DNA of 64,000 nt. Source: Lysobacterales bacterium. Its GTDB lineage: Bacteria; Pseudomonadota; Gammaproteobacteria; Xanthomonadales; SZUA-38. The translations under genes were made by a program, and so were the position numbers. Shown piece after piece: positions 1-64,000 of this stretch. Within the stretch, counting starts at the first letter, position 1. Every line of letters begins with the position of its first letter. The notes beneath the pieces were generated by a model. The model had not been told where the DNA came from and did no database searches. It worked only from the letters and a program-made list of their open reading frames with translations. The DNA lies in the NCBI GenBank assembly GCA_028285525.1, contig JANQOZ010000027.1, positions 186,001 through 250,000 of the forward strand. Direction: 5' to 3'.

Positions 1-384
1 TGACTGGCCCGCCTTGAGAGCCACCGTCAGCGCTGCCCTTTCAGCCGGGCTGTAAAGCGGGCTGTCGGCAAAAGTCCAAACCTCCCGCAGCTTCTCCTCG
101 CTCACCCCCAGCCGGTGCGCCGAAAATCCGGTGTGGGCCTGACAGTAGCGACAGCCGGCGGCGGAGCTGGTGACCAGCCCCACCAATCGCTTGAGCTCCT
201 GGCTCACCTTGCCCGGCGCGTAGATGGTCTGCACCAGCTTGAGGAACGCCTGCATCAAAGGCAGATTGTGCGCCATCAGCAGCCCATCATTCGGGCTGAA
301 GCCGAGCATCTGCTCAGCCGCCAGCAGATTTGAGCGAGCGGCATCATTCAGCGTTTCCATATCGGCGACCGGAAGGCGGGCCAT
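1..384 (-). CDS. Carboxymuconolactone decarboxylase / AhpD-like protein (3' end cut off)
   Basis: Reading the minus strand from ATG at 384 gives an open frame of 128 codons that runs off the left edge without a stop. It carries the AhpD-like active-site signature CRYCQAH (CxxC followed by His), in an all-helical context typical of the CMD/AhpD family. These proteins act either as peroxidase-type thiol reductants or as lactone decarboxylases in aromatic catabolism; which applies here cannot be told. Its start faces the divergent serine hydrolase at 504 across a 119-bp gap, so the two may share a promoter region. The frame is clean and the motif is clear, but the gene is partial. Family assignment is confident, role is not. 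Confidence 0.85.
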   Translation of the reverse strand, partial: MARLPVADMETLNDAARSNLLAAEQMLGFSPNDGLLMAHNLPLMQAFLKLVQTIYAPGKVSQELKRLVGLVTSSAAGCRYCQAHTGFSAHRLGVSEEKLREVWTFADSPLYSPAERAALTVALKAGQS

Positions 385-503
385 GGCTTGCTCCGTAAAA
401 TTTTGTGACCCCAACCATAGCTCAAAAATCGGTCAGCTTCCGGCGCTCGCGCCGCTGGTATGATCGGCGCCATGAGTCTGTTCGTCACGTTGTTTAGCGC
501 GCC

Positions 504-1691
504 ATGAAGAAGCTTGCGATCGCCGTCGGCGTGCTCCTGCTGGCAGCGGCTGTCGCCGCCGCAGCCAACTGGCGCTTTATGGAGCGGTACGTCAGCTATC
601 TGTGGCTCGGGGCTGATCCACTGACCACACCCGTCGAGTGGTTTGATCCGGTGGTTGCGCTGGATACGGGCGAACTGATCGAGCTACCCACCACCGACAG
701 GCCAACCATCCCGCCGCAGGCGCTGGAACAGGCGGCCGCCTACGCGCAGACCCAAAAATCGCTTGGGCTGCTGGTGGCCCGCCGCGGCATCATCGAATTC
801 GAACGTTACTGGGAAGGCTTCAAGCGCGACGACTGGTTCAATCCGCAGTCCATGTCCAAAACGGTGCTGGGGATGGCGGTGGGCGTCGCGGTAGACGAAG
901 GACTGATCAAATCAGTGGACGATCCGGTGGGGCGATATATCAGCGAGTGGGAGAACGACCCTCGCGGCGCCATCACGATCGAACACCTGCTGCAGATGTC
1001 GGGCGGCCTGGCCCAGATCTCCACCGACTACGCGCCGGTTCCCTGGTCGAAAGGGGTGTTACAGCATTTCGGCACCAACTTCGACTATTGGGCGCTGAAG
1101 CTGCCGCAGGTCGACCCGCCGGGCAGCCGCTGGGACTACAACAACAACGAAAGCAATCTCCTGGGCCTTGCGCTCGAGCGGGCCACGGGCATGAAATACC
1201 AGGACTTCCTGTCGCTGCGGCTCTGGCAGCCGATGGGGCTCGGTCCCGCCGCCATGTATCAGGACCAACCCGGCGGCCACGTGATGAAGTCTTGCTGCAT
1301 TCTGTCCCGCCCCATCGACTGGCTTTCCCTCGGGCAGCTTATGCTCAACCGGGGCCGCTGGAACGGCCAGCAGATTGTGCCGGAACCCTGGATCGATCGG
1401 ATGCTGACGCCCGCCTCAACAAGCGAGGGTTACGGGTACCAGATCTGGCTCGGCAACGGCAGCCTCTGGCATATCGGCAACCACCCGGGTCCCGATGTGT
1501 ACACCTGGTGGGGCTCAGAACCCTATGCCGCTGACGACATCTACGCGTTTGTCGGCCACGGGTATCAAAACGTCTGGGTGATCCCGTCACTCGAGCTGGT
1601 GATCGTCCGCGCCGCGCGCCAGTGGCCGCCACAAACCTGGGACGTCTCGCGAATTCCCAATCTGCTGATCAGAGCGCTTGCCGATACATAA
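504..1691 (+). CDS. Serine hydrolase, beta-lactamase (class C / esterase VIII) family
   Basis: A 395-residue exported PF00144-type hydrolase. Residues 1-21 form a hydrophobic signal segment. The catalytic SxxK tetrad is S116-M-S-K119, and the YxN element is Tyr212 in WDYNNNES. The third motif, normally KTG, appears as GHGYQ near residue 353, which is common in esterase- or amidase-type members. Expected substrates are esters or amides rather than beta-lactams. The sequence is closely related to the first half of the double-domain hydrolase at 18018, so the two are probably paralogues in one pathway. It ends immediately before a strong bidirectional terminator. Natural substrate unknown. Confidence 0.9.
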   Translation: MKKLAIAVGVLLLAAAVAAAANWRFMERYVSYLWLGADPLTTPVEWFDPVVALDTGELIELPTTDRPTIPPQALEQAAAYAQTQKSLGLLVARRGIIEFERYWEGFKRDDWFNPQSMSKTVLGMAVGVAVDEGLIKSVDDPVGRYISEWENDPRGAITIEHLLQMSGGLAQISTDYAPVPWSKGVLQHFGTNFDYWALKLPQVDPPGSRWDYNNNESNLLGLALERATGMKYQDFLSLRLWQPMGLGPAAMYQDQPGGHVMKSCCILSRPIDWLSLGQLMLNRGRWNGQQIVPEPWIDRMLTPASTSEGYGYQIWLGNGSLWHIGNHPGPDVYTWWGSEPYAADDIYAFVGHGYQNVWVIPSLELVIVRAARQWPPQTWDVSRIPNLLIRALADT

Positions 1692-1720
1692 AAAAACCCC
1701 GCGCGAGGCGGGGCTTTTTT
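1690..1720. terminator. Bidirectional rho-independent terminator
   Basis: CCCCGC (1697-1702) pairs with GCGGGG (1708-1713) around a 5-nt loop. The stem is flanked by six or more A residues on the left and six T residues on the right. It lies between the convergent serine hydrolase (+) and TonB receptor (-) genes and can serve both. Confidence 0.9.
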
Positions 1721-1741
1721 GGCCTGTACCGTAAGGTCCGG

Positions 1742-3967
1742 TCAGAAACGCTTGCGAAACGAAAGCTGCCAGAACTTCGGATCGTTGAGGTACGGGAAGC
1801 CCGCCAGCACCGAGACCACCTGAAGCCGATCGGTGCAGTTGTCGCACTCCAGCGTGAGCTGCCAGTTCGCCGGTTCGTTGGCCAGCGTCAGGCTGGCGTT
1901 CAGCAGCGTGTAGCCATCGACAAGACCGACGTCTTCGCCCGCGGTACCCACGTTGTGGTCACCGTAGTCGGTGACGCTGACGCTGGGGGTCAAGGTCAGA
2001 TTGCTGGTGATCGGCCAGTCATACCAGCCGCCGACCGTGAGCTGGTAGTCCGGGGCACGGACCGGGTCGGCGATGTTGCCGCGCGGATCGACGATGCCCT
2101 GAGCACAGAACTCGCCGGTGGTTTGGCAAGCCTGCTGCTGAGTAACAATCGACGGATCGAGGTTGCTGTACTCCGAGTCCAGGAGACCGCCGTTGGCAAA
2201 CAGCGTCAGGTTTTCCGTTGGGAGCCACAGCAGCTCCATCTCCAGGCCTTGCGTATCGAGGTCAGCGAAGTTCTGGGTGATGAACTCGATGGCGCCCGCG
2301 CTGTTGATGAAAGCTGACGGCAGCTGGAAGTCTTCGACGTCAGCCCGGAAAGCCGTCAGGTTAAAACGCAGCGAGTTGTCCATCCACTCGGACCGCATGC
2401 CGAGTTCGAAGTTAGTGACCTCCTCAGCGGTAAACGGCTGCAGCAGTTCGGCGGCCGTGCCGCGAGCGTTCCAGCCGCCGGACTTGAAGCCTGTGGTAAT
2501 GGAGCCGTACCACATGAAGTCTTCATTAACTTGATTCTCGATCGCGATACGAGGCGTGAACTGCGATTCGTTGAGCGTTCGGGGAACGCCGGCGGCTGCA
2601 AGATCCGCATTGGTGATGACCGCTGCGGAGGCGGGATTCCCGTTGTCCCGGATTCCGAGGTCCTTATCCTCTTCGGTAAAACGTGCGCCCAAAGTCAGGG
2701 TCCAGTCCTGAGCGAAGTTCCAGTCGACCTGACCGTAGACGGCCCAGGATTCGGTGGTGTTGTCCAGAATCCGGTCGTACTGAATCAGCGGAAAACCGCC
2801 CGGCAGAGCCACACCGATAACGCCGAGATTGAAAATCTGCGCGTAGTCGGTCTCGTTGTCTTCGTCGAAGTAGAACAGGCCGGCGACATAGTCGAACTTA
2901 CCGTCATCGGTTGAGCCGGACAGCTTGAACTCCTGGGTGAACTGGTCGTGGCTGCCCTCGTTGGCGATCGTAAAGCCACCGGAGGTGAACGGCCCCTCGA
3001 AGAAGTCCAGCAGAAAATCCTGGTCCAGCGAGAGATAGCTGGTCAGGATTTCCACGTCACCGAAGCGCGTGGGAAAACCCAGATTTGAGGTGAAGTGAAT
3101 CGAGTCGGTCTGGTTGCCCAGGGGCAGGTTGCCCTTGTTGCCAACCACCAGGTCGCGGACCGGTGAGCCGGCTTCGGTCAGGCCCGTGCGGGTGAAGCGA
3201 TCACCGCCGGACTCGAAGTTGAACATGTTGGCATGTTCGTTATCGATGTAGGTCAGAGACGCGTTCCAGCTGAGCTGATCGTTGATGTCCCAGATCCAGT
3301 GGGCGCGAACGCCTTTGTTGTCCTCAAAGTTGAGGTCCTGCTCGCCGGTGGTCAGGTTGTCGACAAAACCGTCGTCCTCAACGTAGTAGGCGGACAGCTT
3401 CAGCCGGAAGTTTTCAGACGCGGGCAGATCGACCGAGCCGCGGGCGATCAGCTTACCGAAGGCGCCGAAGCCGATTTCGGCGTTGCCGCCAAACTCCTCG
3501 GCCGGATCGCGCAGGATCATTCGCACGGCACCGCCGGTGGTGTTGCGGCCAAACAGCGAGCCCTGGGGCCCGCGAAGGACCTCAACGCGATCGATGTCAA
3601 ACAGCGCGTAGTTGTTGCCGTTCTGGCGCTGGATAAAGAAATCGTCGATGTAGGTGCCGACCGGCGGGTCGAAGGTGGCGATCGACTCCGTGTTGTTCAG
3701 ACCTCGAAGCGAATACACGTTGGCCGTCCCCAGACCCGTGTTGTTCTGCGCGATAAAGTTCGGCACCAGCCGCGCGATGTCCATCGTCTCGGTGACCGCC
3801 ATGCGTTCCATGGTCTCACTGGTGAAGGCAGAGACCGCCACAGGAATATCCTGCACGCTTTCGGACCGGCGCTGAGCGGTTACCAGCACCTCCTCGATCG
3901 ATTGTCCGTACAGGGGGAAGCTCAGGCAGCCTGCGATAGCAGTAGCCAAAATCTGTTTCTTATTCAT
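1742..3967 (-). CDS. TonB-dependent outer-membrane receptor
   Basis: A 741-residue receptor for active uptake across the outer membrane. It starts with a signal peptide (about residues 1-21), followed by a TonB-box-like EEVLVTAQRR. The plug domain (about 35-150) contains VEVLRGPQGSLFGRNTTGG, typical of the family. A beta-barrel follows and ends in an aromatic C-terminus (LSFRKRF). The length is normal for siderophore-independent receptors of the IroN/FyuA-like and sphingomonad catabolic type. It is divergent from the MFS transporter gene at 4090, and the shared intergenic region holds the GCTATA-type element seen elsewhere in the island. This points to outer- and inner-membrane uptake of the same compound. 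Ligand unknown. Confidence 0.95.
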   Translation of the reverse strand: MNKKQILATAIAGCLSFPLYGQSIEEVLVTAQRRSESVQDIPVAVSAFTSETMERMAVTETMDIARLVPNFIAQNNTGLGTANVYSLRGLNNTESIATFDPPVGTYIDDFFIQRQNGNNYALFDIDRVEVLRGPQGSLFGRNTTGGAVRMILRDPAEEFGGNAEIGFGAFGKLIARGSVDLPASENFRLKLSAYYVEDDGFVDNLTTGEQDLNFEDNKGVRAHWIWDINDQLSWNASLTYIDNEHANMFNFESGGDRFTRTGLTEAGSPVRDLVVGNKGNLPLGNQTDSIHFTSNLGFPTRFGDVEILTSYLSLDQDFLLDFFEGPFTSGGFTIANEGSHDQFTQEFKLSGSTDDGKFDYVAGLFYFDEDNETDYAQIFNLGVIGVALPGGFPLIQYDRILDNTTESWAVYGQVDWNFAQDWTLTLGARFTEEDKDLGIRDNGNPASAAVITNADLAAAGVPRTLNESQFTPRIAIENQVNEDFMWYGSITTGFKSGGWNARGTAAELLQPFTAEEVTNFELGMRSEWMDNSLRFNLTAFRADVEDFQLPSAFINSAGAIEFITQNFADLDTQGLEMELLWLPTENLTLFANGGLLDSEYSNLDPSIVTQQQACQTTGEFCAQGIVDPRGNIADPVRAPDYQLTVGGWYDWPITSNLTLTPSVSVTDYGDHNVGTAGEDVGLVDGYTLLNASLTLANEPANWQLTLECDNCTDRLQVVSVLAGFPYLNDPKFWQLSFRKRF

Positions 3968-4014
3968 AGGTTTACATCGGCCCTGGATGATTGGAGGGTT
4001 GGTCAGCGGAGCTG

Positions 4015-4060
4015 ACGATCTGCTATACGAACATAAGATCTAAGTAAATCCAAGTAAACT
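4015..4060. promoter_or_regulatory. Divergent control region with GCTATA-type element and AAGTAAA direct repeats
   Basis: Between the TonB receptor (-) and MFS gene (+), CGATCTGCTATACGA matches the island-wide element (compare CGATTTGCTATAGCA at 16910). It sits in an inverted repeat GATCT (4017-4021) / AGATC (4036-4040). Two AAGTAAA copies follow at 4042-4048 and 4052-4058, ten bases apart, i.e. on one face of the helix. Operator function is inferred from recurrence. Confidence 0.5.
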
Positions 4061-4089
4061 GATGGCCTGATTAACCGCCGGGCCAAGAC

Positions 4090-5451
4090 ATGACCACCCG
4101 TTCCGCCGACGAAGCGGCGTCAATACACGCGCCAATCGACGACGCCTATCCGTCCTCCGGCTATGCCTGGTACGTCGTCAGCGTGCTGACGCTGGCGTAC
4201 GTCATCTCGTTTATTGACCGCCAGATCCTCGCGCTGCTCGTCGGGCCGATCAAAGCCGACCTCGGCTTGACCGACACGCAGATGAGCCTGCTGATGGGGC
4301 TGGCGTTCGGCGTGTTCTACACCCTGATGGGCATACCGCTGGGTCGGCTGGCCGACCGCGCCAGCCGCCGTGCGCTGATCGCTGCCGGCATCACGGTATG
4401 GAGCCTGATGACGGCGGCGTGCGGCCTCGCGCGGGGCTACGTGCAGCTGTTTGTGGCGCGGGTCGGCGTCGGGGTGGGCGAAGCGTCGCTGTCGCCGAGC
4501 GCGCTGTCGCTGATCTCCGACTATTTCCCGCAGCACAAACGTGGTCGGGCCATCGGCCTGTATCAGATGGGCATCTCAGTCGGGGCCGGCATGGCGATGA
4601 TTCTCGGCGGTGCCGTCATCGGCTTCGCGTCAGCCGGAGGTGACACGGTGCTGCCCCTGGTCGGCACGGTAAAGCCCTGGCAGCTCGTGTTCATGCTGGT
4701 GGGGCTGCCCGGACTCGGCGTTGCCCTGCTGATGGCCACCGTTCGTGAACCGCGGCGCCGCGGCATGCTGAAAGGCGGGCCTGACAAGCTGCCGCTCAGA
4801 TTTGTCGTGAACTACCTGCTGGAACGCAAGCGGGTCTTCGGTCTGCTGTTTATCGGCATGTCGGTCGTGACGATCGTGGGATACGCCTACTTCTCCTGGG
4901 TCCCCACCATGTTTATCCGGACCTTCGGCTGGTCCATCGGCCAGGTCGGCTACGCCTACGGGATTCTGCTGCTGATCACAGGCCCCCTTGGGGTCAACGC
5001 CGCCGGCTGGCTGGCGGACTACCTGTACCAGAAAGGTTACCCCGACGCCCATCTGCGCACCGTGCTGACCGGCGTGCTCATCACCCTGGTCTCAGCGCCG
5101 TTCATGCCGCTTATGCCCACCGCCACAAGCGCGCTGATCATGCTGGTGCCGGCCAGCATCGGACCGGCGATGGCCACAGCGACCGGCGCCTCTGCGCTGA
5201 TGATGATCACGCCAAATCAAATGCGCGGCCAGACGTCAGCCGTCTACCTGTTTGTGATTTCTATCCTCGGGCTCACGGTGGGCCCAACGGCGGTGGCGCT
5301 GCTGACCGATTATGTTTATCGGGATGAAGCGGCGCTGCGCTATTCGATCGCTTGGGTCTCCGGCATCGGCGCGGTGTTTTCCACCGTCGTCCTGTTTAGT
5401 AACTTAAGGCCCTACCGCGACGCCGTCGCGGAATCAGACAGCTGGCAGTAA
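4090..5451 (+). CDS. MFS transporter, Spinster-like / sugar-acid-type
   Basis: A 453-residue inner-membrane carrier with about 12 hydrophobic segments. It has the MFS loop 2-3 motif GRLADRASRR (about residue 84) and an early FIDRQILALL element typical of Spinster-type and related anion transporters. The role is proton-coupled solute uptake or export. It is divergent from the TonB receptor and only 25 bp upstream of methyltransferase 1, so it is probably co-transcribed with that pair (4090-6924). Family is sure; substrate and direction are not. Confidence 0.92.
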   Translation: MTTRSADEAASIHAPIDDAYPSSGYAWYVVSVLTLAYVISFIDRQILALLVGPIKADLGLTDTQMSLLMGLAFGVFYTLMGIPLGRLADRASRRALIAAGITVWSLMTAACGLARGYVQLFVARVGVGVGEASLSPSALSLISDYFPQHKRGRAIGLYQMGISVGAGMAMILGGAVIGFASAGGDTVLPLVGTVKPWQLVFMLVGLPGLGVALLMATVREPRRRGMLKGGPDKLPLRFVVNYLLERKRVFGLLFIGMSVVTIVGYAYFSWVPTMFIRTFGWSIGQVGYAYGILLLITGPLGVNAAGWLADYLYQKGYPDAHLRTVLTGVLITLVSAPFMPLMPTATSALIMLVPASIGPAMATATGASALMMITPNQMRGQTSAVYLFVISILGLTVGPTAVALLTDYVYRDEAALRYSIAWVSGIGAVFSTVVLFSNLRPYRDAVAESDSWQ

Positions 5452-5476
5452 GCCGAGTCTTCTACGGAGTAACCAC

Positions 5477-6586
5477 GTGTACCAACCGCAAGCGACTCAC
5501 GATGAACAGGCCCGGCAGGATTTTGTCAGCGCCTTCCGCTCACACCTGGCACGACGCATCCAGCCGGCTACCGCGCGCATTTATGAGCAGCAGCTGAAGC
5601 CCGATTTTGTCGCTCGCCACGGCCGCGAACCCGAGTCCATCGACGAGGTGAAGGCCATCATGGATCCAGATCCGGGATACCGGCTTTGGAGTGCGCTGCA
5701 GCGGCGCAGTCAGGAGATGATGTGGGAATCGATCGCGGCTCCGGCGGTGCGCCAGCGGGACGAGCTGATCACGCACTTCCGCAGCCTGTCAGGCGGCGCC
5801 GGAGGGTCGCTGGAGCTCGATCCGACGCTGGAGATTCCGGCCTATCACAGCACCGTGGACATTCACCTTCAGCCAGGCGGCTACTACAGCGATACGTGTC
5901 CCGACGACGTCACGGCCGGCGTGCTCTATGAGACCAGCCTACCCATTTATATCGGGGGCGCCCTGGGTCCCGACAGTGACCGGCTGGGCAGCATGCTGAT
6001 CGAGACCGCCAGGCAGGAGATACCGAATCTCAGCCCGCGGCGGATACTGGATATGGGCTGTGCCGTCGGCAACAGCACGCTGCCGTGGGCCGAGGCGTTT
6101 CCGGACGCCGAGGTGTTTGCCATCGACGTTGCCGCGCCCTGCCTGCGTTACGGCCACCTGCGAGCAGAGGAGAAAGGGCAGCGGGTGCACTTTCGACAGC
6201 AGAACGCCGAACGCACAGGTTTCCCCGACCAGCATTTCGACCTGATCGTGTCACACATCATGCTGCACGAAACCTCGAGCCCGGCCATCGACAACATCAT
6301 GGCCGAGTGTCATCGGCTGCTGAGGCCCGGCGGATTCATGATGCATATGGAAATCCCGCGCGGCGTCGGCCCGTTCGATCAGTTTATGTCGACCTGGGAG
6401 ACCTACAACAACAATGAATACTTTGCGCGGCGCATCACGCACATCGATCTCCCGGCCAGGGCGATTGCCGGCGGCTTTGCGCGAGATCGCGTGAAGCTGA
6501 CCGCGCACGACGGTGGCTTCAGCAAAGCCCAGCGCAACTACACCGAGCGGCCGCTGGCCTGGCCGATCCTCATGGGGCAGGCGTGA
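5477..6586 (+). CDS. Class I SAM-dependent methyltransferase (copy 1 of a three-copy family)
   Basis: 369 residues, GTG start at 5477 with GGAG six bases upstream. The N-terminal 180 residues form a helical region with GREP (about 54) and a VDIH...GGYY motif (about 126-135). A Rossmann SAM domain follows: motif I ILDMGCAVGNS near residue 191, acidic AIDVAAP, and FDLIVSHIMLHE near 254-263. It is clearly homologous to the proteins at 13675 and 22206, which share the N-terminal motifs, the D-(I/F)-H-x3-GG motif and the LHE element. Its stop overlaps the start of a small partner gene. The long N-terminal region presumably shapes the acceptor site. Acceptor unknown; it could be a small molecule of the island's pathway. 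Confidence 0.9.
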   Translation: MYQPQATHDEQARQDFVSAFRSHLARRIQPATARIYEQQLKPDFVARHGREPESIDEVKAIMDPDPGYRLWSALQRRSQEMMWESIAAPAVRQRDELITHFRSLSGGAGGSLELDPTLEIPAYHSTVDIHLQPGGYYSDTCPDDVTAGVLYETSLPIYIGGALGPDSDRLGSMLIETARQEIPNLSPRRILDMGCAVGNSTLPWAEAFPDAEVFAIDVAAPCLRYGHLRAEEKGQRVHFRQQNAERTGFPDQHFDLIVSHIMLHETSSPAIDNIMAECHRLLRPGGFMMHMEIPRGVGPFDQFMSTWETYNNNEYFARRITHIDLPARAIAGGFARDRVKLTAHDGGFSKAQRNYTERPLAWPILMGQA

Positions 6587-6924
6587 TGGATACCCTGCCG
6601 CTCAGCCCCAAGGGTATCCAGCCTCGTTACTTTGACGACCCCGCCACCGACCAGCTGCTCGGTCTGGTGATGTCGCTGGCAAGTGAACTGTCGGTCACGC
6701 GTGATCGCCTCGATGCACTCGAGCGAATGCTCGCCTCGCAGGGGCAGATCGACCGGGAGGCGCTCGACGCTTTCCGGCCCGATCAAGCAGCGAGCGAGGA
6801 ACGTCGCCAGGCGCGAGTAGATTTCATGGCCCGCATCATGGTGTCCATCGAAGCAGCCCTGGACAACTCGGCCCGGACCGACAACCCGATCACTGAAGAA
6901 GAGGTTTATCGGAATCTGGATTAG
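6586..6924 (+). CDS. Small helical partner protein of methyltransferase 1
   Basis: About 112 residues. The ATG at 6586 overlaps the methyltransferase stop in TGATG, with an alternative GTG at 6583, so the pair is translationally coupled. Predicted mainly helical and highly charged. It shares a family pattern with the proteins at 14889 and 21967: FDDP/YDDP near the start, D(Q/K) helix, (R/K)DR...LE, a PD-x-A turn, then R-x2-F-x2-R. Copies 1 and 2 are similar throughout; copy 3 lacks the first 15 residues. No catalytic motif is visible. Constant pairing with one methyltransferase family suggests an obligate subunit. I do not recognise a named family. Confidence 0.85.
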   Translation: MDTLPLSPKGIQPRYFDDPATDQLLGLVMSLASELSVTRDRLDALERMLASQGQIDREALDAFRPDQAASEERRQARVDFMARIMVSIEAALDNSARTDNPITEEEVYRNLD

Positions 6925-6932
6925 CCGGCTGC

Positions 6933-6952
6933 CTGATCACATTTTTGATCAG
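6933..6952. terminator. Stem-loop after methyltransferase 1 operon
   Basis: CTGATCA (6933-6939) and TGATCAG (6946-6952) form a perfect 7-bp stem with loop CATTTT, nine bases after the stop of the partner gene. There is no T-tract, so termination is only possible. Confidence 0.4.
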
Positions 6953-7267
6953 TCGACCTTCAAAACCCCCTCAAGATTCGCTGACTCCTGCCGATACCTG
7001 TTTCGCTACGCCAGACGTTGTTCGGGAAGGCAGACCCGATTGACACCCCCCAGCGCGGGCCATGGACCGGCCGATAAGCGGACTTTTGCTACCGCTCATC
7101 GGAATTGAGAAATTGGTCACAGATCGATTCTCCCCGCCGGCGTAGAACACACACATTGGGAGAGGTGTCGGCGCGTTTTAGTCAACGTACCCACCTTTAG
7201 TTGTAACGAAAGTTGTGACGTCCAGCGCGATTGCAGGCGCAGTTCGCTGGGAGGAAGGTTTTCACGC
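6953..7267. other. Intergenic leader of the DUF1631 gene with a stem-loop
   Basis: No gene is supported in this gap of about 315 bp. It contains an imperfect 11-bp inverted repeat, CCGATAAGCGG (7071-7081) / CCGCTCATCGG (7092-7102), with a 10-base loop. AT-richer sequence follows (7170-7215), which probably contains the promoter. A GGGAGGAAGG ribosome site (7250-7259) precedes the ATG at 7268. Confidence 0.45.
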
Positions 7268-9457
7268 ATGGTCGGCGTAAAGCGACACTATGCGGTCGAG
7301 GCTTTGTCGGGGGTCCATCCGGCATACCGCGACTGCGCGCGTTTTGTTCTCGAGTATCTGGACCAGAAGGTTCCGGGCGTCTTTGCGGACACCTGCGACC
7401 GGCTGTTCGAGATGGCTTCTGAGGCGCGCAGTGACGTCGAGCAAAGCCGTTATTTTGAAGGCAAGCGTGAGATCGAGCAGCGCAAGAGCCGGCTCGCCCA
7501 TCTCTATGTGGAGCGCGTCGACGCGTCGCTGAAAGATTTTTTCAGCCATCGACGCAAGTCGACCGCGGAAGACAACTTCGCCGCATTTAAAGAGGATGAC
7601 CTGCGCATCCTGGATGATCGGGACCTCACCGTTACCCTGGCCATCGACTCGATCGTCGAAACGGCCGATATTCGTTTTACCCGCGAGCTCTACGGCCTGG
7701 GCGTTCGGATCGGCAGCATCTTCGAGACGAGCCCTATCCCCAACGACCTGAACCCGCTGGCGCCGCGCGCGTTGTGCGAAGCGTTTCGCGACGCGTTGCT
7801 GGGGCTGGAGTCCGAGGTTGAGGTCCACCAGGCGCTGTTTAAGTCGTTCGAAAAGAACGTCGTTCGTAACCTGGACGAAATCTATGGCGCCCTGAATCAG
7901 ATCCTGGTTGAGGCCGGCGTCATTCCGGACCTGAAAACGCTGCGTCGTAAGGAAAAGGTGCGGCGTCCGGTGCCGGTTCCGAACCCCGAGCAGGATCAGC
8001 GCGACACCTCTGACGTGGTGATCGACGCGGCCGCCGCCATCGAGCGGCGGCTCATGGAGCAGGTGCGCAAGCTGATTTCCCAGCAGCGCCCTGCGAGCTG
8101 GTCCGCCGGTCAGGCCGCCGCGCCACCGATCCCGACCAACACCGTCATGGAGGTGCTGTCCAGCCTGCAGAGTGAGCTGGCGAGCGGCGGCGCAGCCCGG
8201 GACGTTGGGGCTGACGACATTAAGTCGCAGCTCATGGAGGTCGCGCAACGCGAAGGCGGTCGCGCGCTCGGTCCCGGCGACGAAAACACCGTGGACATGG
8301 TCGGCATGATGTTCGACTTCGTCCGCGCCGACCGACAGCTGCCGGCACAGTTTCAGCAGGCGCTGCATCGGCTGCAGGTGCCGTTTCTGCGTGCCGCCCT
8401 CAAGAATCCGGAAGCGGTACTGGCGCCCAAGGCACCGGCCCGCGAACTGCTGGAGGTGCTGGGCCAGCTCGGTATGGGGTGGACCACCCAGACCGACCGG
8501 AAAGGCGAAACGCTCGGCCGCGTCAACGCGGCGGTGGAAAAGGTCATCAGCGAGTACTGGGACGATCAGCAGGTCCTGGAGAAGCTCCGCGACGACCTGA
8601 AGAGCTTTCATACCCGTCAGCAGACGCTGGCCGAAAAGCGCGCCGAGCGCGTTCGGCAGCAGGTCAAGGGCAAAGAGCAGCTGCAGTTTGCGCGGCAGAA
8701 CGTGGCGCGCCTGCTGCAGCGTCGGGTCCGCAACAAGCCGGTGCCTCAGCTCGTTAGCAACCTGCTCAACCGCGCCTGGGCTCACGTGATGGTCCTGACT
8801 GTGCTCCGCCATGGCATGCAGTCGGAGCAGTGGCGCCGGGTGGTCGCCACCGCCGACGAGCTGATCTGGAGCGTCACGTTCGACAAGAGCGAAAAAGCCG
8901 TTAAGCGTCTGCGCACCCGAATCCCCGTGCTTGCCAAAGCGCTGCGCAGCGGACTCAAGCAGGTGGGCTATCAGGACGCAGAAATCCAGAAGGTGCTGAT
9001 CAACCTGAAGCAGCTCTACGTCAGCATGATTCGCGAATCCGGCAGCGACAAGATTGTGATCGAGGCGGACGAGACCGGCCTGACGATCCGCGGGGAAAAT
9101 ATCGTCGAGCAGGCCGTGCTGGACGAGACGCCGGTGGCGGCCTCCGAAGGCGAGCTGACCGAATTCTTCGACACGGTCCGGAACTGGAATACCGGCCAGT
9201 GGGTGCTGTTTAAGCGCGATGAAAACGAGCCGATGCGCGCGAAGCTCTCGTGGATCAGCCCGATCACCGGCCACTATCTCTTTGTCGACCAGCGCGGCGT
9301 CAAGGCGGCGGAAAAGTCGCTGCAGGAGCTGGCGGAAGATCTGCTTGCAGAGCGCCTGGAGCTTATGGACGAAAGCAGCCTGGTCACCCGCGCCATGCAC
9401 TCCATCGCCAGCAACCTCGGCGGCAAGAACAAGCCCGAAGGCGCGCCCCTGCACTGA
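7268..9457 (+). CDS. DUF1631 family protein
   Basis: 729 residues; the start is fixed by GGAGGAAGG eight bases upstream. It matches my knowledge of the DUF1631 family of proteobacteria: an N-terminal helical region with QSRYFEGKREIEQRK near residue 60, a long helical middle, and a C-terminal PilZ-like barrel containing GQWVLFKRDE and KLSWISPITGHYLFVDQRG (about 640-680). No enzyme motif is visible. Annotations as a thymidine phosphorylase seen for some relatives are not supported here. It is cytoplasmic, monocistronic (own leader, own terminator) and probably housekeeping in origin, although it lies inside the catabolic island. The C-terminal barrel makes a nucleotide-signalling role thinkable, but the RxxxR of c-di-GMP PilZ domains was not seen. 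Confidence 0.88.
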   Translation: MVGVKRHYAVEALSGVHPAYRDCARFVLEYLDQKVPGVFADTCDRLFEMASEARSDVEQSRYFEGKREIEQRKSRLAHLYVERVDASLKDFFSHRRKSTAEDNFAAFKEDDLRILDDRDLTVTLAIDSIVETADIRFTRELYGLGVRIGSIFETSPIPNDLNPLAPRALCEAFRDALLGLESEVEVHQALFKSFEKNVVRNLDEIYGALNQILVEAGVIPDLKTLRRKEKVRRPVPVPNPEQDQRDTSDVVIDAAAAIERRLMEQVRKLISQQRPASWSAGQAAAPPIPTNTVMEVLSSLQSELASGGAARDVGADDIKSQLMEVAQREGGRALGPGDENTVDMVGMMFDFVRADRQLPAQFQQALHRLQVPFLRAALKNPEAVLAPKAPARELLEVLGQLGMGWTTQTDRKGETLGRVNAAVEKVISEYWDDQQVLEKLRDDLKSFHTRQQTLAEKRAERVRQQVKGKEQLQFARQNVARLLQRRVRNKPVPQLVSNLLNRAWAHVMVLTVLRHGMQSEQWRRVVATADELIWSVTFDKSEKAVKRLRTRIPVLAKALRSGLKQVGYQDAEIQKVLINLKQLYVSMIRESGSDKIVIEADETGLTIRGENIVEQAVLDETPVAASEGELTEFFDTVRNWNTGQWVLFKRDENEPMRAKLSWISPITGHYLFVDQRGVKAAEKSLQELAEDLLAERLELMDESSLVTRAMHSIASNLGGKNKPEGAPLH

Positions 9458-9461
9458 TCCG

Positions 9462-9482
9462 GCCGCGCTGAAGCGCGGCTTT
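9462..9482 (+). terminator. Rho-independent terminator of the DUF1631 gene
   Basis: GCCGCGC (9462-9468), loop TGAA and GCGCGGC (9473-9479) are followed by TTT, five bases after the stop codon. The stem is strong and the T-tract short. Confidence 0.7.
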
Positions 9483-9531
9483 CCCGTGCGCTCACAAGCC
9501 CACCTCGGGTACGGGTGTGAACGCCTGAGCC

Positions 9532-9562
9532 TCAAATTCGACAGCAGCTATCGAGATTCGAG
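9532..9562. promoter_or_regulatory. Copy of the island TAGCTGCT element upstream of MFS 2
   Basis: Read on the minus strand, this segment gives CTCGATAGCTGCTGTCGAA, matching CGCGATAGCTGCTATAAAT at 23333. It lies 65-95 bp before the GTG of the MFS gene at 9627, in a non-coding gap. It is one of five such copies, and operator function is inferred. Confidence 0.45.
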
Positions 9563-9626
9563 ACTGGCGATCTACGCGGGGTTGTAAGAAGCTTGGCCGC
9601 TGCTCGCCGAGAAAAAAGGGTCAAAC

Positions 9627-10880
9627 GTGTCTCAATCTCCGTCTGAAGTGCGCAGGCACTGGGCCATCGTGCTGGCTTGCGGTATCGGCATCGGCGCAGG
9701 CGTTACCGGTATCCCCTTCTACACGCTGGGTCTTTTTATCCAGCCGCTCGGCGCTGAGTTTGAGTGGACGCGGGCCGAGGTGCAGGGCATGTTCACGGTG
9801 TTCAGCATCACCGGCATTCTGGCGGTGCCGTTCATCGGGTGGCTGACCGATAAGTACAGCGTGCGGCGCGTGGTGCTGGGGTCACTGGTAGGTACCGTGA
9901 TCGGCTATCTCTGTCTCGCCTACCTCACGCGCTCGCTCATCACGTTCTATATTTCCGCAGCCATCATTTCGCTGCTGGGCGCGGGCACAACGCCGATCAC
10001 CTGGACCAAAGCGATCAGCGGCTGGTTTGACCGGCAGCGAGGCCTGGCGCTGGGCTTGGCGCTCGCCGGCACCGGCTTTGCCGCCCTCACCGCACCCAAC
10101 TACGTTGCCGCGATCCTCGACCGCTACGACTGGCGAGCCGCCTACCTGGGCCTGGCGCTCATTCCCCTGCTGGCGCTGCCGCTGGTGTATCTGCTGCTGA
10201 AGGAACCACCCGGGAGCAGCGGCGCAACATCCACGGATCAGTCCACAGACAAAAAGCTCACCGGCGTGACCGTCGCGGAGGCGCTTCGCGACTGGCGCCT
10301 CTGGGTGATCTTTGCGTCGTTTTTCCTCCTGTCCGGCGCGATCGGTGGCTCTATCCCCAATCTCGTGCCGCTGCTGATGGACGCGTCCATGGAGCGCAGC
10401 GAGGCGGCCGGGATCGTCGGTTTGATCGGCGTTGCGGTGATCGCCGGACGCGTGGTGGTCGGCTACTGTATCGACCGGTTCTGGGCGCCCGGCGTGGCCG
10501 CGATTGTCCAGTCAGCGCCCGTACTGTCTGCCCTGATCCTGCTGCAGCCCGAGCTTTCGGTGCCGCTCGTAACGGTGGCGGTTGTGCTGATCGGCTTTGC
10601 CGCGGGGGCGGAGTTCGACCTGATCGCCTACCTCATCGGCCGCTATTTCGGTCTGCGTCACTACGCAAAAATCTACACGGTGCCCTACATCGGCTTCGCC
10701 GTCTCAGCCGGCCTTGCGCCAACGTTTTTCGGCTACCTGTTTGATATCCAGGGCAGCTACGACCTGGTGATGCAGATCTGCGCCGGCCTGTTCGGCAGCG
10801 GTGCGCTGCTGCTGCTGACGCTCGGGCGCTATCCGTCGTTCGACTCCTCCTCCGGGGACGAGCCGGCGACCGCTCAGTAA
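9627..10880 (+). CDS. MFS transporter, monocarboxylate/oxalate-formate type
   Basis: 417 residues, GTG start with AAAAGGG seven bases upstream. It has twelve hydrophobic segments and the layout of the MCT/OFA branch: GIGAGVTGIPFYTLGLFIQP in helix 1, then a loop of about 30 polar residues between the two six-helix halves (about 195-220). Expected cargo is an organic acid or other small anion. The last 7 bp overlap the convergent aldehyde dehydrogenase gene. It is the second of four MFS genes in the island and is preceded by an island regulatory element, so it likely moves a pathway substrate or product. Confidence 0.9.
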   Translation: MSQSPSEVRRHWAIVLACGIGIGAGVTGIPFYTLGLFIQPLGAEFEWTRAEVQGMFTVFSITGILAVPFIGWLTDKYSVRRVVLGSLVGTVIGYLCLAYLTRSLITFYISAAIISLLGAGTTPITWTKAISGWFDRQRGLALGLALAGTGFAALTAPNYVAAILDRYDWRAAYLGLALIPLLALPLVYLLLKEPPGSSGATSTDQSTDKKLTGVTVAEALRDWRLWVIFASFFLLSGAIGGSIPNLVPLLMDASMERSEAAGIVGLIGVAVIAGRVVVGYCIDRFWAPGVAAIVQSAPVLSALILLQPELSVPLVTVAVVLIGFAAGAEFDLIAYLIGRYFGLRHYAKIYTVPYIGFAVSAGLAPTFFGYLFDIQGSYDLVMQICAGLFGSGALLLLTLGRYPSFDSSSGDEPATAQ

Positions 10881-12391
10881 AACGCGGTGACGGTCTTGGT
10901 CTCCAGGAACGAATCCAGACCCTCAACCCCGAACTCGCGCCCCAGGCCGGATTGCTTGACGCCACCAAACGGCGCGCGGGGATCGACAAAACCGTGCGAG
11001 TTGATCCCGACGATCCCCGCCTGAAAACGCCGCACCATCGTGTGGGCCAGCTTCAGGTTGTTGGTCCACACGCTGGCCGCCAGCCCGTAGCGCGTCTCGT
11101 TGGCCATCTGCGTGACGCTGTCGAGGTCCTTTTCGTCAAACGGAACCGACAGCAGCACCGGTCCGAACACCTCCTCGCGGGCGATCTCCAGGCGCGTGTC
11201 GGGGTGGAAGAGCAGCGTCGGGTGATAGTGAAATCCGCCGGTATCGAGCTCATGACCGCCCAGGAGCACCTCAGCCCCCTCCCGGCGGGCACCGTCGACA
11301 AGCCCGGTGACCCGTGAGCGCTGCTCGCGCGTGATGAGCGGCCCCATCTGAGTCTGATGATCGAGGGCGCTGCCGATGGTGACCGAACCCATCGCGGCGG
11401 CCAGCTTCTCGTTGAGTTTATCGATGACCGTTTTGTCGACGAAAACGCGCGAAGGACACATGCAGAACTGCCCGGCGCTGAACACCCCCATCATCACCAG
11501 GAACTGCACGGCGCTGTCGATATCAGCGTCGCTCATCACCACAAACGCCGACTTGCCGCCAAGCTCGAGGGTCATCCTTTTCAGGCTGCCGGCCCCGTCT
11601 CGCATAATGCTCTGACCGACCGCCGTCGAGCCGGTAAAGGTGATCTTGTCGACGTCCGGATGCTGAGCCAGCGCCCGACCGGCCGTGGCGCCATCGCCGG
11701 TCACCACGTTAATGGCACCGGGCGGCAGCCCCGCCTCCTCGAACAGGCGAGCCAGATAAACCGCCGTCAGGGGCGCCTGCTCAGCCGGCTTGATCACAAT
11801 CGTGCAGCCGGCAGCCAGCGCCGGCGCCACCTTGTTGATAAAGAACGATCCAGGCGCGTTCCAGGGCAGGATTGCACCGACAACACCCAGCGGCTCTCTC
11901 AGCGTGTAGATCGAGCTTTCGCGACCGGTGAAATCCCAGCTTGCCGGTGACGCCAACGTTTCACCTGAAATGCGGCGAGGCGCCCCGGCAAAGTACTCCA
12001 GCGCGTCGATCCAGCTGTCGACCATCTGGCCACCGGTGAGGCTCACCGGCGTTCCGATATCCATCGTTTCCAGACAGGCCAGGAAATCTCGCTGCCCGTC
12101 CACCAGTTCGGCCATCTTGAGCAGTACGGCGCTGCGGGCCCGCGCGTCGCGGCGGGACCAGTCTTCTTCAAAACAGCGCCGCGCGGCGGCGACGGCTCGA
12201 TCGATATCGTCCGTTCCGGCGGCGGGAACCATACCGAGCCGCTGCGCGGTTGACGGGTTGAGCGATTCGATCAGGGCGTCAGGGCCGCGGTCCTGGACGG
12301 GATCGACCCACTGGCCATCGACAAAGAACTGATGGGGTGCCGAGGCGAAGGCCTCCACGGCTTCAACGGTCGCAGGCGAGATAGCGTTCAT
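10874..12391 (-). CDS. NAD(P)+-dependent aldehyde dehydrogenase
   Basis: 505 residues, full-length ALDH superfamily. It shows the N-terminal Rossmann segment (ILPWNAPGSFFINKVAPAL, about 175), the general base in ELGGKSA (Glu near 277) and the catalytic Cys in AGQFCMCPSR (about 310), plus the C-terminal PFGGVKQSGLGREFG bridge element. It oxidises an aldehyde to the acid in the cytoplasm. The subfamily is closest to betaine/aromatic aldehyde dehydrogenases; the exact substrate is unknown. It is transcribed alone or after the DUF1838 gene; the terminator at 12444-12482 separates them, so it probably has its own promoter or depends on read-through. Confidence 0.95.
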   Translation of the reverse strand: MNAISPATVEAVEAFASAPHQFFVDGQWVDPVQDRGPDALIESLNPSTAQRLGMVPAAGTDDIDRAVAAARRCFEEDWSRRDARARSAVLLKMAELVDGQRDFLACLETMDIGTPVSLTGGQMVDSWIDALEYFAGAPRRISGETLASPASWDFTGRESSIYTLREPLGVVGAILPWNAPGSFFINKVAPALAAGCTIVIKPAEQAPLTAVYLARLFEEAGLPPGAINVVTGDGATAGRALAQHPDVDKITFTGSTAVGQSIMRDGAGSLKRMTLELGGKSAFVVMSDADIDSAVQFLVMMGVFSAGQFCMCPSRVFVDKTVIDKLNEKLAAAMGSVTIGSALDHQTQMGPLITREQRSRVTGLVDGARREGAEVLLGGHELDTGGFHYHPTLLFHPDTRLEIAREEVFGPVLLSVPFDEKDLDSVTQMANETRYGLAASVWTNNLKLAHTMVRRFQAGIVGINSHGFVDPRAPFGGVKQSGLGREFGVEGLDSFLETKTVTAFY

Positions 12392-12443
12392 GGTGATACC
12401 GAATGCGGCTCAGGTGCCGCGGCAGCCGATTGGACGGCTGAAA

Positions 12444-12482
12444 TAAAAAGCCGACCCGCCCGGCAGTTCGGGCGGATCGGCC
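12444..12482 (-). terminator. Rho-independent terminator of the DUF1838 gene
   Basis: On the minus strand GCCGATCCGCCCG pairs with CGGGCGGGTCGGC (one mismatch) around a 6-nt loop, followed by TTTTTATTT. It is 20 bp after the DUF1838 stop and is one of the strongest terminators in the window. Confidence 0.92.
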
Positions 12483-12502
12483 TGATGAGCCTGGACTGAG
12501 CG

Positions 12503-13513
12503 CTAGCCTTTGACCGGCGCGGGCGTCTGCTCGCGGGCATAGTTCTCCAGGCTGGACAGGCTGGGATCGACCCACGTGTCCGGCGCATCGAAAAACTTCG
12601 GGTAGTGCTTCTTGCCGTACGCCATGACCTTGGGTGAGACCATGTCGTGGCTGCTGAAGCCACCCATCGTGCCCTGGTAGTAGATGTGGCCGGGCGCCTG
12701 CCCCATCAGCATCCAGGGGAGCCACGGCGTAATCCGTCCCCAGCTCCCGGAGTAGTTCACAGATTGGACGCTCTCGTCTTCGATGTCCTCGCGGCGAATC
12801 ACGTAGCGGAACATCTCTGAGACGCGGTTCATCTTGCCGGACGACTCGCGCGGCCATTTGTCGGGCTGCAGCGCTGACGGGTAAAAAAGATGAATGTCGG
12901 ACGCCAGCGTCACCGTGTTCGACTCGGTGAGTTTCCACGGCAGGATGAACGGAATGTCGGGTCGCTTCTCCTTGTTCAGACCACCGTAGTCGGGCGGCTG
13001 AAAGAAGACCTTTCGAATCAGGTGATTGAACGGGTCGTTGGCAACGTGCACGACCTTCACCGTCTCGTTCGTGTACGGGTTGGTGTATTCCTCCAGCACT
13101 TCGCCCGTCGCAAGGTCGGTATAGAAGACCGTTTCGCGCAGGAGCTTCTGGTAGGTGCCGTCGCCGTTGTCGATGAGCCGGGCCGCGGAGTAGCCCTCGA
13201 AGCCCATCAGCGGGCGGATCGCCTCACCGTCGACAACGCCGTGGACCACGCCGCTGTACCAGCCGTGTTTCTGTGACTTGAAGTCCATGTGGCCGGCCAG
13301 CCGGGCATAGGCGTCGCGGTTCCACTCGGGATCGCGGTACTGTGGGCCGAGCCGTTCATCAAACTTCGGGCCGCCGATGGACGGCGCTGCCGCCGCCGGC
13401 GTGGGCTTCAGGCCGAGCGCGGCGCCGCCGAGCAGCGCACCGCCCGCGATCATCCCCGCACCCAGAAAGTGGCGGCGGTCAAAATTGGTTTCAGATTCTT
13501 TCGGTTTGCTCAC
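12503..13513 (-). CDS. DUF1838 family protein with Tat signal
   Basis: 336 residues from a GTG at 13513, chosen because AGGAG lies seven bases upstream; a longer frame to a TTG at 13549 is less likely. The N-terminus carries a twin-arginine signal (FDRRHFLGAGMI) followed by an Ala/Gly-rich hydrophobic stretch and an AAAAP cleavage region. The body fits DUF1838, with YQKLLRETVFYTDLATGEVL and NPYTNETVKVVHVANDPFNH. This family has no assigned reaction that I know of; such exported proteins are frequent in catabolic islands of sphingomonads and marine gammaproteobacteria. It is divergent from methyltransferase 2 and shares its control region, so it likely belongs to the same regulon. Confidence 0.85.
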   Translation of the reverse strand: MSKPKESETNFDRRHFLGAGMIAGGALLGGAALGLKPTPAAAAPSIGGPKFDERLGPQYRDPEWNRDAYARLAGHMDFKSQKHGWYSGVVHGVVDGEAIRPLMGFEGYSAARLIDNGDGTYQKLLRETVFYTDLATGEVLEEYTNPYTNETVKVVHVANDPFNHLIRKVFFQPPDYGGLNKEKRPDIPFILPWKLTESNTVTLASDIHLFYPSALQPDKWPRESSGKMNRVSEMFRYVIRREDIEDESVQSVNYSGSWGRITPWLPWMLMGQAPGHIYYQGTMGGFSSHDMVSPKVMAYGKKHYPKFFDAPDTWVDPSLSSLENYAREQTPAPVKG

Positions 13514-13578
13514 GACGTGTCTCCTGCATGCCTCTTTGGCAGCGCTCAAGTATCAGCGCTGGGCCTGAGGGCCACAAT

Positions 13579-13606
13579 TCAATTTTGCTATAGCTGCTTT
13601 ACCATA
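13579..13606. promoter_or_regulatory. Island regulatory element between DUF1838 and methyltransferase 2
   Basis: TCAATTTTGCTATAGCTGCT (13579-13598) matches TCAATTTCGCGATAGCTGCT at 23327 in 18 of 20 positions, and shares TTGCTATAGC with 16914. It lies 66 bp before the divergent DUF1838 start and about 75 bp before the methyltransferase 2 start. The core TATAGC-T-GCTTTA is nearly palindromic. Confidence 0.6.
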
Positions 13607-13674
13607 TTCCGCGGTAGCAATAAGCGCCCCAATATTGCCCAATAGCGTCAGCGTACTGAGTTAGGAGATTCGCC

Positions 13675-14892
13675 ATGCTCAACATCTTTCAGCAACAACC
13701 TCATCCGGCACTGCCGGAAGCCAGCCACGATGAGAAATCCCGCCAGGAGTTTTCCAAGAGCCTGCGCCAGTTTGTGCAGGGTCAGCTGCTTCCCGGACTG
13801 GCACCCGTCTTCCAGCGGCAGCAGAAAAAGTTTGTCGACGAGCACGGCCGAGAGCCCAAGGATCGGCGTGAGGTCCGTAAATTTATGGTGCAGGACCCCT
13901 ACTTCCAGACGTACGCCAGCACCAACCGATGCGCGCAGGAGCTGCTTTGGGAGTCCGTGCTGACCAGCATCGAACGGCAGCAGCCTTCCCTGAACGAAAC
14001 GGCGGCCCAGCTTTCGGCCAAAAACGGCGCGCCGCTCGTCGTCGATCCGGAGATGGAGGTGCCTCGTTACGTAACGGGGATCGACATTCACTGCATGCCG
14101 GGCGGCTACGCGGGCCGGGCAGCGGAGGACGACATCAGCACGGCCGCGCTCTACGACCGGGGCGTCTACCTCTACGCGATGGGCTACGTCGGGCCGATGA
14201 ACGACGACATGGGTCGCTCGGTGTGCAACTACGTCACGCGCAACATGCCGGACTTCAAGCCGACCCGCATCCTCGATATGGGATGCACGGTCGGTCACTC
14301 CACCCTGCCTTACAAAGAATACTTTCCGGACGCGGAGGTGATCGGCATCGACGTTGCGGGCCCACAGGTGCAGTACGCCCACGCGCGGGCCGGCGGCATG
14401 GGGATGGACGTCAGTTTTCAGCAGCGCGACGCGGCGGACACGGGCTTTGAGCCCGGCAGCTTCGACCTGATCGTCAGCCACATCCTGCTGCATGAAACCT
14501 CGAGCAAGGCCATGCCGGCGATTTTCAAAGAATGCTATCGCCTCCTGAAGCCGGGCGGCCTCATGATTCACGCCGACCTGCCGCCGTTCGACCACAGCGA
14601 TCTGTTTTCGGAGTTCATCCTGGACAACGAGACGCACTACAACAACGAGCCGTTCTGGGGGCCGATGCGCGATATGGATCAGATCCAGCTGGCGGTTAAC
14701 GCCGGCTTTGATCAGGAACAGGTGCGCTTCGATACGGCACCGATGGCGGTGCTGGAATTTGCCGCCGCTCACGCGGAGGGCTACAGCGAAGAAGCGGCCA
14801 GTGAAGTCGCCGACCGAGACTTCGAGGCCGGCGAGTTTGCTCCCGGCGGCGGCTGGGAAGTGCTGATCGGCCACAAGCAGGCAGACGCATGA
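13675..14892 (+). CDS. Class I SAM-dependent methyltransferase (copy 2)
   Basis: 405 residues, ATG with AGGAG seven bases upstream. It has the same architecture as the protein at 5477: HDEKSRQEF at the N-terminus, HGREP near 59, IDIH...PGGY near 136, SAM motif I ILDMGCTVGHS near 201, GIDVAGP, and FDLIVSHILLHETSS near 263-275. The C-terminal extension of about 60 residues (EFAAAHAEGYSEEAAS...) is longer than in copy 1. It is coupled by an ATGA overlap to its partner gene and then to an FAD oxidase gene, so three polypeptides are likely made in fixed ratio. The conserved D-I-H and L-H-E histidines flanking the SAM pocket are candidates for acceptor or metal binding (inference). Confidence 0.9.
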   Translation: MLNIFQQQPHPALPEASHDEKSRQEFSKSLRQFVQGQLLPGLAPVFQRQQKKFVDEHGREPKDRREVRKFMVQDPYFQTYASTNRCAQELLWESVLTSIERQQPSLNETAAQLSAKNGAPLVVDPEMEVPRYVTGIDIHCMPGGYAGRAAEDDISTAALYDRGVYLYAMGYVGPMNDDMGRSVCNYVTRNMPDFKPTRILDMGCTVGHSTLPYKEYFPDAEVIGIDVAGPQVQYAHARAGGMGMDVSFQQRDAADTGFEPGSFDLIVSHILLHETSSKAMPAIFKECYRLLKPGGLMIHADLPPFDHSDLFSEFILDNETHYNNEPFWGPMRDMDQIQLAVNAGFDQEQVRFDTAPMAVLEFAAAHAEGYSEEAASEVADRDFEAGEFAPGGGWEVLIGHKQADA

Positions 14893-15233
14893 GCGGCATG
14901 CGACGTTATCCAAAGGGCGCCCGCCCGCAGTTTTACGATGATCCGGCGATGGATCAGGCCATGTCGATGATTATGGTTCTGGCCAGCGAGGTCAGCGTGC
15001 TAAGGGACCGGCTCGACACCTTCGAACGCCTGAGCGCGGCCGGCGCGGGCCCCAGCCGAGAAGAGGTTGAGGCCTACGAGCCCGACGAAGCCTGCCTGAA
15101 CGAACGCGAGGCAGCGCGCCAGGAGTTTTTCCAGCGCCTGTACTTCGTCGCCAACAAGCGAGCGCAGGAAGTCGCGGAGGCTGACAACTCCCAGCGCTAT
15201 CAGGCGGTCTTGAAGGACACCGAGGAAAATTGA
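14889..15233 (+). CDS. Small helical partner protein of methyltransferase 2
   Basis: 114 residues, ATGA overlap with the methyltransferase stop. It aligns without large gaps to the 6586 protein: YPKGARPQFYDDPAMDQ versus SPKGIQPRYFDDPATDQ, then LASEVSVLRDRLDTFER versus LASELSVTRDRLDALER, then EPDEA versus RPDQA. The central segment (about 25-50) has heptad-like spacing suited to a helical hairpin or coiled coil. There is no signal peptide or catalytic motif. Its stop overlaps the TTG start of the FAD oxidase by four bases. Most likely a structural or activating subunit of the methyltransferase. Confidence 0.87.
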   Translation: MSGMRRYPKGARPQFYDDPAMDQAMSMIMVLASEVSVLRDRLDTFERLSAAGAGPSREEVEAYEPDEACLNEREAARQEFFQRLYFVANKRAQEVAEADNSQRYQAVLKDTEEN

Positions 15234-16882
15234 GCGCCGCCGACGCGGCCAGCGCTGACGCTGCGGTCGTCGAACCGGCGGCCGCGCGCGGCGAGGACTC
15301 CCAAGGCCACGTCAGGGAAGCGATCAGCGACCTTCGCCGCCTGCTCGGCGAGCGCGGGGTGCTGACCGACCCCGAGACGCTGGCCGTGTACGGCACCGAC
15401 ATTTTTGGCCCGCTCGAGCCACCTGCCGCGGTCCTGCGACCGGAGACCACAGAGCAGGCGGCCAAGGCGGTGCGGCGCTGTCTCGACGCCGGCCTGGCCA
15501 TCAACGCGCGAGGCGCCGGCGCTTCGTACACACACTCGCACGTGCCCGCGACGACCCGAGCGGTGGTGCTCGACTGCACGGAACTCGACCGCATCATCGC
15601 GATCGACGAAGCGGACATGACGGTGACGGTCGAGCCCGGCGTCACCTGGAAAGCGCTGGACGATGCGCTGGCGCAGCGGGGTCTGCGGACGCCTTTCTGG
15701 GGTCCGTATTCAGGCCTCAAGTCCACCGTTGGAGGAGCGCTATCCCAGCACGCCATCAGCCTCGGCTCCGGTCTCTATGACGCCTCCAACAGCGTCGTCA
15801 CGGGGCTGAAGGTCATTACCGGCCGCGGCGAAATCATTGACACCGGCGCCACCGCCAGCCGGTTCTACCGCACCTGCGGCCCGGACCTTACCGGCCTGTT
15901 CACCGGTGATTCGGGCGCGTTTGGCGTGAAGCTGGAGGCAACGCTGCGGCTGATCCGGCGTCCCTCCCACGTCGAGGGAAGCTGTTTCGTTTATCCGAAG
16001 TTCGCGGATATGGCGCAGGCCATGATGGAGGCGGCGCGCGAAAATCTGGCCAGCGAGATTATGGCGATCGATCCGCAGCTCCAGCAGGGCCAGCTCGGAT
16101 CCATCGACAGCAGCGCAGCGCTCGGCGCCGCGAAAGCCATTTTCCGCAGCTCGCCGGGAGTCTGGTCGGGCCTGCGGGCCGTCCTGACCGCCGCAACCCG
16201 GGGGCGCTCGGCGCTCAACTCATCCGGGTACCTGGTCAACTACATCACCGAAGGACGGTCTGCCGGCGAGGCGCGCTTCAAGCTCGACTCGATCCGCCAG
16301 ACCGTGGGTCGAGGCGGCGTGGAGGTGGCCAACACGCTCGCGCTGGCGCTGCGCGCGATGCCCTTTCGGCCGTTTACGCCGGTACTGGGGCCCAAAGGTG
16401 AGCGCTGGCTCCCAATGCATTGCGTGCTGCCGTTCAGCCAGGTGCAGCCCTTTCACCAGGCGCTGACGGCGTTTTACGACAAGCATGCGGCCGCCATGGC
16501 TGAACACCGGGTCCATATCGCAACCATGTTCGTTACGGTCAGCAGCACCGGCTTCGTCTACGAGCCAACGTTTTACTGGCAGGACAGCCAGCACGCCGCG
16601 CACCTGGATCTCGTCCCCGAGGAGCACCGCCAGCAGCTGCCGACGTATCCCGCCAACCCAGAAGCTCGGTCGTTTGTGCGAACCATGAAGAAACAGATGA
16701 TCGAGCTGATGCAGGCGCATGGCGCGACGCACTACCAGCTCGGCAAATCTTACCCGTTCATGTCGACCCGGGAACCCGGCGCCGGCAGTCTTCTTAAGAC
16801 GCTGAAGCGCGAGTTCGACCCCCATAACCTGATGAACCCCGGCGTGCTGGAATTTCCTGGCTCTGAGCCGATGGTCGGCTAG
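15230..16882 (+). CDS. FAD-linked oxidase, VAO/PCMH superfamily
   Basis: 550 residues from a TTG start at 15230 (GAGGAAAA just upstream, 4-bp overlap with the preceding gene). The FAD-binding PCMH domain (about 55-235) shows AINARGAGASYTHSH, VEPGVTWKAL, STVGGALSQHA and FTGDSGAFGVKLEATLRL. The C-terminal cap ends with FDPHNLMNPGVLEFPG, as in vanillyl-alcohol oxidase, eugenol oxidase and 4-cresol dehydrogenase flavosubunits, which are of similar length. A phenolic or other hydride-donating substrate is therefore plausible, though D-lactate/glycolate-type relatives cannot be excluded. Coupled to a methyltransferase pair, it probably oxidises the methyltransferase product or precursor. Confidence 0.88.
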   Translation: MSAADAASADAAVVEPAAARGEDSQGHVREAISDLRRLLGERGVLTDPETLAVYGTDIFGPLEPPAAVLRPETTEQAAKAVRRCLDAGLAINARGAGASYTHSHVPATTRAVVLDCTELDRIIAIDEADMTVTVEPGVTWKALDDALAQRGLRTPFWGPYSGLKSTVGGALSQHAISLGSGLYDASNSVVTGLKVITGRGEIIDTGATASRFYRTCGPDLTGLFTGDSGAFGVKLEATLRLIRRPSHVEGSCFVYPKFADMAQAMMEAARENLASEIMAIDPQLQQGQLGSIDSSAALGAAKAIFRSSPGVWSGLRAVLTAATRGRSALNSSGYLVNYITEGRSAGEARFKLDSIRQTVGRGGVEVANTLALALRAMPFRPFTPVLGPKGERWLPMHCVLPFSQVQPFHQALTAFYDKHAAAMAEHRVHIATMFVTVSSTGFVYEPTFYWQDSQHAAHLDLVPEEHRQQLPTYPANPEARSFVRTMKKQMIELMQAHGATHYQLGKSYPFMSTREPGAGSLLKTLKREFDPHNLMNPGVLEFPGSEPMVG

Positions 16883-16907
16883 AGACAGGCTTCAGACCGC
16901 AGATCTG

Positions 16908-16934
16908 TTCGATTTGCTATAGCAGTTTTGCCAG
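16908..16934. promoter_or_regulatory. Island regulatory element upstream of the hydrolase lipoprotein
   Basis: TTCGATTTGCTATAGCAGTT (16908-16927) contains a perfect GCTATAGC palindrome (16916-16923). It aligns with 13581-13606 through TTGCTATAGC-x-G and the following CCA-x-ATT. It lies 26 bp after the FAD oxidase stop and about 80 bp before the hydrolase start. Confidence 0.55.
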
Positions 16935-17004
16935 ATTGCGTTAGGTGCGTGGCACCTTCCTGATGCAGACTTGTCGGTCGGCAATCAGTCCCTCGGAGAT
17001 CAGC

Positions 17005-17985
17005 GTGCACTCTGTGAACCGGATAACACCGAATCGCTCTGGCAATCGCCCCGGCAATCGGCCTGGCAATCGCCTCGCGTCGCTCCTGCTCGCAGGCCTG
17101 GCGGTCGTCCTGCTCAGCGCCTGTGCCACCGTCCCGGACTGCAGCCCAACAGCGCTGCCGGTGAGCAGCACCGAACTCACGCTGACCCATTTAGACGGGC
17201 GCGAAGCCCGCTTCACGCTCTGGCAGCCAGACCAGGCGGGAACCTATCCCGTTATGGTTTTCTCTCACGGCGCCTACGCTGCGCCCGAACGCTACGACGC
17301 CCTGCTCGGCCCGCTGGCCGCGATGGGTTTTGTTGTTGCCGCCCCGCTTCACATCGACTCGGAGCTCATCGCCACCGATCCGCCGCCGCCACCCGCCCAG
17401 GTCTGGCGCACTCGGAAAGAAGATTTCGCACGGCTGCTGGAGGCACCACCGGAATTGGTTGAGGCGCTGGGGCCGGGCATCAGCTTGAGCGATGAAAAAA
17501 TTGCCGCCGGCCACTCCTACGGAGCCTTCGGCGCCCAGGTAGCCGCCGGCGCGGCGGCGGTTGGAGATCCACCCGGACAGGTGGAGCGGGGGGTCAAGGC
17601 CGTGCTGGCGTTTTCGCCGCCGGGGCTGCTGCCGGGGTTTATCGAGCCAAACGCCTGGGATCAGCTGGCGCGACCCCAGCTGCTGCTGACCGGCACCAGC
17701 GACGTGCTGCCGGGGTTTATCGACGACTGGCGGGCCCACGCCGCCGCCTATCGACAGGCGCCGGCGGGCGATCAGTGGCTCTGGGCCGGCGAGGGCGTCG
17801 ACCACTATTTTGGCAACGTCTTTGGCCGTCTGGACCGTGAAGCCCCCGACCAGCGGCCACAGTTTGATGAAGCGCTGGCCGTGAGTCAGCGTTTCCTCGC
17901 CGCGTATACTTCCAGCCCCCTGGCGGTCTGCAGCGATCCGCTGAGCACCGGCTCCACCGCGCTGGCGAGCATTGAGCAACGATGA
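17005..17985 (+). CDS. Alpha/beta-hydrolase lipoprotein (dienelactone-hydrolase/esterase type)
   Basis: 326 residues from a GTG at 17005 (GGAG six bases upstream; a longer frame to 16945 exists). A basic N-terminus with a 12-bp tandem repeat is followed by a hydrophobic stretch and the lipobox LLSAC, so it is predicted to be lipid-anchored. The alpha/beta-hydrolase elements are VMVFSHGAY (oxyanion loop), the nucleophile elbow GHSYGA, the acid in TGTSDVLPG and His in GVDHYFGN. It resembles chlorophyllase/platelet-activating-factor-acetylhydrolase-like esterases. Its stop is overlapped by a possible start of the next gene (ATGA at 17982), so it forms a unit with the double serine hydrolase; both are envelope hydrolases. 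Substrate unknown. Confidence 0.85.
   Translation: MHSVNRITPNRSGNRPGNRPGNRLASLLLAGLAVVLLSACATVPDCSPTALPVSSTELTLTHLDGREARFTLWQPDQAGTYPVMVFSHGAYAAPERYDALLGPLAAMGFVVAAPLHIDSELIATDPPPPPAQVWRTRKEDFARLLEAPPELVEALGPGISLSDEKIAAGHSYGAFGAQVAAGAAAVGDPPGQVERGVKAVLAFSPPGLLPGFIEPNAWDQLARPQLLLTGTSDVLPGFIDDWRAHAAAYRQAPAGDQWLWAGEGVDHYFGNVFGRLDREAPDQRPQFDEALAVSQRFLAAYTSSPLAVCSDPLSTGSTALASIEQR
17039..17074 (+). repeat. Three 12-bp tandem repeats in a signal-peptide region
   Basis: CTGGCAATCGCC, CCGGCAATCGGC and CTGGCAATCGCC stand head to tail. They encode Gly-Asn-Arg-Pro repeats in the basic region before the hydrophobic core of the hydrolase signal peptide. In-frame slippage would change positive charge without shifting the frame. 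Confidence 0.8.
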
Positions 17986-18017
17986 TTTCCTCCTTACCAA
18001 AAATTGACGAGAACACC

Positions 18018-20528
18018 ATGCTGAAACCGACGACGGACCTTCGTTCAAGAACGGGTCGGGCGGCGCTACCGCTGACTGCCGTGCTGGTCTGGATGCTTGC
18101 CGGATGCGCCGAACAGGCGTCTGAGACGGCCGAAGAAAATGCTGCGGCAAGCGGCGAAAGTGCGGCCGCGGCAGGCGATGCGCCACCGCAGGACCCCACC
18201 CTGCTGAAACATATGGCCGCCATGCAGAATCGCCCCGGCGTCACAGAGCTCGGCTGGCGTGAGTCCCGGGAGCCCGTGGCGGGTGTGGATGAGCCCCGCA
18301 GTCTCGGCGAAGCGGGGACCTTTGCTGCCCCCGAAGCGCTGGAGAAGGCAGTCGCTTACCATCGCGAACACAACGGGCTGGGCCTGCTGGTCTGGCATGA
18401 CGGCAAGCTGGTGGCCGAGGAATTTGCCGACAGCTTCAGCCCCACCCAGCACTTCTCGACCTTTTCGATGCACAAAAGCGTGCTGGCGATGGCCATCGCC
18501 GTGGCGGTGGAAGACGGCATTATCAGCAGCGTCGACGATCCGATCGGCACCTACGTCGAGGAGTGGGCTGACGATCCGCGCGGCGCCATCACGCTGCGGC
18601 ACTTTCTGACCCACAGCAGCGGCATGGCTCACTACTCCTTTACGAGCGGAAACCCCAAGGGGGCCAACCTCGCGCTGTCGTCCAAGATCAGCGAGACCGC
18701 CCTCAGCTACCCGCAGGACAAGCCCGCCGGCACGGAGTTCAACTACAACAACGTCAACAGCCAGCTCGTCGGCGTCGCGCTGGAGCGGGCGCTGGCCGGT
18801 CAGGGAAAGCGTTACGCCGAGTATCTCGCCGAGCGCCTCTGGGTGCCCCTGGGCAATTCGCCCGCGTCACTCTGGATGGAAGCACCGGGCGGAAGTCCGC
18901 GGTTTTTCTCAGGTCTTGAGGCCGGCCTTGCCGACTGGCTGCGGGTGGGCCTCCTGCTGCTGAACAACGGCTCGATCGGTGACACCACTATCCTGCAGCC
19001 TGAATCGGTGGCCATGCTGACAAGCGCCAGCGAGCTTAACGCGGCCTACGGCATGCATATCTGGCGCGGCGAAAAATGGGAGGCGCAGCGCCGATACGGC
19101 CCTACCACCCAGGCTACCGTGCCTCACGAGGCGCCTTACCTGGCGCCGGACGTGGTCTACTTCGACGGCTTTGGCGGGCAGCGTGTCTACGTGGTGCCGT
19201 CAGCCCGGCTGGTGATCGCCCGCGGCGGCGAGGTGGATATGACTTACGACGATTCGGTGGTCGTCAACAGCCTGCTGCGCGGTCTAATCGACGCGCGAAT
19301 CACCGAGGCCAAGCGTCAGTTTGACGCTGGCGACGGTGACGAAGCCTACGACCGGCGCTTCGGCCGGCTGCTCGAAGAAGCGCAGGCGGGTCGCGGTTTG
19401 GCCGGTTATGACTCGCTTATTCCGCTCCCGGGAGCCACCGAGGTCACGCCGCTGCCGCGGGCCTCAACACCCGCCGGCTGGCTGGATGACGACACGCGCG
19501 GCTGGCTCGACGCCTTTGGCGCCGGCAACAACTCCAGCGCCATCATGATCTGGCACGACGGAGAGGTGGTTTATGAAAACTACTTCAATGGCGCCAACCC
19601 CGAAACGCTGGTGGTATCGCGGTCGCTCGCCAAGCCGATCACCATCATGGCGGTGGGCCGGGCACTTCAGGAAGGGTTTATCCCTTCACTGGACCAGCCG
19701 GTGGACGAGGTCTTTTACGAGTGGGAGGACAGCGACAAGTCTTCCATGACGCTGCGCCATCTGCTGCAGATGCGTTCCGGGCTCGCCAGACAGGGCAACT
19801 CCATGGAGCCGGATCACTACCTCAATCGCGCCTACCTGCATCCGTACCACATCGAAGTGATCCTTCACGAGTATCCGCTGACCCACCCGCCGGGAAGCCG
19901 CTACGACTACTCCAACGCCAACAGCGAGGTCATCGCGCCCTTTATCGAGCGCAGCACCGGCCGGCGTTACGAGCAGTGGGTGAGCGAAGCGGTGCTCGAA
20001 CCCCTGGGCGCTGCCGGCGGTGAAATCTGGGTCAACCGCGAAGACGGGATCACCCACTCAGGCTGCTGCGCCCTGCTCCCGGCTGAGTCTTACCTGCGCC
20101 TGTCGGTGCTAGTGATGAACGACGGCATGTGGGAAGGCGAGCGTTTGCTGCCGGAGGGGTTCATCGACGAGATCACCACCGCGACCGAATACAACGTGCA
20201 CACCGGTATGGGGATGTACGTCGCCGGGCCCTACATCAGCAACCGCGGCGCGGCGAACCCCGATATTCCCTACGGCCACACCCTGCACTCCGAGCCTTAC
20301 CTGGACAAAGACCTGTTTCTTTATGACGGCAACGGGCATCAGGTCAGCTATCACATTCCACGCCACAACATGATCATCATGCGCGTGGGCGTGCGGCCAC
20401 CAAAGGACATCACCTGGGACAACAGCGAGCTGCCAAACTACGTACTTAGACAGTACGCTGAAGCTACGGGCGCGGAGCTGGTGCCGCAGGCAGGTTCCGA
20501 GCAGAGCGCAGCGGTCGGCGCGAACTGA
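18018..20528 (+). CDS. Tandem two-domain serine hydrolase (beta-lactamase family) lipoprotein
   Basis: 836 residues from ATG 18018; an upstream ATG at 17982 overlaps the previous stop and is possible. A signal peptide ends in lipobox WMLAGC, then an Ala/Glu-rich linker. Two complete PF00144 domains follow. Domain A (about 90-430) has S150-M-H-K153 and YNN in FNYNNVNSQ; domain B (about 460-820) has S536-L-A-K539 and YSN in YDYSNANSE. Both keep a glycine-rich third motif (GFGGQ and GNGHQ). Domain A is closest to the single-domain enzyme at 504. Such a fusion of two apparently active hydrolases is uncommon. Periplasm-facing ester or amide hydrolysis is predicted. Confidence 0.9.
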   Translation: MLKPTTDLRSRTGRAALPLTAVLVWMLAGCAEQASETAEENAAASGESAAAAGDAPPQDPTLLKHMAAMQNRPGVTELGWRESREPVAGVDEPRSLGEAGTFAAPEALEKAVAYHREHNGLGLLVWHDGKLVAEEFADSFSPTQHFSTFSMHKSVLAMAIAVAVEDGIISSVDDPIGTYVEEWADDPRGAITLRHFLTHSSGMAHYSFTSGNPKGANLALSSKISETALSYPQDKPAGTEFNYNNVNSQLVGVALERALAGQGKRYAEYLAERLWVPLGNSPASLWMEAPGGSPRFFSGLEAGLADWLRVGLLLLNNGSIGDTTILQPESVAMLTSASELNAAYGMHIWRGEKWEAQRRYGPTTQATVPHEAPYLAPDVVYFDGFGGQRVYVVPSARLVIARGGEVDMTYDDSVVVNSLLRGLIDARITEAKRQFDAGDGDEAYDRRFGRLLEEAQAGRGLAGYDSLIPLPGATEVTPLPRASTPAGWLDDDTRGWLDAFGAGNNSSAIMIWHDGEVVYENYFNGANPETLVVSRSLAKPITIMAVGRALQEGFIPSLDQPVDEVFYEWEDSDKSSMTLRHLLQMRSGLARQGNSMEPDHYLNRAYLHPYHIEVILHEYPLTHPPGSRYDYSNANSEVIAPFIERSTGRRYEQWVSEAVLEPLGAAGGEIWVNREDGITHSGCCALLPAESYLRLSVLVMNDGMWEGERLLPEGFIDEITTATEYNVHTGMGMYVAGPYISNRGAANPDIPYGHTLHSEPYLDKDLFLYDGNGHQVSYHIPRHNMIIMRVGVRPPKDITWDNSELPNYVLRQYAEATGAELVPQAGSEQSAAVGAN

Positions 20529-20559
20529 GGTCTAATGCCGGCCGTTGGGGCGTCGCCTG

Positions 20560-21963
20560 TCAGGCGGCCTCTACGGCAGCCTGCGCGGCCGCGGATTCGC
20601 CGGCCAGACGGCCGAGGGTAGTGGCGGTCAGCAGGCCGTTGCCCGCCATGTAGCCCCAGCAGGAGGGTCCGGAAATGCCGCGGGCGGCACCGCCCCCGGC
20701 AAACAGATTGGGTAGCGGCGTCCCGGTCTCGTCCAGGACGCGCGCGTTCTCATCCACCACCAGCCCGCCCTGGGTGTGAAACAGCGCGCCGGTGACCCGC
20801 ACCGCGTAAAACGGGCCGGTCAGAGCCGGCCGCGACGCAAACACCCGGCCGAACTCGTCAGGCTCGCCGGCTTCGGTAAGCTGAGCCACCGCGGCAGCGG
20901 TCTCGATGAGTCCCTGAGCATCAATCCCCGTCAGTTCGGCGAGCGCCTCCAGCGTCGGCGCCGTTCGCACGGCCTTGGCCTTGAGCGCGTCGCGGTAGTC
21001 GTCGAACTCTTCCATCAACTCGTGGAGGCGCTGGTCATAAATTGTATAGGCCACGTGTCCGGGCTGGCGTAGAACGTCCACCGCCTGTTCGGAGTAGCCG
21101 CGCGACTCATTGGAAAATCGACGACCGTCTCGGTTCACCTGAAACCCGCCTTCCATAATGACCGGCCACAGAATCGGGATGGCGTGCCCATCGGCGAGCC
21201 CGCCGTGACCTTGATAGGCGGACATGTCCGCAACGGCAGCGCCGAGCTCCTGGCCCCAGTCGATCGCATCACCCTTGTTGCCCGGATGACCAAAAAACAC
21301 GCCTTCAGCTATTTCTGGCATGTAGCGCGCAACCTTTTCCGGGTCACCGGCAAACCCGCAGCAGGCGAGGATCAGCGATTCACAGCCGACGTCTTCGACG
21401 CTGCCGTCGGGTCGCTGACAGCGCACGCCGCGAACCGTTTTTGTCTCGTCCGCAAACACGTGCGTGACCTGGGCCTGAGTGAGAATGCCAGCGCCGGCGT
21501 CCTCGGCGGCCTGCTGCAGGGCACCCATCAGCTCCGCTCCAGTTCGATTAGGGGTGCCGTGCATTCGCTTTACGCTGTGTCCGGGGTAGAGAAAGCTGTC
21601 GACGAGCGACAGGGGCACGCCGGACTCGTGAAGCCAGTCGACGGTGCGCGCAGAAGCTTCGGCCAGGGCGCGAACCACCCCTTCGTCGGTTTCGCCCCGC
21701 GTCTTTTTCATGACATCGCTGGTGAACAGTTCCGCGCTGTCGGTGATGCCTGCCGCCTGCTGCAGTGCGCTCCCGGCTGCGGGGATCAGTCCGGTGGACA
21801 TCGCGGTGGTGCCCAGCGGCGTGGGATCACGCTCAAGCACCAGCGTCTCGACCCCGCTCTGGGCGGCGGCCAGCGCGGCCGACAGGCCGCAGCCACCGGC
21901 GCCGACGATCACAACGGGAACCTCGAAGCCGAACTCAGCTTCGCTGACGGACAGGACGGACAT
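20560..21963 (-). CDS. FAD-dependent dehydrogenase, fumarate reductase / ketosteroid dehydrogenase-like
   Basis: 467 residues. It has the dinucleotide-binding motif VVIVGAGGCGLSAALAA near residue 16, an inserted substrate cap with MHGTPNRTGAEL (about 135), RRFSNESRGY (about 285) and the closing FAD motif LFAGGGAARGISG near 425. It belongs to the fumarate reductase/succinate dehydrogenase flavoprotein fold that includes 3-ketosteroid delta-1-dehydrogenases and urocanate or tricarballylate dehydrogenases. It has no Tat or Sec signal, so it is cytoplasmic. Its ATG lies three bases after the stop of methyltransferase partner 3, forming the operon methyltransferase 3 - partner 3 - flavoprotein. 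It probably introduces or reduces a C=C bond in the pathway intermediate. Confidence 0.88.
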   Translation of the reverse strand: MSVLSVSEAEFGFEVPVVIVGAGGCGLSAALAAAQSGVETLVLERDPTPLGTTAMSTGLIPAAGSALQQAAGITDSAELFTSDVMKKTRGETDEGVVRALAEASARTVDWLHESGVPLSLVDSFLYPGHSVKRMHGTPNRTGAELMGALQQAAEDAGAGILTQAQVTHVFADETKTVRGVRCQRPDGSVEDVGCESLILACCGFAGDPEKVARYMPEIAEGVFFGHPGNKGDAIDWGQELGAAVADMSAYQGHGGLADGHAIPILWPVIMEGGFQVNRDGRRFSNESRGYSEQAVDVLRQPGHVAYTIYDQRLHELMEEFDDYRDALKAKAVRTAPTLEALAELTGIDAQGLIETAAAVAQLTEAGEPDEFGRVFASRPALTGPFYAVRVTGALFHTQGGLVVDENARVLDETGTPLPNLFAGGGAARGISGPSCWGYMAGNGLLTATTLGRLAGESAAAQAAVEAA

Positions 21964-21966
21964 CGA

Positions 21967-22203
21967 CTACTCAGCTTCCAGCGTCGGGGCCAGCACCCTT
22001 GAGATAAAAGCCTTGCGCTCCTCGTCGAGACGCTCGGTCAGCGCAGCGTCAGGCTGCATCCGATCAACCTTGTCCGCGACGTCCACGCCGGCCTCGGCCA
22101 GCGCCTGTTCGAGCACTGCCGCCCGGTCTTTGACCACCCACAGTTCGTGCATCAGGTTGAGCACAACCTGGAAGGTCGCCTTGTCCACCGACTGGGAGGA
22201 CAC
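21967..22203 (-). CDS. Small helical partner protein of methyltransferase 3
   Basis: 78 residues, GTG start two bases after the methyltransferase stop. It is the shortest of three homologues: it lacks the KG...DDP leader but keeps VDK...HELWVVKDRAAVLEQ, MQPDAALTERLDEER and KAFISRVL, which align with both other copies (D-K/Q, K/R-D-R, L-E, P-D-x-A, R/K-x2-F-x2-R). Fully helical prediction, no transmembrane segment. Conservation of the partner next to a divergent methyltransferase copy argues that the pairing is functional. It sits between the methyltransferase and a flavoprotein, as in copy 2. Confidence 0.85.
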   Translation of the reverse strand: MSSQSVDKATFQVVLNLMHELWVVKDRAAVLEQALAEAGVDVADKVDRMQPDAALTERLDEERKAFISRVLAPTLEAE

Positions 22204-22205
22204 GA

Positions 22206-23234
22206 TCAGGCCGCCGGCTTGCGGGCGATGGTGACCCAGGGGTATTGACGCTCACCCAGGCCGTAGGAGCGGGCGTCTTCAAAGCCCAGCTCGGTGGCCA
22301 GCGCCGCAAGATCCAGGCTGGCCGCTTCGCGCCAGTAGGGTTCCCCGCCGCGCAGGGCGCCGGCGTTGGCACGCCACTGGGCGATACGCGGCATAGCGCG
22401 GAAGGGCTGTACGTCACTCATAAACACCACGCCGCCCGGCTCGAGCAGCCGGAACGCTTCGACAAAAACCGCCCGGGTCGCCCGGGCCGGCAGCTCGTGG
22501 AGCAGGATGTAGGAGGTCACCAGGTCGAAGCTGCTGTCGGGCAGCCCGGTCTCTTCGGCGCTGGCCTGAATCAGCCGCCAGCTCGCGCCTCGCTCGTTGC
22601 CGAAGCGCTGCGCCTGCTCCAGCATGGGAAGCCCCGGCTCAACACCGGTGATGGCAGCCTCGGGGAACGCCTCGGCGAGGGCGACCGTGAAGTGCCCGCT
22701 GGAGGTACCCATTTCCAGTATGTTGCTGAACTTGCGGTCACCGAGCTCGTTCAGCACGTCGCGCCGCTGCTTGAAGATGCCGCCCGGAAAATTTTTGGCG
22801 ACATACTTGGGGTGAATGAGCTCACCGTGAACAAAACCCTGGTGCTCTCGAACCCAGCCCCCGGTGGTGCGATGAAAATCCACGCCCACCCAGTAGTCCG
22901 GTGGCTCATAGCCTGGGCGGGTTTCAATCTGAGTACCGCCCTGGCGCAGACGCTCAAACTCGGGCTCCAGCTCCGGCTGAATCTCCTTGAACGCATCGAA
23001 GGTGATTTCGCCGTGGGTGGTCGCCGACCATTCCCCCATCGCGAGAAGGAACTGCTGCTGAGGGTTATCCCCCAGACGCTGTTCCATCATCTCGAGCTGT
23101 TCGTCGAAGTCTTCCGGCAGCTCCACGTCCGCGATCTTCGCTCCAACCGCTGCGCTGAGCTTCATGCCCATCGCGCCCATGTCGGCCGCAAAATCGATCG
23201 CCGACCGGCCTCGTTGGCGTAACTCAAATTCCAT
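22206..23234 (-). CDS. Class I SAM-dependent methyltransferase (copy 3, divergent)
   Basis: 342 residues from ATG 23234, chosen because AGGAG lies eight bases upstream; the frame extends to 23330 without a good ribosome site. It keeps the family architecture: a helical N-terminal region, VDFHRTTGGWV near 117, SAM motif I ILEMGTSSGHF near 171, acidic GVEPGLP, and FDLVTSYILLHE. The Cys of motif I in copies 1 and 2 is replaced by Thr, and the N-terminal 110 residues differ strongly, suggesting a different acceptor. First gene of a three-gene operon, divergent from the GPH transporter at 23520 with the best copy of the regulatory element between them. Confidence 0.88.
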   Translation of the reverse strand: MEFELRQRGRSAIDFAADMGAMGMKLSAAVGAKIADVELPEDFDEQLEMMEQRLGDNPQQQFLLAMGEWSATTHGEITFDAFKEIQPELEPEFERLRQGGTQIETRPGYEPPDYWVGVDFHRTTGGWVREHQGFVHGELIHPKYVAKNFPGGIFKQRRDVLNELGDRKFSNILEMGTSSGHFTVALAEAFPEAAITGVEPGLPMLEQAQRFGNERGASWRLIQASAEETGLPDSSFDLVTSYILLHELPARATRAVFVEAFRLLEPGGVVFMSDVQPFRAMPRIAQWRANAGALRGGEPYWREAASLDLAALATELGFEDARSYGLGERQYPWVTIARKPAA

Positions 23235-23326
23235 AAAACTTGCTCCTGCAGAAGACTTTTTGCCGTGACTCGGCGAGTGAGCATAAGTGTGACTAACCCG
23301 CTGAGCGCAGGCAACAAACTCCTGCA

Positions 23327-23400
23327 TCAATTTCGCGATAGCTGCTATAAATATTCGTAATAGGCGAGCAGCAAATAAAAATGCTAAAAAATAAAGCTCG
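23327..23400. promoter_or_regulatory. Divergent promoter region with TAGC-T-GCTA palindrome and AT-rich nested repeat
   Basis: TCAATTTCGCGATAGCTGCT (23327-23346) continues as ATAAATATTCG; ATAGC-T-GCTAT (23338-23348) is a perfect inverted repeat. Downstream, CGAGC (23365-23369) and GCTCG (23396-23400) enclose a very AT-rich segment that also contains AGCA...TGCT. This lies between methyltransferase 3 (-) and the GPH transporter (+) and is the most AT-rich gap of the island. Confidence 0.6.
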
Positions 23401-23519
23401 CTGATTTCGTCGCCCAGCCAGTCCCGGCGGCCGCCCTGAAGAAGTTGGGGTAATCAGGTTCATCATCAACGGCAGACCGCTAAACCGGCTGCGCAAACGG
23501 CACCGGAATCCCCGACACC

Positions 23520-24935
23520 ATGAGCGAAAAAGAACACGTTCTTCCCGCACGGCTGAAGCTTTTCTGGGGCAGCGGCGCCATGGGCGTAGCGATGCTGATG
23601 AACGGCGTCTCGTTTCTGATTCTGATCTACCTGGTCAGCGTCCTGAAGCTCGATCCGGCGCTCGCCGGAACGCTGGTGTTTTTGTCGAAAATCATCGACG
23701 CCATCAGCGACCCGATTGTGGGCATGCTCAGCGACCGTTCGACGTTTAAGTCCGGGCGCCGACGACCGTTCATGTTCATCGGTGCCTTCCTGGCCGCCAG
23801 CTCGTTTGGCTTTCTGTTTGCGATCCCTGAGTTCGAAAGCCAGACCGTGACCGCCGCCTACGCGTTCGGATGCCTGGTTTTCTACACCATCGGCTACACC
23901 GTGTTTAACGTCCCCTACATGGCGATGTCGGCGGAGATGACCGACGGCTATGAGGAACGGACCTCACTGCACGGTTACCGGGTGGCCTTTGTATCCCTGG
24001 GCAGCGCGCTGGCGGTAGCCGGCGCACCCTTTGTGCTGGAACTACTCGGTCAAAGCCGGGAGTCGTACGCGATCATCGCCGTGGGCATGTCGGTGATCAT
24101 CTTTCTGTCGCTGATCGCCTGCTGGGCAGGCACCGGGAGCGCCCGAACCGTCGAGCGGGTGCACAGCCGACATAATTTTCTCAGCCAGGCGTCGCTGCTG
24201 TTTTCCAACCGTCACTTCGTTACGCTGATTTCGGTCAAAGCGCTGCAGCTGGTCGGCATCATGAGCACAGCCTCGGTGTCGTTCATCTTTTTCAAGCAGT
24301 ACGTGGGCATGGACCTGCGCTACTTTGCCGCCGCGTCCATTGTCAGCACGCTGACCACGCTGATTGCGGTCCCCCTCGTGAAGCGACTCGCCGCCAGAAT
24401 CGGCAAGAAAATGGCCTACTTTCTGAGTGCCGGCCTGACTGCCCTGGTAAATCTGAGCTGGATGCTGGTCGACCCAGCGCCACCCATGGACGAATTTCTG
24501 CCCGGCTTCTTCCTGCGTATGGCCCTCTCCGGGGTCACCATCGCCGGCAACGTGATGCTCGCGATGTCGATGCTCACCGACACCATCGAATACGACGCCC
24601 GGGTCACCGGCATGCGCCGGGAAGGCATCTACGCGGCGATGTACAGCTTTGTTGAGAAGCTGGCGGCGGCGCTTGCACCGTTTATCGTGGGCTGGGCTCT
24701 GGCGTTCGCCGGCTACGACAAGTCGCTGGGTGCTGACGAGCTGCAGACCGGCAGCGCCCTGTTCGGCATTATGTTCGGCAAGGCTTACCTTCCCGCTATC
24801 ATGATCGGGCTCAGCATGTTTGTGCTGTTGTTCTTCAAGCTGGACAAAGAGACCCTGCACAACACGCCCAAGGCTGCACCACAGCCGTCACCCCAGGGAC
24901 AGGCACCCGCACAGCCCGTGCCCGGTCAGACTTAG
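23520..24935 (+). CDS. MFS transporter, glycoside-pentoside-hexuronide (GPH) cation symporter type
   Basis: 471 residues with 12 hydrophobic segments. It has the GPH-type features KIIDAISDPIVGMLSDRS near residue 58 and FNVPYMAMSAEMTDGYEERT near 130-150, and a proline/glutamine-rich cytoplasmic tail (about 450-471). GPH carriers import sugars, glycosides and uronates with Na+ or H+; relatives in marine bacteria also sit in steroid or terpenoid islands. It is divergent from methyltransferase 3. If the island's substrate is glycosylated, this is the obvious importer, but no glycosidase gene is visible in the window. Confidence 0.9.
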   Translation: MSEKEHVLPARLKLFWGSGAMGVAMLMNGVSFLILIYLVSVLKLDPALAGTLVFLSKIIDAISDPIVGMLSDRSTFKSGRRRPFMFIGAFLAASSFGFLFAIPEFESQTVTAAYAFGCLVFYTIGYTVFNVPYMAMSAEMTDGYEERTSLHGYRVAFVSLGSALAVAGAPFVLELLGQSRESYAIIAVGMSVIIFLSLIACWAGTGSARTVERVHSRHNFLSQASLLFSNRHFVTLISVKALQLVGIMSTASVSFIFFKQYVGMDLRYFAAASIVSTLTTLIAVPLVKRLAARIGKKMAYFLSAGLTALVNLSWMLVDPAPPMDEFLPGFFLRMALSGVTIAGNVMLAMSMLTDTIEYDARVTGMRREGIYAAMYSFVEKLAAALAPFIVGWALAFAGYDKSLGADELQTGSALFGIMFGKAYLPAIMIGLSMFVLLFFKLDKETLHNTPKAAPQPSPQGQAPAQPVPGQT

Positions 24936-24942
24936 CGTCGTA

Positions 24943-26139
24943 TCACGGCGCAGCTGTCGACCGGCGCCGGGCCGCACGCACCTGCCCAAACGCCAGCCAG
25001 CCTGGGAGCAGCAGCAGCAGCGACCCCAGAAGAAACGGTGTTTCGATACTGACCCGAGCGAACGCATAGCCGCTGAACAGGGGCGTGATGCTCCGAGCGA
25101 GGTTTGACGCCCCCTGGAAGACACCCAGCGCCGCGCCGCGTTTGTCGTCCCCAGCGGCTTTCGACGCGAGACTGTTGGATGTCGGGATGAAGATACTGAA
25201 GGCGACGGCCAGCACCACGGTAGAGCCGATAAACCAGGTCTTGGTGTCCGCCGTACCGAGGATGATCAGCCCAGCTCCGTAGAGAACCACCGACAGCATG
25301 ACGGTGCCCCACTCGCCGAGAACCGGCACAATCCGGCTCACCGCGACTCCCTGCAGTACCGCATTGATGACGCCGAGCATGGCGAACAGCAGTCCAATTT
25401 CCTCAGGCCCGGAGCCGATTCTGGCGTTGGCAAACAGCGCAAAGGTGGAGTCGAAAATCCCCAGCGCGCCTGCGAAACAGAAGTTGATCAAAGTGATGCG
25501 CCGCAGCGCCGGGAGCCTGAGCATGGTCAGCAGATCTCCGAGCAGTCGCCCCGAAGCCCCCTGTGCCACCCGCAATGCCAGACGACTTTCCTTCGGCAGT
25601 GTCTCGGTGAAGAACACCAGCGTAATCAGCCCAGCCAGCAGGCTCATTGCCGCGGCCACCATGCCGAGCAGAAAATAGTCGGCGGTTGCGGGATCGTCAC
25701 CGGCGAGCGCGCCGCCCAGCACGGGGCCGGCGATCAGCCCGAGCGAAAAGGACACGCCGATTCGGGCCATCGCCCCGGCGCGTCCCTCCAGCGAACTGGT
25801 GTCGGAGGCAACCGCAAACGCCACGGGCGCAATACCGGTCATCAAGCCGCCGACGATCCGCGACAGAAACAGCAGCTCAAGCGTGTCGGCCAGCGCCAGC
25901 ATGACAAACGACAGCGCGGAGCCGAGAAGGGAAATCAGCAGAACCGGCTTGCGGCCGATGCGGTCGCTCAGCCAGCCCCAGAAAGGGCTCGAGAGAAACT
26001 GGCCGAACGCAAAAACCGCGATCAGCATGGTGATGAACTCGGGCGACGCCCCGACCCGCTGACCAAAAAAGGGAAACAGCGGTATGACGATCCCCACGCC
26101 GATCAGGCAAACGAACAGCACAACCGGGACAATAATCAT
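24943..26139 (-). CDS. MFS transporter, MdtG/TetA-like drug-proton antiporter type
   Basis: 398 residues, 12 hydrophobic segments, with the MFS motif A FWGWLSDRIGRKPVLL near 57-75 and motif C-like GLIAGPVLGGALAG near 133-147, which marks antiporters (exporters). It is the last gene of the minus-strand operon that begins at 29781, separated from the fibrillin-like gene by about 90 bp containing a hairpin. It converges with the GPH gene with only 7 bp between stops. Export of a pathway product or toxic intermediate is the most natural reading. Confidence 0.9.
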   Translation of the reverse strand: MIIVPVVLFVCLIGVGIVIPLFPFFGQRVGASPEFITMLIAVFAFGQFLSSPFWGWLSDRIGRKPVLLISLLGSALSFVMLALADTLELLFLSRIVGGLMTGIAPVAFAVASDTSSLEGRAGAMARIGVSFSLGLIAGPVLGGALAGDDPATADYFLLGMVAAAMSLLAGLITLVFFTETLPKESRLALRVAQGASGRLLGDLLTMLRLPALRRITLINFCFAGALGIFDSTFALFANARIGSGPEEIGLLFAMLGVINAVLQGVAVSRIVPVLGEWGTVMLSVVLYGAGLIILGTADTKTWFIGSTVVLAVAFSIFIPTSNSLASKAAGDDKRGAALGVFQGASNLARSITPLFSGYAFARVSIETPFLLGSLLLLLPGWLAFGQVRAARRRSTAAP

Positions 26140-26164
26140 AAGTGCAGCATCGGTGTGCGGGCCT

Positions 26165-26184
26165 GCCCCCGCAGTCGCGGGGGC
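26165..26184. other. GC-rich hairpin within the monooxygenase operon
   Basis: GCCCCCGC (26165-26172), loop AGTC, GCGGGGGC (26177-26184). There is no T-tract on the minus strand. It lies between the fibrillin-like gene and the downstream MFS gene and could stabilise the upstream message or reduce read-through. Confidence 0.5.
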
Positions 26185-26231
26185 GTGGCTGTTGGGGTTA
26201 GCGCAGCGTCAGACGCTGGCGCTCTTGCGGG

Positions 26232-26915
26232 TCAGATATCCAGCGAGTAGAACGGCCGAGGATCTCGAGACAGCACATAGAAGCCGCCGAGCTTGCCGTA
26301 ATTGATTCGCGAATCGTCGTCCAGGTAAACGATATCCGAGTGCAGCGACGGCGGTCGAAACTCGACGTCCAGAGACCGGTCAGCGTCGATGCCGAACGCC
26401 TGACGAAACTCCTCGTCGCTGCGGTCGTCGTCACAGAAGAAGCCGACGCGGTAGAAAGACACCGCGTATCGCTGCGGATTGTCGTCAGCGCCCTCATAGC
26501 GGCCGAACATCACCACAATGCCCTTGGCGTCACCCGCCGGGTTGGTGACGTGCACCACGTTGTTGTATGCCTTGGTCGCCTCGTCGATTTCCTGTACCAG
26601 ATCGACCACCTGGACGGGCACCTTCGGCAGGTTGTTGAAGCTTTGACGGGCCAGATCGGAGGGGTGATACATCGGCTGGTTTTCAGAATGTTTGACGGCG
26701 AAGCTCGCAAAGCGCGACCGCCAGACGCCGGATGCAGCCGCTTGGTTATTGATGGGCTCAGGCACGTAGGTGTGCGTGCACAACTCGTCACACCAGGCCT
26801 TCAGCTGGTCCTTCTCCTCTTCGCTGCAGAGAACCGTTTCGTCCATCTGATCGAGAAAGTCGAAAATCTGCTGCTTGACCGCGGTATCGCCGCGGACCGG
26901 TGAATCTGTGGTCAT
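26232..26915 (-). CDS. PAP/fibrillin-like (plastid-lipid-associated-type) protein, tentative
   Basis: 227 residues from ATG 26915; the frame extends further upstream but there overlaps the deacetylase gene. The first 60 residues are charged and helical. The remainder looks like a lipocalin-like beta fold. Its end, VYLDDDSRINYGKLGGFYVL, resembles the C-terminal signature of plant and cyanobacterial PAP/fibrillins (YLDE-D-RI-RG...FVL), and VVDLVQEIDEATKAYNNVV resembles their Q-x-ID...NVV strand. Fibrillins bind lipophilic molecules, so a carrier for a hydrophobic intermediate is possible. The fold assignment is from motif memory only. It is fourth in the monooxygenase operon. If the resemblance fails, it is an unknown cytoplasmic protein. 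Confidence 0.7.
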   Translation of the reverse strand: MTTDSPVRGDTAVKQQIFDFLDQMDETVLCSEEEKDQLKAWCDELCTHTYVPEPINNQAAASGVWRSRFASFAVKHSENQPMYHPSDLARQSFNNLPKVPVQVVDLVQEIDEATKAYNNVVHVTNPAGDAKGIVVMFGRYEGADDNPQRYAVSFYRVGFFCDDDRSDEEFRQAFGIDADRSLDVEFRPPSLHSDIVYLDDDSRINYGKLGGFYVLSRDPRPFYSLDI

Positions 26916-26931
26916 GGGTCTATGCTCCGTT

Positions 26932-27840
26932 TCAGGCGGGCGTGATGTGCCCTTCATGGTTTTCCCGATACCAAGCTGCGAGCTCCTCTCGCGTCGGCCA
27001 CCAGACGCCGTCCAGGCCCTTCGCGAAGGCCAGGAATTCGCGCAGCGCTCGAACCCGGTAGCCACGCCCGGAGACGTGCGGGTGGAGGCCGACGTTCATC
27101 AGGCGGGAGCTGGTCTCTCCTTCCCGATGCAGCTGGGTCAGCTCTTCAATCAGGATATCCCGGTACTCGTCGGTTGTGTGGCCACGCCGGGTCAACAGCG
27201 TGAAATCGTTGATCTCGTTGGAATACGGAACGCCAACCAGCGGACCGTTATCGGTCTCGATCATGTAGGGCTGGTCGTCGTTCATCAGGTCGCAGTAAAA
27301 CTCGAGCCCGTTGGCCGCAAGAATTCCTGGCGTTGCCAGCGTGCCGCGCAGCGACGACGAGAGCCAGCCTTTGGCCGGCCGCCCAACGTTCTGCTGATAG
27401 ATTTCGAGCGTCCGTCCAATCACCTCCGCCTCGCGGTCGGGATCGCCCGAAAAATCGGTCAGCAGCTCACCCTGCTCGTAGTTATGAGCCAGCAGCTCCC
27501 AGCCACGCTCCAGACACGCCTCAACCATCGGCCGGCGGCGTTCGAAGGTGACCGCGTTGGTCGTACAGCTGGCCTTGACGCCCAGCTCGTCGAAGACGTC
27601 GTAAAGACGCCAGATCCCCACGCGCTGACCGTATTCCCGCCAGGTGTAGTTGGGATAGTCAGGCACGCGGCCCGGCAGCACGTCGGGCAGGATCGCCGGC
27701 CCGCCGGCGTAGTAGGCCCGGTCGGTGTCTTTAGTCAGATCCCAGGTCTCGAGGTTGAACGTCAGGATCAGCGCAACGCGGGCGCCGTTCGGAAACTTCA
27801 GCGGCCCACGCTGAGGAATTGGGCTGTAGGGGTATTGCAA
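26932..27840 (-). CDS. Polysaccharide-deacetylase (NodB-fold) family hydrolase
   Basis: 302 residues from TTG 27840 (GGAG ten bases upstream; the frame also permits a TTG at 27876 inside the racemase gene). It fits the cytoplasmic NodB-fold branch related to PuuE-type allantoinases: RVALILTFNLETWD near 22-35, WREYGQRVGIWRLYDVFDEL near 68, NAVTFERRRPMVEAC, ELLAHNYEQGELL near 117, and VGLHPHVSGR near 260. The Asp-Asp and His-x3-His metal set of true deacetylases is modified (NLE; HNYEQ), so it is not a standard chitin or peptidoglycan deacetylase. Members cleave C-N bonds of cyclic or acyl amides. Located directly after the racemase-fold gene with almost no gap. Confidence 0.85.
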   Translation of the reverse strand: MQYPYSPIPQRGPLKFPNGARVALILTFNLETWDLTKDTDRAYYAGGPAILPDVLPGRVPDYPNYTWREYGQRVGIWRLYDVFDELGVKASCTTNAVTFERRRPMVEACLERGWELLAHNYEQGELLTDFSGDPDREAEVIGRTLEIYQQNVGRPAKGWLSSSLRGTLATPGILAANGLEFYCDLMNDDQPYMIETDNGPLVGVPYSNEINDFTLLTRRGHTTDEYRDILIEELTQLHREGETSSRLMNVGLHPHVSGRGYRVRALREFLAFAKGLDGVWWPTREELAAWYRENHEGHITPA

Positions 27841-27841
27841 C

Positions 27842-28588
27842 TCAGTGGTGCTCCAGCAGCTTGCCGAACCCGGCAATTTTGTCGTCGATGCCGTTGGCGC
27901 GCAGCGCGTGCCAGTAGGTCGCGGTGTTGATCGCCACGACGGGCTTGTCCAGCCAGCGTTCGGCGGCCGCGGCGAGGCGAATCATCGAGAGGTTGGTGCC
28001 AACCTGGATGAGGGCATCCACGTCGTCGCCGTCCAGGTCTTTCAGTACCTCGATCAGCTTCCTTTCCGGCACCTTGGCGATCGCCGTCCAGCTGGGGCAC
28101 TGCAGGCAGTGGTCGCGGACGGTTTCAAAGCCGTAGTCCGACAGGTAGTTTCGAACTTCCTTGTTGGCGACCGGATAGTAGGGCGACAGGAAAGCCACTT
28201 TCTTGATGCCACCGTAGGCCTCGAGGGCCAGCGCCAGCGACTCGGAGCCGATCGACAGCTTGAGTTCAGCGACCTCCTCGATGTTTTCCTTCCACTTCTG
28301 GCCACCCTCAGCGCCTCCGTAGAAGGTGACTGCCGACATCCCCATCACCAGGTAATCCGGCCCGCAGGTCTTGACGCCTTTTACGGCCTCGACCGTGTTT
28401 TGAGAGATTTCCATCGTGCCGGCGAAGAAAGTTTCGTCCGAGATGGCGTCGGCATCCTGGACGACAATCCGGCTGTAGTGGTTGGTGACACCCACCGGCC
28501 GCAGATCGTCAAAGTCAGGCTGAACGACGGTGTTCGTCGAGGGTCCGAGCACCCCGAACAGGGCGCGATAGCCGAGTACGTCGGTCAT
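27842..28588 (-). CDS. Asp/Glu racemase superfamily enzyme (maleate isomerase / arylmalonate decarboxylase-like), cysteine-less
   Basis: 248 residues. It shows the superfamily layout: FGVLGPSTNTVVQPDF at the N-terminus, YLVMGMSAVTFYGG (80-92), FLSPYYPVANKEV near 133, ALIQVGTNLSM near 192-202, and the closing KPVVAINTATYWHAL. In maleate isomerases and arylmalonate decarboxylase the fourth block carries a catalytic Cys (SCTN / SCGG); here the position is Val196, and the first block also lacks Cys. Cysteines 75, 161 and 164 are elsewhere. It probably belongs to a Cys-less subfamily with altered chemistry, acting on a dicarboxylate-like ring-cleavage product. The start overlaps the monooxygenase stop (TGATG). 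Confidence 0.85.
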   Translation of the reverse strand: MTDVLGYRALFGVLGPSTNTVVQPDFDDLRPVGVTNHYSRIVVQDADAISDETFFAGTMEISQNTVEAVKGVKTCGPDYLVMGMSAVTFYGGAEGGQKWKENIEEVAELKLSIGSESLALALEAYGGIKKVAFLSPYYPVANKEVRNYLSDYGFETVRDHCLQCPSWTAIAKVPERKLIEVLKDLDGDDVDALIQVGTNLSMIRLAAAAERWLDKPVVAINTATYWHALRANGIDDKIAGFGKLLEHH

Positions 28589-29781
28589 CAGTGAATTTGC
28601 TCCGCTTCTCTTAAGGAATCCAGCATGGACTGACGCATCAGAAACTCATGCCGCTGTGCCGGATCGTCTCGGGTGGCCTTCATACGCGCGAACTTGCGTG
28701 CGTGACCTTCGGCCGAACCATGCTCCAGCAGCTCCTTGTTCTGGATGGTCTGGGCCTGAATAAACGAGTTGGTTACGCTTCTGCGCTGACGGTCGAAGCG
28801 TTCGAAGAGCGCAGGATCATGGCCATGCTCCAGGCAGTGCGCCAGCTTCTGCTGCAGATTCCACACGTCGTGGATGCCGCTGTTCATGCCGAGGCCGCCG
28901 ATCGGGTTGTTCAGATGCGCCGCGTCGCCAACCAAAAACGCCCGGCCGTGCGAGAAGTTTTCGACCACGCGCTGATGAACGCGGTAAATCGTCCGGTGCT
29001 GGGTCTCCACGTTCGGGTTCCCGATCAGCCGCTCGAACACCTCATCGCGCATCCGGTCGGACAGCAGGTCCTCGTCAGGGGTCTCCTCCGATGCCGGCAG
29101 CAGAATTCGCCAAACGCTTGGAACCCGCAGCAGCACCAGCCACTCGCTGGGGTCGGCAACGTAGTTGACGTAAGCCAGATTCTCAAAATGATCGGCCAGC
29201 TCAAGCTTGGTGGACAGACATAAAAACTTCTCCGGATAAGTAAAGCCGGTGAATTCCGTTCCCAGCCACTTTCGGATCAGGGAATTCCCACCGTCAGCGC
29301 CGATGATGTACTTCGCCCGGATCTTTTCTACCGAGTACGGGGTTTCGAACCACGCCTCGACGCCGTCTTCGTCCTGCGTAAAACCGAGCGCGCGATGCTG
29401 GTACATCACGTGAGCCAGCTCATGCGCTTCCAGCCGCTCCGACAGCATGCCGGCCATCACGTGCTGCTCGCACTGGACGCGGAACGGGAACCGGGTTTCG
29501 CCGGCGATTTCGGTCATGTCAAACTCGATCACCTCGCCGGTTTCGCGCTCGCGGAAGTGATACTTTGGCGCCACCAGACCATACTCGATCATGTCCTCGG
29601 CGACGCCCAGTTCATCAAGCATCTCCAGCGTCGGCGGATGAAAAGTGGAGGCTCTCAGGTCCAGCGCGTGCGTGGTTCCTGCCTCGCAGATCGCCACGCG
29701 AATCCCCTGGCGGGCCAGCACGTAGGCCGCGACTGTCCCGACCGGACCGGCCCCGACAACAATTACATCAACGTTCAGCAT
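28588..29781 (-). CDS. FAD-dependent aromatic hydroxylase (PHBH/UbiH-type monooxygenase)
   Basis: 397 residues, group A flavoprotein monooxygenase. It has the GxGxxG motif VIVVGAGPVGTVAAYVLARQ at the N-terminus, the DG motif YIIGADGGNSLIRKWLG near 160, and the GD motif RAFLVGDAAHLNNPIGGLGMNSG near 285-305. Such enzymes use NAD(P)H and O2 to hydroxylate phenols or hetero-aromatics in the cytoplasm. It is the first gene of a five-gene operon (to 24943) and divergent from a LysR regulator, the usual arrangement for inducible aromatic catabolism. The next enzyme (racemase/isomerase fold) and the C-N hydrolase recall N-heteroaromatic routes such as the maleamate pathway, but no ring-cleavage dioxygenase is present here. 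Confidence 0.93.
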   Translation of the reverse strand: MLNVDVIVVGAGPVGTVAAYVLARQGIRVAICEAGTTHALDLRASTFHPPTLEMLDELGVAEDMIEYGLVAPKYHFRERETGEVIEFDMTEIAGETRFPFRVQCEQHVMAGMLSERLEAHELAHVMYQHRALGFTQDEDGVEAWFETPYSVEKIRAKYIIGADGGNSLIRKWLGTEFTGFTYPEKFLCLSTKLELADHFENLAYVNYVADPSEWLVLLRVPSVWRILLPASEETPDEDLLSDRMRDEVFERLIGNPNVETQHRTIYRVHQRVVENFSHGRAFLVGDAAHLNNPIGGLGMNSGIHDVWNLQQKLAHCLEHGHDPALFERFDRQRRSVTNSFIQAQTIQNKELLEHGSAEGHARKFARMKATRDDPAQRHEFLMRQSMLDSLREAEQIH

Positions 29782-29822
29782 TTAGGTGTCCGCCTCTTGC
29801 CAAGCGCCAGTGTAACCGTCCG

Positions 29823-29844
29823 AATTGGGTCAGTTGATCCAATT
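29823..29844. promoter_or_regulatory. Candidate LysR operator
   Basis: AATTGG (29823-29828) and CCAATT (29839-29844) form a perfect inverted repeat with a 10-base spacer. It lies in the 203-bp gap between the monooxygenase operon (-) and lysR (+), about 42 bp from the monooxygenase start. Its size and position suit a LysR recognition site. Confidence 0.55.
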
Positions 29845-29984
29845 TTTCGATGCCCATCATCCCGGAATTGAATGGCTTTTTTGCCGAGTCGATGACCGCT
29901 CGGAGCTCCGGCATGACGTGCTCAGGCGGGCTTCACGGGCACCGGATATAATTGTGACCTCGTCGGTACAGGCACACAGAATTT

Positions 29985-30878
29985 ATGGATCTTCGCCAGC
30001 TGAGGTACTTCCTCGTGGTCTCAGACCAGGGCAGTTTTACCCAGGCCGCTGAACGGATTCCGATTGCGCAGTCGGCGCTGAGCCGGCATATGAGGCTGCT
30101 TGAAGAAGAGCTGGGTGTTCAGCTGCTGATTCGGACCGGTCGCGGCGTCACAATGACCGAGCAGGGCGAATTTCTTTACGAGCGCGCCCGGTCGGTGCTG
30201 GCCCAGCTCGAGGACACCCGTCGTAACCTGCAGAGCTGGTACGACAACCCTGCCGGCGTCGTCCGGATCGGCATGCCGCCGTCCACCACACTGGTCATGG
30301 CGGCAACGCTGCTCGAACGCATGAAAACGCTTCATCCGGACATTACCGTGCGCCTGACGGAAGGCCTCAGCGCCACTCTCGCCGAGTGGCTCGCCGCTGA
30401 CCGTCTCGATCTTGCGGTGGTGTTTGAAGCGCCCGCCAACTCCTCGCTGTCGGTCCAACAGATCGGACGCGAGGAGCTTTGTCTAGTCGTTCCCAACGGG
30501 GACGAGACGCCCGACCCCGTGACCGTCAAGCAGATGGCCGCGCTGCAGCTGATTGCGCCGTTTGAAAAGAAGGGTATCCGCAACCGCATGGCAGAGGTTT
30601 TTAAAGAGGAGGGCGTGGAGTTCAACCTCGCCTATGAGCTCGACGCCCTGCCGGCGATGAAAGATCTCGTCAGGTCCGGCGCCGGCTGCGCGATTCTGGC
30701 CCGGTCTTCGGTGGTCCGAGACGTCGAGCGGGGCATCTTGGAAACCCGCCGGATCGACTCAAACCGGATGGGTTTCGACGTTCACCTGGCCTACTCGCGC
30801 TCCTCGCAGCACAGCCGTGCCGCACGGGCGGCCGGTGAGGTGATCAAAGAGTCCGCCGTGGAGTTCTTTTCGCCTTAG
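29985..30878 (+). CDS. LysR-family transcriptional regulator
   Basis: 297 residues, the standard length. The N-terminal winged helix-turn-helix (1-60) shows MDLRQLRYFLVVSDQGSFT and AQSALSRHMRLLEEELGVQL. A linker helix follows, then a periplasmic-binding-protein-like effector domain (about 90-290). It is divergent from the five-gene monooxygenase operon and is the only complete conventional DNA-binding regulator in the first 38 kb, so it most likely controls that operon through the inverted repeat at 29823-29844. Whether it also acts on the GCTATAGC elements is untested; that motif is absent from its own upstream gap. Confidence 0.95.
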   Translation: MDLRQLRYFLVVSDQGSFTQAAERIPIAQSALSRHMRLLEEELGVQLLIRTGRGVTMTEQGEFLYERARSVLAQLEDTRRNLQSWYDNPAGVVRIGMPPSTTLVMAATLLERMKTLHPDITVRLTEGLSATLAEWLAADRLDLAVVFEAPANSSLSVQQIGREELCLVVPNGDETPDPVTVKQMAALQLIAPFEKKGIRNRMAEVFKEEGVEFNLAYELDALPAMKDLVRSGAGCAILARSSVVRDVERGILETRRIDSNRMGFDVHLAYSRSSQHSRAARAAGEVIKESAVEFFSP

Positions 30879-30990
30879 CCGCATAGCCCTTGATTCCGGC
30901 CGCTAGGTGTCCTGTGTGAACCCGGTCACTTCCCAGACCGTCGGTTTTTGCTAGCGTTTTGCGGTTCCGATAACTGCTCAACGTTTAGCC

Positions 30991-33594
30991 ATGCTTAAGC
31001 CTTCCCTTGCGGCTCTCCTGACGGTGCTCATATCACAGCCGGCGCTGGCACAGCCCGGCTCTTCCGGCGCCGCCCACCCGAAAGAGCACTGGGAGGTGCA
31101 CGCTCACGGGATCATGGCCAGCAAAGGCAGTCCGGACGTTTCCGCGGTCGCCAGCGGCTCGTGGTTCAACCCCGCCACGTGGTCCGGCGGGCTGCCTCAG
31201 GCCGGACAATCCGTGCTGATTCCGGCGGGCGTCACGGTGACCTACGACGGGGTCAGTGACGCCGCCCTGGACCAGGTGACGGTAGAGGGGGCGCTGACGT
31301 TCTCGACCTCGGTAAACTCCCGGCTGGTCCTCGACACGCTGACCGTCGACCCGGCGGGTCTGCTCACGATCGGCACGCTCGGCGACCCGGTTGCCCCGGA
31401 GGTGCAGGTTGAAATCCTGATCGCTGACAACGGCGATCTGGACCCGCAGAGCGACCCGGCACTGATGGGACGCGGCCTGGTTGCCAGCGGCGAGGTGCAG
31501 ATTCACGGGGCTTCAAAGACCGTGCACGCCAAGGTGGCAACCGACCCGACTGCGGGCGCTACGGTGCTCCAGATGCAGGCGCCTCCCGTCAACTGGCGCG
31601 TAGGCGATACGCTGGTGGTTGCCGGCACTCGGTACTCAGGCTGGCGCTGGGACAACGAAATCCGCCAGGTCCGCTACTTCGGCACGCAGGACGAGGTTGT
31701 GACGATCACGGCCGTTAACGGTGCGGAGATCGGCATTTCGCCTGCGCTGACGTACGACCATCGTTCCCCGCGTCCGGACCTCAAGACCTCGATCGCCAAC
31801 TTCAGCCGCAACGTGACGATCGCCACCCAGAATCCGCAGACCGCACGCCAGCGCCGCGGGCACGTGATGTTTGTCCACAACGACAACATCGACATCCGCT
31901 ACGCCGGCTTCTGGCATCTCGGCCGAACGAGCAAGGAGCTTCCCAGCCTGGAAGCGGCCGACTTCACCACGGTTGAGCCCGACAGCAACGTCCGCGGCAG
32001 GTACTCCTTTCATATCCACCGCGCCGGAATCGCGGACCCTCGCAACCCGGCGATTGTGATCGGCAACGCGGTGTTCGGCTCGCCCGGCTGGGGGTATGTG
32101 CACCACGACAGCAACGCGATCTTTCACAACAACGCGTCGTTCGACACGTTCGGTGCCGGCTTTGTCGCCGAGACCGGCAACGAGATCGGCAGCTGGACCC
32201 ACAACATCGCCATCAAAGCCGAGGGCAACAGCGCCTTTAACCCGAAAAACGGCAACGACGTCGATTTGTTCGACATGGCCCGGACCGGAGACGGCTTCTG
32301 GTTTCAGGGCCGGATGGTCAAGAGTGTCGGAAACATCGCCGCTAGCGTGAACCACGGCTTCGTCTACCTGCACCGGGGCAACGGCATGATCGGCTTCGAC
32401 AACCAGGCCTTCACCCTGCCCGAAGCGCTCCGCCGCAATGGCCAGGCCTCGCCGGACGACGCGCCGATTCTGGGTTTTCACGATAACGAGAGCTTCGCCA
32501 GCACGGTCGGGCTGTACGTTGTGAAAGCCAACCCGAACCAGCAGCACGACATCCACTCCCACCTGAGCCGCTTTCTGGCCTGGGAGGTTCGGGCCGGCGC
32601 CGCGCTGGAATACACCTCCCACTATCTGCTGGAGGACTTTGACCTCGTCGGCAAAACCCCGGAACCGTTCAGCACCGCGGACTTTGGCATCGACTTTGGC
32701 AACAACACCTCAGACATGGTGGTCAATCGTGCTCAGATCCGCGGCTTTGAAACCGGCATCGGACTCGGCAAGGGCTTCACCGATGAGTCCACACCGGCGA
32801 GTGCCAATCAGTACGTCACGATCGACATCACGATGACGGACGTACGGAACGCCTACCAGGACTACGATCCGGCCATCGACCAGCTGCTCACCTCGGGTGA
32901 CCTTGTGCCCGGACGCTTCGACATCAGCCTGGACAACGAGCCGCTGGAGTACCTGTCGCCGGCCACCAGTGCAGGCTCGGGCGTGACCTACACGGGCAGC
33001 AAGCTCGACAGCATCGGCGTCTCACCCATTCCTGCCGGCACGGACAACCTGGGGACACCCTCTTTCGACATGATCACCATCTGCGCGGAGGACGGCTATC
33101 TGCGAACCGCCGGCGGTGACGCCTACGCCATCGAAGAAGAGTATTTCACCGATCGGGCTACCGGCGAGGTGCACAAGCGAGGGCTCAAGACCCGCCTGGG
33201 TCCCGCGGTTGACGACCTGCTGGGGAACCCCTTTCACGCCTGGCGGGACGCGTTTCAGGCCGGGACCATCGATCTTGCGAGCCAGCCGCCGACGCCTACG
33301 GACGATTCGGCGTTCACCGATGGGGACACTCCAGTGGTGATCAACGTGGTCAGCAACGACTCAGACCCGGAAACTGACCCGGTCTCGGTGGACGGGCTGC
33401 TGCAGCCGCTGCACGGGCTGGCGTTCGACAACGGTGACGGCACGATTCTCTACTGGCCGGACTTCGACTACGTCGGCGTAGATCGCTTCAAGTACTGGGC
33501 GACCGACGGCCAGGGGAATTTCAGTCCAGCCTTTGTCACCGTCACCGTAGGCCCCGTTAGGCCCGAACTCCTGTTCCGCAGCGGCTTCGAGTAA
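30991..33594 (+). CDS. Secreted G8-domain / parallel beta-helix protein with Ig-like C-terminus and GFE tail
   Basis: 867 residues. A signal peptide ends near residue 21 (QPALAQ). The G8 domain (about 50-170) contains WSGGLPQAGQSVLIPAGVTV and further conserved glycines. A right-handed beta-helix region follows (about 200-700, with VHHDSNAIFHNNASFDTFG). A cadherin/Ig-like module sits near 770-855 (VVINVVSNDSDPE...VDRFKYWATDGQGN), and the tail is LLFRSGFE. G8 plus beta-helix is the organisation of CEMIP/TMEM2-type proteins, which act on hyaluronan in animals; bacterial relatives are uncharacterised. A polysaccharide-binding or depolymerising surface protein is likely. The tail recurs on two other secreted proteins here. 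Confidence 0.85.
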   Translation: MLKPSLAALLTVLISQPALAQPGSSGAAHPKEHWEVHAHGIMASKGSPDVSAVASGSWFNPATWSGGLPQAGQSVLIPAGVTVTYDGVSDAALDQVTVEGALTFSTSVNSRLVLDTLTVDPAGLLTIGTLGDPVAPEVQVEILIADNGDLDPQSDPALMGRGLVASGEVQIHGASKTVHAKVATDPTAGATVLQMQAPPVNWRVGDTLVVAGTRYSGWRWDNEIRQVRYFGTQDEVVTITAVNGAEIGISPALTYDHRSPRPDLKTSIANFSRNVTIATQNPQTARQRRGHVMFVHNDNIDIRYAGFWHLGRTSKELPSLEAADFTTVEPDSNVRGRYSFHIHRAGIADPRNPAIVIGNAVFGSPGWGYVHHDSNAIFHNNASFDTFGAGFVAETGNEIGSWTHNIAIKAEGNSAFNPKNGNDVDLFDMARTGDGFWFQGRMVKSVGNIAASVNHGFVYLHRGNGMIGFDNQAFTLPEALRRNGQASPDDAPILGFHDNESFASTVGLYVVKANPNQQHDIHSHLSRFLAWEVRAGAALEYTSHYLLEDFDLVGKTPEPFSTADFGIDFGNNTSDMVVNRAQIRGFETGIGLGKGFTDESTPASANQYVTIDITMTDVRNAYQDYDPAIDQLLTSGDLVPGRFDISLDNEPLEYLSPATSAGSGVTYTGSKLDSIGVSPIPAGTDNLGTPSFDMITICAEDGYLRTAGGDAYAIEEEYFTDRATGEVHKRGLKTRLGPAVDDLLGNPFHAWRDAFQAGTIDLASQPPTPTDDSAFTDGDTPVVINVVSNDSDPETDPVSVDGLLQPLHGLAFDNGDGTILYWPDFDYVGVDRFKYWATDGQGNFSPAFVTVTVGPVRPELLFRSGFE

Positions 33595-33645
33595 GCGCAC
33601 AGCGCTGTCGAGCGCCTGAAGGCCCGAGGGCCCCACCCGTAAAGG

Positions 33646-35016
33646 CTAGCGCTTCTTAACGGGCTTTTGCCAGCCGTCGATCACCTGCTGGCGAACCCGG
33701 GTGATGGTCAGCTGATCGGCCGGCGCGTCTTTGGTCAGCGTCGTACCGGCGCCGAGCGTTGCCCCTTTGCCCACTTTTACGGGTGCCACCAGCTGGGTGT
33801 CCGATCCGACAAAAACGCCGTCTTCGATCACCGTCTGATGCTTGTTCACGCCGTCATAGTTGCAGGTGATGGTGCCGGCACCGATGTTAACCTCACTGCC
33901 GATCTGCGCGTCGCCGAGGTAGGAGAGATGACTGGCTTTGCTGCCCTCGCCGAAGCGGGCCTTCTTGGTTTCGACAAAGTTGCCCACCTTGCAGTCGCGC
34001 GCCAGGTAGGTGCCCGGGCGCAGCCTCGCAAAAGGCCCGATATCGCTGTCACCCTCGCACTCCATGCCTTCCAGCACGCTGTAGGGGGCGACGCGCGTTC
34101 CGGGCCCGAGCGTGCTGTCTTTGATCACGCAGCCTGCGCCGATACGGGCCCCGGCGCCGAGGACAACCGTGCCCTCAAAAATCGTGTTGACGTCGATGAC
34201 CACGCCTTCACCCACCGTCACCTCGCCGCGAACGTCGACGCGGCTCGGGTCGAGCACCGTGGCGCCCTGCTCGCACAACGCCATGGCCGCGCGGCGCTGG
34301 TAGTGTCGCTCAAGCTCCGCGAGCTGCCAGCGATCGTTGGCGCCGAGAATTTCCTCGGCCTGCTCGGCCACCGTCGCCGCCACGCTGGCACCCTCCGCTC
34401 TGGCGATGGCGACGCAATCGGTGAGATAGATTTCGCCTTGAGAGTTGTCCTGACCAACCTGCCCCAGCCAGCGCTTCAGCGCGCCGGCGGGCGCCGCAAT
34501 CACGCCGCTGTTGACCTCGTTGATCGCGTGCTGGCTCGGGCTGGCGTCTTTATGTTCCACGATGCTTGCCAGCGCACCGTCAGCGTCGCGAACCATTCGA
34601 CCGTACCCGGTGGGGTCCGCAACCCGGGCTGACAGCACGCCCAAACCTTCGCCGGCGTCTTCGAGCACCCGCTTGAGCGACTCGCTGCGCATCAGGGGCG
34701 CATCCCCCAGCAGCACCAGCACCATGGCTTCATCGGGAATTTCCGGCAGCGCCATCTGGACCGCGTGCCCCGTGCCCAGCTGCTCCGCCTGCAGCGCCCA
34801 GCGGAGGTCTGGCTGCGCGGAGAACGCGGCCTGCACCTCGTCACCGCCGTGCCCGTAGACAACGTGGACGGCGGCGGGCTCAAGGCTTCGGGCCGTGGCG
34901 ATCACGTGCGCCAGCAGCGGCTGCTGCGCGACCGGCTGCAGCACCTTCGGTAGCGGGGAGCGCATCCGCTTGCCCTGACCCGCGGCCAGGATCACGACGT
35001 GCAGCGGTCTATTCAT
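33646..35016 (-). CDS. glmU: Bifunctional UDP-N-acetylglucosamine pyrophosphorylase / glucosamine-1-phosphate N-acetyltransferase
   Basis: 456 residues from ATG 35016 (AGGA six bases upstream; ATG 35019 also possible). The N-terminal uridylyltransferase domain has [17 protein letters not shown]; the C-terminal left-handed beta-helix acetyltransferase has [20 protein letters not shown] and [14 protein letters not shown]. It makes UDP-GlcNAc for peptidoglycan and LPS. The full family length is present with no missing motif. It is the last gene of a minus-strand operon (from 36726), overlapping the DUF4124 stop. The usual neighbour glmS is not downstream. Confidence 0.98.
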
Positions 35017-35507
35017 CATCCGTCCTGCTGGCAGTACCGGTTAACCTGTCGTCGGAACTGGGCGATTCGCTGATCGCGATCGCCGTCCTCGACGTACTCT
35101 CGATCGCCCTGCGCATTAACCGTAAACACCGGACCCTGGCGCTGCAGGACGGCGAGGTTGCCGCGGGCTTCGGCGCAACGAACCTGGTTATTGAAACGTT
35201 CGCGATCCTGCTCGGCGTTCATGCGGGACTGCTCTTCCGCGCTGGCGCGCTCCTCCATCATGCGCTGCGCCATCGCGCTCTGCGTCTCCATCAAACGCTG
35301 CTGACCGGCTCGCTGCCGCTCGGCGCTGATCTCCGCATCCACCTCAATCTCCTCCGCCGGAGACGAATCCTCAGGAGGGCGATCAGAAAAATGCAGGTTG
35401 CCCTCGGCATCGACCCATTTATAAAGCTTTTCGGCCCCGTTGGCCGAGACCATAACAATCAGCGTCAGCGTGGCGAGCGCTGCTCGCATCAGGCGGCTAC
35501 AGGTCAT
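35016..35507 (-). CDS. DUF4124 domain protein, exported
   Basis: 163 residues. A signal peptide ends near residue 25 (SANGA). The DUF4124 domain signature [20 protein letters not shown] follows at once. The rest is a long Glu/Gln/Arg-rich helical segment (about 55-115) that looks like a periplasmic coiled coil, with two Cys (about 109 and 159). DUF4124 proteins are common envelope proteins of gammaproteobacteria with no assigned activity. ATGA overlap with the upstream UPF0145 gene and 1-base overlap with glmU show tight translational coupling. Confidence 0.88.
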
Positions 35508-35833
35508 GAGTTGTCCTCCTCGGCCAGCTTGACCGCGGTTCCGTACGCGAGCAGCTCGGCAGCGCCGGCCATCACCTGAGACGTGACAAACCGGACTCCC
35601 ACAATGGCGTCAGCCCCCAGCTTGATGGCCTGCTCTTCCATCCGGCTGAGCGCCTGCGCCCGGGACTCGACCAGCATTTCGCTGTACTCCTTGAGCTCGC
35701 CGCCGACCAGCGTCCGCAGGCCCGCCAGGATGTCTTTACCCACGTGCTTGGCGCGGATGGTGCTGCCGCGGGCGACGCCCAGGGTGGCGGTAATCTTTCG
35801 GCCAGCGACGTAGTCGGTGGTAACAATCAGCAT
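35504..35833 (-). CDS. UPF0145 / YbjQ-family protein
   Basis: 109 residues from ATG 35833; GTG at 35842 would add three residues. It has the YbjQ pattern: MLIVTTDYVAGRKITATLG, VRGSTIRAKHVGKDI-type segment, LVGGELKEYSEML, and GADAIVGVRF near 83. The fold is a small pentameric beta/alpha protein related to heavy-metal-binding domain families; function unknown. It is cytoplasmic, in an operon with two membrane microproteins upstream and DUF4124/glmU downstream. Confidence 0.9.
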   Translation of the reverse strand: MLIVTTDYVAGRKITATLGVARGSTIRAKHVGKDILAGLRTLVGGELKEYSEMLVESRAQALSRMEEQAIKLGADAIVGVRFVTSQVMAGAAELLAYGTAVKLAEEDNS

Positions 35834-35846
35834 CTTGCTCACGGCC

Positions 35847-36083
35847 TCAGTCCTGCTCCAGCATGTTCTGTTCCTCTCGTTTATCACGAGTTCGTTCCCA
35901 GATCAGTGAAGCCATAAGCAGCATCAGACCGAGGACCGCAACGGTCACGCCGATCAGTACCGGCGTTGGCAGCGCCAGCAGCAGCGGCCAGAGCGCGCGC
36001 AGCGGCTCGATCATCCAGGTCACGATGACCAGCATGCCCGATAGAATCAGGAGAAATCCCATGATTCGAAATACGTCAATCAT
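35847..36083 (-). CDS. Small inner-membrane protein, two transmembrane segments
   Basis: 78 residues: hydrophobic segments at about 7-25 and 33-60, separated by a short Pro/Leu loop, and a charged tail WERTRDKREEQNML. It resembles the neighbouring 82-residue protein in layout (two membrane helices, ending in E-R-x-R-D and acidic residues), suggesting an old duplication. No known family was recognised. It overlaps the upstream gene by 8 bp. Confidence 0.75.
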   Translation of the reverse strand: MIDVFRIMGFLLILSGMLVIVTWMIEPLRALWPLLLALPTPVLIGVTVAVLGLMLLMASLIWERTRDKREEQNMLEQD

Positions 36084-36324
36084 CCGTCAAGCTTCCTTCT
36101 TCCTGCGCATCCCTGCGGCGCTCCATGATCATCGAAACCAACAGCAGCCCGGTTCCCGCAACGGTTGCCGCCGCCGCTACCTTCACAGGCGCCGGCCAGG
36201 ACAGCAGTTTAATGTACTGCCAGGCGCCGTAATACAGGCCTGCTGCCGCCGCAAACGCCAGACCGCCCCGCCACATGACCAGCCCGGTAAGCTTTACGGA
36301 AGACTGCAGTGGCCGATCCGTCAC
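36076..36324 (-). CDS. Small inner-membrane protein, two transmembrane segments
   Basis: 82 residues with membrane helices at about 19-38 and 46-66 and a charged C-terminus (MERRRDAQEEGS). Its 3' end overlaps the similarly built protein at 35847-36083. The two probably form a hetero-oligomer in the inner membrane. No named family recognised. Confidence 0.72.
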   Translation of the reverse strand: MTDRPLQSSVKLTGLVMWRGGLAFAAAAGLYYGAWQYIKLLSWPAPVKVAAAATVAGTGLLLVSMIMERRRDAQEEGSLTDD

Positions 36325-36351
36325 GCTGGCGTGGGCCGGTTCGACTGGTCG

Positions 36352-36726
36352 CTACTTGAAGACATCCGGGCAGCCACCCACCTCGTTGAAGCGTTCATCC
36401 CAGCGCCGCACGTCGTTGGCTCGCCGCCACCGGGTGTGCCAGAACAGCATCAGGCAGGTGCCGCTTTCCAGCTCCACCAGAAACGTGTCGGTCTCCTCGA
36501 CTTCCTCATAAGGTGGGTATTCGCTGCCTTGCCCCCAGGTCAGCCCGCCCCGGCCTTCCGCGTAGCGGCGCCAGAAATCCTGCGGGGTGACCCATTGCTG
36601 GCTCGGTTCGTGCCAGGCCTCCAGCGCTCCCTGCGGCGCGCGCCGCATTTCGCCGTTCTTTGTTCCGGGCTGCGCGACGGCGCCTGCCGCCGTCAGCAGC
36701 AACAGCACGACTAAGAGTCTCTTCAT
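36352..36726 (-). CDS. Hypothetical exported protein
   Basis: 124 residues. A clear signal peptide (MKRLLVVLLLLTAAGAVAQ) is followed by a Trp-rich mature part (AWHEPSQQWVTPQDFWRRY, LMLFWHTRWRR) with two Cys (about 91 and 119) that could form a disulfide. No family recognised. It is first in the run of minus-strand genes leading to glmU, 27 bp before the next gene. AGGAG lies in the sequence just upstream of the ATG, supporting this start. Confidence 0.75.
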   Translation of the reverse strand: MKRLLVVLLLLTAAGAVAQPGTKNGEMRRAPQGALEAWHEPSQQWVTPQDFWRRYAEGRGGLTWGQGSEYPPYEEVEETDTFLVELESGTCLMLFWHTRWRRANDVRRWDERFNEVGGCPDVFK

Positions 36727-36814
36727 GACTGCTCCTCCAAGCCGGCATCTTACCCTGTTCCCCGGTTCTTCTCCTCAGGGCCACCGGCGGTGATGCTGAC
36801 GGTACAATTTACCT

Positions 36815-38074
36815 ATGAACGACGACATCACCCCGTTCTGGGAGCACATGCCCGAGGTCCTGGCTTACCCCCTCAAGGGCGAAAACCTGATCGCCATCGG
36901 CGTGCTTTCCATCCTGGGCTGGCTCACCAGTTCGCTGATCCTGCTGGGCCTCCTGGTCTGGATCGCAACCTACAACTTTGCCTACGGAGTCCTGAGCCAT
37001 ACCGCCGGGGGCCATCTCTCACCCCATAGCGGTTACTTTGACCAGATGGCCAGCTCCATCGCCTGGAAGCAGTTTGCGCTCTGGATCATTCTCGGCATCC
37101 CGGCGGGCATGGCCTACAACAGCGGCGGCTGGTGGCTCGCGGCACCGGTGCTGCTGGCGGTACTCGCGGCGCTGCCGGTGGCGACGATGGCGCTGGCGAT
37201 GGACCAAAGCCTGATTGCGGCGCTCAACCCCATGACGTGGATGACGGTGACCCGCTTCCTCGGCGGCCGGTACCTCCAGCTCCTGTGGCTGTGCGGCCTG
37301 ATCCTCGGCGGCTCAGCGCTGGTTGCCTGGCTGCTCTCCTATATTCCGGTGGCCGGGTCGCTCGGGTCGGAGGTGGTGACGCGTTGCGCGATCGTGTCGA
37401 TCTTCTATCTGCTGGGCTACGTGATCTACCAGTACCAGGACGAGTTCGGCATGGCGATTGAGGCGCCCGAACCGCTACGACAGGAACAGCCTGAGCCGGT
37501 TGCAGATCCCGAGGTGCTGGCGGCGCAGCAGCTGCTGGACGACGGTGACCCCCGGGGTGCACGTCAGCGCCTCAAGGAAGCGATGCAGGAGCAGGGCCCC
37601 TGGTCACCGGCGGCAGACGCCCTGCTGAAACTGGGAAGCGAGCTGGAGGACGCCCCGAGCCAGCTGGCGGTGATCCGGCTCCGCATGCAGGTGCATCTCG
37701 CGGATGACGAATTTGAGCAGGCGCTCAACCTTTGGGATCAGGCCCAGGCGCTGGACCCCAACTTCCTGTTCCCCGAGCCCGACGTTAGCCTCACGTTGTG
37801 CAAATACCTGCTGGAGCGCGGCGAGTCGCGCCGATCGCTGCTGCTGGCACAGGGTTTTGTCCGCCATTTCCCAGGCCACAAGGACAACGTTGGCCACGCG
37901 TTTCTCGCAGCTCGGATCTTCACCGACAAGCTGGGCCGTGACGCCGAGGCCCTGAAGATACTCAATCAAATGGTCACCCGCTACGCCAAACATCCCCAGA
38001 TTGACCAGATCACCAAAGAGCGGGACCGCGTCGCGGCGCTGTTGCCCACCGAGGGACAGAATCACGGCAGCTAG
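36815..38074 (+). CDS. Membrane protein with C-terminal TPR-like domain
   Basis: 419 residues. The N-terminal half (about 1-210) has five or six hydrophobic segments, resembling DUF4013-type membrane proteins. The C-terminal half (about 230-410) is helical with tetratricopeptide-like units (AAQQLLDDGDPRGARQRLKE, DEFEQALNLWDQAQALDPN, GRDAEALKILNQMV). It probably acts as a membrane-anchored scaffold facing the cytoplasm. The start at 36815 is the first in-frame ATG; no strong ribosome site is visible. Divergent from the glmU operon. No specific function can be given. Confidence 0.82.
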   Translation: MNDDITPFWEHMPEVLAYPLKGENLIAIGVLSILGWLTSSLILLGLLVWIATYNFAYGVLSHTAGGHLSPHSGYFDQMASSIAWKQFALWIILGIPAGMAYNSGGWWLAAPVLLAVLAALPVATMALAMDQSLIAALNPMTWMTVTRFLGGRYLQLLWLCGLILGGSALVAWLLSYIPVAGSLGSEVVTRCAIVSIFYLLGYVIYQYQDEFGMAIEAPEPLRQEQPEPVADPEVLAAQQLLDDGDPRGARQRLKEAMQEQGPWSPAADALLKLGSELEDAPSQLAVIRLRMQVHLADDEFEQALNLWDQAQALDPNFLFPEPDVSLTLCKYLLERGESRRSLLLAQGFVRHFPGHKDNVGHAFLAARIFTDKLGRDAEALKILNQMVTRYAKHPQIDQITKERDRVAALLPTEGQNHGS

Positions 38075-38171
38075 CTGAACGAGATGGGCAGGCCGTCCCG
38101 ACAGCTGCACGCGCTGTTGACGTTTCGTCGATTCATCAACGGTCAAGATGCAGGCTGAGGAGGATCAAGCT

Positions 38172-38720
38172 ATGCGTCAGCTTTTACTTATTGCCCTGCT
38201 GCTCATCGGCGGCTGTGCCAGCACACCCAAAGGCCTGGGGCCGATCACCGTCGTCGACGAGCTCTCGATGGAGGAATACGACGGCGAGTGGTACGTCATT
38301 GCCAACATTCCGTACTTCTTCGAACGCGGCAACGTCATGCCGCGAGTGATCTTCGAAAAACGCGATGACGGGCGCTACGACGACCTCTACTTCTACCGCG
38401 AAGACTTCGACGGCAAGGTCAAAACGATGGAAGGCGTCGCGTGGGTTCCCGACCCGGCAGAGCCCGCCCGACTGAAAACCCGCTTCTTCTGGCCCTTCAC
38501 CTTCGACTACCTCGTCATCAAGCTCGACCCCGACTACCAGCACGTGGCGATCGCCCATTCCAGCCGGAAGTACGGCTGGATCATGGCCAGGGAACCACTG
38601 ATGGATGAGACCACCTACGAGCAGTATCTGCAGGCTTTTGCGGCTCAGGGTTACGACACCAGCCGCATCCTGAAGATCGCCCATCAGCCTGAGCAGGTGG
38701 GTCAGGAAGGGTTTCAGTAG
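38172..38720 (+). CDS. Blc-type lipocalin lipoprotein
   Basis: 182 residues from ATG 38172, chosen over 38148 because GAGGAGG lies upstream and the lipobox LIGGC then ends a normal signal peptide. The lipocalin motif 1 is MEEYDGEWYVIANIPYFFER (G-x-W). Strand motifs DYLVIKLDPDYQHVAI and WIMAREP (motif 3, with Arg) are present. It is an outer-membrane lipocalin binding fatty acids or lysophospholipids and responding to envelope stress in relatives. It lies nine bp before the LytTR regulator gene, so the two are likely co-transcribed. Confidence 0.92.
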   Translation: MRQLLLIALLLIGGCASTPKGLGPITVVDELSMEEYDGEWYVIANIPYFFERGNVMPRVIFEKRDDGRYDDLYFYREDFDGKVKTMEGVAWVPDPAEPARLKTRFFWPFTFDYLVIKLDPDYQHVAIAHSSRKYGWIMAREPLMDETTYEQYLQAFAAQGYDTSRILKIAHQPEQVGQEGFQ

Positions 38721-38728
38721 GACGCTCG

Positions 38729-39586
38729 ATGCCGCCCGTCCCAGGCACCCCCAGCGGCGCACCGCTCAAAGTCGCCCAGCCAGGCGGAGGCGGCATGATC
38801 CTGGCGTTCTCGGCCTTGCTGGGTCTGGCGCTCGCCGCCCTCGGTCCGGCGGATACGGAGCAGCTGGCGGTTCTCACCCGGTCGCTGTTCTGGGTGACCC
38901 AGATCACAGTGGGCGCCGCGCTTTGCCTGGCGCTCGAGGCGGGCTGTGGGCTGCGTCCGGGCTCACGGGCGATGGGCTGGACCGTCTCCATAGGGTGCGC
39001 GGTGGCCGCCACGTGGCTCTACACGCCCTTCGCCTGGCAGCTTGAGCTCACCTTTGGCCTGTCTGTCAGCTCCGGAGACCTGCTTCGGGATTGGCAGGAA
39101 GAGTGGCGGCAGCTGGTGGTGCCCTTTGTGCTCTGCTGGCTTCTTCTGAGACGGATTGCGCCTCATCCCGTTGCCGCCGAGGAATCGCGGGTCCGTCAGG
39201 ACCCGAGCACCGTTGAGCCGTCAGGCGCAGAACGCTTCTGGCCTGAGCTGCCGGTCGAGCTAGGCGAGGAAGTCATCTGGGTCAGAGCCGAAGAGCACTA
39301 TTTGAAGGTCGCGACCCGACAGGGGCAGTCGCTCATCAGATCCAGTCTGCTGGCTGCGTTGAGCGGCCCTCTCAAGCGCATCGACGGCCTGCAGGTTCAC
39401 CGGTCTTATTGGGTGAGCGTGCGCCACGTACGGCGCCTGTTAAGACCGCGTGATGGCTGGATCTGCGAGATGATCGACGGCGAGCGTATTCCGGTCAGCC
39501 GACGCCGTCGAACGTCCGTCAAAAAGGCACTGGCGCAACGGGTCGTCTATCCTCAACCCGAAGCGCCAGCGGGCGAAAGCGTTTAA
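38729..39586 (+). CDS. Membrane-anchored LytTR-type transcriptional regulator
   Basis: 285 residues (ATG 38729; ATG 38795 has a better GGAGG and would remove 22 residues). Three or four hydrophobic helices occupy about 25-145. A LytTR DNA-binding domain (about 180-280) follows: VIWVRAEEHYLKVATRQGQ, LSGPLKRIDGLQVHRSYWV and RPRDGWICEMIDGERIPVSR. No receiver domain is present, so the membrane part is presumably the sensor. It converges with an OmpW-like gene (4-bp overlap) whose upstream region carries direct repeats containing CCGTTC, the core of known LytTR sites such as that of AlgR. Regulation of that gene is a reasonable prediction. Confidence 0.9.
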   Translation: MPPVPGTPSGAPLKVAQPGGGGMILAFSALLGLALAALGPADTEQLAVLTRSLFWVTQITVGAALCLALEAGCGLRPGSRAMGWTVSIGCAVAATWLYTPFAWQLELTFGLSVSSGDLLRDWQEEWRQLVVPFVLCWLLLRRIAPHPVAAEESRVRQDPSTVEPSGAERFWPELPVELGEEVIWVRAEEHYLKVATRQGQSLIRSSLLAALSGPLKRIDGLQVHRSYWVSVRHVRRLLRPRDGWICEMIDGERIPVSRRRRTSVKKALAQRVVYPQPEAPAGESV

Positions 39587-40257
39587 TCAAACCAGTACGT
39601 CAGGGTCAATCCGACGTTGATGCTGTCATAGTCGATGTCGCGAATTTGAACGGCGTCGTTTTCCAGGTCGATGCCGCCACCGGCCAGGTATCTCAGCTCG
39701 CCACCCAGTGACCAGCGTTCGCCGATGCCGCGATTGACGCCCAGAATCAGCTGCGGCGCCACGTCGTCACCTTCGAGATCTTCAAAGCCCTGCCCCACAC
39801 CGGGCCCTTCCAGATCGATGTCGATCTCGTTGAGAAAGACCACACCCAGGCCGACATATGGGCTGAAGCCATCCTTGCCGGCGATATCGTCCGTGAAGTG
39901 GTAAAGCAGGTTCACCCCAAGGCCGGTGGACGCAAAGTTGTCTCCGTCGGCGCTGAATCCATTGCCGAGGGTGGCCCGATCAACATCCGCTGACAGGTAC
40001 GTGAAGTCAGCCTCAGCGCGAAAGCGCTCGCCAAACACCCAGCCGACGCTGCCGCCGAAACCCAGGCCTGCGTCAAAGGACGCGTCAAGACTGCCGAGAT
40101 CGGTGCCGCTTTCAGCAACCGCAGAATTGCTGTCGTCCGACGGATTGGTCACTATCAGGTGACCGCGTATGTAAAGCTGAGCCTGTGCGTCCGTTGTCCA
40201 CAGCGCAAGGGAAACGAGCGCCGCACCTGCTGCGCCAAGCGAGATCAGTCGAGTCAT
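39583..40257 (-). CDS. Outer-membrane beta-barrel protein (OmpW/OmpA-like barrel)
   Basis: 224 residues from the second of two adjacent ATGs (40257; GGAG six bases upstream). A signal peptide ends in DAQAQ. The mature part is built of alternating amphipathic strands (GGSVGWVFGERFRAEADFTY, GLGVNLLYHFTDD, SLGGELRYLAGGG) and ends with an aromatic strand, LTLTYWFD. An eight-stranded barrel like OmpW is likely. It ends overlapping the convergent LytTR gene. The 15-bp direct repeats 60-95 bp upstream suggest it is controlled by that regulator. Confidence 0.85.
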   Translation of the reverse strand: MTRLISLGAAGAALVSLALWTTDAQAQLYIRGHLIVTNPSDDSNSAVAESGTDLGSLDASFDAGLGFGGSVGWVFGERFRAEADFTYLSADVDRATLGNGFSADGDNFASTGLGVNLLYHFTDDIAGKDGFSPYVGLGVVFLNEIDIDLEGPGVGQGFEDLEGDDVAPQLILGVNRGIGERWSLGGELRYLAGGGIDLENDAVQIRDIDYDSINVGLTLTYWFD

Positions 40258-40317
40258 CATGAGCTCCGGTAGAGGGAACCTCATCCTCGTCATAACCTGC
40301 TGACGGATCGAACGTTA

Positions 40318-40352
40318 TGTCATGAACGGTCGGCTTTTGTCATGAGCGGTCG
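40318..40352 (-). promoter_or_regulatory. Direct-repeat operator candidate upstream of the OmpW-like gene
   Basis: TGTCATGAACGGTCG (40318-40332) and TGTCATGAGCGGTCG (40338-40352) differ at one base and are 20 bp apart (about two helical turns). Read on the gene's strand they are CGACCGTTCATGACA-type sites, containing CCGTTC as in AlgR/LytTR boxes. Confidence 0.6.
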
Positions 40353-40397
40353 CGGGCGTGCAGAGACGGCTGCACCGCTAGCTCCCGTCCAAAAGAA

Positions 40398-40421
40398 AAA
40401 GGCCGCCTGCTGGCGGCCTTT
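40398..40421. terminator. Rho-independent terminator
   Basis: AAAGGCCGCC (40398-40407), loop TGCT and GGCGGCCTTT (40412-40421) form a perfect stem preceded by an A-rich run. On the minus strand it follows the 51-residue membrane protein gene and ends in CTTTTT. Confidence 0.9.
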
Positions 40422-40451
40422 CACCGTGAAACAACTCGCTAGGCGAGACGG

Positions 40452-40607
40452 CTAGCGGCGGCGGCGCTCAAAGCGGGCCTTCAGCGCGTTGTAGTCCATG
40501 TCACGCTTGTTGTTGCGGATGTAGACCTTTTTGGTTTCCCGCACGTCGTAAAGCGCGAGAATGACAAACGCAATGGTGGTAAACAAAAACAGCTCAAAAA
40601 TAATCAT
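40452..40607 (-). CDS. 51-residue single-pass membrane microprotein
   Basis: ATG 40607 to TAG 40452-40454. One hydrophobic helix (MIIFELFLFTTIAFVILALY) is followed by a basic, polar tail (DVRETKKVYIRNNKRDMDYN... ending in ERRRR). A strong terminator lies 31 bp after the stop, which supports a real transcript. The very basic tail would sit in the cytoplasm. No family was recognised; it may be a small regulator or subunit of a membrane complex. Confidence 0.75.
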   Translation of the reverse strand: MIIFELFLFTTIAFVILALYDVRETKKVYIRNNKRDMDYNALKARFERRRR

Positions 40608-40983
40608 CCTGGTGTCGCCCTCGTTCTGATTTGAGCCACTAAATTAGGCTTGGGCGCCTGAACCTCACCTCATGCTCAAGTGAGTACACCGTGAATTGAA
40701 TTAGACGAACGACAGAAGAATTTCGACAGGCTGACCAGAGCGTGAAATGAGCGTCGCAGCCGGGTCATGAAACGCCTTCACAACCGAGCACAAGCCCGAG
40801 CCCGCGCTGCCGTGCTTCAGGTCAAAACGAAAGGACACAGCATCGCTTCAGGACGAGCTCAGGTATCTGGGCCTCTCGTTCATCGGGCATTAAGGGACCC
40901 CTCGCGAGAATACCGCCATGCCCCGCCCAGCCGGACATCGAATCGGCGGGCGTCTCTCAGCAACGAAACCCAAGGGGAGCGAT
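40608..40983. other. Intergenic region without clear genes
   Basis: About 375 bp of lower GC. It should hold the promoter of the microprotein at 40452-40607 (minus) near 40625-40720. Short frames here have no ribosome site or recognisable sequence. No stable RNA was recognised. Confidence 0.4.
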
Positions 40984-41145
40984 ATGTTCGAGCACAAGAA
41001 ACCTTCGACACTTATGTCCAGACAACGCCGCAAGATGGGCAGCAGGGCGCGCCAGCCCGCGCCTGGCGGGCCTGTTCACGCAATTGACATATTGTCATCT
41101 GTTCGTAACATTAGCCGATTAAGCGCTCTCGAAGTCCTGCTATGA
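40984..41145 (+). CDS. Possible 53-residue basic small protein upstream of the YLDPGSGS gene
   Basis: ATG at 40984 has a very good ribosome site (AAGGGGAG, six bases away), and its stop overlaps the next start as ATGA (41142-41145), which would couple translation. The product is basic (MFEHKKPSTLMSRQRRKMG...) without known motifs. A promoter inside its 3' part (41084-41111) could serve the next gene alone, so this may be a leader peptide or chance frame. Confidence 0.35.
   Translation: MFEHKKPSTLMSRQRRKMGSRARQPAPGGPVHAIDILSSVRNISRLSALEVLL
41084..41111 (+). promoter_or_regulatory. Sigma-70-type promoter with overlapping inverted repeat
   Basis: TTGACA (41084-41089), a 16-bp spacer and TAACAT (41106-41111) lie 30 bp before the YLDPGSGS start. 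The -35 box is inside TGACA-TAT-TGTCA (41085-41097), a perfect inverted repeat that could bind a repressor. Confidence 0.65.
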
Positions 41146-41366
41146 AGCGACCTATCTCCCTGCTCATCGTTGCGGCCCTGGCTGCCCTGGTTTTCAGTCC
41201 GGCCGCTTTTGCCTACCTGGATCCCGGTTCAGGCAGCCTTCTCCTGCAGGCCATTCTCGGTGGCGTAGCCGGCCTGCTCGTCGCTGGAAAGCTTTTTTGG
41301 TGGCGCATCCTCGCCTTTTTTGGCATTAAGCAAAACTCCGAGTCTGAGACCCCAAGCGAAGACTAA
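41142..41366 (+). CDS. YLDPGSGS small exported membrane protein
   Basis: 74 residues: a signal peptide ending in AFA, then YLDPGSGSLLLQAILGGVAG and a membrane segment (about 33-50) followed by a short charged tail. The YLDPG(S/T)GS motif marks a widespread small-protein group that, from my recollection, often neighbours glycosyltransferases, sulfatase-fold enzymes and methyltransferases of surface polysaccharide loci, as it does here. The biochemical role is unknown. Gene start is 30 bp after a sigma-70 promoter; the methyltransferase follows after 27 bp. Confidence 0.85.
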   Translation: MKRPISLLIVAALAALVFSPAAFAYLDPGSGSLLLQAILGGVAGLLVAGKLFWWRILAFFGIKQNSESETPSED

Positions 41367-41393
41367 GGTCCTCCCGCGGACTGACTCAAGGCT

Positions 41394-42791
41394 ATGAGCC
41401 TCGAACCTGGATCGTTCCGTGATCGCGACGGCCGAATCGCTTACCGCGATGGCCGCGTGTTTCGACTGATCAGCGCTGAAGCGCTGTCGACCTGGCGTTC
41501 GCTGTCCGACAAGCGCTGGCTGACGCAAGCGATGGAAAAGGGCACGCTGGTTCAAACCTCGGAGGTCGGTCTTGATGAGGCTTTGGGCGAGGCCGCGAGC
41601 GATGGCAATCCTTGGGCCGGCGCGCTTGAACACGAACGGATCCCCTTCGTTTCATACCCCTACGAGTGGTCGTTTAGCATGCTCCGGGATGCGGCGCTGG
41701 TGACGCTGGATCTTCTGGACGCCGCACTCAGGGAAGATTTCAGCCTTAAGGACGGGACCTCCTACAACGTGCAGTTTCGGGGCGCGGCTCCGACATTTAT
41801 CGACATCGGCTCCCTGGAGCCCATGCCTGCGGGATCGGCTTGGGTCGGTTATCGCCAGTTCTGCCAGCTGTTTCTCTTTCCGCTGCTGCTTCAGGCGCAC
41901 AAGAACCTCGATTTCCAGCCGCTGCTTCGCGGCAGCCTGGAGGGAATCAGCCCGGAAACGGCAAATGGGCTGTTCAGCGCGCGCGACCGATTTCGGGCGG
42001 GTGTTCTGACCCACGTTTTTCTCCAGGCCAAGCTGACCCGGTCGATGGCCGGCGCGCAGCGAAATGTCGGCAAGGAGCTGAAATCAGCCGGCTTCAGCAA
42101 AGAGCTGATCCGCAACAACGTTCGCAATCTCGCCAAGCTGGTCAGAAAGCTGACCTGGGAGCCTGCCGGCTCCGAGTGGGGAGACTACACGCAGCAGCAC
42201 AACTACGACGATCAGGATCAAAAGATAAAGGCAGAGTTCGTCGATAAAGTTTCGGCAGCTGTTCAGCCGAAGTTATGCTGGGATCTCGGCGCCAATACCG
42301 GCCGATTCTCGGCCGTCGCCGCTCAGCATGCCGACTATCTGGTGGCGGCGGACATCGACCATCTGGCGGTGGAAAAGCACTACCGGTCGCTGCAGCAATC
42401 GAACGTCACCAATATTTTGCCCATGGTGCTTAATCTGGCGGACCCATCGCCAAGCTGGGGCTGGGGGCTGGCGGAGCGCAAATCACTCGCGGAGCGCGGC
42501 AAACCGGACCTGATACTGGCCCTGGCCCTGATCCACCACATGGTCATCACGGCAAACATTCCGGTCGAGGAATTCATCGCCTGGCTTGCCGGGCTCGGCG
42601 GTCATCTCGTCATCGAGTTTGTCAGCCGTGACGATGAGATGGTGAAACGCCTGCTGATGAACAAGAAAGATCAATACAGCGATTACTATCTGGAGCCGTT
42701 CGAGGCCAGCCTTAAGCGCCATTTTGAGATCGTCGAGCGCCTGCCGCTAGGTTCCGGTAACCGCTACCTCTATCACTGCTCGCCGCGCTGA
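41394..42791 (+). CDS. NoeA-like class I SAM-dependent methyltransferase
   Basis: 465 residues. The N-terminal half opens with PGSFRDRDGRIAYRDGRVFR and includes YNVQFRGAAPTFIDIGSLEP, a pattern I associate with NoeA-type (nodulation) methyltransferases and their relatives in surface-polysaccharide loci. The SAM domain has WDLGANTGRFSAVAAQ (about 296) and LILALALIHHMVI near 372. It is cytoplasmic and co-directional with the YLDPGSGS gene. The last 19 bp overlap the convergent sulfatase-fold gene. Probable target: a sugar or glycan precursor. Confidence 0.85.
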   Translation: MSLEPGSFRDRDGRIAYRDGRVFRLISAEALSTWRSLSDKRWLTQAMEKGTLVQTSEVGLDEALGEAASDGNPWAGALEHERIPFVSYPYEWSFSMLRDAALVTLDLLDAALREDFSLKDGTSYNVQFRGAAPTFIDIGSLEPMPAGSAWVGYRQFCQLFLFPLLLQAHKNLDFQPLLRGSLEGISPETANGLFSARDRFRAGVLTHVFLQAKLTRSMAGAQRNVGKELKSAGFSKELIRNNVRNLAKLVRKLTWEPAGSEWGDYTQQHNYDDQDQKIKAEFVDKVSAAVQPKLCWDLGANTGRFSAVAAQHADYLVAADIDHLAVEKHYRSLQQSNVTNILPMVLNLADPSPSWGWGLAERKSLAERGKPDLILALALIHHMVITANIPVEEFIAWLAGLGGHLVIEFVSRDDEMVKRLLMNKKDQYSDYYLEPFEASLKRHFEIVERLPLGSGNRYLYHCSPR

Positions 42792-44980
42792 CCGCCCGTC
42801 TCCGCTGACGCATCAGCGTTCGAAACCAGCGAAAGCTTGCGAAACGCCAACCCGAGCTCACGAAGATCTTTTCCCGTTCCCAGGCTGCTGGGGGAACGGG
42901 CGTCGGGAAACTCAAAGCGAAGCTTAACGGGTGATTGCCTGCCGATAATCGAGGCGGGAACGTCAACCTTCGCGATCTGAAAGCCTGGCTCGCTGAACTG
43001 CCAGCTGCCGACAGCCTCACCATTCACAATGACTCTGACGTTCTGGACAGTCATTTTTGGTGGCGCAAGATAAGGGTTGGCGTCCGCCACAAGTCCGATT
43101 GTTTGCCCGGTTTCGGGTAGGTCCAGGCTCAGCTCCGCAACCGGCCCCTCAGTCCAGGTCACGTGCTCACCCGTGCTCCGGGACCACCCGCTGACCTGGT
43201 AGAGTTTTGAGTTGCCAAGCTGGCCGAAGCGAATTTGCTCACCCCAGCGGTAGGGCTGGCGGTCGGCCAGTACGTCGGCCTCAGCGGAGCTGCCTCGGCT
43301 CCAGCTGGTCTCATCGTAAACGTTTCCCCGCACGACGTAGCTTTCAAAAAAATCAAAGAAGTCTTTGGCGGCCGCGTCGTTCCGGTGGACGTAGCTGAAG
43401 TAGTAAACGCGTTCCCGGATGGACTGAGGGTCAAGATCGAACATCGACTCGCCGGGGAACGCTGCGGGTAATCCCAGCTCAGCGGCGACGGTTGCCGGCA
43501 GATCCGTCAGCATAACGGGCGCCTCGGACTCAGCGAGCGGACCGCTGGCGCCGGGGCGCTTGATCAGCATCAGCGGGAGCGGCGCGCCCCAGAGGTTGAG
43601 TTCACTCTCGGTGCTGTCGATCGTCAGGCCATCGCCACGCTGCATCGTAAAGCTGGCGCTGCTGCCGTGATCGGCATGAATGACGATCAGGCTGGATTGA
43701 TAGACACCCAGTTCGCGCAACCGATCCAGCAGGCCCACGAGGTCGGTCAGCAGGCAGCGTGACTGCCACAGGTGGTGTTTGCGCTCATCCGCCAGCGCCG
43801 CGCCGGCGGCGTTGCAGTCCTCGAGGGTGACCAGTGGCGCGTGGGGCGAGATGAGATGGATCGACTTGTACACAGGCTCCTGCCTGTCGGCCACCGCCAG
43901 CCCCTGCGTCAGATCGCGGAGAAAGGCGGTGTGGGAAAAATGCTGAAACTGCATCGACGGATCAGACGAAAGCAGGCCGGACGTCAGCCACGACTGATCG
44001 TCATAGATCGGCGGCTTCAGGAAGAATGGCGCCTGGCGGAACAGCGACAGATCGAGCAGGAACCATGCGGTGGAGGCCAGCGCCTTGGGGTAATCCAGAT
44101 AAGGCGTTGGTATCCGGTAGTAGTGATCCATGGCGTCAGTCTTTTCGTTCCACCACACGGGCGTTGCCATGTCCACTTCGTAACCGCCCTGATCCAGCGC
44201 GGTTAACAGGTTTTCGCCACCGAGAGTCTCCGCCTGGTATTGGCTGATTTTCTGCTCGTTGGTGAACACCTTGCCGCTGAGGAACGCCGGGACGCTGAGG
44301 TAGGTCACCGCCGAGGAGGTGAGCGCGTTGCTGAAATACGTAAAGCCCTCAAACCGCGCCGCCAGGTCAGGGTCGAGTTCGAGCAGTTCTCGGAAAAAAT
44401 CGGCCTGAAATCCGTCGAGCACAATGTGCAGGACGTTTTGCGTGCGCGAGAGCGTAGCGAGCTCCGGCGGATAGGTTATCGACCCCTGGTCCTGCGCAGA
44501 CACACCGGCGTCCGGTGAACGGATCGCGACGCCGGCAGCCTGCAGGACAAGCAAACACATGGCGATGAAGCCGGCCTGCTTTGCCAGCGAAGCCGCAAAG
44601 CGAAACACCAACACCAGCCCAATCAGCCACAGCGCGCTGTCGATCGCCAGAGCCGTGGTGTTGCTGAAATCAAGCTGGCTGCCGTCCAGAACCCCGGTAT
44701 CCCAAACCAGCAGATTGCCGTGGAGATAAGTCATCACCCCGGCGAAAAGCAGTACTGCAATGTACCGAGATCGCCAGGTACCCCGAAGCACCGCTCCAAG
44801 CACCACAAACACCGCGGCCACCGCCGTTGCGGCGGGTGCAAGCTGGCTCAGGATTTCCCCCAGAGAAAGCTGGAATTCGCCGCGATTCTCAGCGAACAGG
44901 GTGAAGACACCAAAACCAAAGATATTCAGCACCAGCAGGCCGACTACGGCCAGGAGCGTCCCGAATTGCTGCCCTTTCAT
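42773..44980 (-). CDS. Membrane-bound sulfatase / phosphoglycerol-transferase-like protein (alkaline phosphatase superfamily)
   Basis: 735 residues. Four or five transmembrane segments occupy about 8-165. A large extracytoplasmic alkaline-phosphatase-superfamily domain follows: metal Asp in VLHIVLDGFQADFF near 188, nucleophile region SSAVTYLSVPAFLSG near 228, and metal-binding IHADHGSS near 432. The C-terminal 150 residues look like a beta-rich accessory domain. It resembles LTA-synthase/OpgB-type enzymes that transfer or hydrolyse phospho- or sulfo-groups on glycans. With the YLDPGSGS protein and methyltransferase it forms a surface-modification group. The two genes overlap tail to tail. Confidence 0.85.
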   Translation of the reverse strand: MKGQQFGTLLAVVGLLVLNIFGFGVFTLFAENRGEFQLSLGEILSQLAPAATAVAAVFVVLGAVLRGTWRSRYIAVLLFAGVMTYLHGNLLVWDTGVLDGSQLDFSNTTALAIDSALWLIGLVLVFRFAASLAKQAGFIAMCLLVLQAAGVAIRSPDAGVSAQDQGSITYPPELATLSRTQNVLHIVLDGFQADFFRELLELDPDLAARFEGFTYFSNALTSSAVTYLSVPAFLSGKVFTNEQKISQYQAETLGGENLLTALDQGGYEVDMATPVWWNEKTDAMDHYYRIPTPYLDYPKALASTAWFLLDLSLFRQAPFFLKPPIYDDQSWLTSGLLSSDPSMQFQHFSHTAFLRDLTQGLAVADRQEPVYKSIHLISPHAPLVTLEDCNAAGAALADERKHHLWQSRCLLTDLVGLLDRLRELGVYQSSLIVIHADHGSSASFTMQRGDGLTIDSTESELNLWGAPLPLMLIKRPGASGPLAESEAPVMLTDLPATVAAELGLPAAFPGESMFDLDPQSIRERVYYFSYVHRNDAAAKDFFDFFESYVVRGNVYDETSWSRGSSAEADVLADRQPYRWGEQIRFGQLGNSKLYQVSGWSRSTGEHVTWTEGPVAELSLDLPETGQTIGLVADANPYLAPPKMTVQNVRVIVNGEAVGSWQFSEPGFQIAKVDVPASIIGRQSPVKLRFEFPDARSPSSLGTGKDLRELGLAFRKLSLVSNADASAETGGQRGEQ

Positions 44981-45028
44981 CGCACTACCTTAAGAATGGG
45001 GGTCGCCTTCGTTGAACGATTCCGGGTT

Positions 45029-45931
45029 TCAGCGAACAGCCGTGATGAACGATTGACCGACGCCGAGGAATCCTTTCGCTGGATCCCAGACGAGGCGCAG
45101 GTCCACCTCTCGAAACCCGATGTCACGAAGGGTCTCCAAGATATCCCAGCCGAAGTGGTAGTAACAAAGCACCCCCTCGTTTGACATGGGATCGCCGTGG
45201 TATTCCGGCTCACAAAGATGCTCCGTTTCGCCGAGGCTGTTAATCCTTGCCCGAACGAGGGTCTCATCGTGCTTGATCAAAAAGGGTACAGAAATGATCA
45301 GCTTTCCCGCCGGCTCAAGCACGCGGAAAAACTCGCGCAGCGCACTTCGATAATCCGGCACATGCTCCAGGACATCCAGCGTTACGACGTGGGTAAAAGC
45401 GCTGTCCTCGTACGTCAACGCCGTAACGTCTTGATGTTCCACCGACTGACCACCGCGCTGATGCACGCTTCCTGGGCCCGCGTCATCTCCGAAATACTCG
45501 CTGGTCACCACACGATCAAAGTGCCGCAAAATCCACCGGGCCAGTGGCGTTACCGCCTCCGTCAAATAGATGCTGGGTTTATCCAGCCCAGAAGTATCGG
45601 ACTGCAGCAGCGTGACGCACGACCGCCAGCGACTGATCAGGCGACAGGGTCGACACGCCAGCGTCTCTCGCCAGTTGACCGGTTGCTCTGGCACGGTTTT
45701 GACGTCGAAAAGCGTGTCCTGTCCGCAAACTGTGCAGTAGCCCTTGACCGCCGGCGTGGGGCCTTTCCGTTTGGTCAGCTCCGACTCGAACTGCTGCTCC
45801 CAGAGAAACTGGCTGTCCAGCAACGAAGCCGGCAGCTGAGATCGTGATTCGAAGGCCGTGAAGTCGCACGTAGCGGAATCGGGTACTTCAGTTGGACGGA
45901 CACTCCGTGCAAGCAGGTCGAGCAATCGCAT
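45029..45931 (-). CDS. SAM-dependent methyltransferase with zinc-ribbon N-terminus
   Basis: 300 residues from ATG 45931 (GTG 45967 is possible). A CTVCGQDT...CRPCR four-Cys zinc ribbon lies near 75-110. A Methyltransf_11-type domain follows: VEHQDVTALTYEDSAFTHVV, LDVLEHVPDYRSALREFFRV and LEPAGKLIISVPF. The glycine-rich motif I is degenerate (TEYFGDDAGPGSVHQ-like region), as in several glycan or lipid methyltransferases. It lies 48 bp before the sulfatase-fold gene on the same strand, so probably in the same operon and acting on the same surface molecule. Confidence 0.83.
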   Translation of the reverse strand: MRLLDLLARSVRPTEVPDSATCDFTAFESRSQLPASLLDSQFLWEQQFESELTKRKGPTPAVKGYCTVCGQDTLFDVKTVPEQPVNWRETLACRPCRLISRWRSCVTLLQSDTSGLDKPSIYLTEAVTPLARWILRHFDRVVTSEYFGDDAGPGSVHQRGGQSVEHQDVTALTYEDSAFTHVVTLDVLEHVPDYRSALREFFRVLEPAGKLIISVPFLIKHDETLVRARINSLGETEHLCEPEYHGDPMSNEGVLCYYHFGWDILETLRDIGFREVDLRLVWDPAKGFLGVGQSFITAVR

Positions 45932-46247
45932 CTTGGAGGCGTTACCTGGAGAGCAACGAGAGACCACCCGAGATTACGCTCAAACAGGGGTCATGGGCAA
46001 TCCTCCGCCCGCCACACAATCAATCTCTGCATCCTCGCAACGGTCAAACCAGCAGCGGCAGGTAGCACGGGCGGGGATCAGTCTGTGACGCTAAAAATCC
46101 TCCGGAAGTTCGAGTACGATCAAACTCTGCGCAAGCGAGAAATAGCCCAGCCGGGGACACATGAGAGCGCGGTTCACGCTTCAGGCAAAATCGACGGCCG
46201 AAGCAAACTGATTGATCAATCGACCAACCAGGAGAAAATCGCGCGTA
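45932..46247. other. Divergent intergenic region, no gene seen
   Basis: 316 bp between the zinc-ribbon methyltransferase (-) and S1/P1 nuclease (+). It should hold both promoters. Short frames show no ribosome site or recognisable product. Confidence 0.4.
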
Positions 46248-47057
46248 ATGACTAGAACACTTTGCCGGCGACCGGCCATGTACGTCATGTTGGCCTGCAT
46301 GTTGACCTGTCTGCTGCTCTCGACGAGCAGCGCACTGGCCTGGGGCAAAACCGGACATCGAATCACTGGCGCGATTGCCGAGCGGCACCTCAGCGGCTAT
46401 GCCCGCGCTCAGATCGCGCTGATCCTCGGCGATGAAACCCTGGCTGAGGCGTCGATCTGGGCCGACGTCATGCGCTCCAATCCCAGCCAGTTCTGGCAGG
46501 TCACTGCCAATCCCTGGCACTACGTGACGGTACCGCCAGGTAAAAGCTACGAGGAGGTTGGGGCGCCGCCGCAGGGAGACGCGGTCACCGCGCTCGACCG
46601 ATTCACCAAGATTCTGCAGGACCCCGACGCCAGCCTCGACAACAAGCAGCTGTCGCTGCGCTTCCTGATCCACATCATTGGCGACCTCCATCAGCCGCTG
46701 CACGCCGGGAACGGTAAAGACCGGGGCGGTAATGATTTTGGGGTGTCCTACGCGGGACAACGCACCAACCTGCACTGGGTCTGGGACGAAGGGCTGATCT
46801 CCAGCGAGAAACTGGCGTTCAGCGAGTGGGTGGACCTCCTGGAACCCCGGATCACACCGGAGCAGGTGGTGAGCTGGTGGGACAGCAACCCGCAATCCTG
46901 GATCGCCGAGTCGAGCGCGCTGAGGGACACCATTTCCCCTGAAGAGCGCAACCTGCGCTGGGCGTACAGCTACCAGCATATCGACACCGTTCGCACTCAG
47001 CTCAGCAAAGCCGGGATCAGAACGGCCGCCTATCTCAACCAACTTTTTTCGCCTTAG
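46248..47057 (+). CDS. S1/P1-type zinc-dependent nuclease, exported
   Basis: 269 residues from ATG 46248 (AGGAG 13 bases upstream; the frame extends to a TTG at 46212). The signal peptide ends in SSALA, so the mature protein begins with WGKTGHRIT; the N-terminal Trp and His are zinc ligands in this family. Other ligand blocks: ASIWADVMR, NPWHYVTVP, FLIHIIGDLHQPLHAG and GGNDFGV. All metal-binding elements are present, so an active three-zinc nuclease degrading single-stranded DNA/RNA outside the cytoplasm is expected, probably for phosphate or nucleotide scavenging. Monocistronic. Confidence 0.95.
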   Translation: MTRTLCRRPAMYVMLACMLTCLLLSTSSALAWGKTGHRITGAIAERHLSGYARAQIALILGDETLAEASIWADVMRSNPSQFWQVTANPWHYVTVPPGKSYEEVGAPPQGDAVTALDRFTKILQDPDASLDNKQLSLRFLIHIIGDLHQPLHAGNGKDRGGNDFGVSYAGQRTNLHWVWDEGLISSEKLAFSEWVDLLEPRITPEQVVSWWDSNPQSWIAESSALRDTISPEERNLRWAYSYQHIDTVRTQLSKAGIRTAAYLNQLFSP

Positions 47058-47228
47058 GCGTAAGCTTTTCTGCTAGTCTCAGGTCTTAGTGAATAAGTTA
47101 AGCATTTTCGCGACTTATTTCGAGACTTATATTTTTTTGGCGAACCGCCGTTAAGCTAATAACAACAAACCTGTTTATGGATCGAGGCCAACACGACACA
47201 AACCGCTGACTTAAAGGAGATTGATTCC

Positions 47229-47819
47229 ATGCATGGACCCACCGCAGAACACTCGTTGCCCGGCTACTTTCACAGCGCGCTCGGGCGCGCCGCCAATCGA
47301 CAGGGCCAGCAACCGCAGGAAGCCACCCTCTGGTACCTCACCGATCTCCTCACCCGCTTCGCCCGTTCTGAAGCCTTTTTTGACCCCAACAGCGGCCGCA
47401 GCGGCCTGAAACCCCTGGCGATGATCTACGGCGAAGCCGCCAACGCCAGAAGCGAGGCCGAGCGCCATCGGCTGCTGCAGCGCCTCGGCGACGTTGCGCT
47501 GTTTGTGGCCGGGCTCTTTCATCAGTCGCTCGAGCGGCGCGCCATCGGGCGGGAGTATCTGGTTAGCATGGGCGGCAGCGCGTACAGCTATCTCGCCGAC
47601 AATGCGCCTCGCGATATATCGGTCTTCGACGAGCTGGCGACCCGGTTTGTGCCCTTCGTGAACATGCTGTCCGATCTGATTCACGCTAACCGCGCCCAGT
47701 TCGACGCGGCTGAGATCCTGAAGCTTTACGACCTCTGGCAGCAGACGGGCAACGCGCAGGCGCGACAGCAGCTCAGCAGCCTGGGGATTTCGCTGGACGG
47801 CGGCCAGACGGCCCACTGA
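47229..47819 (+). CDS. Hypothetical protein, first of an unknown coupled pair
   Basis: 196 residues, predicted almost entirely helical, no signal peptide (MHGPTAEHSLPGYFHSALGR...). The start is supported by AAAGGAGA about nine bases upstream, and the preceding 130 bp are strongly AT-rich, as for a good promoter. Conserved-looking segments include LLTRFARSEAFFDPNSGRSG and SLERRAIGREYLVSMGGSAY. The stop overlaps the next ATG by one base (TGATG). No domain recognised; cytoplasmic. Confidence 0.8.
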   Translation: MHGPTAEHSLPGYFHSALGRAANRQGQQPQEATLWYLTDLLTRFARSEAFFDPNSGRSGLKPLAMIYGEAANARSEAERHRLLQRLGDVALFVAGLFHQSLERRAIGREYLVSMGGSAYSYLADNAPRDISVFDELATRFVPFVNMLSDLIHANRAQFDAAEILKLYDLWQQTGNAQARQQLSSLGISLDGGQTAH

Positions 47820-48442
47820 TGCTGGACCAGATCCAGCGCCAGATCGAGCGGCGCTACGACCTTAAGTCCAGCCACCGCGTTTCCGAATTTGTCGTCAGCG
47901 ATCCCGCGGTGGCGGAGCACCTCGGCGGCAGTCCGGACCAGTCTTCCGAGCAGCTGCTGCTGCGACAGGACGAACGCGGGCTGGAGCTGGCGCTTTACCT
48001 CGAACCCGCACTGGTCGAGGGCGATACCCCCCTGACTCTGAATCAGTATGCGGCGGCGGTCGAAGGCGTCAGCCACTTTACCTACGTCACCTTTTGCGCC
48101 CGACACGACCGGTCCACCACTCAGCTCGAGCTGGAGCTCCAGGGTGAGGTGGACAAGTTTTTTGCGCTGGCCGACCACCTGGCTGGCGGCCAGGAGGGCG
48201 AAGGTCAGCCCGACCTCAGGCTATTGCACGAACAGCTGTTCGACCGGGTCAGCTATCGCGAGGAGCTCGACCGGGAGTCACGCGATCGCTACGTGACGGT
48301 GAACCGCCTGGCGGCTCAGGTGTGCCGTCTTTGGATGTCGCGCTATGGCGACAACCTCAGCCACCCCGGCTGGTTTGCCGACGCACGTCGCTTCTATCGA
48401 ATGGCGCAGCAGCGCAAGCTGCGGCACGCGGCGGGGCACTAG
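47819..48442 (+). CDS. Hypothetical protein, second of an unknown coupled pair
   Basis: 207 residues, mixed alpha/beta, cytoplasmic. Segments such as LELALYLEPALVEGDTPLTL, NQYAAAVEGVSHFTYVTFCA and TTQLELELQGEVDKFFALAD suggest a compact regulatory or adaptor fold rather than an enzyme; no catalytic motif seen. Its coupling to the preceding gene indicates a two-component complex. A strong bidirectional terminator follows at 48458. I do not recognise either family. Confidence 0.8.
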   Translation: MLDQIQRQIERRYDLKSSHRVSEFVVSDPAVAEHLGGSPDQSSEQLLLRQDERGLELALYLEPALVEGDTPLTLNQYAAAVEGVSHFTYVTFCARHDRSTTQLELELQGEVDKFFALADHLAGGQEGEGQPDLRLLHEQLFDRVSYREELDRESRDRYVTVNRLAAQVCRLWMSRYGDNLSHPGWFADARRFYRMAQQRKLRHAAGH

Positions 48443-48457
48443 TGTCCTGAAAAACGG

Positions 48458-48489
48458 GCGTCCCGGGTCATTGTCCCGGGACGCTTCTT
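48458..48489. terminator. Bidirectional rho-independent terminator
   Basis: GCGTCCCGGG (48458-48467), loop TCATTGT and CCCGGGACGC (48475-48484) form a perfect 10-bp stem, followed by TTCTT and preceded by AAAA. It lies between the convergent 47819 (+) and 48496 (-) genes. Confidence 0.88.
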
Positions 48490-48495
48490 AACTCT

Positions 48496-49254
48496 TCAGG
48501 GCTTGCGGAACACCAGCGTGAACCGGTCGGTTTGGCCGGTGACCTTGTCGTTGCCGACTTCGAGCGTCAGATCGTCGACCGGCTTGTAGTGAAGGTTGCT
48601 GTAGCTGTGCAGCAGAAACCCGGCATCCTGAGCTTCTTTGATGATCTCCACCGGGTCAGCCCGGCGCCGATTTTCGCTGGAGATCGGCTCCATGTGGCGT
48701 CGCGTGTGGTCCACAACCCCGTAGATGCCGCCAGAGGCTAACGCGTCGAAGGCGGCCTTGTTGATCGCTCGCCGGCCAGCCTCATCGAAATTGTGCATGT
48801 TGCGAAAGGTCAGGACCGCATCGAAGCCTGCTTCGCCAAAAGAAAACTCGCTCACGGAGTTGAGCCCGAACTCTCCCCCGCGAGACAGCGTCATGTTTTG
48901 GGGCTCCAAGATCTTGATATGGTCGAAGCCGGGCTCGCTGATCAGATTTTCCTTGACCCAGGTGGTGCCAATCGCCACGTGAAAATCGTCGATGGCCGGT
49001 GCGAGCAGCTTGGTGTACCAGCCGCGGCTGGGAATCAGCTCCAGCACCTTCATGTCGGACGAAAGGCCCATGAAGGTCAGCGTCTCCTGAGGCTTGCGGT
49101 TGGCGTCGCGGGCCACTTCCGCCTCGGAGCGAATGTCGGCCTTCATGGCGGCGTCAAGCCGGGCGCCGAAGCTGTCGTCCGTCTGCGCATGCGCCACTGA
49201 CAGAGCCAGCATTTGAGCCAGCGCCAGGCAGGCAATCTTGGTGAGCTTGTTCAC
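48496..49254 (-). CDS. Exported class I methyltransferase-like protein (COG4798 type)
   Basis: 252 residues from GTG 49254 (CGGAG six bases upstream). The signal peptide ends in SVAHAQ. The Rossmann-like domain shows SSDMKVLELIPSRGWYTKLL (motif I region with PSRGW), FDAVLTFRNMHNFDEAG and FDALASGGIYGVVDH. This matches predicted methyltransferases of the COG4798 group, many of which carry Sec signals. Since SAM is not expected in the periplasm, either the protein is redirected, SAM is replaced by another ligand, or activity is lost. Monocistronic. Confidence 0.87.
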   Translation of the reverse strand: MNKLTKIACLALAQMLALSVAHAQTDDSFGARLDAAMKADIRSEAEVARDANRKPQETLTFMGLSSDMKVLELIPSRGWYTKLLAPAIDDFHVAIGTTWVKENLISEPGFDHIKILEPQNMTLSRGGEFGLNSVSEFSFGEAGFDAVLTFRNMHNFDEAGRRAINKAAFDALASGGIYGVVDHTRRHMEPISSENRRRADPVEIIKEAQDAGFLLHSYSNLHYKPVDDLTLEVGNDKVTGQTDRFTLVFRKP

Positions 49255-49354
49255 GATTATCTCCGCACGGTGTGTAAAGGCGCGCCAGTGTACCGGCAAG
49301 CGGTGTCGTTTTGGTGAAAAACCCTCCGCTGCGGGAAACGTAGAGCGTGGCCGC

Positions 49355-49879
49355 TCAGCGCACGCGATGAAAAGTCATCTTCTCCTCGCGCAGCTCGTCA
49401 TTGCTGCGCATGGCGATAAATCCCTCGACGTAGTCGTCGCTGCGGCGGTAAAAGCTTATGCCAGAGAAATGCACCGCGTCAGGCTCGATGCTGACCAGGC
49501 GAAAGCGGATGTAGTCTGACTTTTCTTCCCAGGCGGTGAAGTCTTCGGTGAAATGTTTGACCTTCATCGACAGGCTGCCCTCTTCTTCGACCAGCACCAG
49601 CAGTTCGTAGAAAGCGACCTGATCTCCTTTAAGCAGCTTGAAAAATCCCACCATGGATCCGGCGCTTGGCGGATTCCACACCTCTTCAAACCGATCACCG
49701 AAGGCTTCACCCGACCAAGCGCCGGCCAGCCAGGCGACGTCTTCGAGAGTCGCGGGCGGCCGGAAATCCGGATCATCCAGCTTGAAGGTGTTTTCCGTTC
49801 GCTTGGACTGCGCCGCCGCTGCACCGCAGCAAACCAGGACAAAGAGGATCAGAAGCAGGCGAAATGGATCGGTTCTCAT
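49355..49879 (-). CDS. DUF6265 family exported protein
   Basis: 174 residues: signal peptide MRTDPFRLLLILFVLVCCGA and then AAAQSK, a short linker, and the DUF6265 domain with LEDVAWLAGAWSGEAFGDRF and EEVWNPPSAGSMVGFFKLLK. The C-terminus is beta-rich (YIRFRLVSIEPDAVHFSGIS). Lipocalin/FABP-like folds have been proposed for this kind of sequence; function unknown. A Cys-Cys pair in the signal region could be a lipobox variant. It lies 100 bp upstream of the exported methyltransferase on the same strand and may be co-transcribed. Confidence 0.85.
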   Translation of the reverse strand: MRTDPFRLLLILFVLVCCGAAAAQSKRTENTFKLDDPDFRPPATLEDVAWLAGAWSGEAFGDRFEEVWNPPSAGSMVGFFKLLKGDQVAFYELLVLVEEEGSLSMKVKHFTEDFTAWEEKSDYIRFRLVSIEPDAVHFSGISFYRRSDDYVEGFIAMRSNDELREEKMTFHRVR

Positions 49880-50099
49880 CGTTAGACTCCAGCCATTTTC
49901 CTACAAGCCTATCAGTGTCTGGCGACATTCCCAGCCAGCAAATTGCGAGAAACTGACGACAGGTTGAGGGCCGGACCTACGGCCGGGTGAGGGAATAGCG
50001 GCGGGGAGTCGTTTTTCACTTACGCCAGCAAGCTGGCAACCACTGCTTCGGGTTGGGGTATCCGAGGCAGCCTGTTAACGAAAATGGGAGGAGGCACCC

Positions 50100-50855
50100 A
50101 TGGCATTAGCCATCAGTCACGATGCATCGGACGCATCATCGCAACACCACGGTTCTCACCGGGACCTCAACGACATCAGCCGACGGCTGATGCTGCAGCG
50201 ACCCGAGCTTTTCAATCACGCAACGCCCCTGTTTCGCCGGCACCCGGAACTGCTGCAGCGGGAAATTCCGGTTCATCCGGATGTGGTTCGGCGTGGTGAA
50301 GCGCTGCTCAGCCGCCAGGACCCGCTGCCGCTGCTGAGCACGAGCGGCCAGTTCGGCGTCGATTACTGCTTTCAGATCGCGGATCTCAGGCTCGACCCGC
50401 ACCCCAAAGCGCAGCCCGCGCTGCTCGAGCCTGACGCCAAACCGTGCCAGCTGGGGCTGGTCATCAGGATCTCCGGCAGCGTGATGTGTCAGTCGGACGA
50501 TGAATCGGAAACAGCTCACCCCCCGCACGGCTTTACGCTCGATCTTTTTGCCACCGCGTGCGCCACCTGGATTGGGCCGTCACATCAGCGACAGCTGTCG
50601 ATCGCGCTGGGCGCGCTGGAGATTGCCGACGTCGACGCTGACACCGTCAGCAACGGCGATCCGAGTTCCGCCTGCTACGTGCTGACGACATTGAAGGTGG
50701 GCATGCTGCCGAGAATCCGGATGGCGCTGGAGTCCATGGCTTTTGAGCTCGGGCAGTTTGCCACCGAGGTAGTAGCGCCGGCGGCGACACCAACCTGGGC
50801 CAGATTAGCGTTTACGCCCCCTGCGGCAGGCCGCGAATCGGTGGCGCTCAATTAA
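50100..50855 (+). CDS. Hypothetical cytoplasmic protein
   Basis: 251 residues, no signal peptide or membrane segment. The start is supported by GGGAGGAGG just upstream. His-rich N-terminus (SHDASDASSQHHGSHRDLND), helical segment to about 75, then a beta-rich half with YCFQIADLRLDPHPKAQPAL and CQLGLVIRISGSVMCQSDD. No family recognised. A stem-loop lies after the stop. The frame has normal high-GC third-position bias, so it is a real gene. Confidence 0.75.
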   Translation: MALAISHDASDASSQHHGSHRDLNDISRRLMLQRPELFNHATPLFRRHPELLQREIPVHPDVVRRGEALLSRQDPLPLLSTSGQFGVDYCFQIADLRLDPHPKAQPALLEPDAKPCQLGLVIRISGSVMCQSDDESETAHPPHGFTLDLFATACATWIGPSHQRQLSIALGALEIADVDADTVSNGDPSSACYVLTTLKVGMLPRIRMALESMAFELGQFATEVVAPAATPTWARLAFTPPAAGRESVALN

Positions 50856-50881
50856 GACCGCCAGCGATTCGGAGTAACGCG

Positions 50882-50901
50882 CCCCGATTCGGGAATCGGG
50901 G
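50882..50901. terminator. Stem-loop between convergent genes
   Basis: CCCCGATT (50882-50889) and AATCGGGG (50894-50901) form a stem with loop CGGG just after the 50100 gene and just before the creD stop. No T-tract, so only a likely terminator. Confidence 0.5.
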
Positions 50902-50903
50902 GC

Positions 50904-52223
50904 TTACGCGGGGGCGGCTTCCGGCTCACTGATGTCCGGCTCAGCACCATACCAATCGACGTTCCGGGTGGCGTACATCACCACCCCGAGCAGCAGCAGG
51001 ATGGCGGCTGAACCGATCAGCAGCGAGTAGCTCTCGTCGATGACCAGCCAGTAGAGAATTGCGTATACGGCTGCCAACAAAGCGCCAGCTGCCAACCCCC
51101 GACGCCGGCTGGCAAGCACCGAGCCGCAATAGGCGCCCACCATCAGCACCAGTGCCGTCGCGGCAGTCAGGTAGGCAAAGCCAAACCGGATATGTTCCGA
51201 CAGGGCAAGGAGCAGCAGGTAGAAGGTCGCCAGAGCCAGGCCAACAAACAGGTACTGCACCGGGTGCAGGCGTACCTTGGTCAGTATCTCGAAGACAAAA
51301 AAGCCCAGAAAGGTCAGTCCGATAAAAAGCACGCCATACTTGATGGCCCGCTCGCTGCGCTGATAGCTGCTCCCGGGAAGGACAAAGCGGGTGCCAAAGC
51401 GCGATCCCTGAAGCTCATAGGGCGGCTCACCGCGCCAGCTCTGGCCGTAGCTTCGATTCAGCTCCGCAACCTGCCAGCGTGCGGTAAAGCCGGCTTGCGA
51501 GATGGCGCGCTCCAGCGGTACGTACTGACCCTCAAAGCCTGGGCTGGTCCAGTCGCTTTGCATCGTGATCGACGTCGCTTCGCCGATGGGCAAAAAGTAC
51601 AGCGCCTCGCTGCCGGCGAGCGTCAGCTCCAGCCGAAACGGTTCACTCCGGCCCAAACGATCGAGCGGCAGCGGCGCGGCTACCCCTTGAATGGTGCTGT
51701 ACACCGAGCCGCCGGACCGCAGTCTGTAACTCTCAGCCCCGACGGTCAGCGAGCTGACGGCGCGAATGGCGCGGGTATCGGAGATCGGCACCAGGAGGTG
51801 CGCTCCGGTCAGCTCGCCTCGGGTCGGCCAGGTTTCGCCGCCGATCACGCCGGTCATGATGACCGTGGCCGTATAGACGGGCATCTCATAGATACCCAGA
51901 TAGCGAATCTCCGATCTTGTTTGGATGTCTATGGTGAGCTCCGAGGGCAGCTCAACGATCCGGTCGTAGAAAACCTGGGTTTCCCCGGCAGCATTGCGGC
52001 GAGACTGCCGCTCGGTCACAACAATCATCGGACCGGAGATCGTCTGTTCACCACCCCAGCGTCGCGAGATTTCTTCCAGCGCCTCAGCGCGCCGACCCTG
52101 GCGCTCGTCGACCAGTCCTCGAACCATGGCGAGCGGAATGAGCATGATCAGCGTGAGAAACGCTACCGCCAGCAGCTTGAGCGTGGTTGCCGTCTGTTTT
52201 CGCATTTTTGTCAGGACCTTCAT
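50904..52223 (-). CDS. creD: Inner-membrane protein CreD
   Basis: 439 residues from ATG 52223 (ATG 52205 possible; a frame to 52379 is rejected because it overlaps the sulfotransferase). It matches CreD: an N-terminal membrane helix, LVDERQGRRAEALEEISRRW, the motif WGGEQTISGPMIVV, a large periplasmic beta domain (about 80-280), then several membrane helices (about 300-420) ending in an acidic tail. CreD is an envelope-integrity protein usually controlled by CreBC and linked to beta-lactam tolerance; creBC are not in the window. Confidence 0.92.
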   Translation of the reverse strand: MKVLTKMRKQTATTLKLLAVAFLTLIMLIPLAMVRGLVDERQGRRAEALEEISRRWGGEQTISGPMIVVTERQSRRNAAGETQVFYDRIVELPSELTIDIQTRSEIRYLGIYEMPVYTATVIMTGVIGGETWPTRGELTGAHLLVPISDTRAIRAVSSLTVGAESYRLRSGGSVYSTIQGVAAPLPLDRLGRSEPFRLELTLAGSEALYFLPIGEATSITMQSDWTSPGFEGQYVPLERAISQAGFTARWQVAELNRSYGQSWRGEPPYELQGSRFGTRFVLPGSSYQRSERAIKYGVLFIGLTFLGFFVFEILTKVRLHPVQYLFVGLALATFYLLLLALSEHIRFGFAYLTAATALVLMVGAYCGSVLASRRRGLAAGALLAAVYAILYWLVIDESYSLLIGSAAILLLLGVVMYATRNVDWYGAEPDISEPEAAPA

Positions 52224-52369
52224 GGACAGGTGAAGTACAGCAGGCGCGGGGGGCGACCGATCGACAACCTTGTGGCGAAAAGGTGGCTGTGCGGGAAAGG
52301 TCAATCGGCTAGGATGCCGGCAACGTCCAGCGAAAATACCCACGCCGACATCCGCGCTTCGCCTCAGCC

Positions 52370-53170
52370 ATGACAACACCGATTTTCATCCTCTCGTGCG
52401 CCCGATCGGGTTCAACCCTGCTTCGCCTGGCGATGGACACTCATCCGGAGGTCTGGTCGCCGCCGGAGCTGCATCTGCTCAGCCTCTGCCAGCGATGGCT
52501 GTGGACCGTTGGGGTGCTGGAGGATCGCGAGTCGGCTGGCGAGGAGTTTTGGGATCAGGCAACCCGGAAGGTGCGCGCTGATGCCGACGCGCTGCTTCAT
52601 CCGTATCTCGAACGGGCCGGTAAGACACGCTGGTGCGAAAAATCGGTGACGTCGGTCAACCATCTCGACGTGCTTGAAGGCGTATTCCCGGATGCTCAAA
52701 GGATCTGCCTGTTTCGGCACGTGGCGGACCTGGTCCACTCAGGCCTGCGGGCCACCGAAGATCGCGCAGACGGCTTCGACTTTGAGCCCTACTTCAATGC
52801 CTGGCCCCACAGCCGGCTGGAAGCCCTGACGCGCTATTGGCTGGAGAAGACCCAGGTCTTGCTGACGGAAAAAGCGTCCGCAAACTCGCTCGCCGTTCGC
52901 TATGAAGACCTCGCGCAAAATCCCGTGCAGTCTTTGCAGGCGATTGCTGACGCGTGCGACCTGACGCCCTATCCGGAATGGCACCACGCCGTCTTCCGAT
53001 CGGACCATCAACAGGGCCCGGGAGATGCCAGCGCCTATGAGCGCAAAACCTTTGAAACCGCATCGGTCGGGATTGGCCGCGAGCTGGATTTCACCACGTT
53101 GCCCACCCGCCTGCTGCGCCAGGCCAACGAACTGCTGGCCGAACTCGACTATCCGCCGATTGCGCGGTAG
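52370..53170 (+). CDS. PAPS-dependent sulfotransferase
   Basis: 266 residues. The 5'-phosphosulfate loop IFILSCARSGSTLLRLAMD is at the N-terminus. The 3'-phosphate region is FPDAQRICLFRHVADLVHSG near 103. NSLAVRYEDLAQNPVQSLQA near 175 is typical of the Sulfotransfer_1/3 families. It transfers sulfate from PAPS to a hydroxyl or amine of a small molecule or glycan. No PAPS synthesis genes are nearby. Divergent from creD. Confidence 0.9.
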   Translation: MTTPIFILSCARSGSTLLRLAMDTHPEVWSPPELHLLSLCQRWLWTVGVLEDRESAGEEFWDQATRKVRADADALLHPYLERAGKTRWCEKSVTSVNHLDVLEGVFPDAQRICLFRHVADLVHSGLRATEDRADGFDFEPYFNAWPHSRLEALTRYWLEKTQVLLTEKASANSLAVRYEDLAQNPVQSLQAIADACDLTPYPEWHHAVFRSDHQQGPGDASAYERKTFETASVGIGRELDFTTLPTRLLRQANELLAELDYPPIAR

Positions 53171-53235
53171 ATACCGGGGAGTGCAACCGGAAGGTTTAGG
53201 GTGCAAGCGCAAGAGTCGACAGGTTGCCGCATTAA

Positions 53236-53976
53236 TCAGTCTTCGAAGCCGTCGGCGAAGATGGGATCGATTGGGGCTACCACCGTGATTGTTGCGTCGG
53301 CCGATTCCTGGAGAAAGCCGTCGGAAACCGTCAGGGTGAGCGTGAGCACGCCCGTAGCGGTTTGAACCTGCCCCGCAACCGTACAGGCCAGCGTGCCGCT
53401 GCCAGCTGTGCAGGTCTGGCCAAGCTGAGCGGGCAGCCCTGCGCTCGCCGCACCATCGTCGAGGCGAAAGCTGAAGGTCGGCTGCAGCGATAGCTGCTCC
53501 ATGTCCACGGCGCTGAACTCAACATTCTGAATCGCGGCACCGGCAACCACCTGCTGGCCATCACCGGCGTCCAGACTGACCATCGGCGGCTGATTTGTCG
53601 GGTCGTTGGGGCATATGCAGGCAGCCGCACCGCGAACCGGCAGCGTCAGCCGCCACGCATCTGCCGGCATGGCGCGACTCGCGGCCAGCGCCGCGGATCG
53701 TTCGCAGCGGCCAGATGCGGCAAACAACGTGAGCCGCTCTCCAGGGCTTCTGGCCACGCCAAAGCAGCGCTGCCTGACCCACTGCGGCGTGACCACGGAC
53801 CCGTCAGGCAGGATGAACGGCTCAGTCCAGAGTGGGTCGCTCAGGCGATCAGCACTGAACTCGAGCTGTGGCTCGCTGACTGTCGCCTGTTGCCGAATTT
53901 CCAGCTCGACCGAGACGGCGGTAGCCGGTGCAATCGCGACAATAGCGAACAGCGTGGATGTGATGCGCGATGCCAA
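53236..53976 (-). CDS. Secreted Ig/cadherin-like protein with GFED tail
   Basis: 246 residues from a TTG at 53976. The signal peptide ends around AIAPATAVS. The N-terminal half has a short Cys-containing segment (CICPNDPTNQ). The C-terminal half is an Ig/cadherin-like strand pattern (TCTAGSGTLACTVAGQ, VLTLTLTVSDGFLQESADAT), ending with IDPIFADGFED. This tail matches the GFE ends of the proteins at 30991 and 54589. It follows the Hcp-like gene by eight bp on the same strand, so they are co-transcribed. Surface or matrix protein of unknown role. Confidence 0.78.
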   Translation of the reverse strand: MASRITSTLFAIVAIAPATAVSVELEIRQQATVSEPQLEFSADRLSDPLWTEPFILPDGSVVTPQWVRQRCFGVARSPGERLTLFAASGRCERSAALAASRAMPADAWRLTLPVRGAAACICPNDPTNQPPMVSLDAGDGQQVVAGAAIQNVEFSAVDMEQLSLQPTFSFRLDDGAASAGLPAQLGQTCTAGSGTLACTVAGQVQTATGVLTLTLTVSDGFLQESADATITVVAPIDPIFADGFED

Positions 53977-53984
53977 AACCGAGG

Positions 53985-54515
53985 TCAGGGAATGACCGAA
54001 AGCCCCACCCGATCCCAGCCGAAGCTGAAGGTGTCAACCACTTGGCAGGCCGGATCGTAGACGGTCTGGGTGTAGCGAACGGCGGTAAAGCTCAAGCCAA
54101 CCGTTTCCGTCGGCAGGGTCGTCTCGGTGGCACCGGCCGAGTAGCCGGTGACGGCGGCGTTGGTTAGATCGATCCGCTGATATTCGAGGATCTGGCTACC
54201 GCAGCCCGTGGAGACAAACCGGAGCGACCAGTCTCTCGGAGTGCCGTTGATCGCGGCGGCCCGGAGCGCGTTGCTGGAAATATCAAACGTGCGCGTCAGG
54301 CTGATATCGGCAAACTCCGGATTGCCCTGCTGGGCGCCGCTGCCGCTGACGGTGGCGCCGCGATCGACGCCCTCCTGAAAGTGAGAAACGACGGTGCAGC
54401 CCTGGTAGCCGGTGAGCGTCGCACCACCAGGAATGTCGCCGCCGGTGCATAAGAGGATTTCGGCCCCCGTCACGCCCGACCAGCACCCCAGGACCAGCAC
54501 AATAATCGCCCTCAT
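53985..54515 (-). CDS. Exported Hcp-like protein
   Basis: 176 residues; GGGAGG six bases before ATG 54515 fixes the start. Short signal peptide (to about residue 18). The mature part resembles Hcp (type VI secretion tube) proteins: RTFDISSNALRAAAINGTPR, YQRIDLTNAAVTGYSAGA and PTETVGLSFTAVRYTQ align with the Hcp helix and the L-T-N-x-V-x-S-Y / P-T-E-x-x-x-L-x-F strands. Four Cys (near 23, 40, 104 and 158) suit a disulfide-bonded periplasmic protein. No other T6SS gene is present, and true Hcp lacks a Sec signal, so this is probably a secreted or periplasmic ring-forming relative. Confidence 0.75.
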   Translation of the reverse strand: MRAIIVLVLGCWSGVTGAEILLCTGGDIPGGATLTGYQGCTVVSHFQEGVDRGATVSGSGAQQGNPEFADISLTRTFDISSNALRAAAINGTPRDWSLRFVSTGCGSQILEYQRIDLTNAAVTGYSAGATETTLPTETVGLSFTAVRYTQTVYDPACQVVDTFSFGWDRVGLSVIP

Positions 54516-54588
54516 AGGCCTCCTCCCTTAAGCTGAGCAATACGGTTACAGCAAAAGGGACGTACGCCAGAAGGATTTATCTCAGCGG

Positions 54589-55317
54589 TTACTCAAATCC
54601 GTTGGAGAACACGGTGTCCAGATCGATGCGCGCGGACTCCGGTATATCGAGGCTGCGCGGATTGCCGCTGAAGGTGTCGCTGTGCATCACAAGACGATCG
54701 ATGACGTGACTGGAAGAGCGGGCCGAGAGACGGATCGTGTAAACCCCGGCCGAATCGAAGCGTGCAAAGATATCGTGGGCGTCGTTGTCGCTGGTTCGCG
54801 TGCTGAAGCGCCAGTCGTTGGCACCGCTTGAGTACACCTTGAACCAGCCGTCCGAGCCTGAGCCCTCGGGCTGGCCCCCAACACAGTCGTTTTCGGAAGG
54901 GATTCTGCCCTTGGGACAAACTACGCTACCGCCGCGCTGGCCGAAGTAGCTGTCGGCATCAATTTTGAGCCAGGTGTCGTTGTGCTCGGTCGTGTTGGTG
55001 CCGCGACCCACCTGGTTACGCCACTCAAAGCGGTAGGTGCCCGGGTTGTTGATCATGACAAAAAAGACGATCTCGCCGTTGCCCGGGGCGTTCAGATACT
55101 GGCGATCCTCCCAGACGATAAATCCCCGGCCGGTCGCGCCACCGGGCTCGTTGATATTGGGCGACGTCGGGTTTTCGGCCGGCCCCAGCACCCAGTTTTC
55201 TGGCAGGGGAGCCGCACTTTCCAGCTCGATCACCAGCAGGCCGCCCTGCTCCTCGAACACCGTCTGAGCCGTCGCGCTGACGCTCAAGAGCAGCAGCAAG
55301 AGAAAGGATTTTTTCAT
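54589..55317 (-). CDS. Secreted protein with GFE tail, carbohydrate-binding-like
   Basis: 242 residues from ATG 55317 (TTG 55338 is possible). The signal peptide ends in SATAQ. Beta-rich mature part: LLVIELESAAPLPENWVLGP at the start, GTYRFEWRNQVGRGTNTTEH, HNDTWLKIDADSYFG, and AGVYTIRLSARSSSHVIDRL, a pattern seen in carbohydrate-binding jelly-roll modules. Ends with DLDTVFSNGFE. Same strand as the Hcp-like and GFED genes. No catalytic residues recognised. Confidence 0.78.
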   Translation of the reverse strand: MKKSFLLLLLLSVSATAQTVFEEQGGLLVIELESAAPLPENWVLGPAENPTSPNINEPGGATGRGFIVWEDRQYLNAPGNGEIVFFVMINNPGTYRFEWRNQVGRGTNTTEHNDTWLKIDADSYFGQRGGSVVCPKGRIPSENDCVGGQPEGSGSDGWFKVYSSGANDWRFSTRTSDNDAHDIFARFDSAGVYTIRLSARSSSHVIDRLVMHSDTFSGNPRSLDIPESARIDLDTVFSNGFE

Positions 55318-55394
55318 CGCGACATTGTATGAATGCAAGGCCGGCGTTTGTTGATCGGTTTCTCACCTCAGGCTTTTTTTCGGATACTCCGGGC

Positions 55395-56369
55395 TCACGG
55401 GGGCAAAGCAAACTCCGCCCACAGCGGCAGGTGGTCGGAAACGCGAAACGACATCGATGCCCGCGACAGGTTCTGATCGGTGTAAACAAAAGGCTGAAAG
55501 TCGAAATTGCCGGCGTCGCTCAGCGTCATATCCAGCAGCGCACCGGATCCAGCGGTAAACCAGGCAATCTGATCGTAGAAATTATCGTCGCTGGAGTCGC
55601 CCGGATCGTCGAACACCGTCCGCGGCAGGTCGGCCAGCTGCGCCGGGATTGTGAGGCCGGTGCGGGTAAAAGCGTCAAACAGGGGGCTGCCGGCCCGGTC
55701 GATATTGAAGTCACCCAGACACAGCAGGTTGTGATGCCAGCGATTGCTGCGCCGGGCCCAGTCGCCGAAGATGTCCGCGATTTCGTTGAGCTCCGGAATG
55801 CGGTCCGAGGCGCTGTCGCCAAACAGGATGTGTAGCGTGACCAGGATGAATGTGGTTTCGCCCCGGACAAAACTCACGGCATACGGCGTGCGGCAGAACT
55901 GAGTTCTCAGCGCGCCCTCGTCCAGACGCTCGAGGCGCTCGGGTGGCACCACCAGCTCAGCCGCGAGGCCCGAGGGCCTGACCCGGCTTCGATTGAATAG
56001 AAAGGCGAGGCGCTCGTTGTTGCCTTTCGCGCCTGCCGTCACGTCGGTCATCAGAAAGCCCCAGTCGGGGCCCAGGAAGCTCAGCGTGTCGCGCAGCGCG
56101 CGAAGATCCCCTTTCAGCTCCTGGACCGCAACAACGTCGAAGCGCTGGATGATGTCGGTGATCGCGCGAAGGCCGCGCAGGTCGCGCTTCGGGCTGTCGC
56201 TGCCCGTGGCGGTCCATTTGCGCGTAAGCGAAGCAAACGAGCGGATATTCCAGGTGCAGATCAGGAGATTGCTCGCCGTCGGCGGGGGGATCCGGGCGTC
56301 CAGCGCCTGGCTGAGCGCGTTAAGGTCCCGGCGCACCGCGGCGGGCGGCTGATCGTGAATATTAGCCAT
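55395..56369 (-). CDS. Endonuclease/exonuclease/phosphatase (EEP) family hydrolase
   Basis: 324 residues, ATG with CGGAGG six bases upstream, no signal peptide. EEP-fold motifs in order: LLICTWNIRSFASL (N), VVAVQELKGDLR (E), NERLAFLFNRSRV, FILVTLHILFGD (H, unusual H-I-L), LCLGDFNIDRAGSP (D-x-N), and SDHLPLWAEF (D-H). All catalytic positions for Mg-dependent phosphoester cleavage are present. Substrate could be DNA, RNA or a phosphorylated lipid. Last gene of an operon with two alpha/beta hydrolases. Confidence 0.9.
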   Translation of the reverse strand: MANIHDQPPAAVRRDLNALSQALDARIPPPTASNLLICTWNIRSFASLTRKWTATGSDSPKRDLRGLRAITDIIQRFDVVAVQELKGDLRALRDTLSFLGPDWGFLMTDVTAGAKGNNERLAFLFNRSRVRPSGLAAELVVPPERLERLDEGALRTQFCRTPYAVSFVRGETTFILVTLHILFGDSASDRIPELNEIADIFGDWARRSNRWHHNLLCLGDFNIDRAGSPLFDAFTRTGLTIPAQLADLPRTVFDDPGDSSDDNFYDQIAWFTAGSGALLDMTLSDAGNFDFQPFVYTDQNLSRASMSFRVSDHLPLWAEFALPP

Positions 56370-56386
56370 CAGAAGCCTCCGTCAGC

Positions 56387-58291
56387 TCAGGCGGTTTTCG
56401 GTGCGGTGCGTTCAGATCTCAGCGCATCCGCGATGATCGACACGACACGTCCGTCGAGCAGGTACGTGAGGTGTCCACCGGTACCCATCGCATGTTCTTG
56501 AAACTCAAAGGGCGGCTGCGGACCTGCGTTGACATGGGTGCCGACAAAATCGTCGTTGCGATAGATGTTGATCCAGCGGTTCAGGCGCCGGCCGAGGCGT
56601 TGCCAGACGGGCTGGTCCAGCGCTGGATACGACAGCGGAAAGAAATGCTGGTAGAGATGGCTGAACGGTGAACCCATGGTGATCAGCGTGACGTCGAGCT
56701 GCTCCAGCCAATCGGGCGGCCGGCCAAAGCTGCTGCGGGCCAGCTCATCGACCGCCAGCACCGTACCCTGGCTGTGGGACACAACGACAATTCGCTCCAG
56801 GGGATGATGTCGATTCAGCAGGCGCATCACCTCGTTGAACTTGTTGCGGATCGGCCGCAGCCGCTCACGCTCATCTTCACTCGGCTTCAGGCGCGACTTG
56901 AGCGGCATGGCGAGGCGGACGTAGTTGACGACGTCATTGCCGATGTCCAGCGCCAGCACCACGCCGCCGACGAAGACCGACGAGGCCACCAGGAGCGGAA
57001 TGGCGGGCAGTATCGCCACCTCCAGGCGCCGGAGCTGCTGGACAATTTCGGGGAGCACCACCGCCTGCTCCTGGTCCATCACGGAAACCACCACGCTGGC
57101 GATGACGGTCAGCACAACCGACACGAGCAGCGCGTCGCGGATCAGCGCATGCACGATCAGCCTGGGCGGATTCGTGGCGCGCTTCTGCCAGCGCCACAGC
57201 AGCACGATAACCAGGGCCAGCAGGGGGAGCGGCAGATAAAACCACTGCAGCCCGTCGGAGGCGACGACCTCGTGAAAACGATCCAGCCAAAATGCAAAGC
57301 TTTTGCTGTCGCTCGTGACCAGCGACAGCGTCAGCAGCCAGATCGAGGGCACGATCGTGCTCCACAGGACAAACTGAATGGCCAACGCCATCGCCCTGGC
57401 GCTGAGCGAATGGCGCTCAGCGTCGCTGAAGGCCGGCCGCACGATACGGCTCAACAGGTATAGATTAACGACCAGCAATACGGCCAGGGCCACGAAACCA
57501 AAAGCATGCCAGAGCAGCGTGAACGGGATCGCGGCGAACGTCTGAAGGTCATCAGCACCGCTCAACGCTGCGGCTACCGGCCAGATACCGCCCATCGCGA
57601 GCAGGGAAAAGGCGTAAACACCCAGCGTCCCCTGGGGCGCCACAACCCGGGTAGCACGGGCTTTGACCCAGCGCCAGACCAGCAAAAGCCCCAGCAGCGC
57701 ACTGGCGATGCTCGCTATCACGACACCAAGCAGTATCTCTCGGGACGTCGCCTCGGTGAGTGACACCACCCACTCACTTTCGGTATGACTCACACCCTGC
57801 AGGATCACAATGGCGAGCAGCGCAATCATCAGCGCCGTATTGATCGCAAAGACCGGACCCCTCAGCAGGCGACTGCCGATCAATCCGACCCAGGCGACAA
57901 ACCATTCGTATCGACCGATCCCTTCTGGCCGGGCCTCGATGAGTCCGGACATGCCGAAAATCAGCTGAAACAGCCCCTGCAGCAACCCGAGCACGCTGTG
58001 AGGAATGGCGCTCTCCGAGCCCCAGAACACCTCAGCCATGACCACCTTTTCACCGTCGTGCTCGGCCATCTGCCATGGCACCGGCGAAAAGGAATAGAGG
58101 TCGTTTTCCGACCGCCGCTGATCAGCCGCCTGCCAGGTCTGACGTGGACCGTCGAGCCGAAACTCATCACACGTGTTGGCCAACGTTGCGGTCAGACGAT
58201 CCAGCGTTGCGCCGGGGTCGGGATTGCCGACCCCATGCACGACCACAACCGCCGTGCTGGCACCCTGCCGGGAACTGACCGCCTTGAACAT
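56387..58291 (-). CDS. Membrane-embedded alpha/beta hydrolase
   Basis: 634 residues. The N-terminus has TAVVVVHGVGNPDPGATLDR (oxyanion HG). At least six membrane segments lie between about 115 and 465. The C-terminal part resumes the hydrolase fold with the nucleophile elbow RIVVVSHSQGTVLAVDELAR (S-H-S-Q-G near 505) and a late EHAMGTGGHLTYLLDG His block. Thus a hydrolase domain is split by a membrane domain, an unusual layout. Lipase or lipid-acyl hydrolase activity at the inner membrane is plausible. It follows the 58296 gene with a 4-bp gap and precedes the EEP gene by 17 bp. Confidence 0.82.
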   Translation of the reverse strand: MFKAVSSRQGASTAVVVVHGVGNPDPGATLDRLTATLANTCDEFRLDGPRQTWQAADQRRSENDLYSFSPVPWQMAEHDGEKVVMAEVFWGSESAIPHSVLGLLQGLFQLIFGMSGLIEARPEGIGRYEWFVAWVGLIGSRLLRGPVFAINTALMIALLAIVILQGVSHTESEWVVSLTEATSREILLGVVIASIASALLGLLLVWRWVKARATRVVAPQGTLGVYAFSLLAMGGIWPVAAALSGADDLQTFAAIPFTLLWHAFGFVALAVLLVVNLYLLSRIVRPAFSDAERHSLSARAMALAIQFVLWSTIVPSIWLLTLSLVTSDSKSFAFWLDRFHEVVASDGLQWFYLPLPLLALVIVLLWRWQKRATNPPRLIVHALIRDALLVSVVLTVIASVVVSVMDQEQAVVLPEIVQQLRRLEVAILPAIPLLVASSVFVGGVVLALDIGNDVVNYVRLAMPLKSRLKPSEDERERLRPIRNKFNEVMRLLNRHHPLERIVVVSHSQGTVLAVDELARSSFGRPPDWLEQLDVTLITMGSPFSHLYQHFFPLSYPALDQPVWQRLGRRLNRWINIYRNDDFVGTHVNAGPQPPFEFQEHAMGTGGHLTYLLDGRVVSIIADALRSERTAPKTA

Positions 58292-58295
58292 GGCC

Positions 58296-59387
58296 CTACG
58301 CCACGCGATAAACGTTCTTTATCGAGTCGTAGGGCAACTCGTTTTCAGCGAAGCGCCCGTTGAAGGCGTCCTCGAAAAACGACCGCACGTTTGCGTTGTC
58401 TTTGGTCGGGTCGTCTTTGAAATAAGTATGCGCGTTGCCCACGCTGGCGGCGTTGGTGAAGTCCACATAGGTGGCCCGGCGCGCGGTCAGGTTGTACGTG
58501 ACGTGGCCGAGACGCGCGAGCTGTTCTTCGCCCGCCTTCATGCGTGAAGCGTTCAGCGCATAATCGTTTTCGTTGATGCAGACGTACACGCGCCGGCGGC
58601 ACTGGATGCGGTCGAGCCACCAGGCATGGTCGAGATTGTTGACGTCCGGCGCCGCCATGATCACGTTGTCGAACAGCGGCCGGGTGGCTTCGGTGGCAGT
58701 CGACTTCAGCAGGTTTTTGTACAGATAGTTGCCCATGCTGTGCGCGAGCAGATTGACGGTGAACGGGCACTCGGCGTCGAGCAGCCTGGCGTAAAGCTGA
58801 TCCGCCTGCTCCCGATTGTCCGGGTGTTTTTTGTTGGCCTCGCGCAGCAGCCGGTCGCGCTGCGCCTCGGTGATCATCTTCAGGTACTCCATCGCCTTCA
58901 TGAACAGCCGATCCAGCGCACCGCTGGACGCGCGCGCGTCGCGCTTGTCTTCGCGATAGCTGAGCGTGCCCGATACGGGCCCGCCGCCGTTGGCCGGCCA
59001 GGTGAACGGCAGCACGATGAGGTTGTACAGCTCGGAAATCGCCCTCGCGGCGGTCATCACGTCTTTGACGTCGTTGTTGAAGCCGTGAACAAAAATCAGA
59101 ATATTCTTTTTCTCGGTGCGCGCCTGCTCGGCGATCTCACACGCCACCTTGAGGCTGGCGTACCAGGGCCGGTCGGCCGCCGGATCAATCGGCAGGTGAT
59201 ACTTTTTTACGAGCGCTCGAAGCTGGGTCTTGCTCAGCCGGTCGTTCAGCGCCTTGACCTCCCAGCGACGTCCCTCTTTGGCCACGTCAAAAAGCCGGAT
59301 TTCGTTTGGCCCTTCGGCGTTTGGCTTCTTGCCGAACTGGCCCAGCGCTTTGCGGTTGCTGACCTCACGGTTGGTGACAACAAACAT
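58296..59387 (-). CDS. DUF900-type alpha/beta hydrolase
   Basis: 363 residues from ATG 59387 (GGGAGG seven bases upstream; ATG 59393 is too close). DUF900 features: KKNILIFVHGFNNDVKDVMT (HGFNN), LIVLPFTWPANGG, nucleophile elbow VNLLAHSMGNYLYKNLL, and AAPDVNN followed by NENDYALNAS. No signal peptide. The family acts as esterase-like hydrolases of unclear substrate. First gene of the three-gene operon with the membrane hydrolase and EEP hydrolase, divergent from the ECF sigma/kinase pair across 154 bp. Confidence 0.88.
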   Translation of the reverse strand: MFVVTNREVSNRKALGQFGKKPNAEGPNEIRLFDVAKEGRRWEVKALNDRLSKTQLRALVKKYHLPIDPAADRPWYASLKVACEIAEQARTEKKNILIFVHGFNNDVKDVMTAARAISELYNLIVLPFTWPANGGGPVSGTLSYREDKRDARASSGALDRLFMKAMEYLKMITEAQRDRLLREANKKHPDNREQADQLYARLLDAECPFTVNLLAHSMGNYLYKNLLKSTATEATRPLFDNVIMAAPDVNNLDHAWWLDRIQCRRRVYVCINENDYALNASRMKAGEEQLARLGHVTYNLTARRATYVDFTNAASVGNAHTYFKDDPTKDNANVRSFFEDAFNGRFAENELPYDSIKNVYRVA

Positions 59388-59541
59388 AGACATTCCTCCC
59401 CGGTATAGCGGCACCATTGACCTGATCGTGGCGCCGGAACAAAAATCCTCCCACATAAAGGGAAAACGTCCCAGTGCCGGAAAATCCTCAGCGGGCTTCC
59501 CATGCCCTGTCAGTTTCTCCACAGCTTGCTACCATCAGAAC

Positions 59542-60102
59542 ATGAGCGCCGCCAAGGCCGACATTACTGCCCTCCTCGCCCGGGTCACCGCCGGCGACAG
59601 CCAGGCGCTGGAAGACCTGATGCCGCTGGTCTATCGAGAGCTGAAGCACATCGCCCGCAACCAGCTGGCGCGCATGCACGATACGCCGCTGAACACCACG
59701 GGCCTGGTGAACGAGGTTTACTGCAAGATCGCCGCGCAGGCCAATCTCTCCGCCAACTCTCGTGGGCACTTCTACGCCATTGCCGCCCGCGCGATGCGGC
59801 AGCTGCTGGTGGACCATCTGCGGGCCCGGGGCGCGGCCAAGCGCGGCGATGGCGTCGCCCCGCTGCCGCTGGAGGAAAGCCGGATCGCCGGCGCAGACCC
59901 GGGGCAACTCTGGCTGCAGGTGGACGAAGCGCTGCGCACTATGGAGCAGCATGATCCTCGTCTTGTCCAGGTGCTCGAATGCCACACCTTTGCCGGCTAC
60001 TCCTTCGAAGAGACCGCCGAAGCGCTGGGTGTGTCCGTGCGCACGGTGCAGCGCGACTGGCTGCGGGCCAAAGCCTGGTTGACCGAGTGCCTGTCGAGCT
60101 GA
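59542..60102 (+). CDS. ECF-type RNA polymerase sigma factor (TIGR02999-like)
   Basis: 186 residues from ATG 59542; the frame extends upstream into the divergent gene and is rejected there. Region 2 is LMPLVYRELKHIARNQLARM with GLVNEVYCKIAAQ and RAMRQLLVDHLRARGAAKRG; region 4 is GYSFEETAEALGVSVRTVQR. It lacks an adjacent anti-sigma gene; instead a Ser/Thr kinase gene follows after 11 bp, the usual arrangement of this ECF group, where kinase signalling is thought to control the sigma factor. Confidence 0.92.
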   Translation: MSAAKADITALLARVTAGDSQALEDLMPLVYRELKHIARNQLARMHDTPLNTTGLVNEVYCKIAAQANLSANSRGHFYAIAARAMRQLLVDHLRARGAAKRGDGVAPLPLEESRIAGADPGQLWLQVDEALRTMEQHDPRLVQVLECHTFAGYSFEETAEALGVSVRTVQRDWLRAKAWLTECLSS

Positions 60103-60113
60103 CCGGCTGAACG

Positions 60114-62555
60114 ATGTCGTTGCTCGAGCAGAAATGGCGGCAGCTCGATCCGCTGCTGGACGAGGCGCTGTCGCTCAAGCCCCAAGAACGCGAAGCCTTT
60201 CTCGAAGAGCTCGCCGGCCGCGAACCGGAGCTCGCTGATGGGTTGGCTCGCCTGCTGGCCGGCGCCGCGAGCACCACGCCGTGGCTCGAGCGAGGTGCCG
60301 CCATCGGGGAGGAGCTGCTAGAGGCGCTGGCTGAAACCACCGACGGCCAGACGCAGGGCCGCCGGGTGGGGCCGTTCGAACTGATCCGGGAGATCGGCCA
60401 GGGCGGTATGGCGCAGGTCTTTCTGGCTCGCCGGGCCGACGGACTCTACGAGCAGGACGTTGCGCTGAAGATGATGTGGCAGGGGATGCGGCGAGAAGAC
60501 CTGCTGAATCGGTTCGAGCGGGAACGGCAGATCCTGGCACATCTGAACGACCCCCATATCGCCTCGCTGCTGGACGGTGGCGTGACCGAGGACGGGCGCC
60601 CCTGGCTCGCGATGGAGTATGTCGCCGGCGTGCCGATCGATCGGTACTGCGCCGAGCATCGCCTCGACCTGCGGAAGCGGCTGACGTTGCTGGCCGATGT
60701 TGCGGGAGCGGTTGCGGCAGCCCACCGGCGGGACATCATCCACCGGGACATCAAACCATCCAACGTGCTGGTGGACGGCGAGGGCCAGGTCAAGCTGGTG
60801 GATTTTGGGATCGCCAAGCTGCTGGACGACGGCCCTGATGCGGCCACGGTCACCGAAGCGCGTTTGCTGACGCCGGAGTACGCCAGCCCGGAGCAAATTG
60901 AAGGTGAGTTACTCGGGCGGCCTTCGGACGTGTATCAGCTGGGGCTTCTCCTGTTCGAACTCACCACGGGTCAGCGCCCGTTCAGCCGCGAGGGCGCGTC
61001 TCCCCTGACCTTCCAGCGCCGGGTGGTTGAGCAGGCGCCACCCAACCCCAGCCGCATCGCCAGCCAGGGATCCGGCCTGCGCCTGGACCGGGACCTGGAC
61101 GCCATCATTCTGAAGTGCCTGGAGAAGGACCCGTCCGACCGCTACGCCACGGTTGAAGAGCTGACGCAGGATCTGAGGAGCTACCGGCTTGGGCTGCCGC
61201 TGATCGCCGGCAGCGGTCAACGCTGGCACCGACTGCAGAAGTTTGTTTCCCGACACCGCCTCGGCGTTTCCGTTGCTGCCCTGTTTGCGGGGCTGCTGAT
61301 CGCGTACGCCGGCACGGTCACCTGGCAATCCACACGGATCGCCGAGCAGCGTGACGCAGCGCGGCTGGAAACCGCCAAGGCACAGGAAATCGCGGGCTTT
61401 CTGCAGGAGCTGTTCAGCAACGCGTCGCCGGAAGTCAGTCTGGGGCGGGAGCTCACCATCAAAGAAATGGTCGACCAGGGCAGCCTGGTGCTGGAGGGGC
61501 GGCTTGCCGACCAGCCCGCGCTCAAGGCAGAGATGCTCGACAATCTCGGCGGCATCTACCACTCGCTGGGGGAGTACCCCGCCGCGATCGACCACTTTCA
61601 GCGCAGCCTCGCGTTCAAGGAACAGACCGATGCACCCCCAGCGAGCATCGCAGACACGCTGCGGTGGCTGGGTATGTCGCAGCGCGGCGCCGGCGAGTTT
61701 GCTGCGTCGCTGGAAATTCTCGAACAGGCGCTGGCCGTCGCCCGGGCTGACGCCGACTTTGACCCGCTGGCGCTGGCAAAAATTTTTACGGCGCTGGGGG
61801 TGACCTATTCGGAGCTTCGCAACAACGCGGAGGCCGGCGAGTATCATCGCCAGGCCCTGGCACTTCGGCGAGAACGACTCCCCGCTGACGACCTAGCGCT
61901 GGCGCAGTCCAAAGCAGACTACGGCGTGGTGCTGCACAAGCAGGCCCGACGGGCCGAGGCGGGAGAGCTTTATCGGGAGGCGGCCGCAGTTCAGGAAGCG
62001 GGGCTTGGCCCAACGCACCCTCGAACCCTGACGACGCTGCGCAACCTGGCGGTTCTCGAAATCGGCCTGGGCAACCTCGATGAATCAGAGCGACTTCTGA
62101 ATCAGGTTCTGGACCGGGAAAGAGAGATCTATCGCGGTGATCATCCCAAGATGGCGTGGACCCTGGGCTACCTCGGGCGGGTAGCCCGTGACCTGGGTGA
62201 CCTGGACCGGGCCGAATCTTATTGGCGAGAGGCGGTTCGCGTGCTCAGCTCAACCCTGCCGGATAACCATCTCCACACGGCAGGCGCGAGCCACGAGCTG
62301 GGCAAGATCCTCCTGGCCAACGGCAAAACCGCTGAAGGCTGTGAACGTATCGCCGCCACGATGGCGCTGCGGCTGAAGCTGCGCGGCGAGGAATCGGTGT
62401 CCAGCAACCAGAGCCGATTTCACCTGGGGCGCTGCCGGGTGCTGGAAGGCAAGACAGCGGAAGGCCAAGCCCTGATGGAGGCTGCTCAGCCGTACCTGAA
62501 AGAGACGGACGACTACGAGCTGCTGCTGAGCTCGCTGGCCGAGCTGCGGGGCTAG
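60114..62555 (+). CDS. Transmembrane Ser/Thr protein kinase with TPR sensor domain
   Basis: 813 residues. Kinase domain about 83-375: glycine loop IGQGGMAQVF, catalytic Lys in VALKMM (about 118), HRDIKPSNVL (about 209), DFGIAK (about 228). One membrane helix near 384-402 (SVAALFAGLLIAYAGTV) is followed by about 400 residues of TPR units (for example GGIYHSLGEYPAAIDHFQRS and DRAESYWREAVRV). This PknB-like kinase/TPR layout with an upstream ECF sigma factor is common in Xanthomonadales and Planctomycetes. All catalytic residues are intact. The N-terminal 80 residues are helical. Confidence 0.93.
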   Translation: MSLLEQKWRQLDPLLDEALSLKPQEREAFLEELAGREPELADGLARLLAGAASTTPWLERGAAIGEELLEALAETTDGQTQGRRVGPFELIREIGQGGMAQVFLARRADGLYEQDVALKMMWQGMRREDLLNRFERERQILAHLNDPHIASLLDGGVTEDGRPWLAMEYVAGVPIDRYCAEHRLDLRKRLTLLADVAGAVAAAHRRDIIHRDIKPSNVLVDGEGQVKLVDFGIAKLLDDGPDAATVTEARLLTPEYASPEQIEGELLGRPSDVYQLGLLLFELTTGQRPFSREGASPLTFQRRVVEQAPPNPSRIASQGSGLRLDRDLDAIILKCLEKDPSDRYATVEELTQDLRSYRLGLPLIAGSGQRWHRLQKFVSRHRLGVSVAALFAGLLIAYAGTVTWQSTRIAEQRDAARLETAKAQEIAGFLQELFSNASPEVSLGRELTIKEMVDQGSLVLEGRLADQPALKAEMLDNLGGIYHSLGEYPAAIDHFQRSLAFKEQTDAPPASIADTLRWLGMSQRGAGEFAASLEILEQALAVARADADFDPLALAKIFTALGVTYSELRNNAEAGEYHRQALALRRERLPADDLALAQSKADYGVVLHKQARRAEAGELYREAAAVQEAGLGPTHPRTLTTLRNLAVLEIGLGNLDESERLLNQVLDREREIYRGDHPKMAWTLGYLGRVARDLGDLDRAESYWREAVRVLSSTLPDNHLHTAGASHELGKILLANGKTAEGCERIAATMALRLKLRGEESVSSNQSRFHLGRCRVLEGKTAEGQALMEAAQPYLKETDDYELLLSSLAELRG

Positions 62556-62583
62556 GGCCCAAAGCCACCGCAAAAAGAAAGAA

Positions 62584-62635
62584 CCCCGGGTCTGCCAGAC
62601 AACCTGGGGGGTCAAAAAACACGGCAGACCCGGGG
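62584..62635. terminator. Long inverted repeat between convergent genes
   Basis: CCCCGGGTCTGCC (62584-62596) and GGCAGACCCGGGG (62623-62635) form a perfect 13-bp stem. The 26-base loop contains its own CCTGGGGGG and A6. It lies between the kinase (+) and peroxidase (-) genes and probably terminates both; there is no classic T-tract directly after the stem. Confidence 0.7.
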
Positions 62636-62705
62636 GGTGTAGGCGGTCCGCTGCCGACGGTAACCCTCCTGGCCCCGGCGGCGACGGTCCGCAAACTCAC
62701 GGAGG

Positions 62706-64000
62706 CTAGGTTCCGACGTAGCGCACTACGTCAGCGAGCTCAAAGGTCTTACCCGGCCCGGCGATGCAAGGGTCGGGCTTCCAATCCGGGTCCTTCAGAA
62801 CGCTGTCCTCGCAGTGCAGCAGTCCGCCAAGAAATACTTCCAGCAAAATTGCTGAACCGGTCGGGCCGAGGCGCTCGCCTTTGCCGAGCGTGGCGGCTTC
62901 GCGCATCAGGTAAAAGAACAACGGGGTCTCGTCCACCAGCGACTGGGTCACAGGATCCGCCGGGATGACTTCTGCGAGCTTCAGCTGGGTGAAATTCACG
63001 CTGATCGGATAGCCGGCGTCCTTCAGCGCACCCGCTACCGCCTGACCACAGGGAAGCGCCAGCGCGTTGCCGCGAAGCAGGTTGCGGAAGGCCAGCGAAC
63101 GTTCGTTGCTGCTGGCACTCCGACCAACAATCGGGTCAGGCATGGCGATCAGCTCTTCGGGAAACAGAATGTCGAAGCGCTTTGCCAGCAGTGGCGACAG
63201 GCATTTATCGACGGGCAGCAGGAACCGCCAGTCCACCGTCAGCTCTGGTGGCAGCGACGAAAACCCGGTTGTGCCGAAGCGCTCGTCAAACAGCTCTACG
63301 GCGGGAAACTGGCTGTTCGCCGCGTAGGTTGAGCGCACCGTGGTGTGGCCGAAGCGATAGGCCGCCACGCTGAACTCTACCGGCATTGGCAGGTTGCCGT
63401 GTTTGTCTGCCGCATAGACCAGAGGGTACTGATGATCAGCAACTTTCTTTAGAGCAAAGTCGAAGATTTTTGGGTCGCAGATTCGGCGCAGAAAATCGTG
63501 CACCACCAGATACTGGTAGTGGTACCGGGCAATCTTTTGGGCTTCTTCAAAACGCTCGCCCAGCGGGACGCTCGCCACCAGCGAGTCATAAATGCGGTTG
63601 TGGAACCGGATGAACAGCAGCTGCATTTGCGATACAAACAGATTTTCATCGTTGCGCGGATCGCCGATCAGCGCGGTCCCCGACTCGTTGCGCGGAACAT
63701 CGTTTGGATTCCCGCCGCTCCCTTCGAGCAAACGGCCTGGCGCGGTGGCGCCGGCGTACAGATGTGGGCTCGCTTCAGGGCCAAATCCGTATACGCAGTC
63801 CAAATCCAGCGTTGGCGTTCGCAGATTAGGCAGCTTGTTGATCGCGCCGGTGGACAGCGGTGCGCCGTGAAGGTCCGAGGTGGTGTCCAGCGTGATGTCG
63901 TGATCGACAAACTGGGCAAAAAAGGTATAGCCCGCGGGCAGCTTGCTGTCGGGCGATTGATTACCGACATCGTGCATCGGCGAGTTGAGACCGCCAAGCA
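62706..64000 (-). CDS. Animal-type haem peroxidase (5' end cut off)
   Basis: At least 431 residues; the frame stays open to the right edge, so the true start is outside. Distal-side motif FFAQFVDHDITLDTTS contains the catalytic His. The central block is NENLFVSQMQLLFIRFHNRI (the R-E-H-N-R-like region with Glu-Asn variation), and the proximal His lies in AAYRFGHTTVRSTY. This is the bacterial peroxidase/cyclooxygenase superfamily (peroxicin/PxDo-like). It uses H2O2 to oxidise halides, phenols or lipids. No signal peptide can be judged. It converges with the kinase gene. Confidence 0.93.
   Translation of the reverse strand, partial: LGGLNSPMHDVGNQSPDSKLPAGYTFFAQFVDHDITLDTTSDLHGAPLSTGAINKLPNLRTPTLDLDCVYGFGPEASPHLYAGATAPGRLLEGSGGNPNDVPRNESGTALIGDPRNDENLFVSQMQLLFIRFHNRIYDSLVASVPLGERFEEAQKIARYHYQYLVVHDFLRRICDPKIFDFALKKVADHQYPLVYAADKHGNLPMPVEFSVAAYRFGHTTVRSTYAANSQFPAVELFDERFGTTGFSSLPPELTVDWRFLLPVDKCLSPLLAKRFDILFPEELIAMPDPIVGRSASSNERSLAFRNLLRGNALALPCGQAVAGALKDAGYPISVNFTQLKLAEVIPADPVTQSLVDETPLFFYLMREAATLGKGERLGPTGSAILLEVFLGGLLHCEDSVLKDPDWKPDPCIAGPGKTFELADVVRYVGT

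Follow-up and report, generated by a model that had tools for sequence, protein, structure and literature searches.

The stretch of 64,000 nucleotides from a Lysobacterales genome analysed here (the window) carries three methyltransferase genes, each beside a gene for a small protein, and it raises the question of whether the two products of each pair act together as one enzyme. The genes concerned are as follows.

5477..6586, plus strand: MT1, class I SAM methyltransferase, 369 aa, GTG start; Methyltransf_25 78.1 bits; motifs DIHLQPGG and LHE
6583..6924, plus strand: P1, small helical partner, 113 aa; 121.6 bits with the partner profile (own genome)
12503..13549, minus strand: DUF1838 protein with a Tat-like signal, divergent from MT2; PF08894 152 bits
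13675..14892, plus strand: MT2, methyltransferase, 405 aa; Methyltransf_25 77.7 bits; motifs DIHCMPGG and LHE
14889..15233, plus strand: P2, partner, 114 aa; partner-family motifs and a match to the partner profile
15230..16882, plus strand: VAO/glycolate-oxidase-type FAD oxidase, overlapping the P2 stop; FAD_binding_4 E 6e-33
16945..17985, plus strand: alpha/beta hydrolase of the MT2 cluster, the distances of whose relatives track the methyltransferase
20560..21963, minus strand: FAD_binding_2 (flavocytochrome c/KSTD-like) oxidoreductase, directly downstream of P3; PF00890 E 1e-54
21967..22203, minus strand: P3, short partner, 78 aa; 91.7 bits with the partner profile
22206..23234, minus strand: MT3, diverged methyltransferase, ATG at 23234, reading frame open to 23330; Methyltransf_25 66.9 bits; motifs DFHRTTGG and LHE

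Pairs 1 (5477-6924) and 2 (13675-15233) are read on the plus strand and pair 3 (23234-21967) on the minus strand, with methyltransferases of 343-405 residues and partners of 78-114 residues. MT1 and P1 overlap by 4 bases, or by 1 base if the alternative ATG at 6586 is used, MT2 and P2 also overlap by 4 bases, and MT3 and P3 are separated by a 2-base gap. A preliminary description of this DNA had proposed that the three methyltransferases share an N-terminal region and two motifs, D-(I/F)-H-x3-GG and LHE, and that each is followed by a small protein of one family; both points hold, and the homology in fact extends over the whole length of the methyltransferases (MT1 vs MT2, 39% identity over 391 columns, E 3e-94; MT3 vs MT2, 29% over 254 columns, E 2e-31). 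It had left the strand of the third copy unstated, which is minus: translation of 22206-23234 on the plus strand gives no methyltransferase. The partners share RDR (P1 and P2) or KDR (P3) and, in all three, LE, PDxA and [RK]xxFxxR, and P3 is thus retained beside the strongly diverged MT3, as had been claimed.

All three methyltransferases score far above the Methyltransf_25 cut-off of 27, and their predicted SAM-binding Rossmann domain and motif I assign them to the class I SAM-dependent methyltransferase superfamily. Among 65 pairs, the motif I glycines G203 and G207 (MT2 numbering) are each conserved at 98% and the acidic residue after strand 2, D226, at 95%, and seven further residues are invariant: H139 in the N-terminal domain, within the D-x-H-x3-GG motif, D264, H273 and E274 within LHE, E286, R289 and E325. 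The best matches by sequence and by fold are to ordinary methyltransferases (phosphoethanolamine methyltransferase, RebM, MitM); the lanthipeptide methyltransferase LahSB is also among the sequence matches, and the fold matches include SpnF, with Rv2258c and DsyB as the nearest folds. The N-terminal domain, about 180 residues long, is specific to this family, and its profile had no match in the PDB. None of the listed scores of MT1-MT3 against the NCBIfam equivalogs UbiE, BioC and CpaM comes near the curated cut-offs.

The partners belong to no Pfam or NCBIfam family in searches with P1-P3, and neither P2 alone nor the partner profile found a PDB relative beyond isolated weak, coiled-coil-like matches. 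A relationship of two partners to PspB was considered, and the match (best E 2.5e-4) was weak and taken as coiled-coil similarity. The family drifts rapidly and has few fixed residues. Its conserved part is the middle helix and the C-terminal tail is variable; the best-conserved residues, E34, D22, L31, E46, R41 and D43, all lie along one long helix. In a 76-residue partner encoded upstream of its methyltransferase on an Antarctobacter plasmid, the C-terminal tail is missing and little beyond the central helix is recognisable.

If the two proteins belong together, they should be found together elsewhere. We searched the whole of the window's own genome (6.23 Mb, 125 contigs) with MT2 and then with a profile of nine partners. 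The MT2 search returned 13 family members, followed by two generic methyltransferases below 30 bits, and the partner profile gave exactly 13 matches, one per methyltransferase. Nine partners lie directly downstream of their methyltransferase and two directly upstream; a further one is upstream but separated by a LysR gene, and the last, in locus L006, is on the same strand at a distance of about 4.3 kb. These 13 pairs, three in the window and ten elsewhere, are spread over nine contigs.

The same holds for a class-wide set of 369 genomes, in which the partner profile and an independent profile of the methyltransferase N-terminal domain only matched the same nine genomes, so that neither gene occurs without the other in this set. 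The hypergeometric probability of this overlap is 3e-18 under independence, although shared ancestry makes the genomes non-independent. Outside the own genome (G000), for which the class-wide counts are those among the matches listed, copy numbers per genome are equal for both profiles (2/2, 6/6, 3/3, 4/4 and singles). Such equality is hard to explain except by pairing. Moreover, a scan of 85,000 species genomes gave 351 MT2 relatives, from which 80 loci with 60-72% identity to MT2 were kept, spread across Pseudomonadota: Novosphingobium, Sphingomonas, Niveispirillum, Nitrospirillum, Caulobacter, Alteromonas, Roseateles, a Woeseiaceae MAG and others. In these 80 loci, 90 of the 98 methyltransferases have a directly adjoining partner and 4 more have one in the same locus; in L114 a partner lies next door on the opposite strand. 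Partners are therefore not found mostly away from the methyltransferases, which the preliminary description had named as grounds for refutation. The two commonest junctions of downstream pairs are a 4-base ATGA overlap (47 cases) and a 1-base overlap (19 cases). Within the stretches covered at L088, L123 and L125 no partner was found for the methyltransferase; in L121, which carries a relative of these three, the nearest partner is 8.2 kb off. Outside the own genome, every partner found adjoins a family methyltransferase or shares a cluster with one, save a single 25-bit match (L036). No natural fusion of the two genes was seen among 129 methyltransferases and 129 partners. Thirteen occurrences of the pairing in one genome, and its recurrence across classes, put it far beyond chance; obligate pairing is strongly supported by comparative genomics.

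The two proteins also diverge in step. Across 65 non-redundant pairs, the distance matrices of methyltransferase and partner correlate with r = 0.94, a value reached in 0 of 1000 permutations. When compared over the same loci, methyltransferase and partner give 0.86-0.93, whereas either of them against the FAD oxidase or DUF1838 gives 0.48-0.62 (for the methyltransferase, r is 0.55 with the neighbouring FAD oxidase and 0.62 with DUF1838). The co-divergence comes partly from linkage, however, because the alpha/beta hydrolase tracks the methyltransferase equally well (r 0.91).

In some pairs the reading frame continues beyond the stop codon into the second gene. For one of them (L110), reading the stop as glycine produced a fusion in silico, its two parts joined by a linker of 20 intergenic residues; it was modelled by AlphaFold2 on an alignment of 11 paired, 16 methyltransferase-only and 18 partner-only rows. 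The model has a mean pLDDT of 87.2 and a pTM of 0.88, with most partner helices at 85-94, although a fusion can favour contact; the partner is all-helical in it. By our own estimate, a partner free of a perfect methyltransferase would hold the pTM near 0.70-0.75, and the value above this ceiling suggests that the partner is placed on the methyltransferase in the L110 model. A second fusion, from the diverged subfamily (L033), points in the same direction more weakly (pTM 0.80, partner pLDDT 58-81).

These results argue that each pair is, as we consider likely, an obligate two-subunit class I SAM-dependent small-molecule methyltransferase in which the partner is a helical structural or activating subunit; that the partner is almost never found without the methyltransferase points to an undescribed two-part enzyme family, with a role in the breakdown of unusual organic molecules. 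The preliminary description had called the pairs obligate two-subunit enzymes, and the 13:13 correspondence, the nine of 369 genomes, the adjacency and the co-divergence speak for it, while the complex itself is a predicted one, docked confidently in one pair and less so in another. The large subunit would bind SAM through its class I Rossmann domain, and its long helical N-terminal domain would supply the invariant H139, which may face the active site together with H273, E274 and E325. In an alignment with the sugar O-methyltransferase RebM, LHE falls on LHH and H273 on H140, from which we infer that H273 probably activates the acceptor as a base, with H139 and E325 coming from other parts of the chain. 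In RebM, H140/H141 and D166 have been proposed as the catalytic residues. The H139/H273/E274/E325 cluster might conceivably form a metal site. In the small subunit, the one essential element would be a long amphipathic helix (D-x4-L..-x-LA-x-E-x2-VLRDR-x-D-x2-ER), predicted to pack onto the large subunit and presumably needed for its stability, its shape or the substrate pocket. Both subunits would be translated together through the 1- or 4-base overlap, and the methyl group would be transferred to a low-molecular-weight substrate or intermediate.

Other explanations have to be weighed against this two-subunit enzyme. SAM might act as a structural cofactor, the role it has in the cyclase SpnF, with the pair carrying out a ring closure, an isomerisation or a lyase step in place of methyl transfer; SpnF is among the fold matches and the invariant His/Glu cluster would also suit acid-base chemistry of another kind, but the closest matches in sequence and fold are ordinary methyltransferases, and conservation exceeds 90% both at the glycines of motif I and at the acidic residue that follows strand 2, so we regard this as unlikely. 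It seems quite unlikely, too, that the partner acts as the methyltransferase's own chaperone or assembly factor, departing after folding and leaving a mature enzyme with a single kind of subunit. Its small size, translational coupling, rapid drift with few fixed residues and reduction to the central helix in the shortened version would all suit such a role; the confident docking in one model and the tight co-divergence of each partner with its own methyltransferase paralogue favour a lasting, specific interface instead.

Two further readings take the small protein out of the enzyme altogether. As a substrate or carrier, it would be methylated itself or hold the compound that is methylated, in the manner of peptide precursors, and the presence of one small protein per enzyme, the match to LahSB and the variable C-terminal tail would fit. 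We hold this to be very improbable: what is conserved is the middle helix and not a leader or core, the 76-aa version lacks the tail, and the neighbours are oxidases and importers rather than peptide maturation genes. Still harder to credit is a transcriptional or feedback regulator of the cluster that is merely co-transcribed, for although the partner is helical, small and located in operons, it matches no DNA-binding family, the clusters have LysR, GntR or IclR regulators of their own, and the partner tracks the methyltransferase and not the rest of the cluster.

The surroundings of the pairs bear on what the two-subunit enzyme may do. Most copies are found within a catabolic cluster equipped with oxidoreductases and with a TonB receptor or MFS carrier of its own. 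A VAO-type FAD oxidase is the commonest neighbour (54 of 99 sequences clustered, about half of the loci), followed by DUF1838 proteins, alpha/beta hydrolases, flavin amine oxidases, MhpA-like monooxygenases, a PuuE-like hydrolase and a relative of arylmalonate decarboxylase. DUF1838 is present in 8 of the 369 genomes, 6 of which are among the nine with the pair (p 7e-10). Sphingomonas sp. JE1 carries, on plasmid pJE1, a methyltransferase-partner pair with FAD_binding_2 and VAO-type genes behind it, the same kinds as in the window. The searched literature, in which a single paper names DUF1838, indicates no substrate for DUF1838 or pJE1. Aconitase-like and hydantoinase genes are further neighbours. 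Breakdown of a tetrapyrrole, pyrrole or cyclic imide is suggested by these two together with the PuuE-like and arylmalonate-decarboxylase-like genes and is not claimed here; a Chlorophyllase match covers 44 residues only and is not specific.

The pair would have been duplicated as a unit, so that every copy would serve another catabolic cluster, one that has a TonB receptor, an MFS carrier, FAD oxidases and often DUF1838 of its own, and each pair probably serves a different substrate. The preliminary description had assigned each copy to a different acceptor of one pathway. Different acceptors are plausible, because most copies adjoin different sets of oxidases and transporters, but a single pathway is unsupported, because the 13 pairs lie on nine contigs and most clusters have their own receptor or transporter. 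Methylation is not an obvious step within a catabolic cluster, which tells against this reading.

That no system of this form had been described is borne out by Pfam, NCBIfam, the PDB and the searched literature. A small protein that activates class I SAM methyltransferases is known in Trm112 (PMC5372719). The likeness is that of a small protein paired with such an enzyme; here, however, each methyltransferase has its own helical partner (13 for 13) rather than a shared activator, and the genes lie in catabolic clusters. Trm112 is one protein shared by several methyltransferases of the translation machinery, Trm9, Trm11, Bud23 and Mtq2, with which it forms complexes through a beta-zipper and which need it. 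Beyond the isolated weak coiled-coil-like matches, nothing in Pfam, NCBIfam or the PDB identifies the partner as Trm112-type by sequence. RebM, AtmM, MitM and the plant phosphoethanolamine methyltransferase have the same SAM domain but are without the family-specific N-terminal domain, and we know of no need for a partner in any of them. The PF00891 O-methyltransferases, to which the nearest folds Rv2258c and DsyB belong, likewise have a helical domain before the SAM domain, but its sequence is unrelated to that of the window methyltransferases. They form homodimers and carry, past the fourth strand, H-D/E as part of an L-H-[DE] motif. MT1 and MT2 score 16.3 and 16.9 bits against PF00891, below its gathering score of 22.3, and MT3 is not among the matches listed. 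The corrinoid protein-associated CpaM (NF043040) is the best NCBIfam model for all three, yet at 52-56 bits against a cut-off of 180. Small activators of class I methyltransferases are thus known (Trm112), but the literature searched gave no counterpart to a partner that is helical, specific to one paralogue and attached to small-molecule methyltransferases of catabolism.

A wider role may be put forward tentatively, as doubtful but worth stating: an undescribed family of heteromeric SAM enzymes might be the specificity module in a large set of Pseudomonadota catabolic clusters that are supplied through TonB and carry DUF1838 and VAO-type oxidases. In these clusters, plant or algal metabolites that are otherwise inert would first be methylated and then oxidised, the diet being widened by duplication of the pair, up to 13 per genome. 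Two protein families that now carry only the label "class I SAM-dependent methyltransferase" or no name belong together, and a methyltransferase cloned without its partner might give an inactive protein and be dropped. The pairing also ties the unstudied family DUF1838 to these clusters, and the 13 pairs in one cell form a natural series for the joint divergence of a small subunit and its enzyme. It gives a point of entry into hundreds of catabolic clusters, so far uncharacterised, of Novosphingobium, Sphingomonas, Niveispirillum, Alteromonas and their relatives.

The methyltransferase-partner module and DUF1838, a family with hardly any study, are linked at the genome level and often at the gene level too. 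Besides the second methyltransferase (MT2), three features of the window are of note:

12503-13549, (-): DUF1838 protein with a Tat-like signal, divergent from MT2; the genome holds more DUF1838 sites elsewhere
16945-17985, (+): alpha/beta hydrolase that matches Pfam Chlorophyllase over a short stretch of 44 residues (33 bits)
26932-29781, (-): block of FAD monooxygenase, arylmalonate-decarboxylase-family protein and PuuE-like deacetylase-fold hydrolase

Among the relatives' loci, the divergence of the alpha/beta hydrolase parallels that of the methyltransferase (r 0.91).

Near the first pair, two long frames overlap on opposite strands:

7268-9457, (+): 729-aa gene, DUF1631-like (label given by eye)
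7262-9535, (-): 757-aa open frame, antisense to the 729-aa gene

The 729-aa gene is high in GC, and the 757-aa frame is probably its shadow ORF.

Diverged copies of the module are also found elsewhere in the same genome. In two diverged pairs (L026 and L027, on contigs C53 and C59), a PhyH-like dioxygenase gene lies upstream of the partner. A diverged methyltransferase of the family (L009, contig C77, 127724-128554) bears a Tat-like signal at its protein start, DRRELLNMAAVGAAAAAGAGS, which is unusual in a SAM-dependent enzyme. Antarctobacter plasmid pSMS3-3 (L204, 4916-9868) carries a minimal 76-aa partner and a methyltransferase, neighbored by a putative alpha/beta hydrolase and two genes that by appearance encode PLP-dependent decarboxylases, and this gene setting differs from that of the TonB clusters.

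In Sphingomonads and Alteromonas, the block at 26932-29781 turns up again next to relatives of MT2, and it may represent a cyclic-imide or lactam branch.

What the first reader, a model, noticed from the sequence alone, without database searches (positions are those of the whole stretch)
53985..54515. Sec-exported Hcp-like protein without a type VI secretion locus
Seen: signal peptide, four cysteines, and Hcp-like L-T-N-x-x-V and P-T-E-x-x-x-L-x-F strands, between two genes for GFE-tailed proteins. Established: canonical Hcp is cytoplasmic and loaded by the T6SS. Inference: a repurposed Hcp fold forming rings or tubes in the periplasm or outside the cell.
Basis: partly seen in the sequence, partly recalled or inferred. 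Interest (0 to 1): 0.5.

Follow-up and report, generated by a model that had tools for sequence, protein, structure and literature searches.

The report
Exported Hcp-like protein with secreted partner
A bacterium without the type VI 'crossbow' makes a relative of that weapon's tube protein which carries a signal for export across the inner membrane, next to the gene of a second exported protein that travels with it in related species, so the tube protein has probably been put to another, unknown use outside the cytoplasm.

Summary
The 176-aa protein (54515..53985, minus strand) is a true Hcp-family protein (PF05638, 62.5 bits, cut-off 23.5; profile match to P. aeruginosa Hcp1, E 8e-18) with a Sec-type signal peptide kept in its orthologues. 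Its 98%-complete genome has no match to TssC or TssK, and a second Hcp, also with a signal peptide. I found 19 such proteins in 13 genomes, mostly of the same order. The new point is a partner. In 12 of 18 loci the next gene encodes another exported protein; in seven of these (an eighth tentative) it shares a cysteine-rich domain without a Pfam match, mostly with a C-terminal '[ILV]F-x-x-x-FE' tail. The window's neighbour 53976..53236 is one. In a second family (G719) only this gene pair is shared with the window's surroundings. Gene pair, purifying selection (dN/dS 0.10) and even cysteine counts argue for a working extracytoplasmic module, not a relic. My mechanism (an Hcp-fold ring or subunit held by a tagged partner, as a periplasmic or surface assembly) is inference: no hexamer, contact or location was tested, and the one structure prediction failed (pLDDT 40.5). 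New variant of a known kind.

The parts
53985..54515 (-). exported Hcp-family protein, 176 aa precursor
   Evidence: PF05638 62.5 bits, residues 27-149; phmmer to PDB 9qpe_A E 2.8e-7; profile A3 to 1y12_A (PA0085, Hcp1) E 7.8e-18; dN/dS 0.10 against G001
54462..54515 (-). predicted Sec signal peptide, residues 1-18, cut expected before EILL
   Evidence: hydropathy rule 2.8; kept in G001 and, with another sequence, in G719. Residue 11 is Cys here but Phe in G001, so a lipobox is unlikely
54069..54437 (-). Hcp (T6SS_HCP) domain
   Evidence: genome search match G000:C1:240069-240437 = these window positions; hmmscan residues 27-149
53236..53976 (-). downstream partner: exported cysteine-rich protein, 246 aa, 8 nt after the Hcp stop; six cysteines (71, 91, 120, 122, 189, 198)
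   Evidence: orthologues beside the Hcp in G001 (76% identity) and G719 (phmmer E 8e-12 at Z=6423); no Pfam match
53596..53874 (-). partner's N-terminal cysteine-rich stretch (about residues 35-127: LPDG..C..C..CxC)
   Evidence: leave-one-out HMM of five other partners finds it at E 3.5e-5, best unrelated frame 7.4e-4; hhalign with A2 E 2.4e-5
53239..53259 (-). partner's C-terminal tail FADGFED
   Evidence: sequence; tail pattern in 30 of 4600 frames, 1 after shuffling
54589..55338 (-). upstream GFE-tailed exported protein, 249 aa as listed (likely start at the inner Met, 55317); same strand, probably same transcription unit, but not shown to belong to the module
   Evidence: kept in G001 (91% identity), no homologue in any other fetched locus (phmmer) or in the 18 kb of G719; no Pfam match

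Best explanation
A T6SS Hcp-type gene has been given a signal peptide and made independent of any T6SS. The protein is exported by Sec and probably oxidised outside the cytoplasm. It keeps the Hcp core and works together with the protein encoded directly downstream, which is exported too. I propose that the Hcp-fold subunits (alone, or as a ring as in Hcp) bind the cysteine-rich domain of the partner, and that the partner's C-terminal FE tail places or anchors the complex at the outer surface, so that the pair is a small structural or binding assembly of the periplasm or cell surface. Shown here: family membership, export signal in orthologues, no TssC or TssK found, purifying selection, recurrent linkage to an exported partner. 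Inferred: contact between the two proteins, ring formation, disulphides, location, and the structural or binding role.
For: Hcp family: (all 8 further exported Hcps given to Pfam pass the PF05638 cut-off). Export: 19 Hcps with signal peptides in 13 genomes. No T6SS: 10 of the 11 genomes tested lack TssC and 12 of 13 lack TssK (G435 has both), while 4 of 4 T6SS relatives put in as controls have TssK. Signal peptides go with absence of TssC among Hcp genes: 14 of 29 against 4 of 95 (one of the 4 an artefact), p about 1e-7, relatedness ignored. Partner: 12 of 18 loci have an exported protein directly downstream. Window partner against G719 partner E 8e-12 (Z=6423), Hcps of the same two loci E 1.8e-6, and only this adjacent pair is shared between 18 kb of G719 and the 64 kb window. 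A2, built from four partners, found in 121 genomes no clear match but those four. Selection: dN/dS 0.10 Hcp, 0.17 partner, neighbours 0.05-0.12. Cysteines: even number in 18 of 19 exported (11 with none) against 56 of 104 cytoplasmic (p 6e-4, relatedness ignored).
Against: No contact, ring or location was tested. Partner absent in 6 of 18 loci and of three unrelated-looking kinds in the others. The AlphaFold2 model is poor and its fold search empty. Exported Hcps do not form one supported clade (11 label changes, at least 3 forced by supported branches), so they may not share one function. The window partner is tied to the other partner subfamily only moderately; with the HMM of the four alone it scored 16.3 bits, below an antisense frame at 19.6.
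Confidence: 0.45

Rival explanations
1. A decoy against T6SS attack: bacteria without a T6SS keep an Hcp in the periplasm or outside, where it traps Hcp-bound effectors or Hcp subunits that a rival's T6SS brings in, the partner holding it in place.
For: 12 of 13 exported-Hcp genomes show no TssK; Hcp binds effectors inside its ring (known biology, recalled). The window-type sequence keeps the whole Hcp domain.
Against: Within the order the absence of TssC from all 10 exported-Hcp genomes is not significant, since 105 of 121 genomes lack it anyway (p 0.23). G435 has a T6SS and three exported Hcps. No PADLOC match. The sequences are very diverse.
Confidence: 0.15
2. Not a ring: the Hcp beta-barrel is reused as a monomeric binding or structural domain of an adhesin-like pair.
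For: Several exported Hcps lack the stretch that aligns with the extended loop (G077, G107, G057, G116; alignment). Partners carry other modules: LRR, dockerin/TSP3-like and, by eye, Ig-like repeats.
Against: The window-type protein keeps that stretch and the C-terminal GWD end by eye, which a monomeric role would not need.
Confidence: 0.25
3. A relic of a lost T6SS, or a chance signal-like start on a decaying gene.
For: G327 holds a broken copy of the same type (frame breaks). The genome has no other T6SS marker tested.
Against: dN/dS 0.10, signal peptide in 19 proteins, conserved partner in another family.
Confidence: 0.05
4. The Hcp is loaded by a T6SS that the assembly missed, and the N-terminus is not a signal peptide.
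For: The genome is a 125-contig, 98%-complete assembly.
Against: No TssC in G000 and G001 and no TssK in either; two Hcps, both with signal peptides, in G000; Hcps of TssC+ relatives lack signal peptides.
Confidence: 0.03

Closest known systems
[quoted passage not shown] PDB 1y12, 9qpe)
   Same: Pfam domain nearly full length (profile positions 6-128 of 129), significant sequence match to solved Hcp structures
   Different: signal peptide, no T6SS genes found, below the NCBIfam TssD cut-off (18.1 against 58.9 bits), paired with an exported cysteine-rich protein
orphan Hcp genes of T6SS+ bacteria (recalled; listings; passages)
   Same: encoded away from a T6SS cluster
   Different: those serve a T6SS elsewhere in the genome and, in the 95 Hcps of TssC+ genomes examined, all but three (all in G435) are without a signal peptide (one further flag being an artefact)
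PHROG 27303 (unknown function)
   Same: weak match, 22.9 bits, E 1.6e-4
   Different: family of unknown function; no viral contig relative found

Membership tests
PF05638 T6SS_HCP domain family | score over the curated cut-off (23.5 bits) | tested here: met
   62.5 bits
T6SS tube protein TssD/Hcp1 (TIGR03344) | score over the curated cut-off (58.9 bits) | tested here: not met
   18.1 bits
T6SS tube protein TssD/Hcp1 (TIGR03344) | genome encodes the T6SS sheath and baseplate that load it | tested here: not met
   no TssC at E<=0.1, no TssK; draft genome of 125 contigs, 98% complete
T6SS tube protein TssD/Hcp1 (TIGR03344) | cytoplasmic, without signal peptide | tested here: not met
   signal peptide by crude rule, kept in orthologues; SignalP not available
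T6SS tube protein TssD/Hcp1 (TIGR03344) | hexameric ring that stacks into a tube | not testable with these tools
   no multimer prediction; purification and microscopy needed
Hcp fold | predicted or solved structure matches Hcp | tested here: inconclusive
   single-sequence AlphaFold2 pLDDT 40.5, one helix among strands; fold search no match at E<=0.001; sequence profile to 1y12 E 7.8e-18
anti-phage defence proteins in PADLOC | match to a PADLOC model | tested here: not met
   none for the Hcp and both neighbours

The most novel reading that the evidence does not exclude
A Sec-dependent, T6SS-free two-gene system in which Hcp-fold rings or short tubes are assembled outside the cytoplasm and capped or anchored by a dedicated cysteine-rich partner with a C-terminal sorting tail: Hcp used outside any contractile injection machine, with several independent gains of the signal peptide.
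Probability: 0.3. Interest if true: 0.8.

Novelty: new variant of a known kind. Interest (0 to 1): 0.58.

Why it matters
Hcp is known as a part and cargo carrier of the type VI machine, and its presence is often read as a sign of that machine. Genomes that carry only exported Hcps would be misread. If the pair assembles outside the cytoplasm, it shows how a phage-tail-like tube subunit can be taken out of its machine and given another role, and the partner gives a direct handle for finding that role. My paper searches (listings; passages of three papers) showed no description of it; that library lacks most subscription journals.

Tried and rejected
Viral contigs: no relative of the window Hcp, none with two canonical Hcp alignments, none of the partner. 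Plasmids: two Azospirillum Hcps at 27-30% identity only, both annotated as T6SS tube protein. Genome contigs: A3 gave 118 pattern matches and no relative; A5 gave one locus, L228, which is the G116 contig (JAJRYF010000052.1, MAG Gammaproteobacteria bacterium isolate Dive96_bin3.252). So names of most organisms stay unknown.

AlphaFold2 on the mature protein alone failed and its fold search is meaningless. The second job was not used, because no alignment of permitted relatives could be made. The idea of a sulphotransferase neighbour as part of the module was dropped: 52370-53170 has no homologue in any other fetched locus outside this genome, and the gene next to the G719 pair is a TPR-methyltransferase. 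The upstream GFE-tailed protein was dropped as a module member for the reason given under parts. Weak A2 matches in G030, G065 and G114: no partner-like frame was found at G030 and G065, so I take them as noise; G114 was not looked at.

The anticorrelation of exported Hcp and T6SS inside the order was considered as evidence for a decoy and rejected as not significant (p 0.23).

Full report
What is there. The ORF at 53985-54515 (minus) encodes 176 aa. Pfam gives T6SS_HCP PF05638 at 62.5 bits, E 6.4e-17, cut-off 23.5, residues 27-149 against profile positions 6-128 of 129. NCBIfam's TssD model gives 18.1 bits, far under its cut-off of 58.9. The protein alone matches the Hcp 9qpe_A in the PDB at E 2.8e-7; a profile of three orthologue-like proteins (A3) matches 1y12_A, P. 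aeruginosa PA0085, at 7.8e-18 and many other Hcps. The N-terminus is a short signal peptide by a crude rule; the Cys inside it is Phe in G001, so I read it as a signal peptidase I site and not a lipobox.

The genome. G000 has 6.23 Mb in 125 contigs, 98% complete, and two Hcp genes, both with signal peptides. TssC gives no match even at E<=0.1, TssK none.

How common. Among 121 relatives (own genome included), 26 have an Hcp and 16 have TssC, and all 16 also have Hcp. The ten Hcp+ TssC- genomes each carry at least one Hcp with a signal peptide; G019 also has one without. In a class sample of 369 genomes, 71 have Hcp and 70 TssC. Over 124 Hcp genes of these two searches (not every match was read; rows without a locus such as fragments and near-copies were left out), the rule flags 14 of 29 in TssC- genomes and 4 of 95 in TssC+ genomes. 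Of the 4, one (L155) is an artefact of an early start and three lie in G435, which has a T6SS. Eleven further TssC- genomes have only Hcps without a recognised signal peptide, one of them (G327) a broken gene of the window's type. In a phylum sample of 254 genomes, 50 have Hcp; I read 12 low-scoring or long ones and found one more exported Hcp, in G654; the others of that search were not read. A search of 43 genomes of another family of the order gave one more, G719; one of 33 genomes gave none new. In all 19 exported Hcps in 13 genomes. TssK is absent from 12 of the 13 (G435 has it) and present in 4 of 4 T6SS relatives put in as controls. TssC was not tested in G719 and G654.

Is it real. Between G000 and G001 the Hcp has 88-89% identity and dN/dS 0.10; its partner 0.17; seven neighbours 0.05-0.12. 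Cysteine numbers of the mature proteins are even in 18 of 19 exported Hcps (11 have none) and in 56 of 104 cytoplasmic ones (p 6e-4; among those with cysteines 7 of 8 against 39 of 87, p 0.027; relatedness ignored). That fits an oxidising place. C23 and C40 recur at like spacing in G719 and in the broken G327 copy.

The partner. Directly downstream, 8 nt from the stop, lies 53236-53976: signal peptide, LPDG motif, cysteines, a second domain with ..TC..LAC.., and the tail IFADGFED. G001 keeps it at 5 nt. I then read the gene after each exported Hcp. Of 18 loci (19 genes, one tandem), seven have a protein of this kind (window, G001, second G000 locus, G057, G083 C17, G116, G719), G083 C19 a tentative one behind LRRs, G077 and G107 another small exported protein (E 1e-14 to each other), G435 twice an exported protein with dockerin/TSP3-like repeats (one of the two scanned), and six none. 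Window and G719 partners match at E 8e-12, G057 and G083 at 3e-9, G116 and second G000 at 9e-27, G116 and G083 at 1.8e-7 (for 6423 frames). The two subfamilies are joined more weakly: leave-one-out HMM 3.5e-5 for the window partner with the best unrelated frame at 7.4e-4; leaving out the second G000 locus or G719 gives scores not above noise; hhalign 2.4e-5. An HMM of the four far partners alone scored the window partner at 16.3 bits, below an antisense frame at 19.6. Searching 121 genomes with the four-partner alignment gave only those four as clear matches. In G719 the Hcp and the partner are the only adjacent pair with relatives in the window; the other genes in its 18 kb, the upstream GFE-tailed gene's place included, differ. 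No Pfam model fits the cysteine-rich domain.

The tail. A strict pattern for the FE tail occurs in 30 of 4600 frames of at least 100 aa, against 1 after shuffling (loci overlap, so counts are not independent). It finds 8 of the 10 partners of the first two kinds; the second G000 partner ends FVAGLEGD and the G077 one lacks it. Loci of G009, G019, G048 and G435 hold no such tail, and their exported Hcps have no such partner. The tail is thus a wider feature of exported proteins in these bacteria; I found no model for it in NCBIfam for the two window proteins.

Origin. In a quick tree of 123 Hcps the exported ones need 11 changes of label, 3 at least by supported branches; long branches abound. 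Several origins are likely, one not excluded.

How it may work. I commit to an exported Hcp-fold subunit, possibly a ring, that is bound by the partner and placed by its tail, as a periplasmic or surface assembly (0.45 for this as a whole; the family, the signal and the linkage are much surer than the assembly). A monomeric binding role, a decoy against T6SS attack, a relic and a hidden T6SS are the rivals.

Limits. No SignalP, no multimer prediction, no names for most genomes, AlphaFold2 with one sequence failed. Literature: listings of ten searches and passages of three papers only.

Noticed in passing
window 53239-53259, 54592-54612 (both minus) and frame 30955-33594 (plus): C-terminal tail [ILV]F-x-[DNGS]-x-FE on exported proteins of several genomes of this order, far above shuffled frames; looks like a sorting or anchoring tag.
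   Followed up: partly
L122 and L124 (G435): A T6SS+ genome with three exported Hcps, each locus followed by an exported protein with thrombospondin-3/dockerin-like repeats.
   Followed up: partly
L112, L116, L119, L120 (G210, G353, G431, G449): A supported clade of Hcp-like proteins without signal peptide in genomes without a TssC match; possibly another T6SS-free Hcp use.
   Followed up: no
L115 (G327): Broken copy of a window-type exported Hcp with the same cysteine spacing, interrupted by frame breaks and a stop.
   Followed up: partly
window 52370-53170 (+): Sulfotransferase-family gene convergent with the partner; not present at this place in G001.
   Followed up: partly
window 56387-58291 and 58296-59522 (-): Two neighbouring genes with DUF900 alpha/beta-hydrolase matches (the first under the cut-off), kept in G001.
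   Followed up: no
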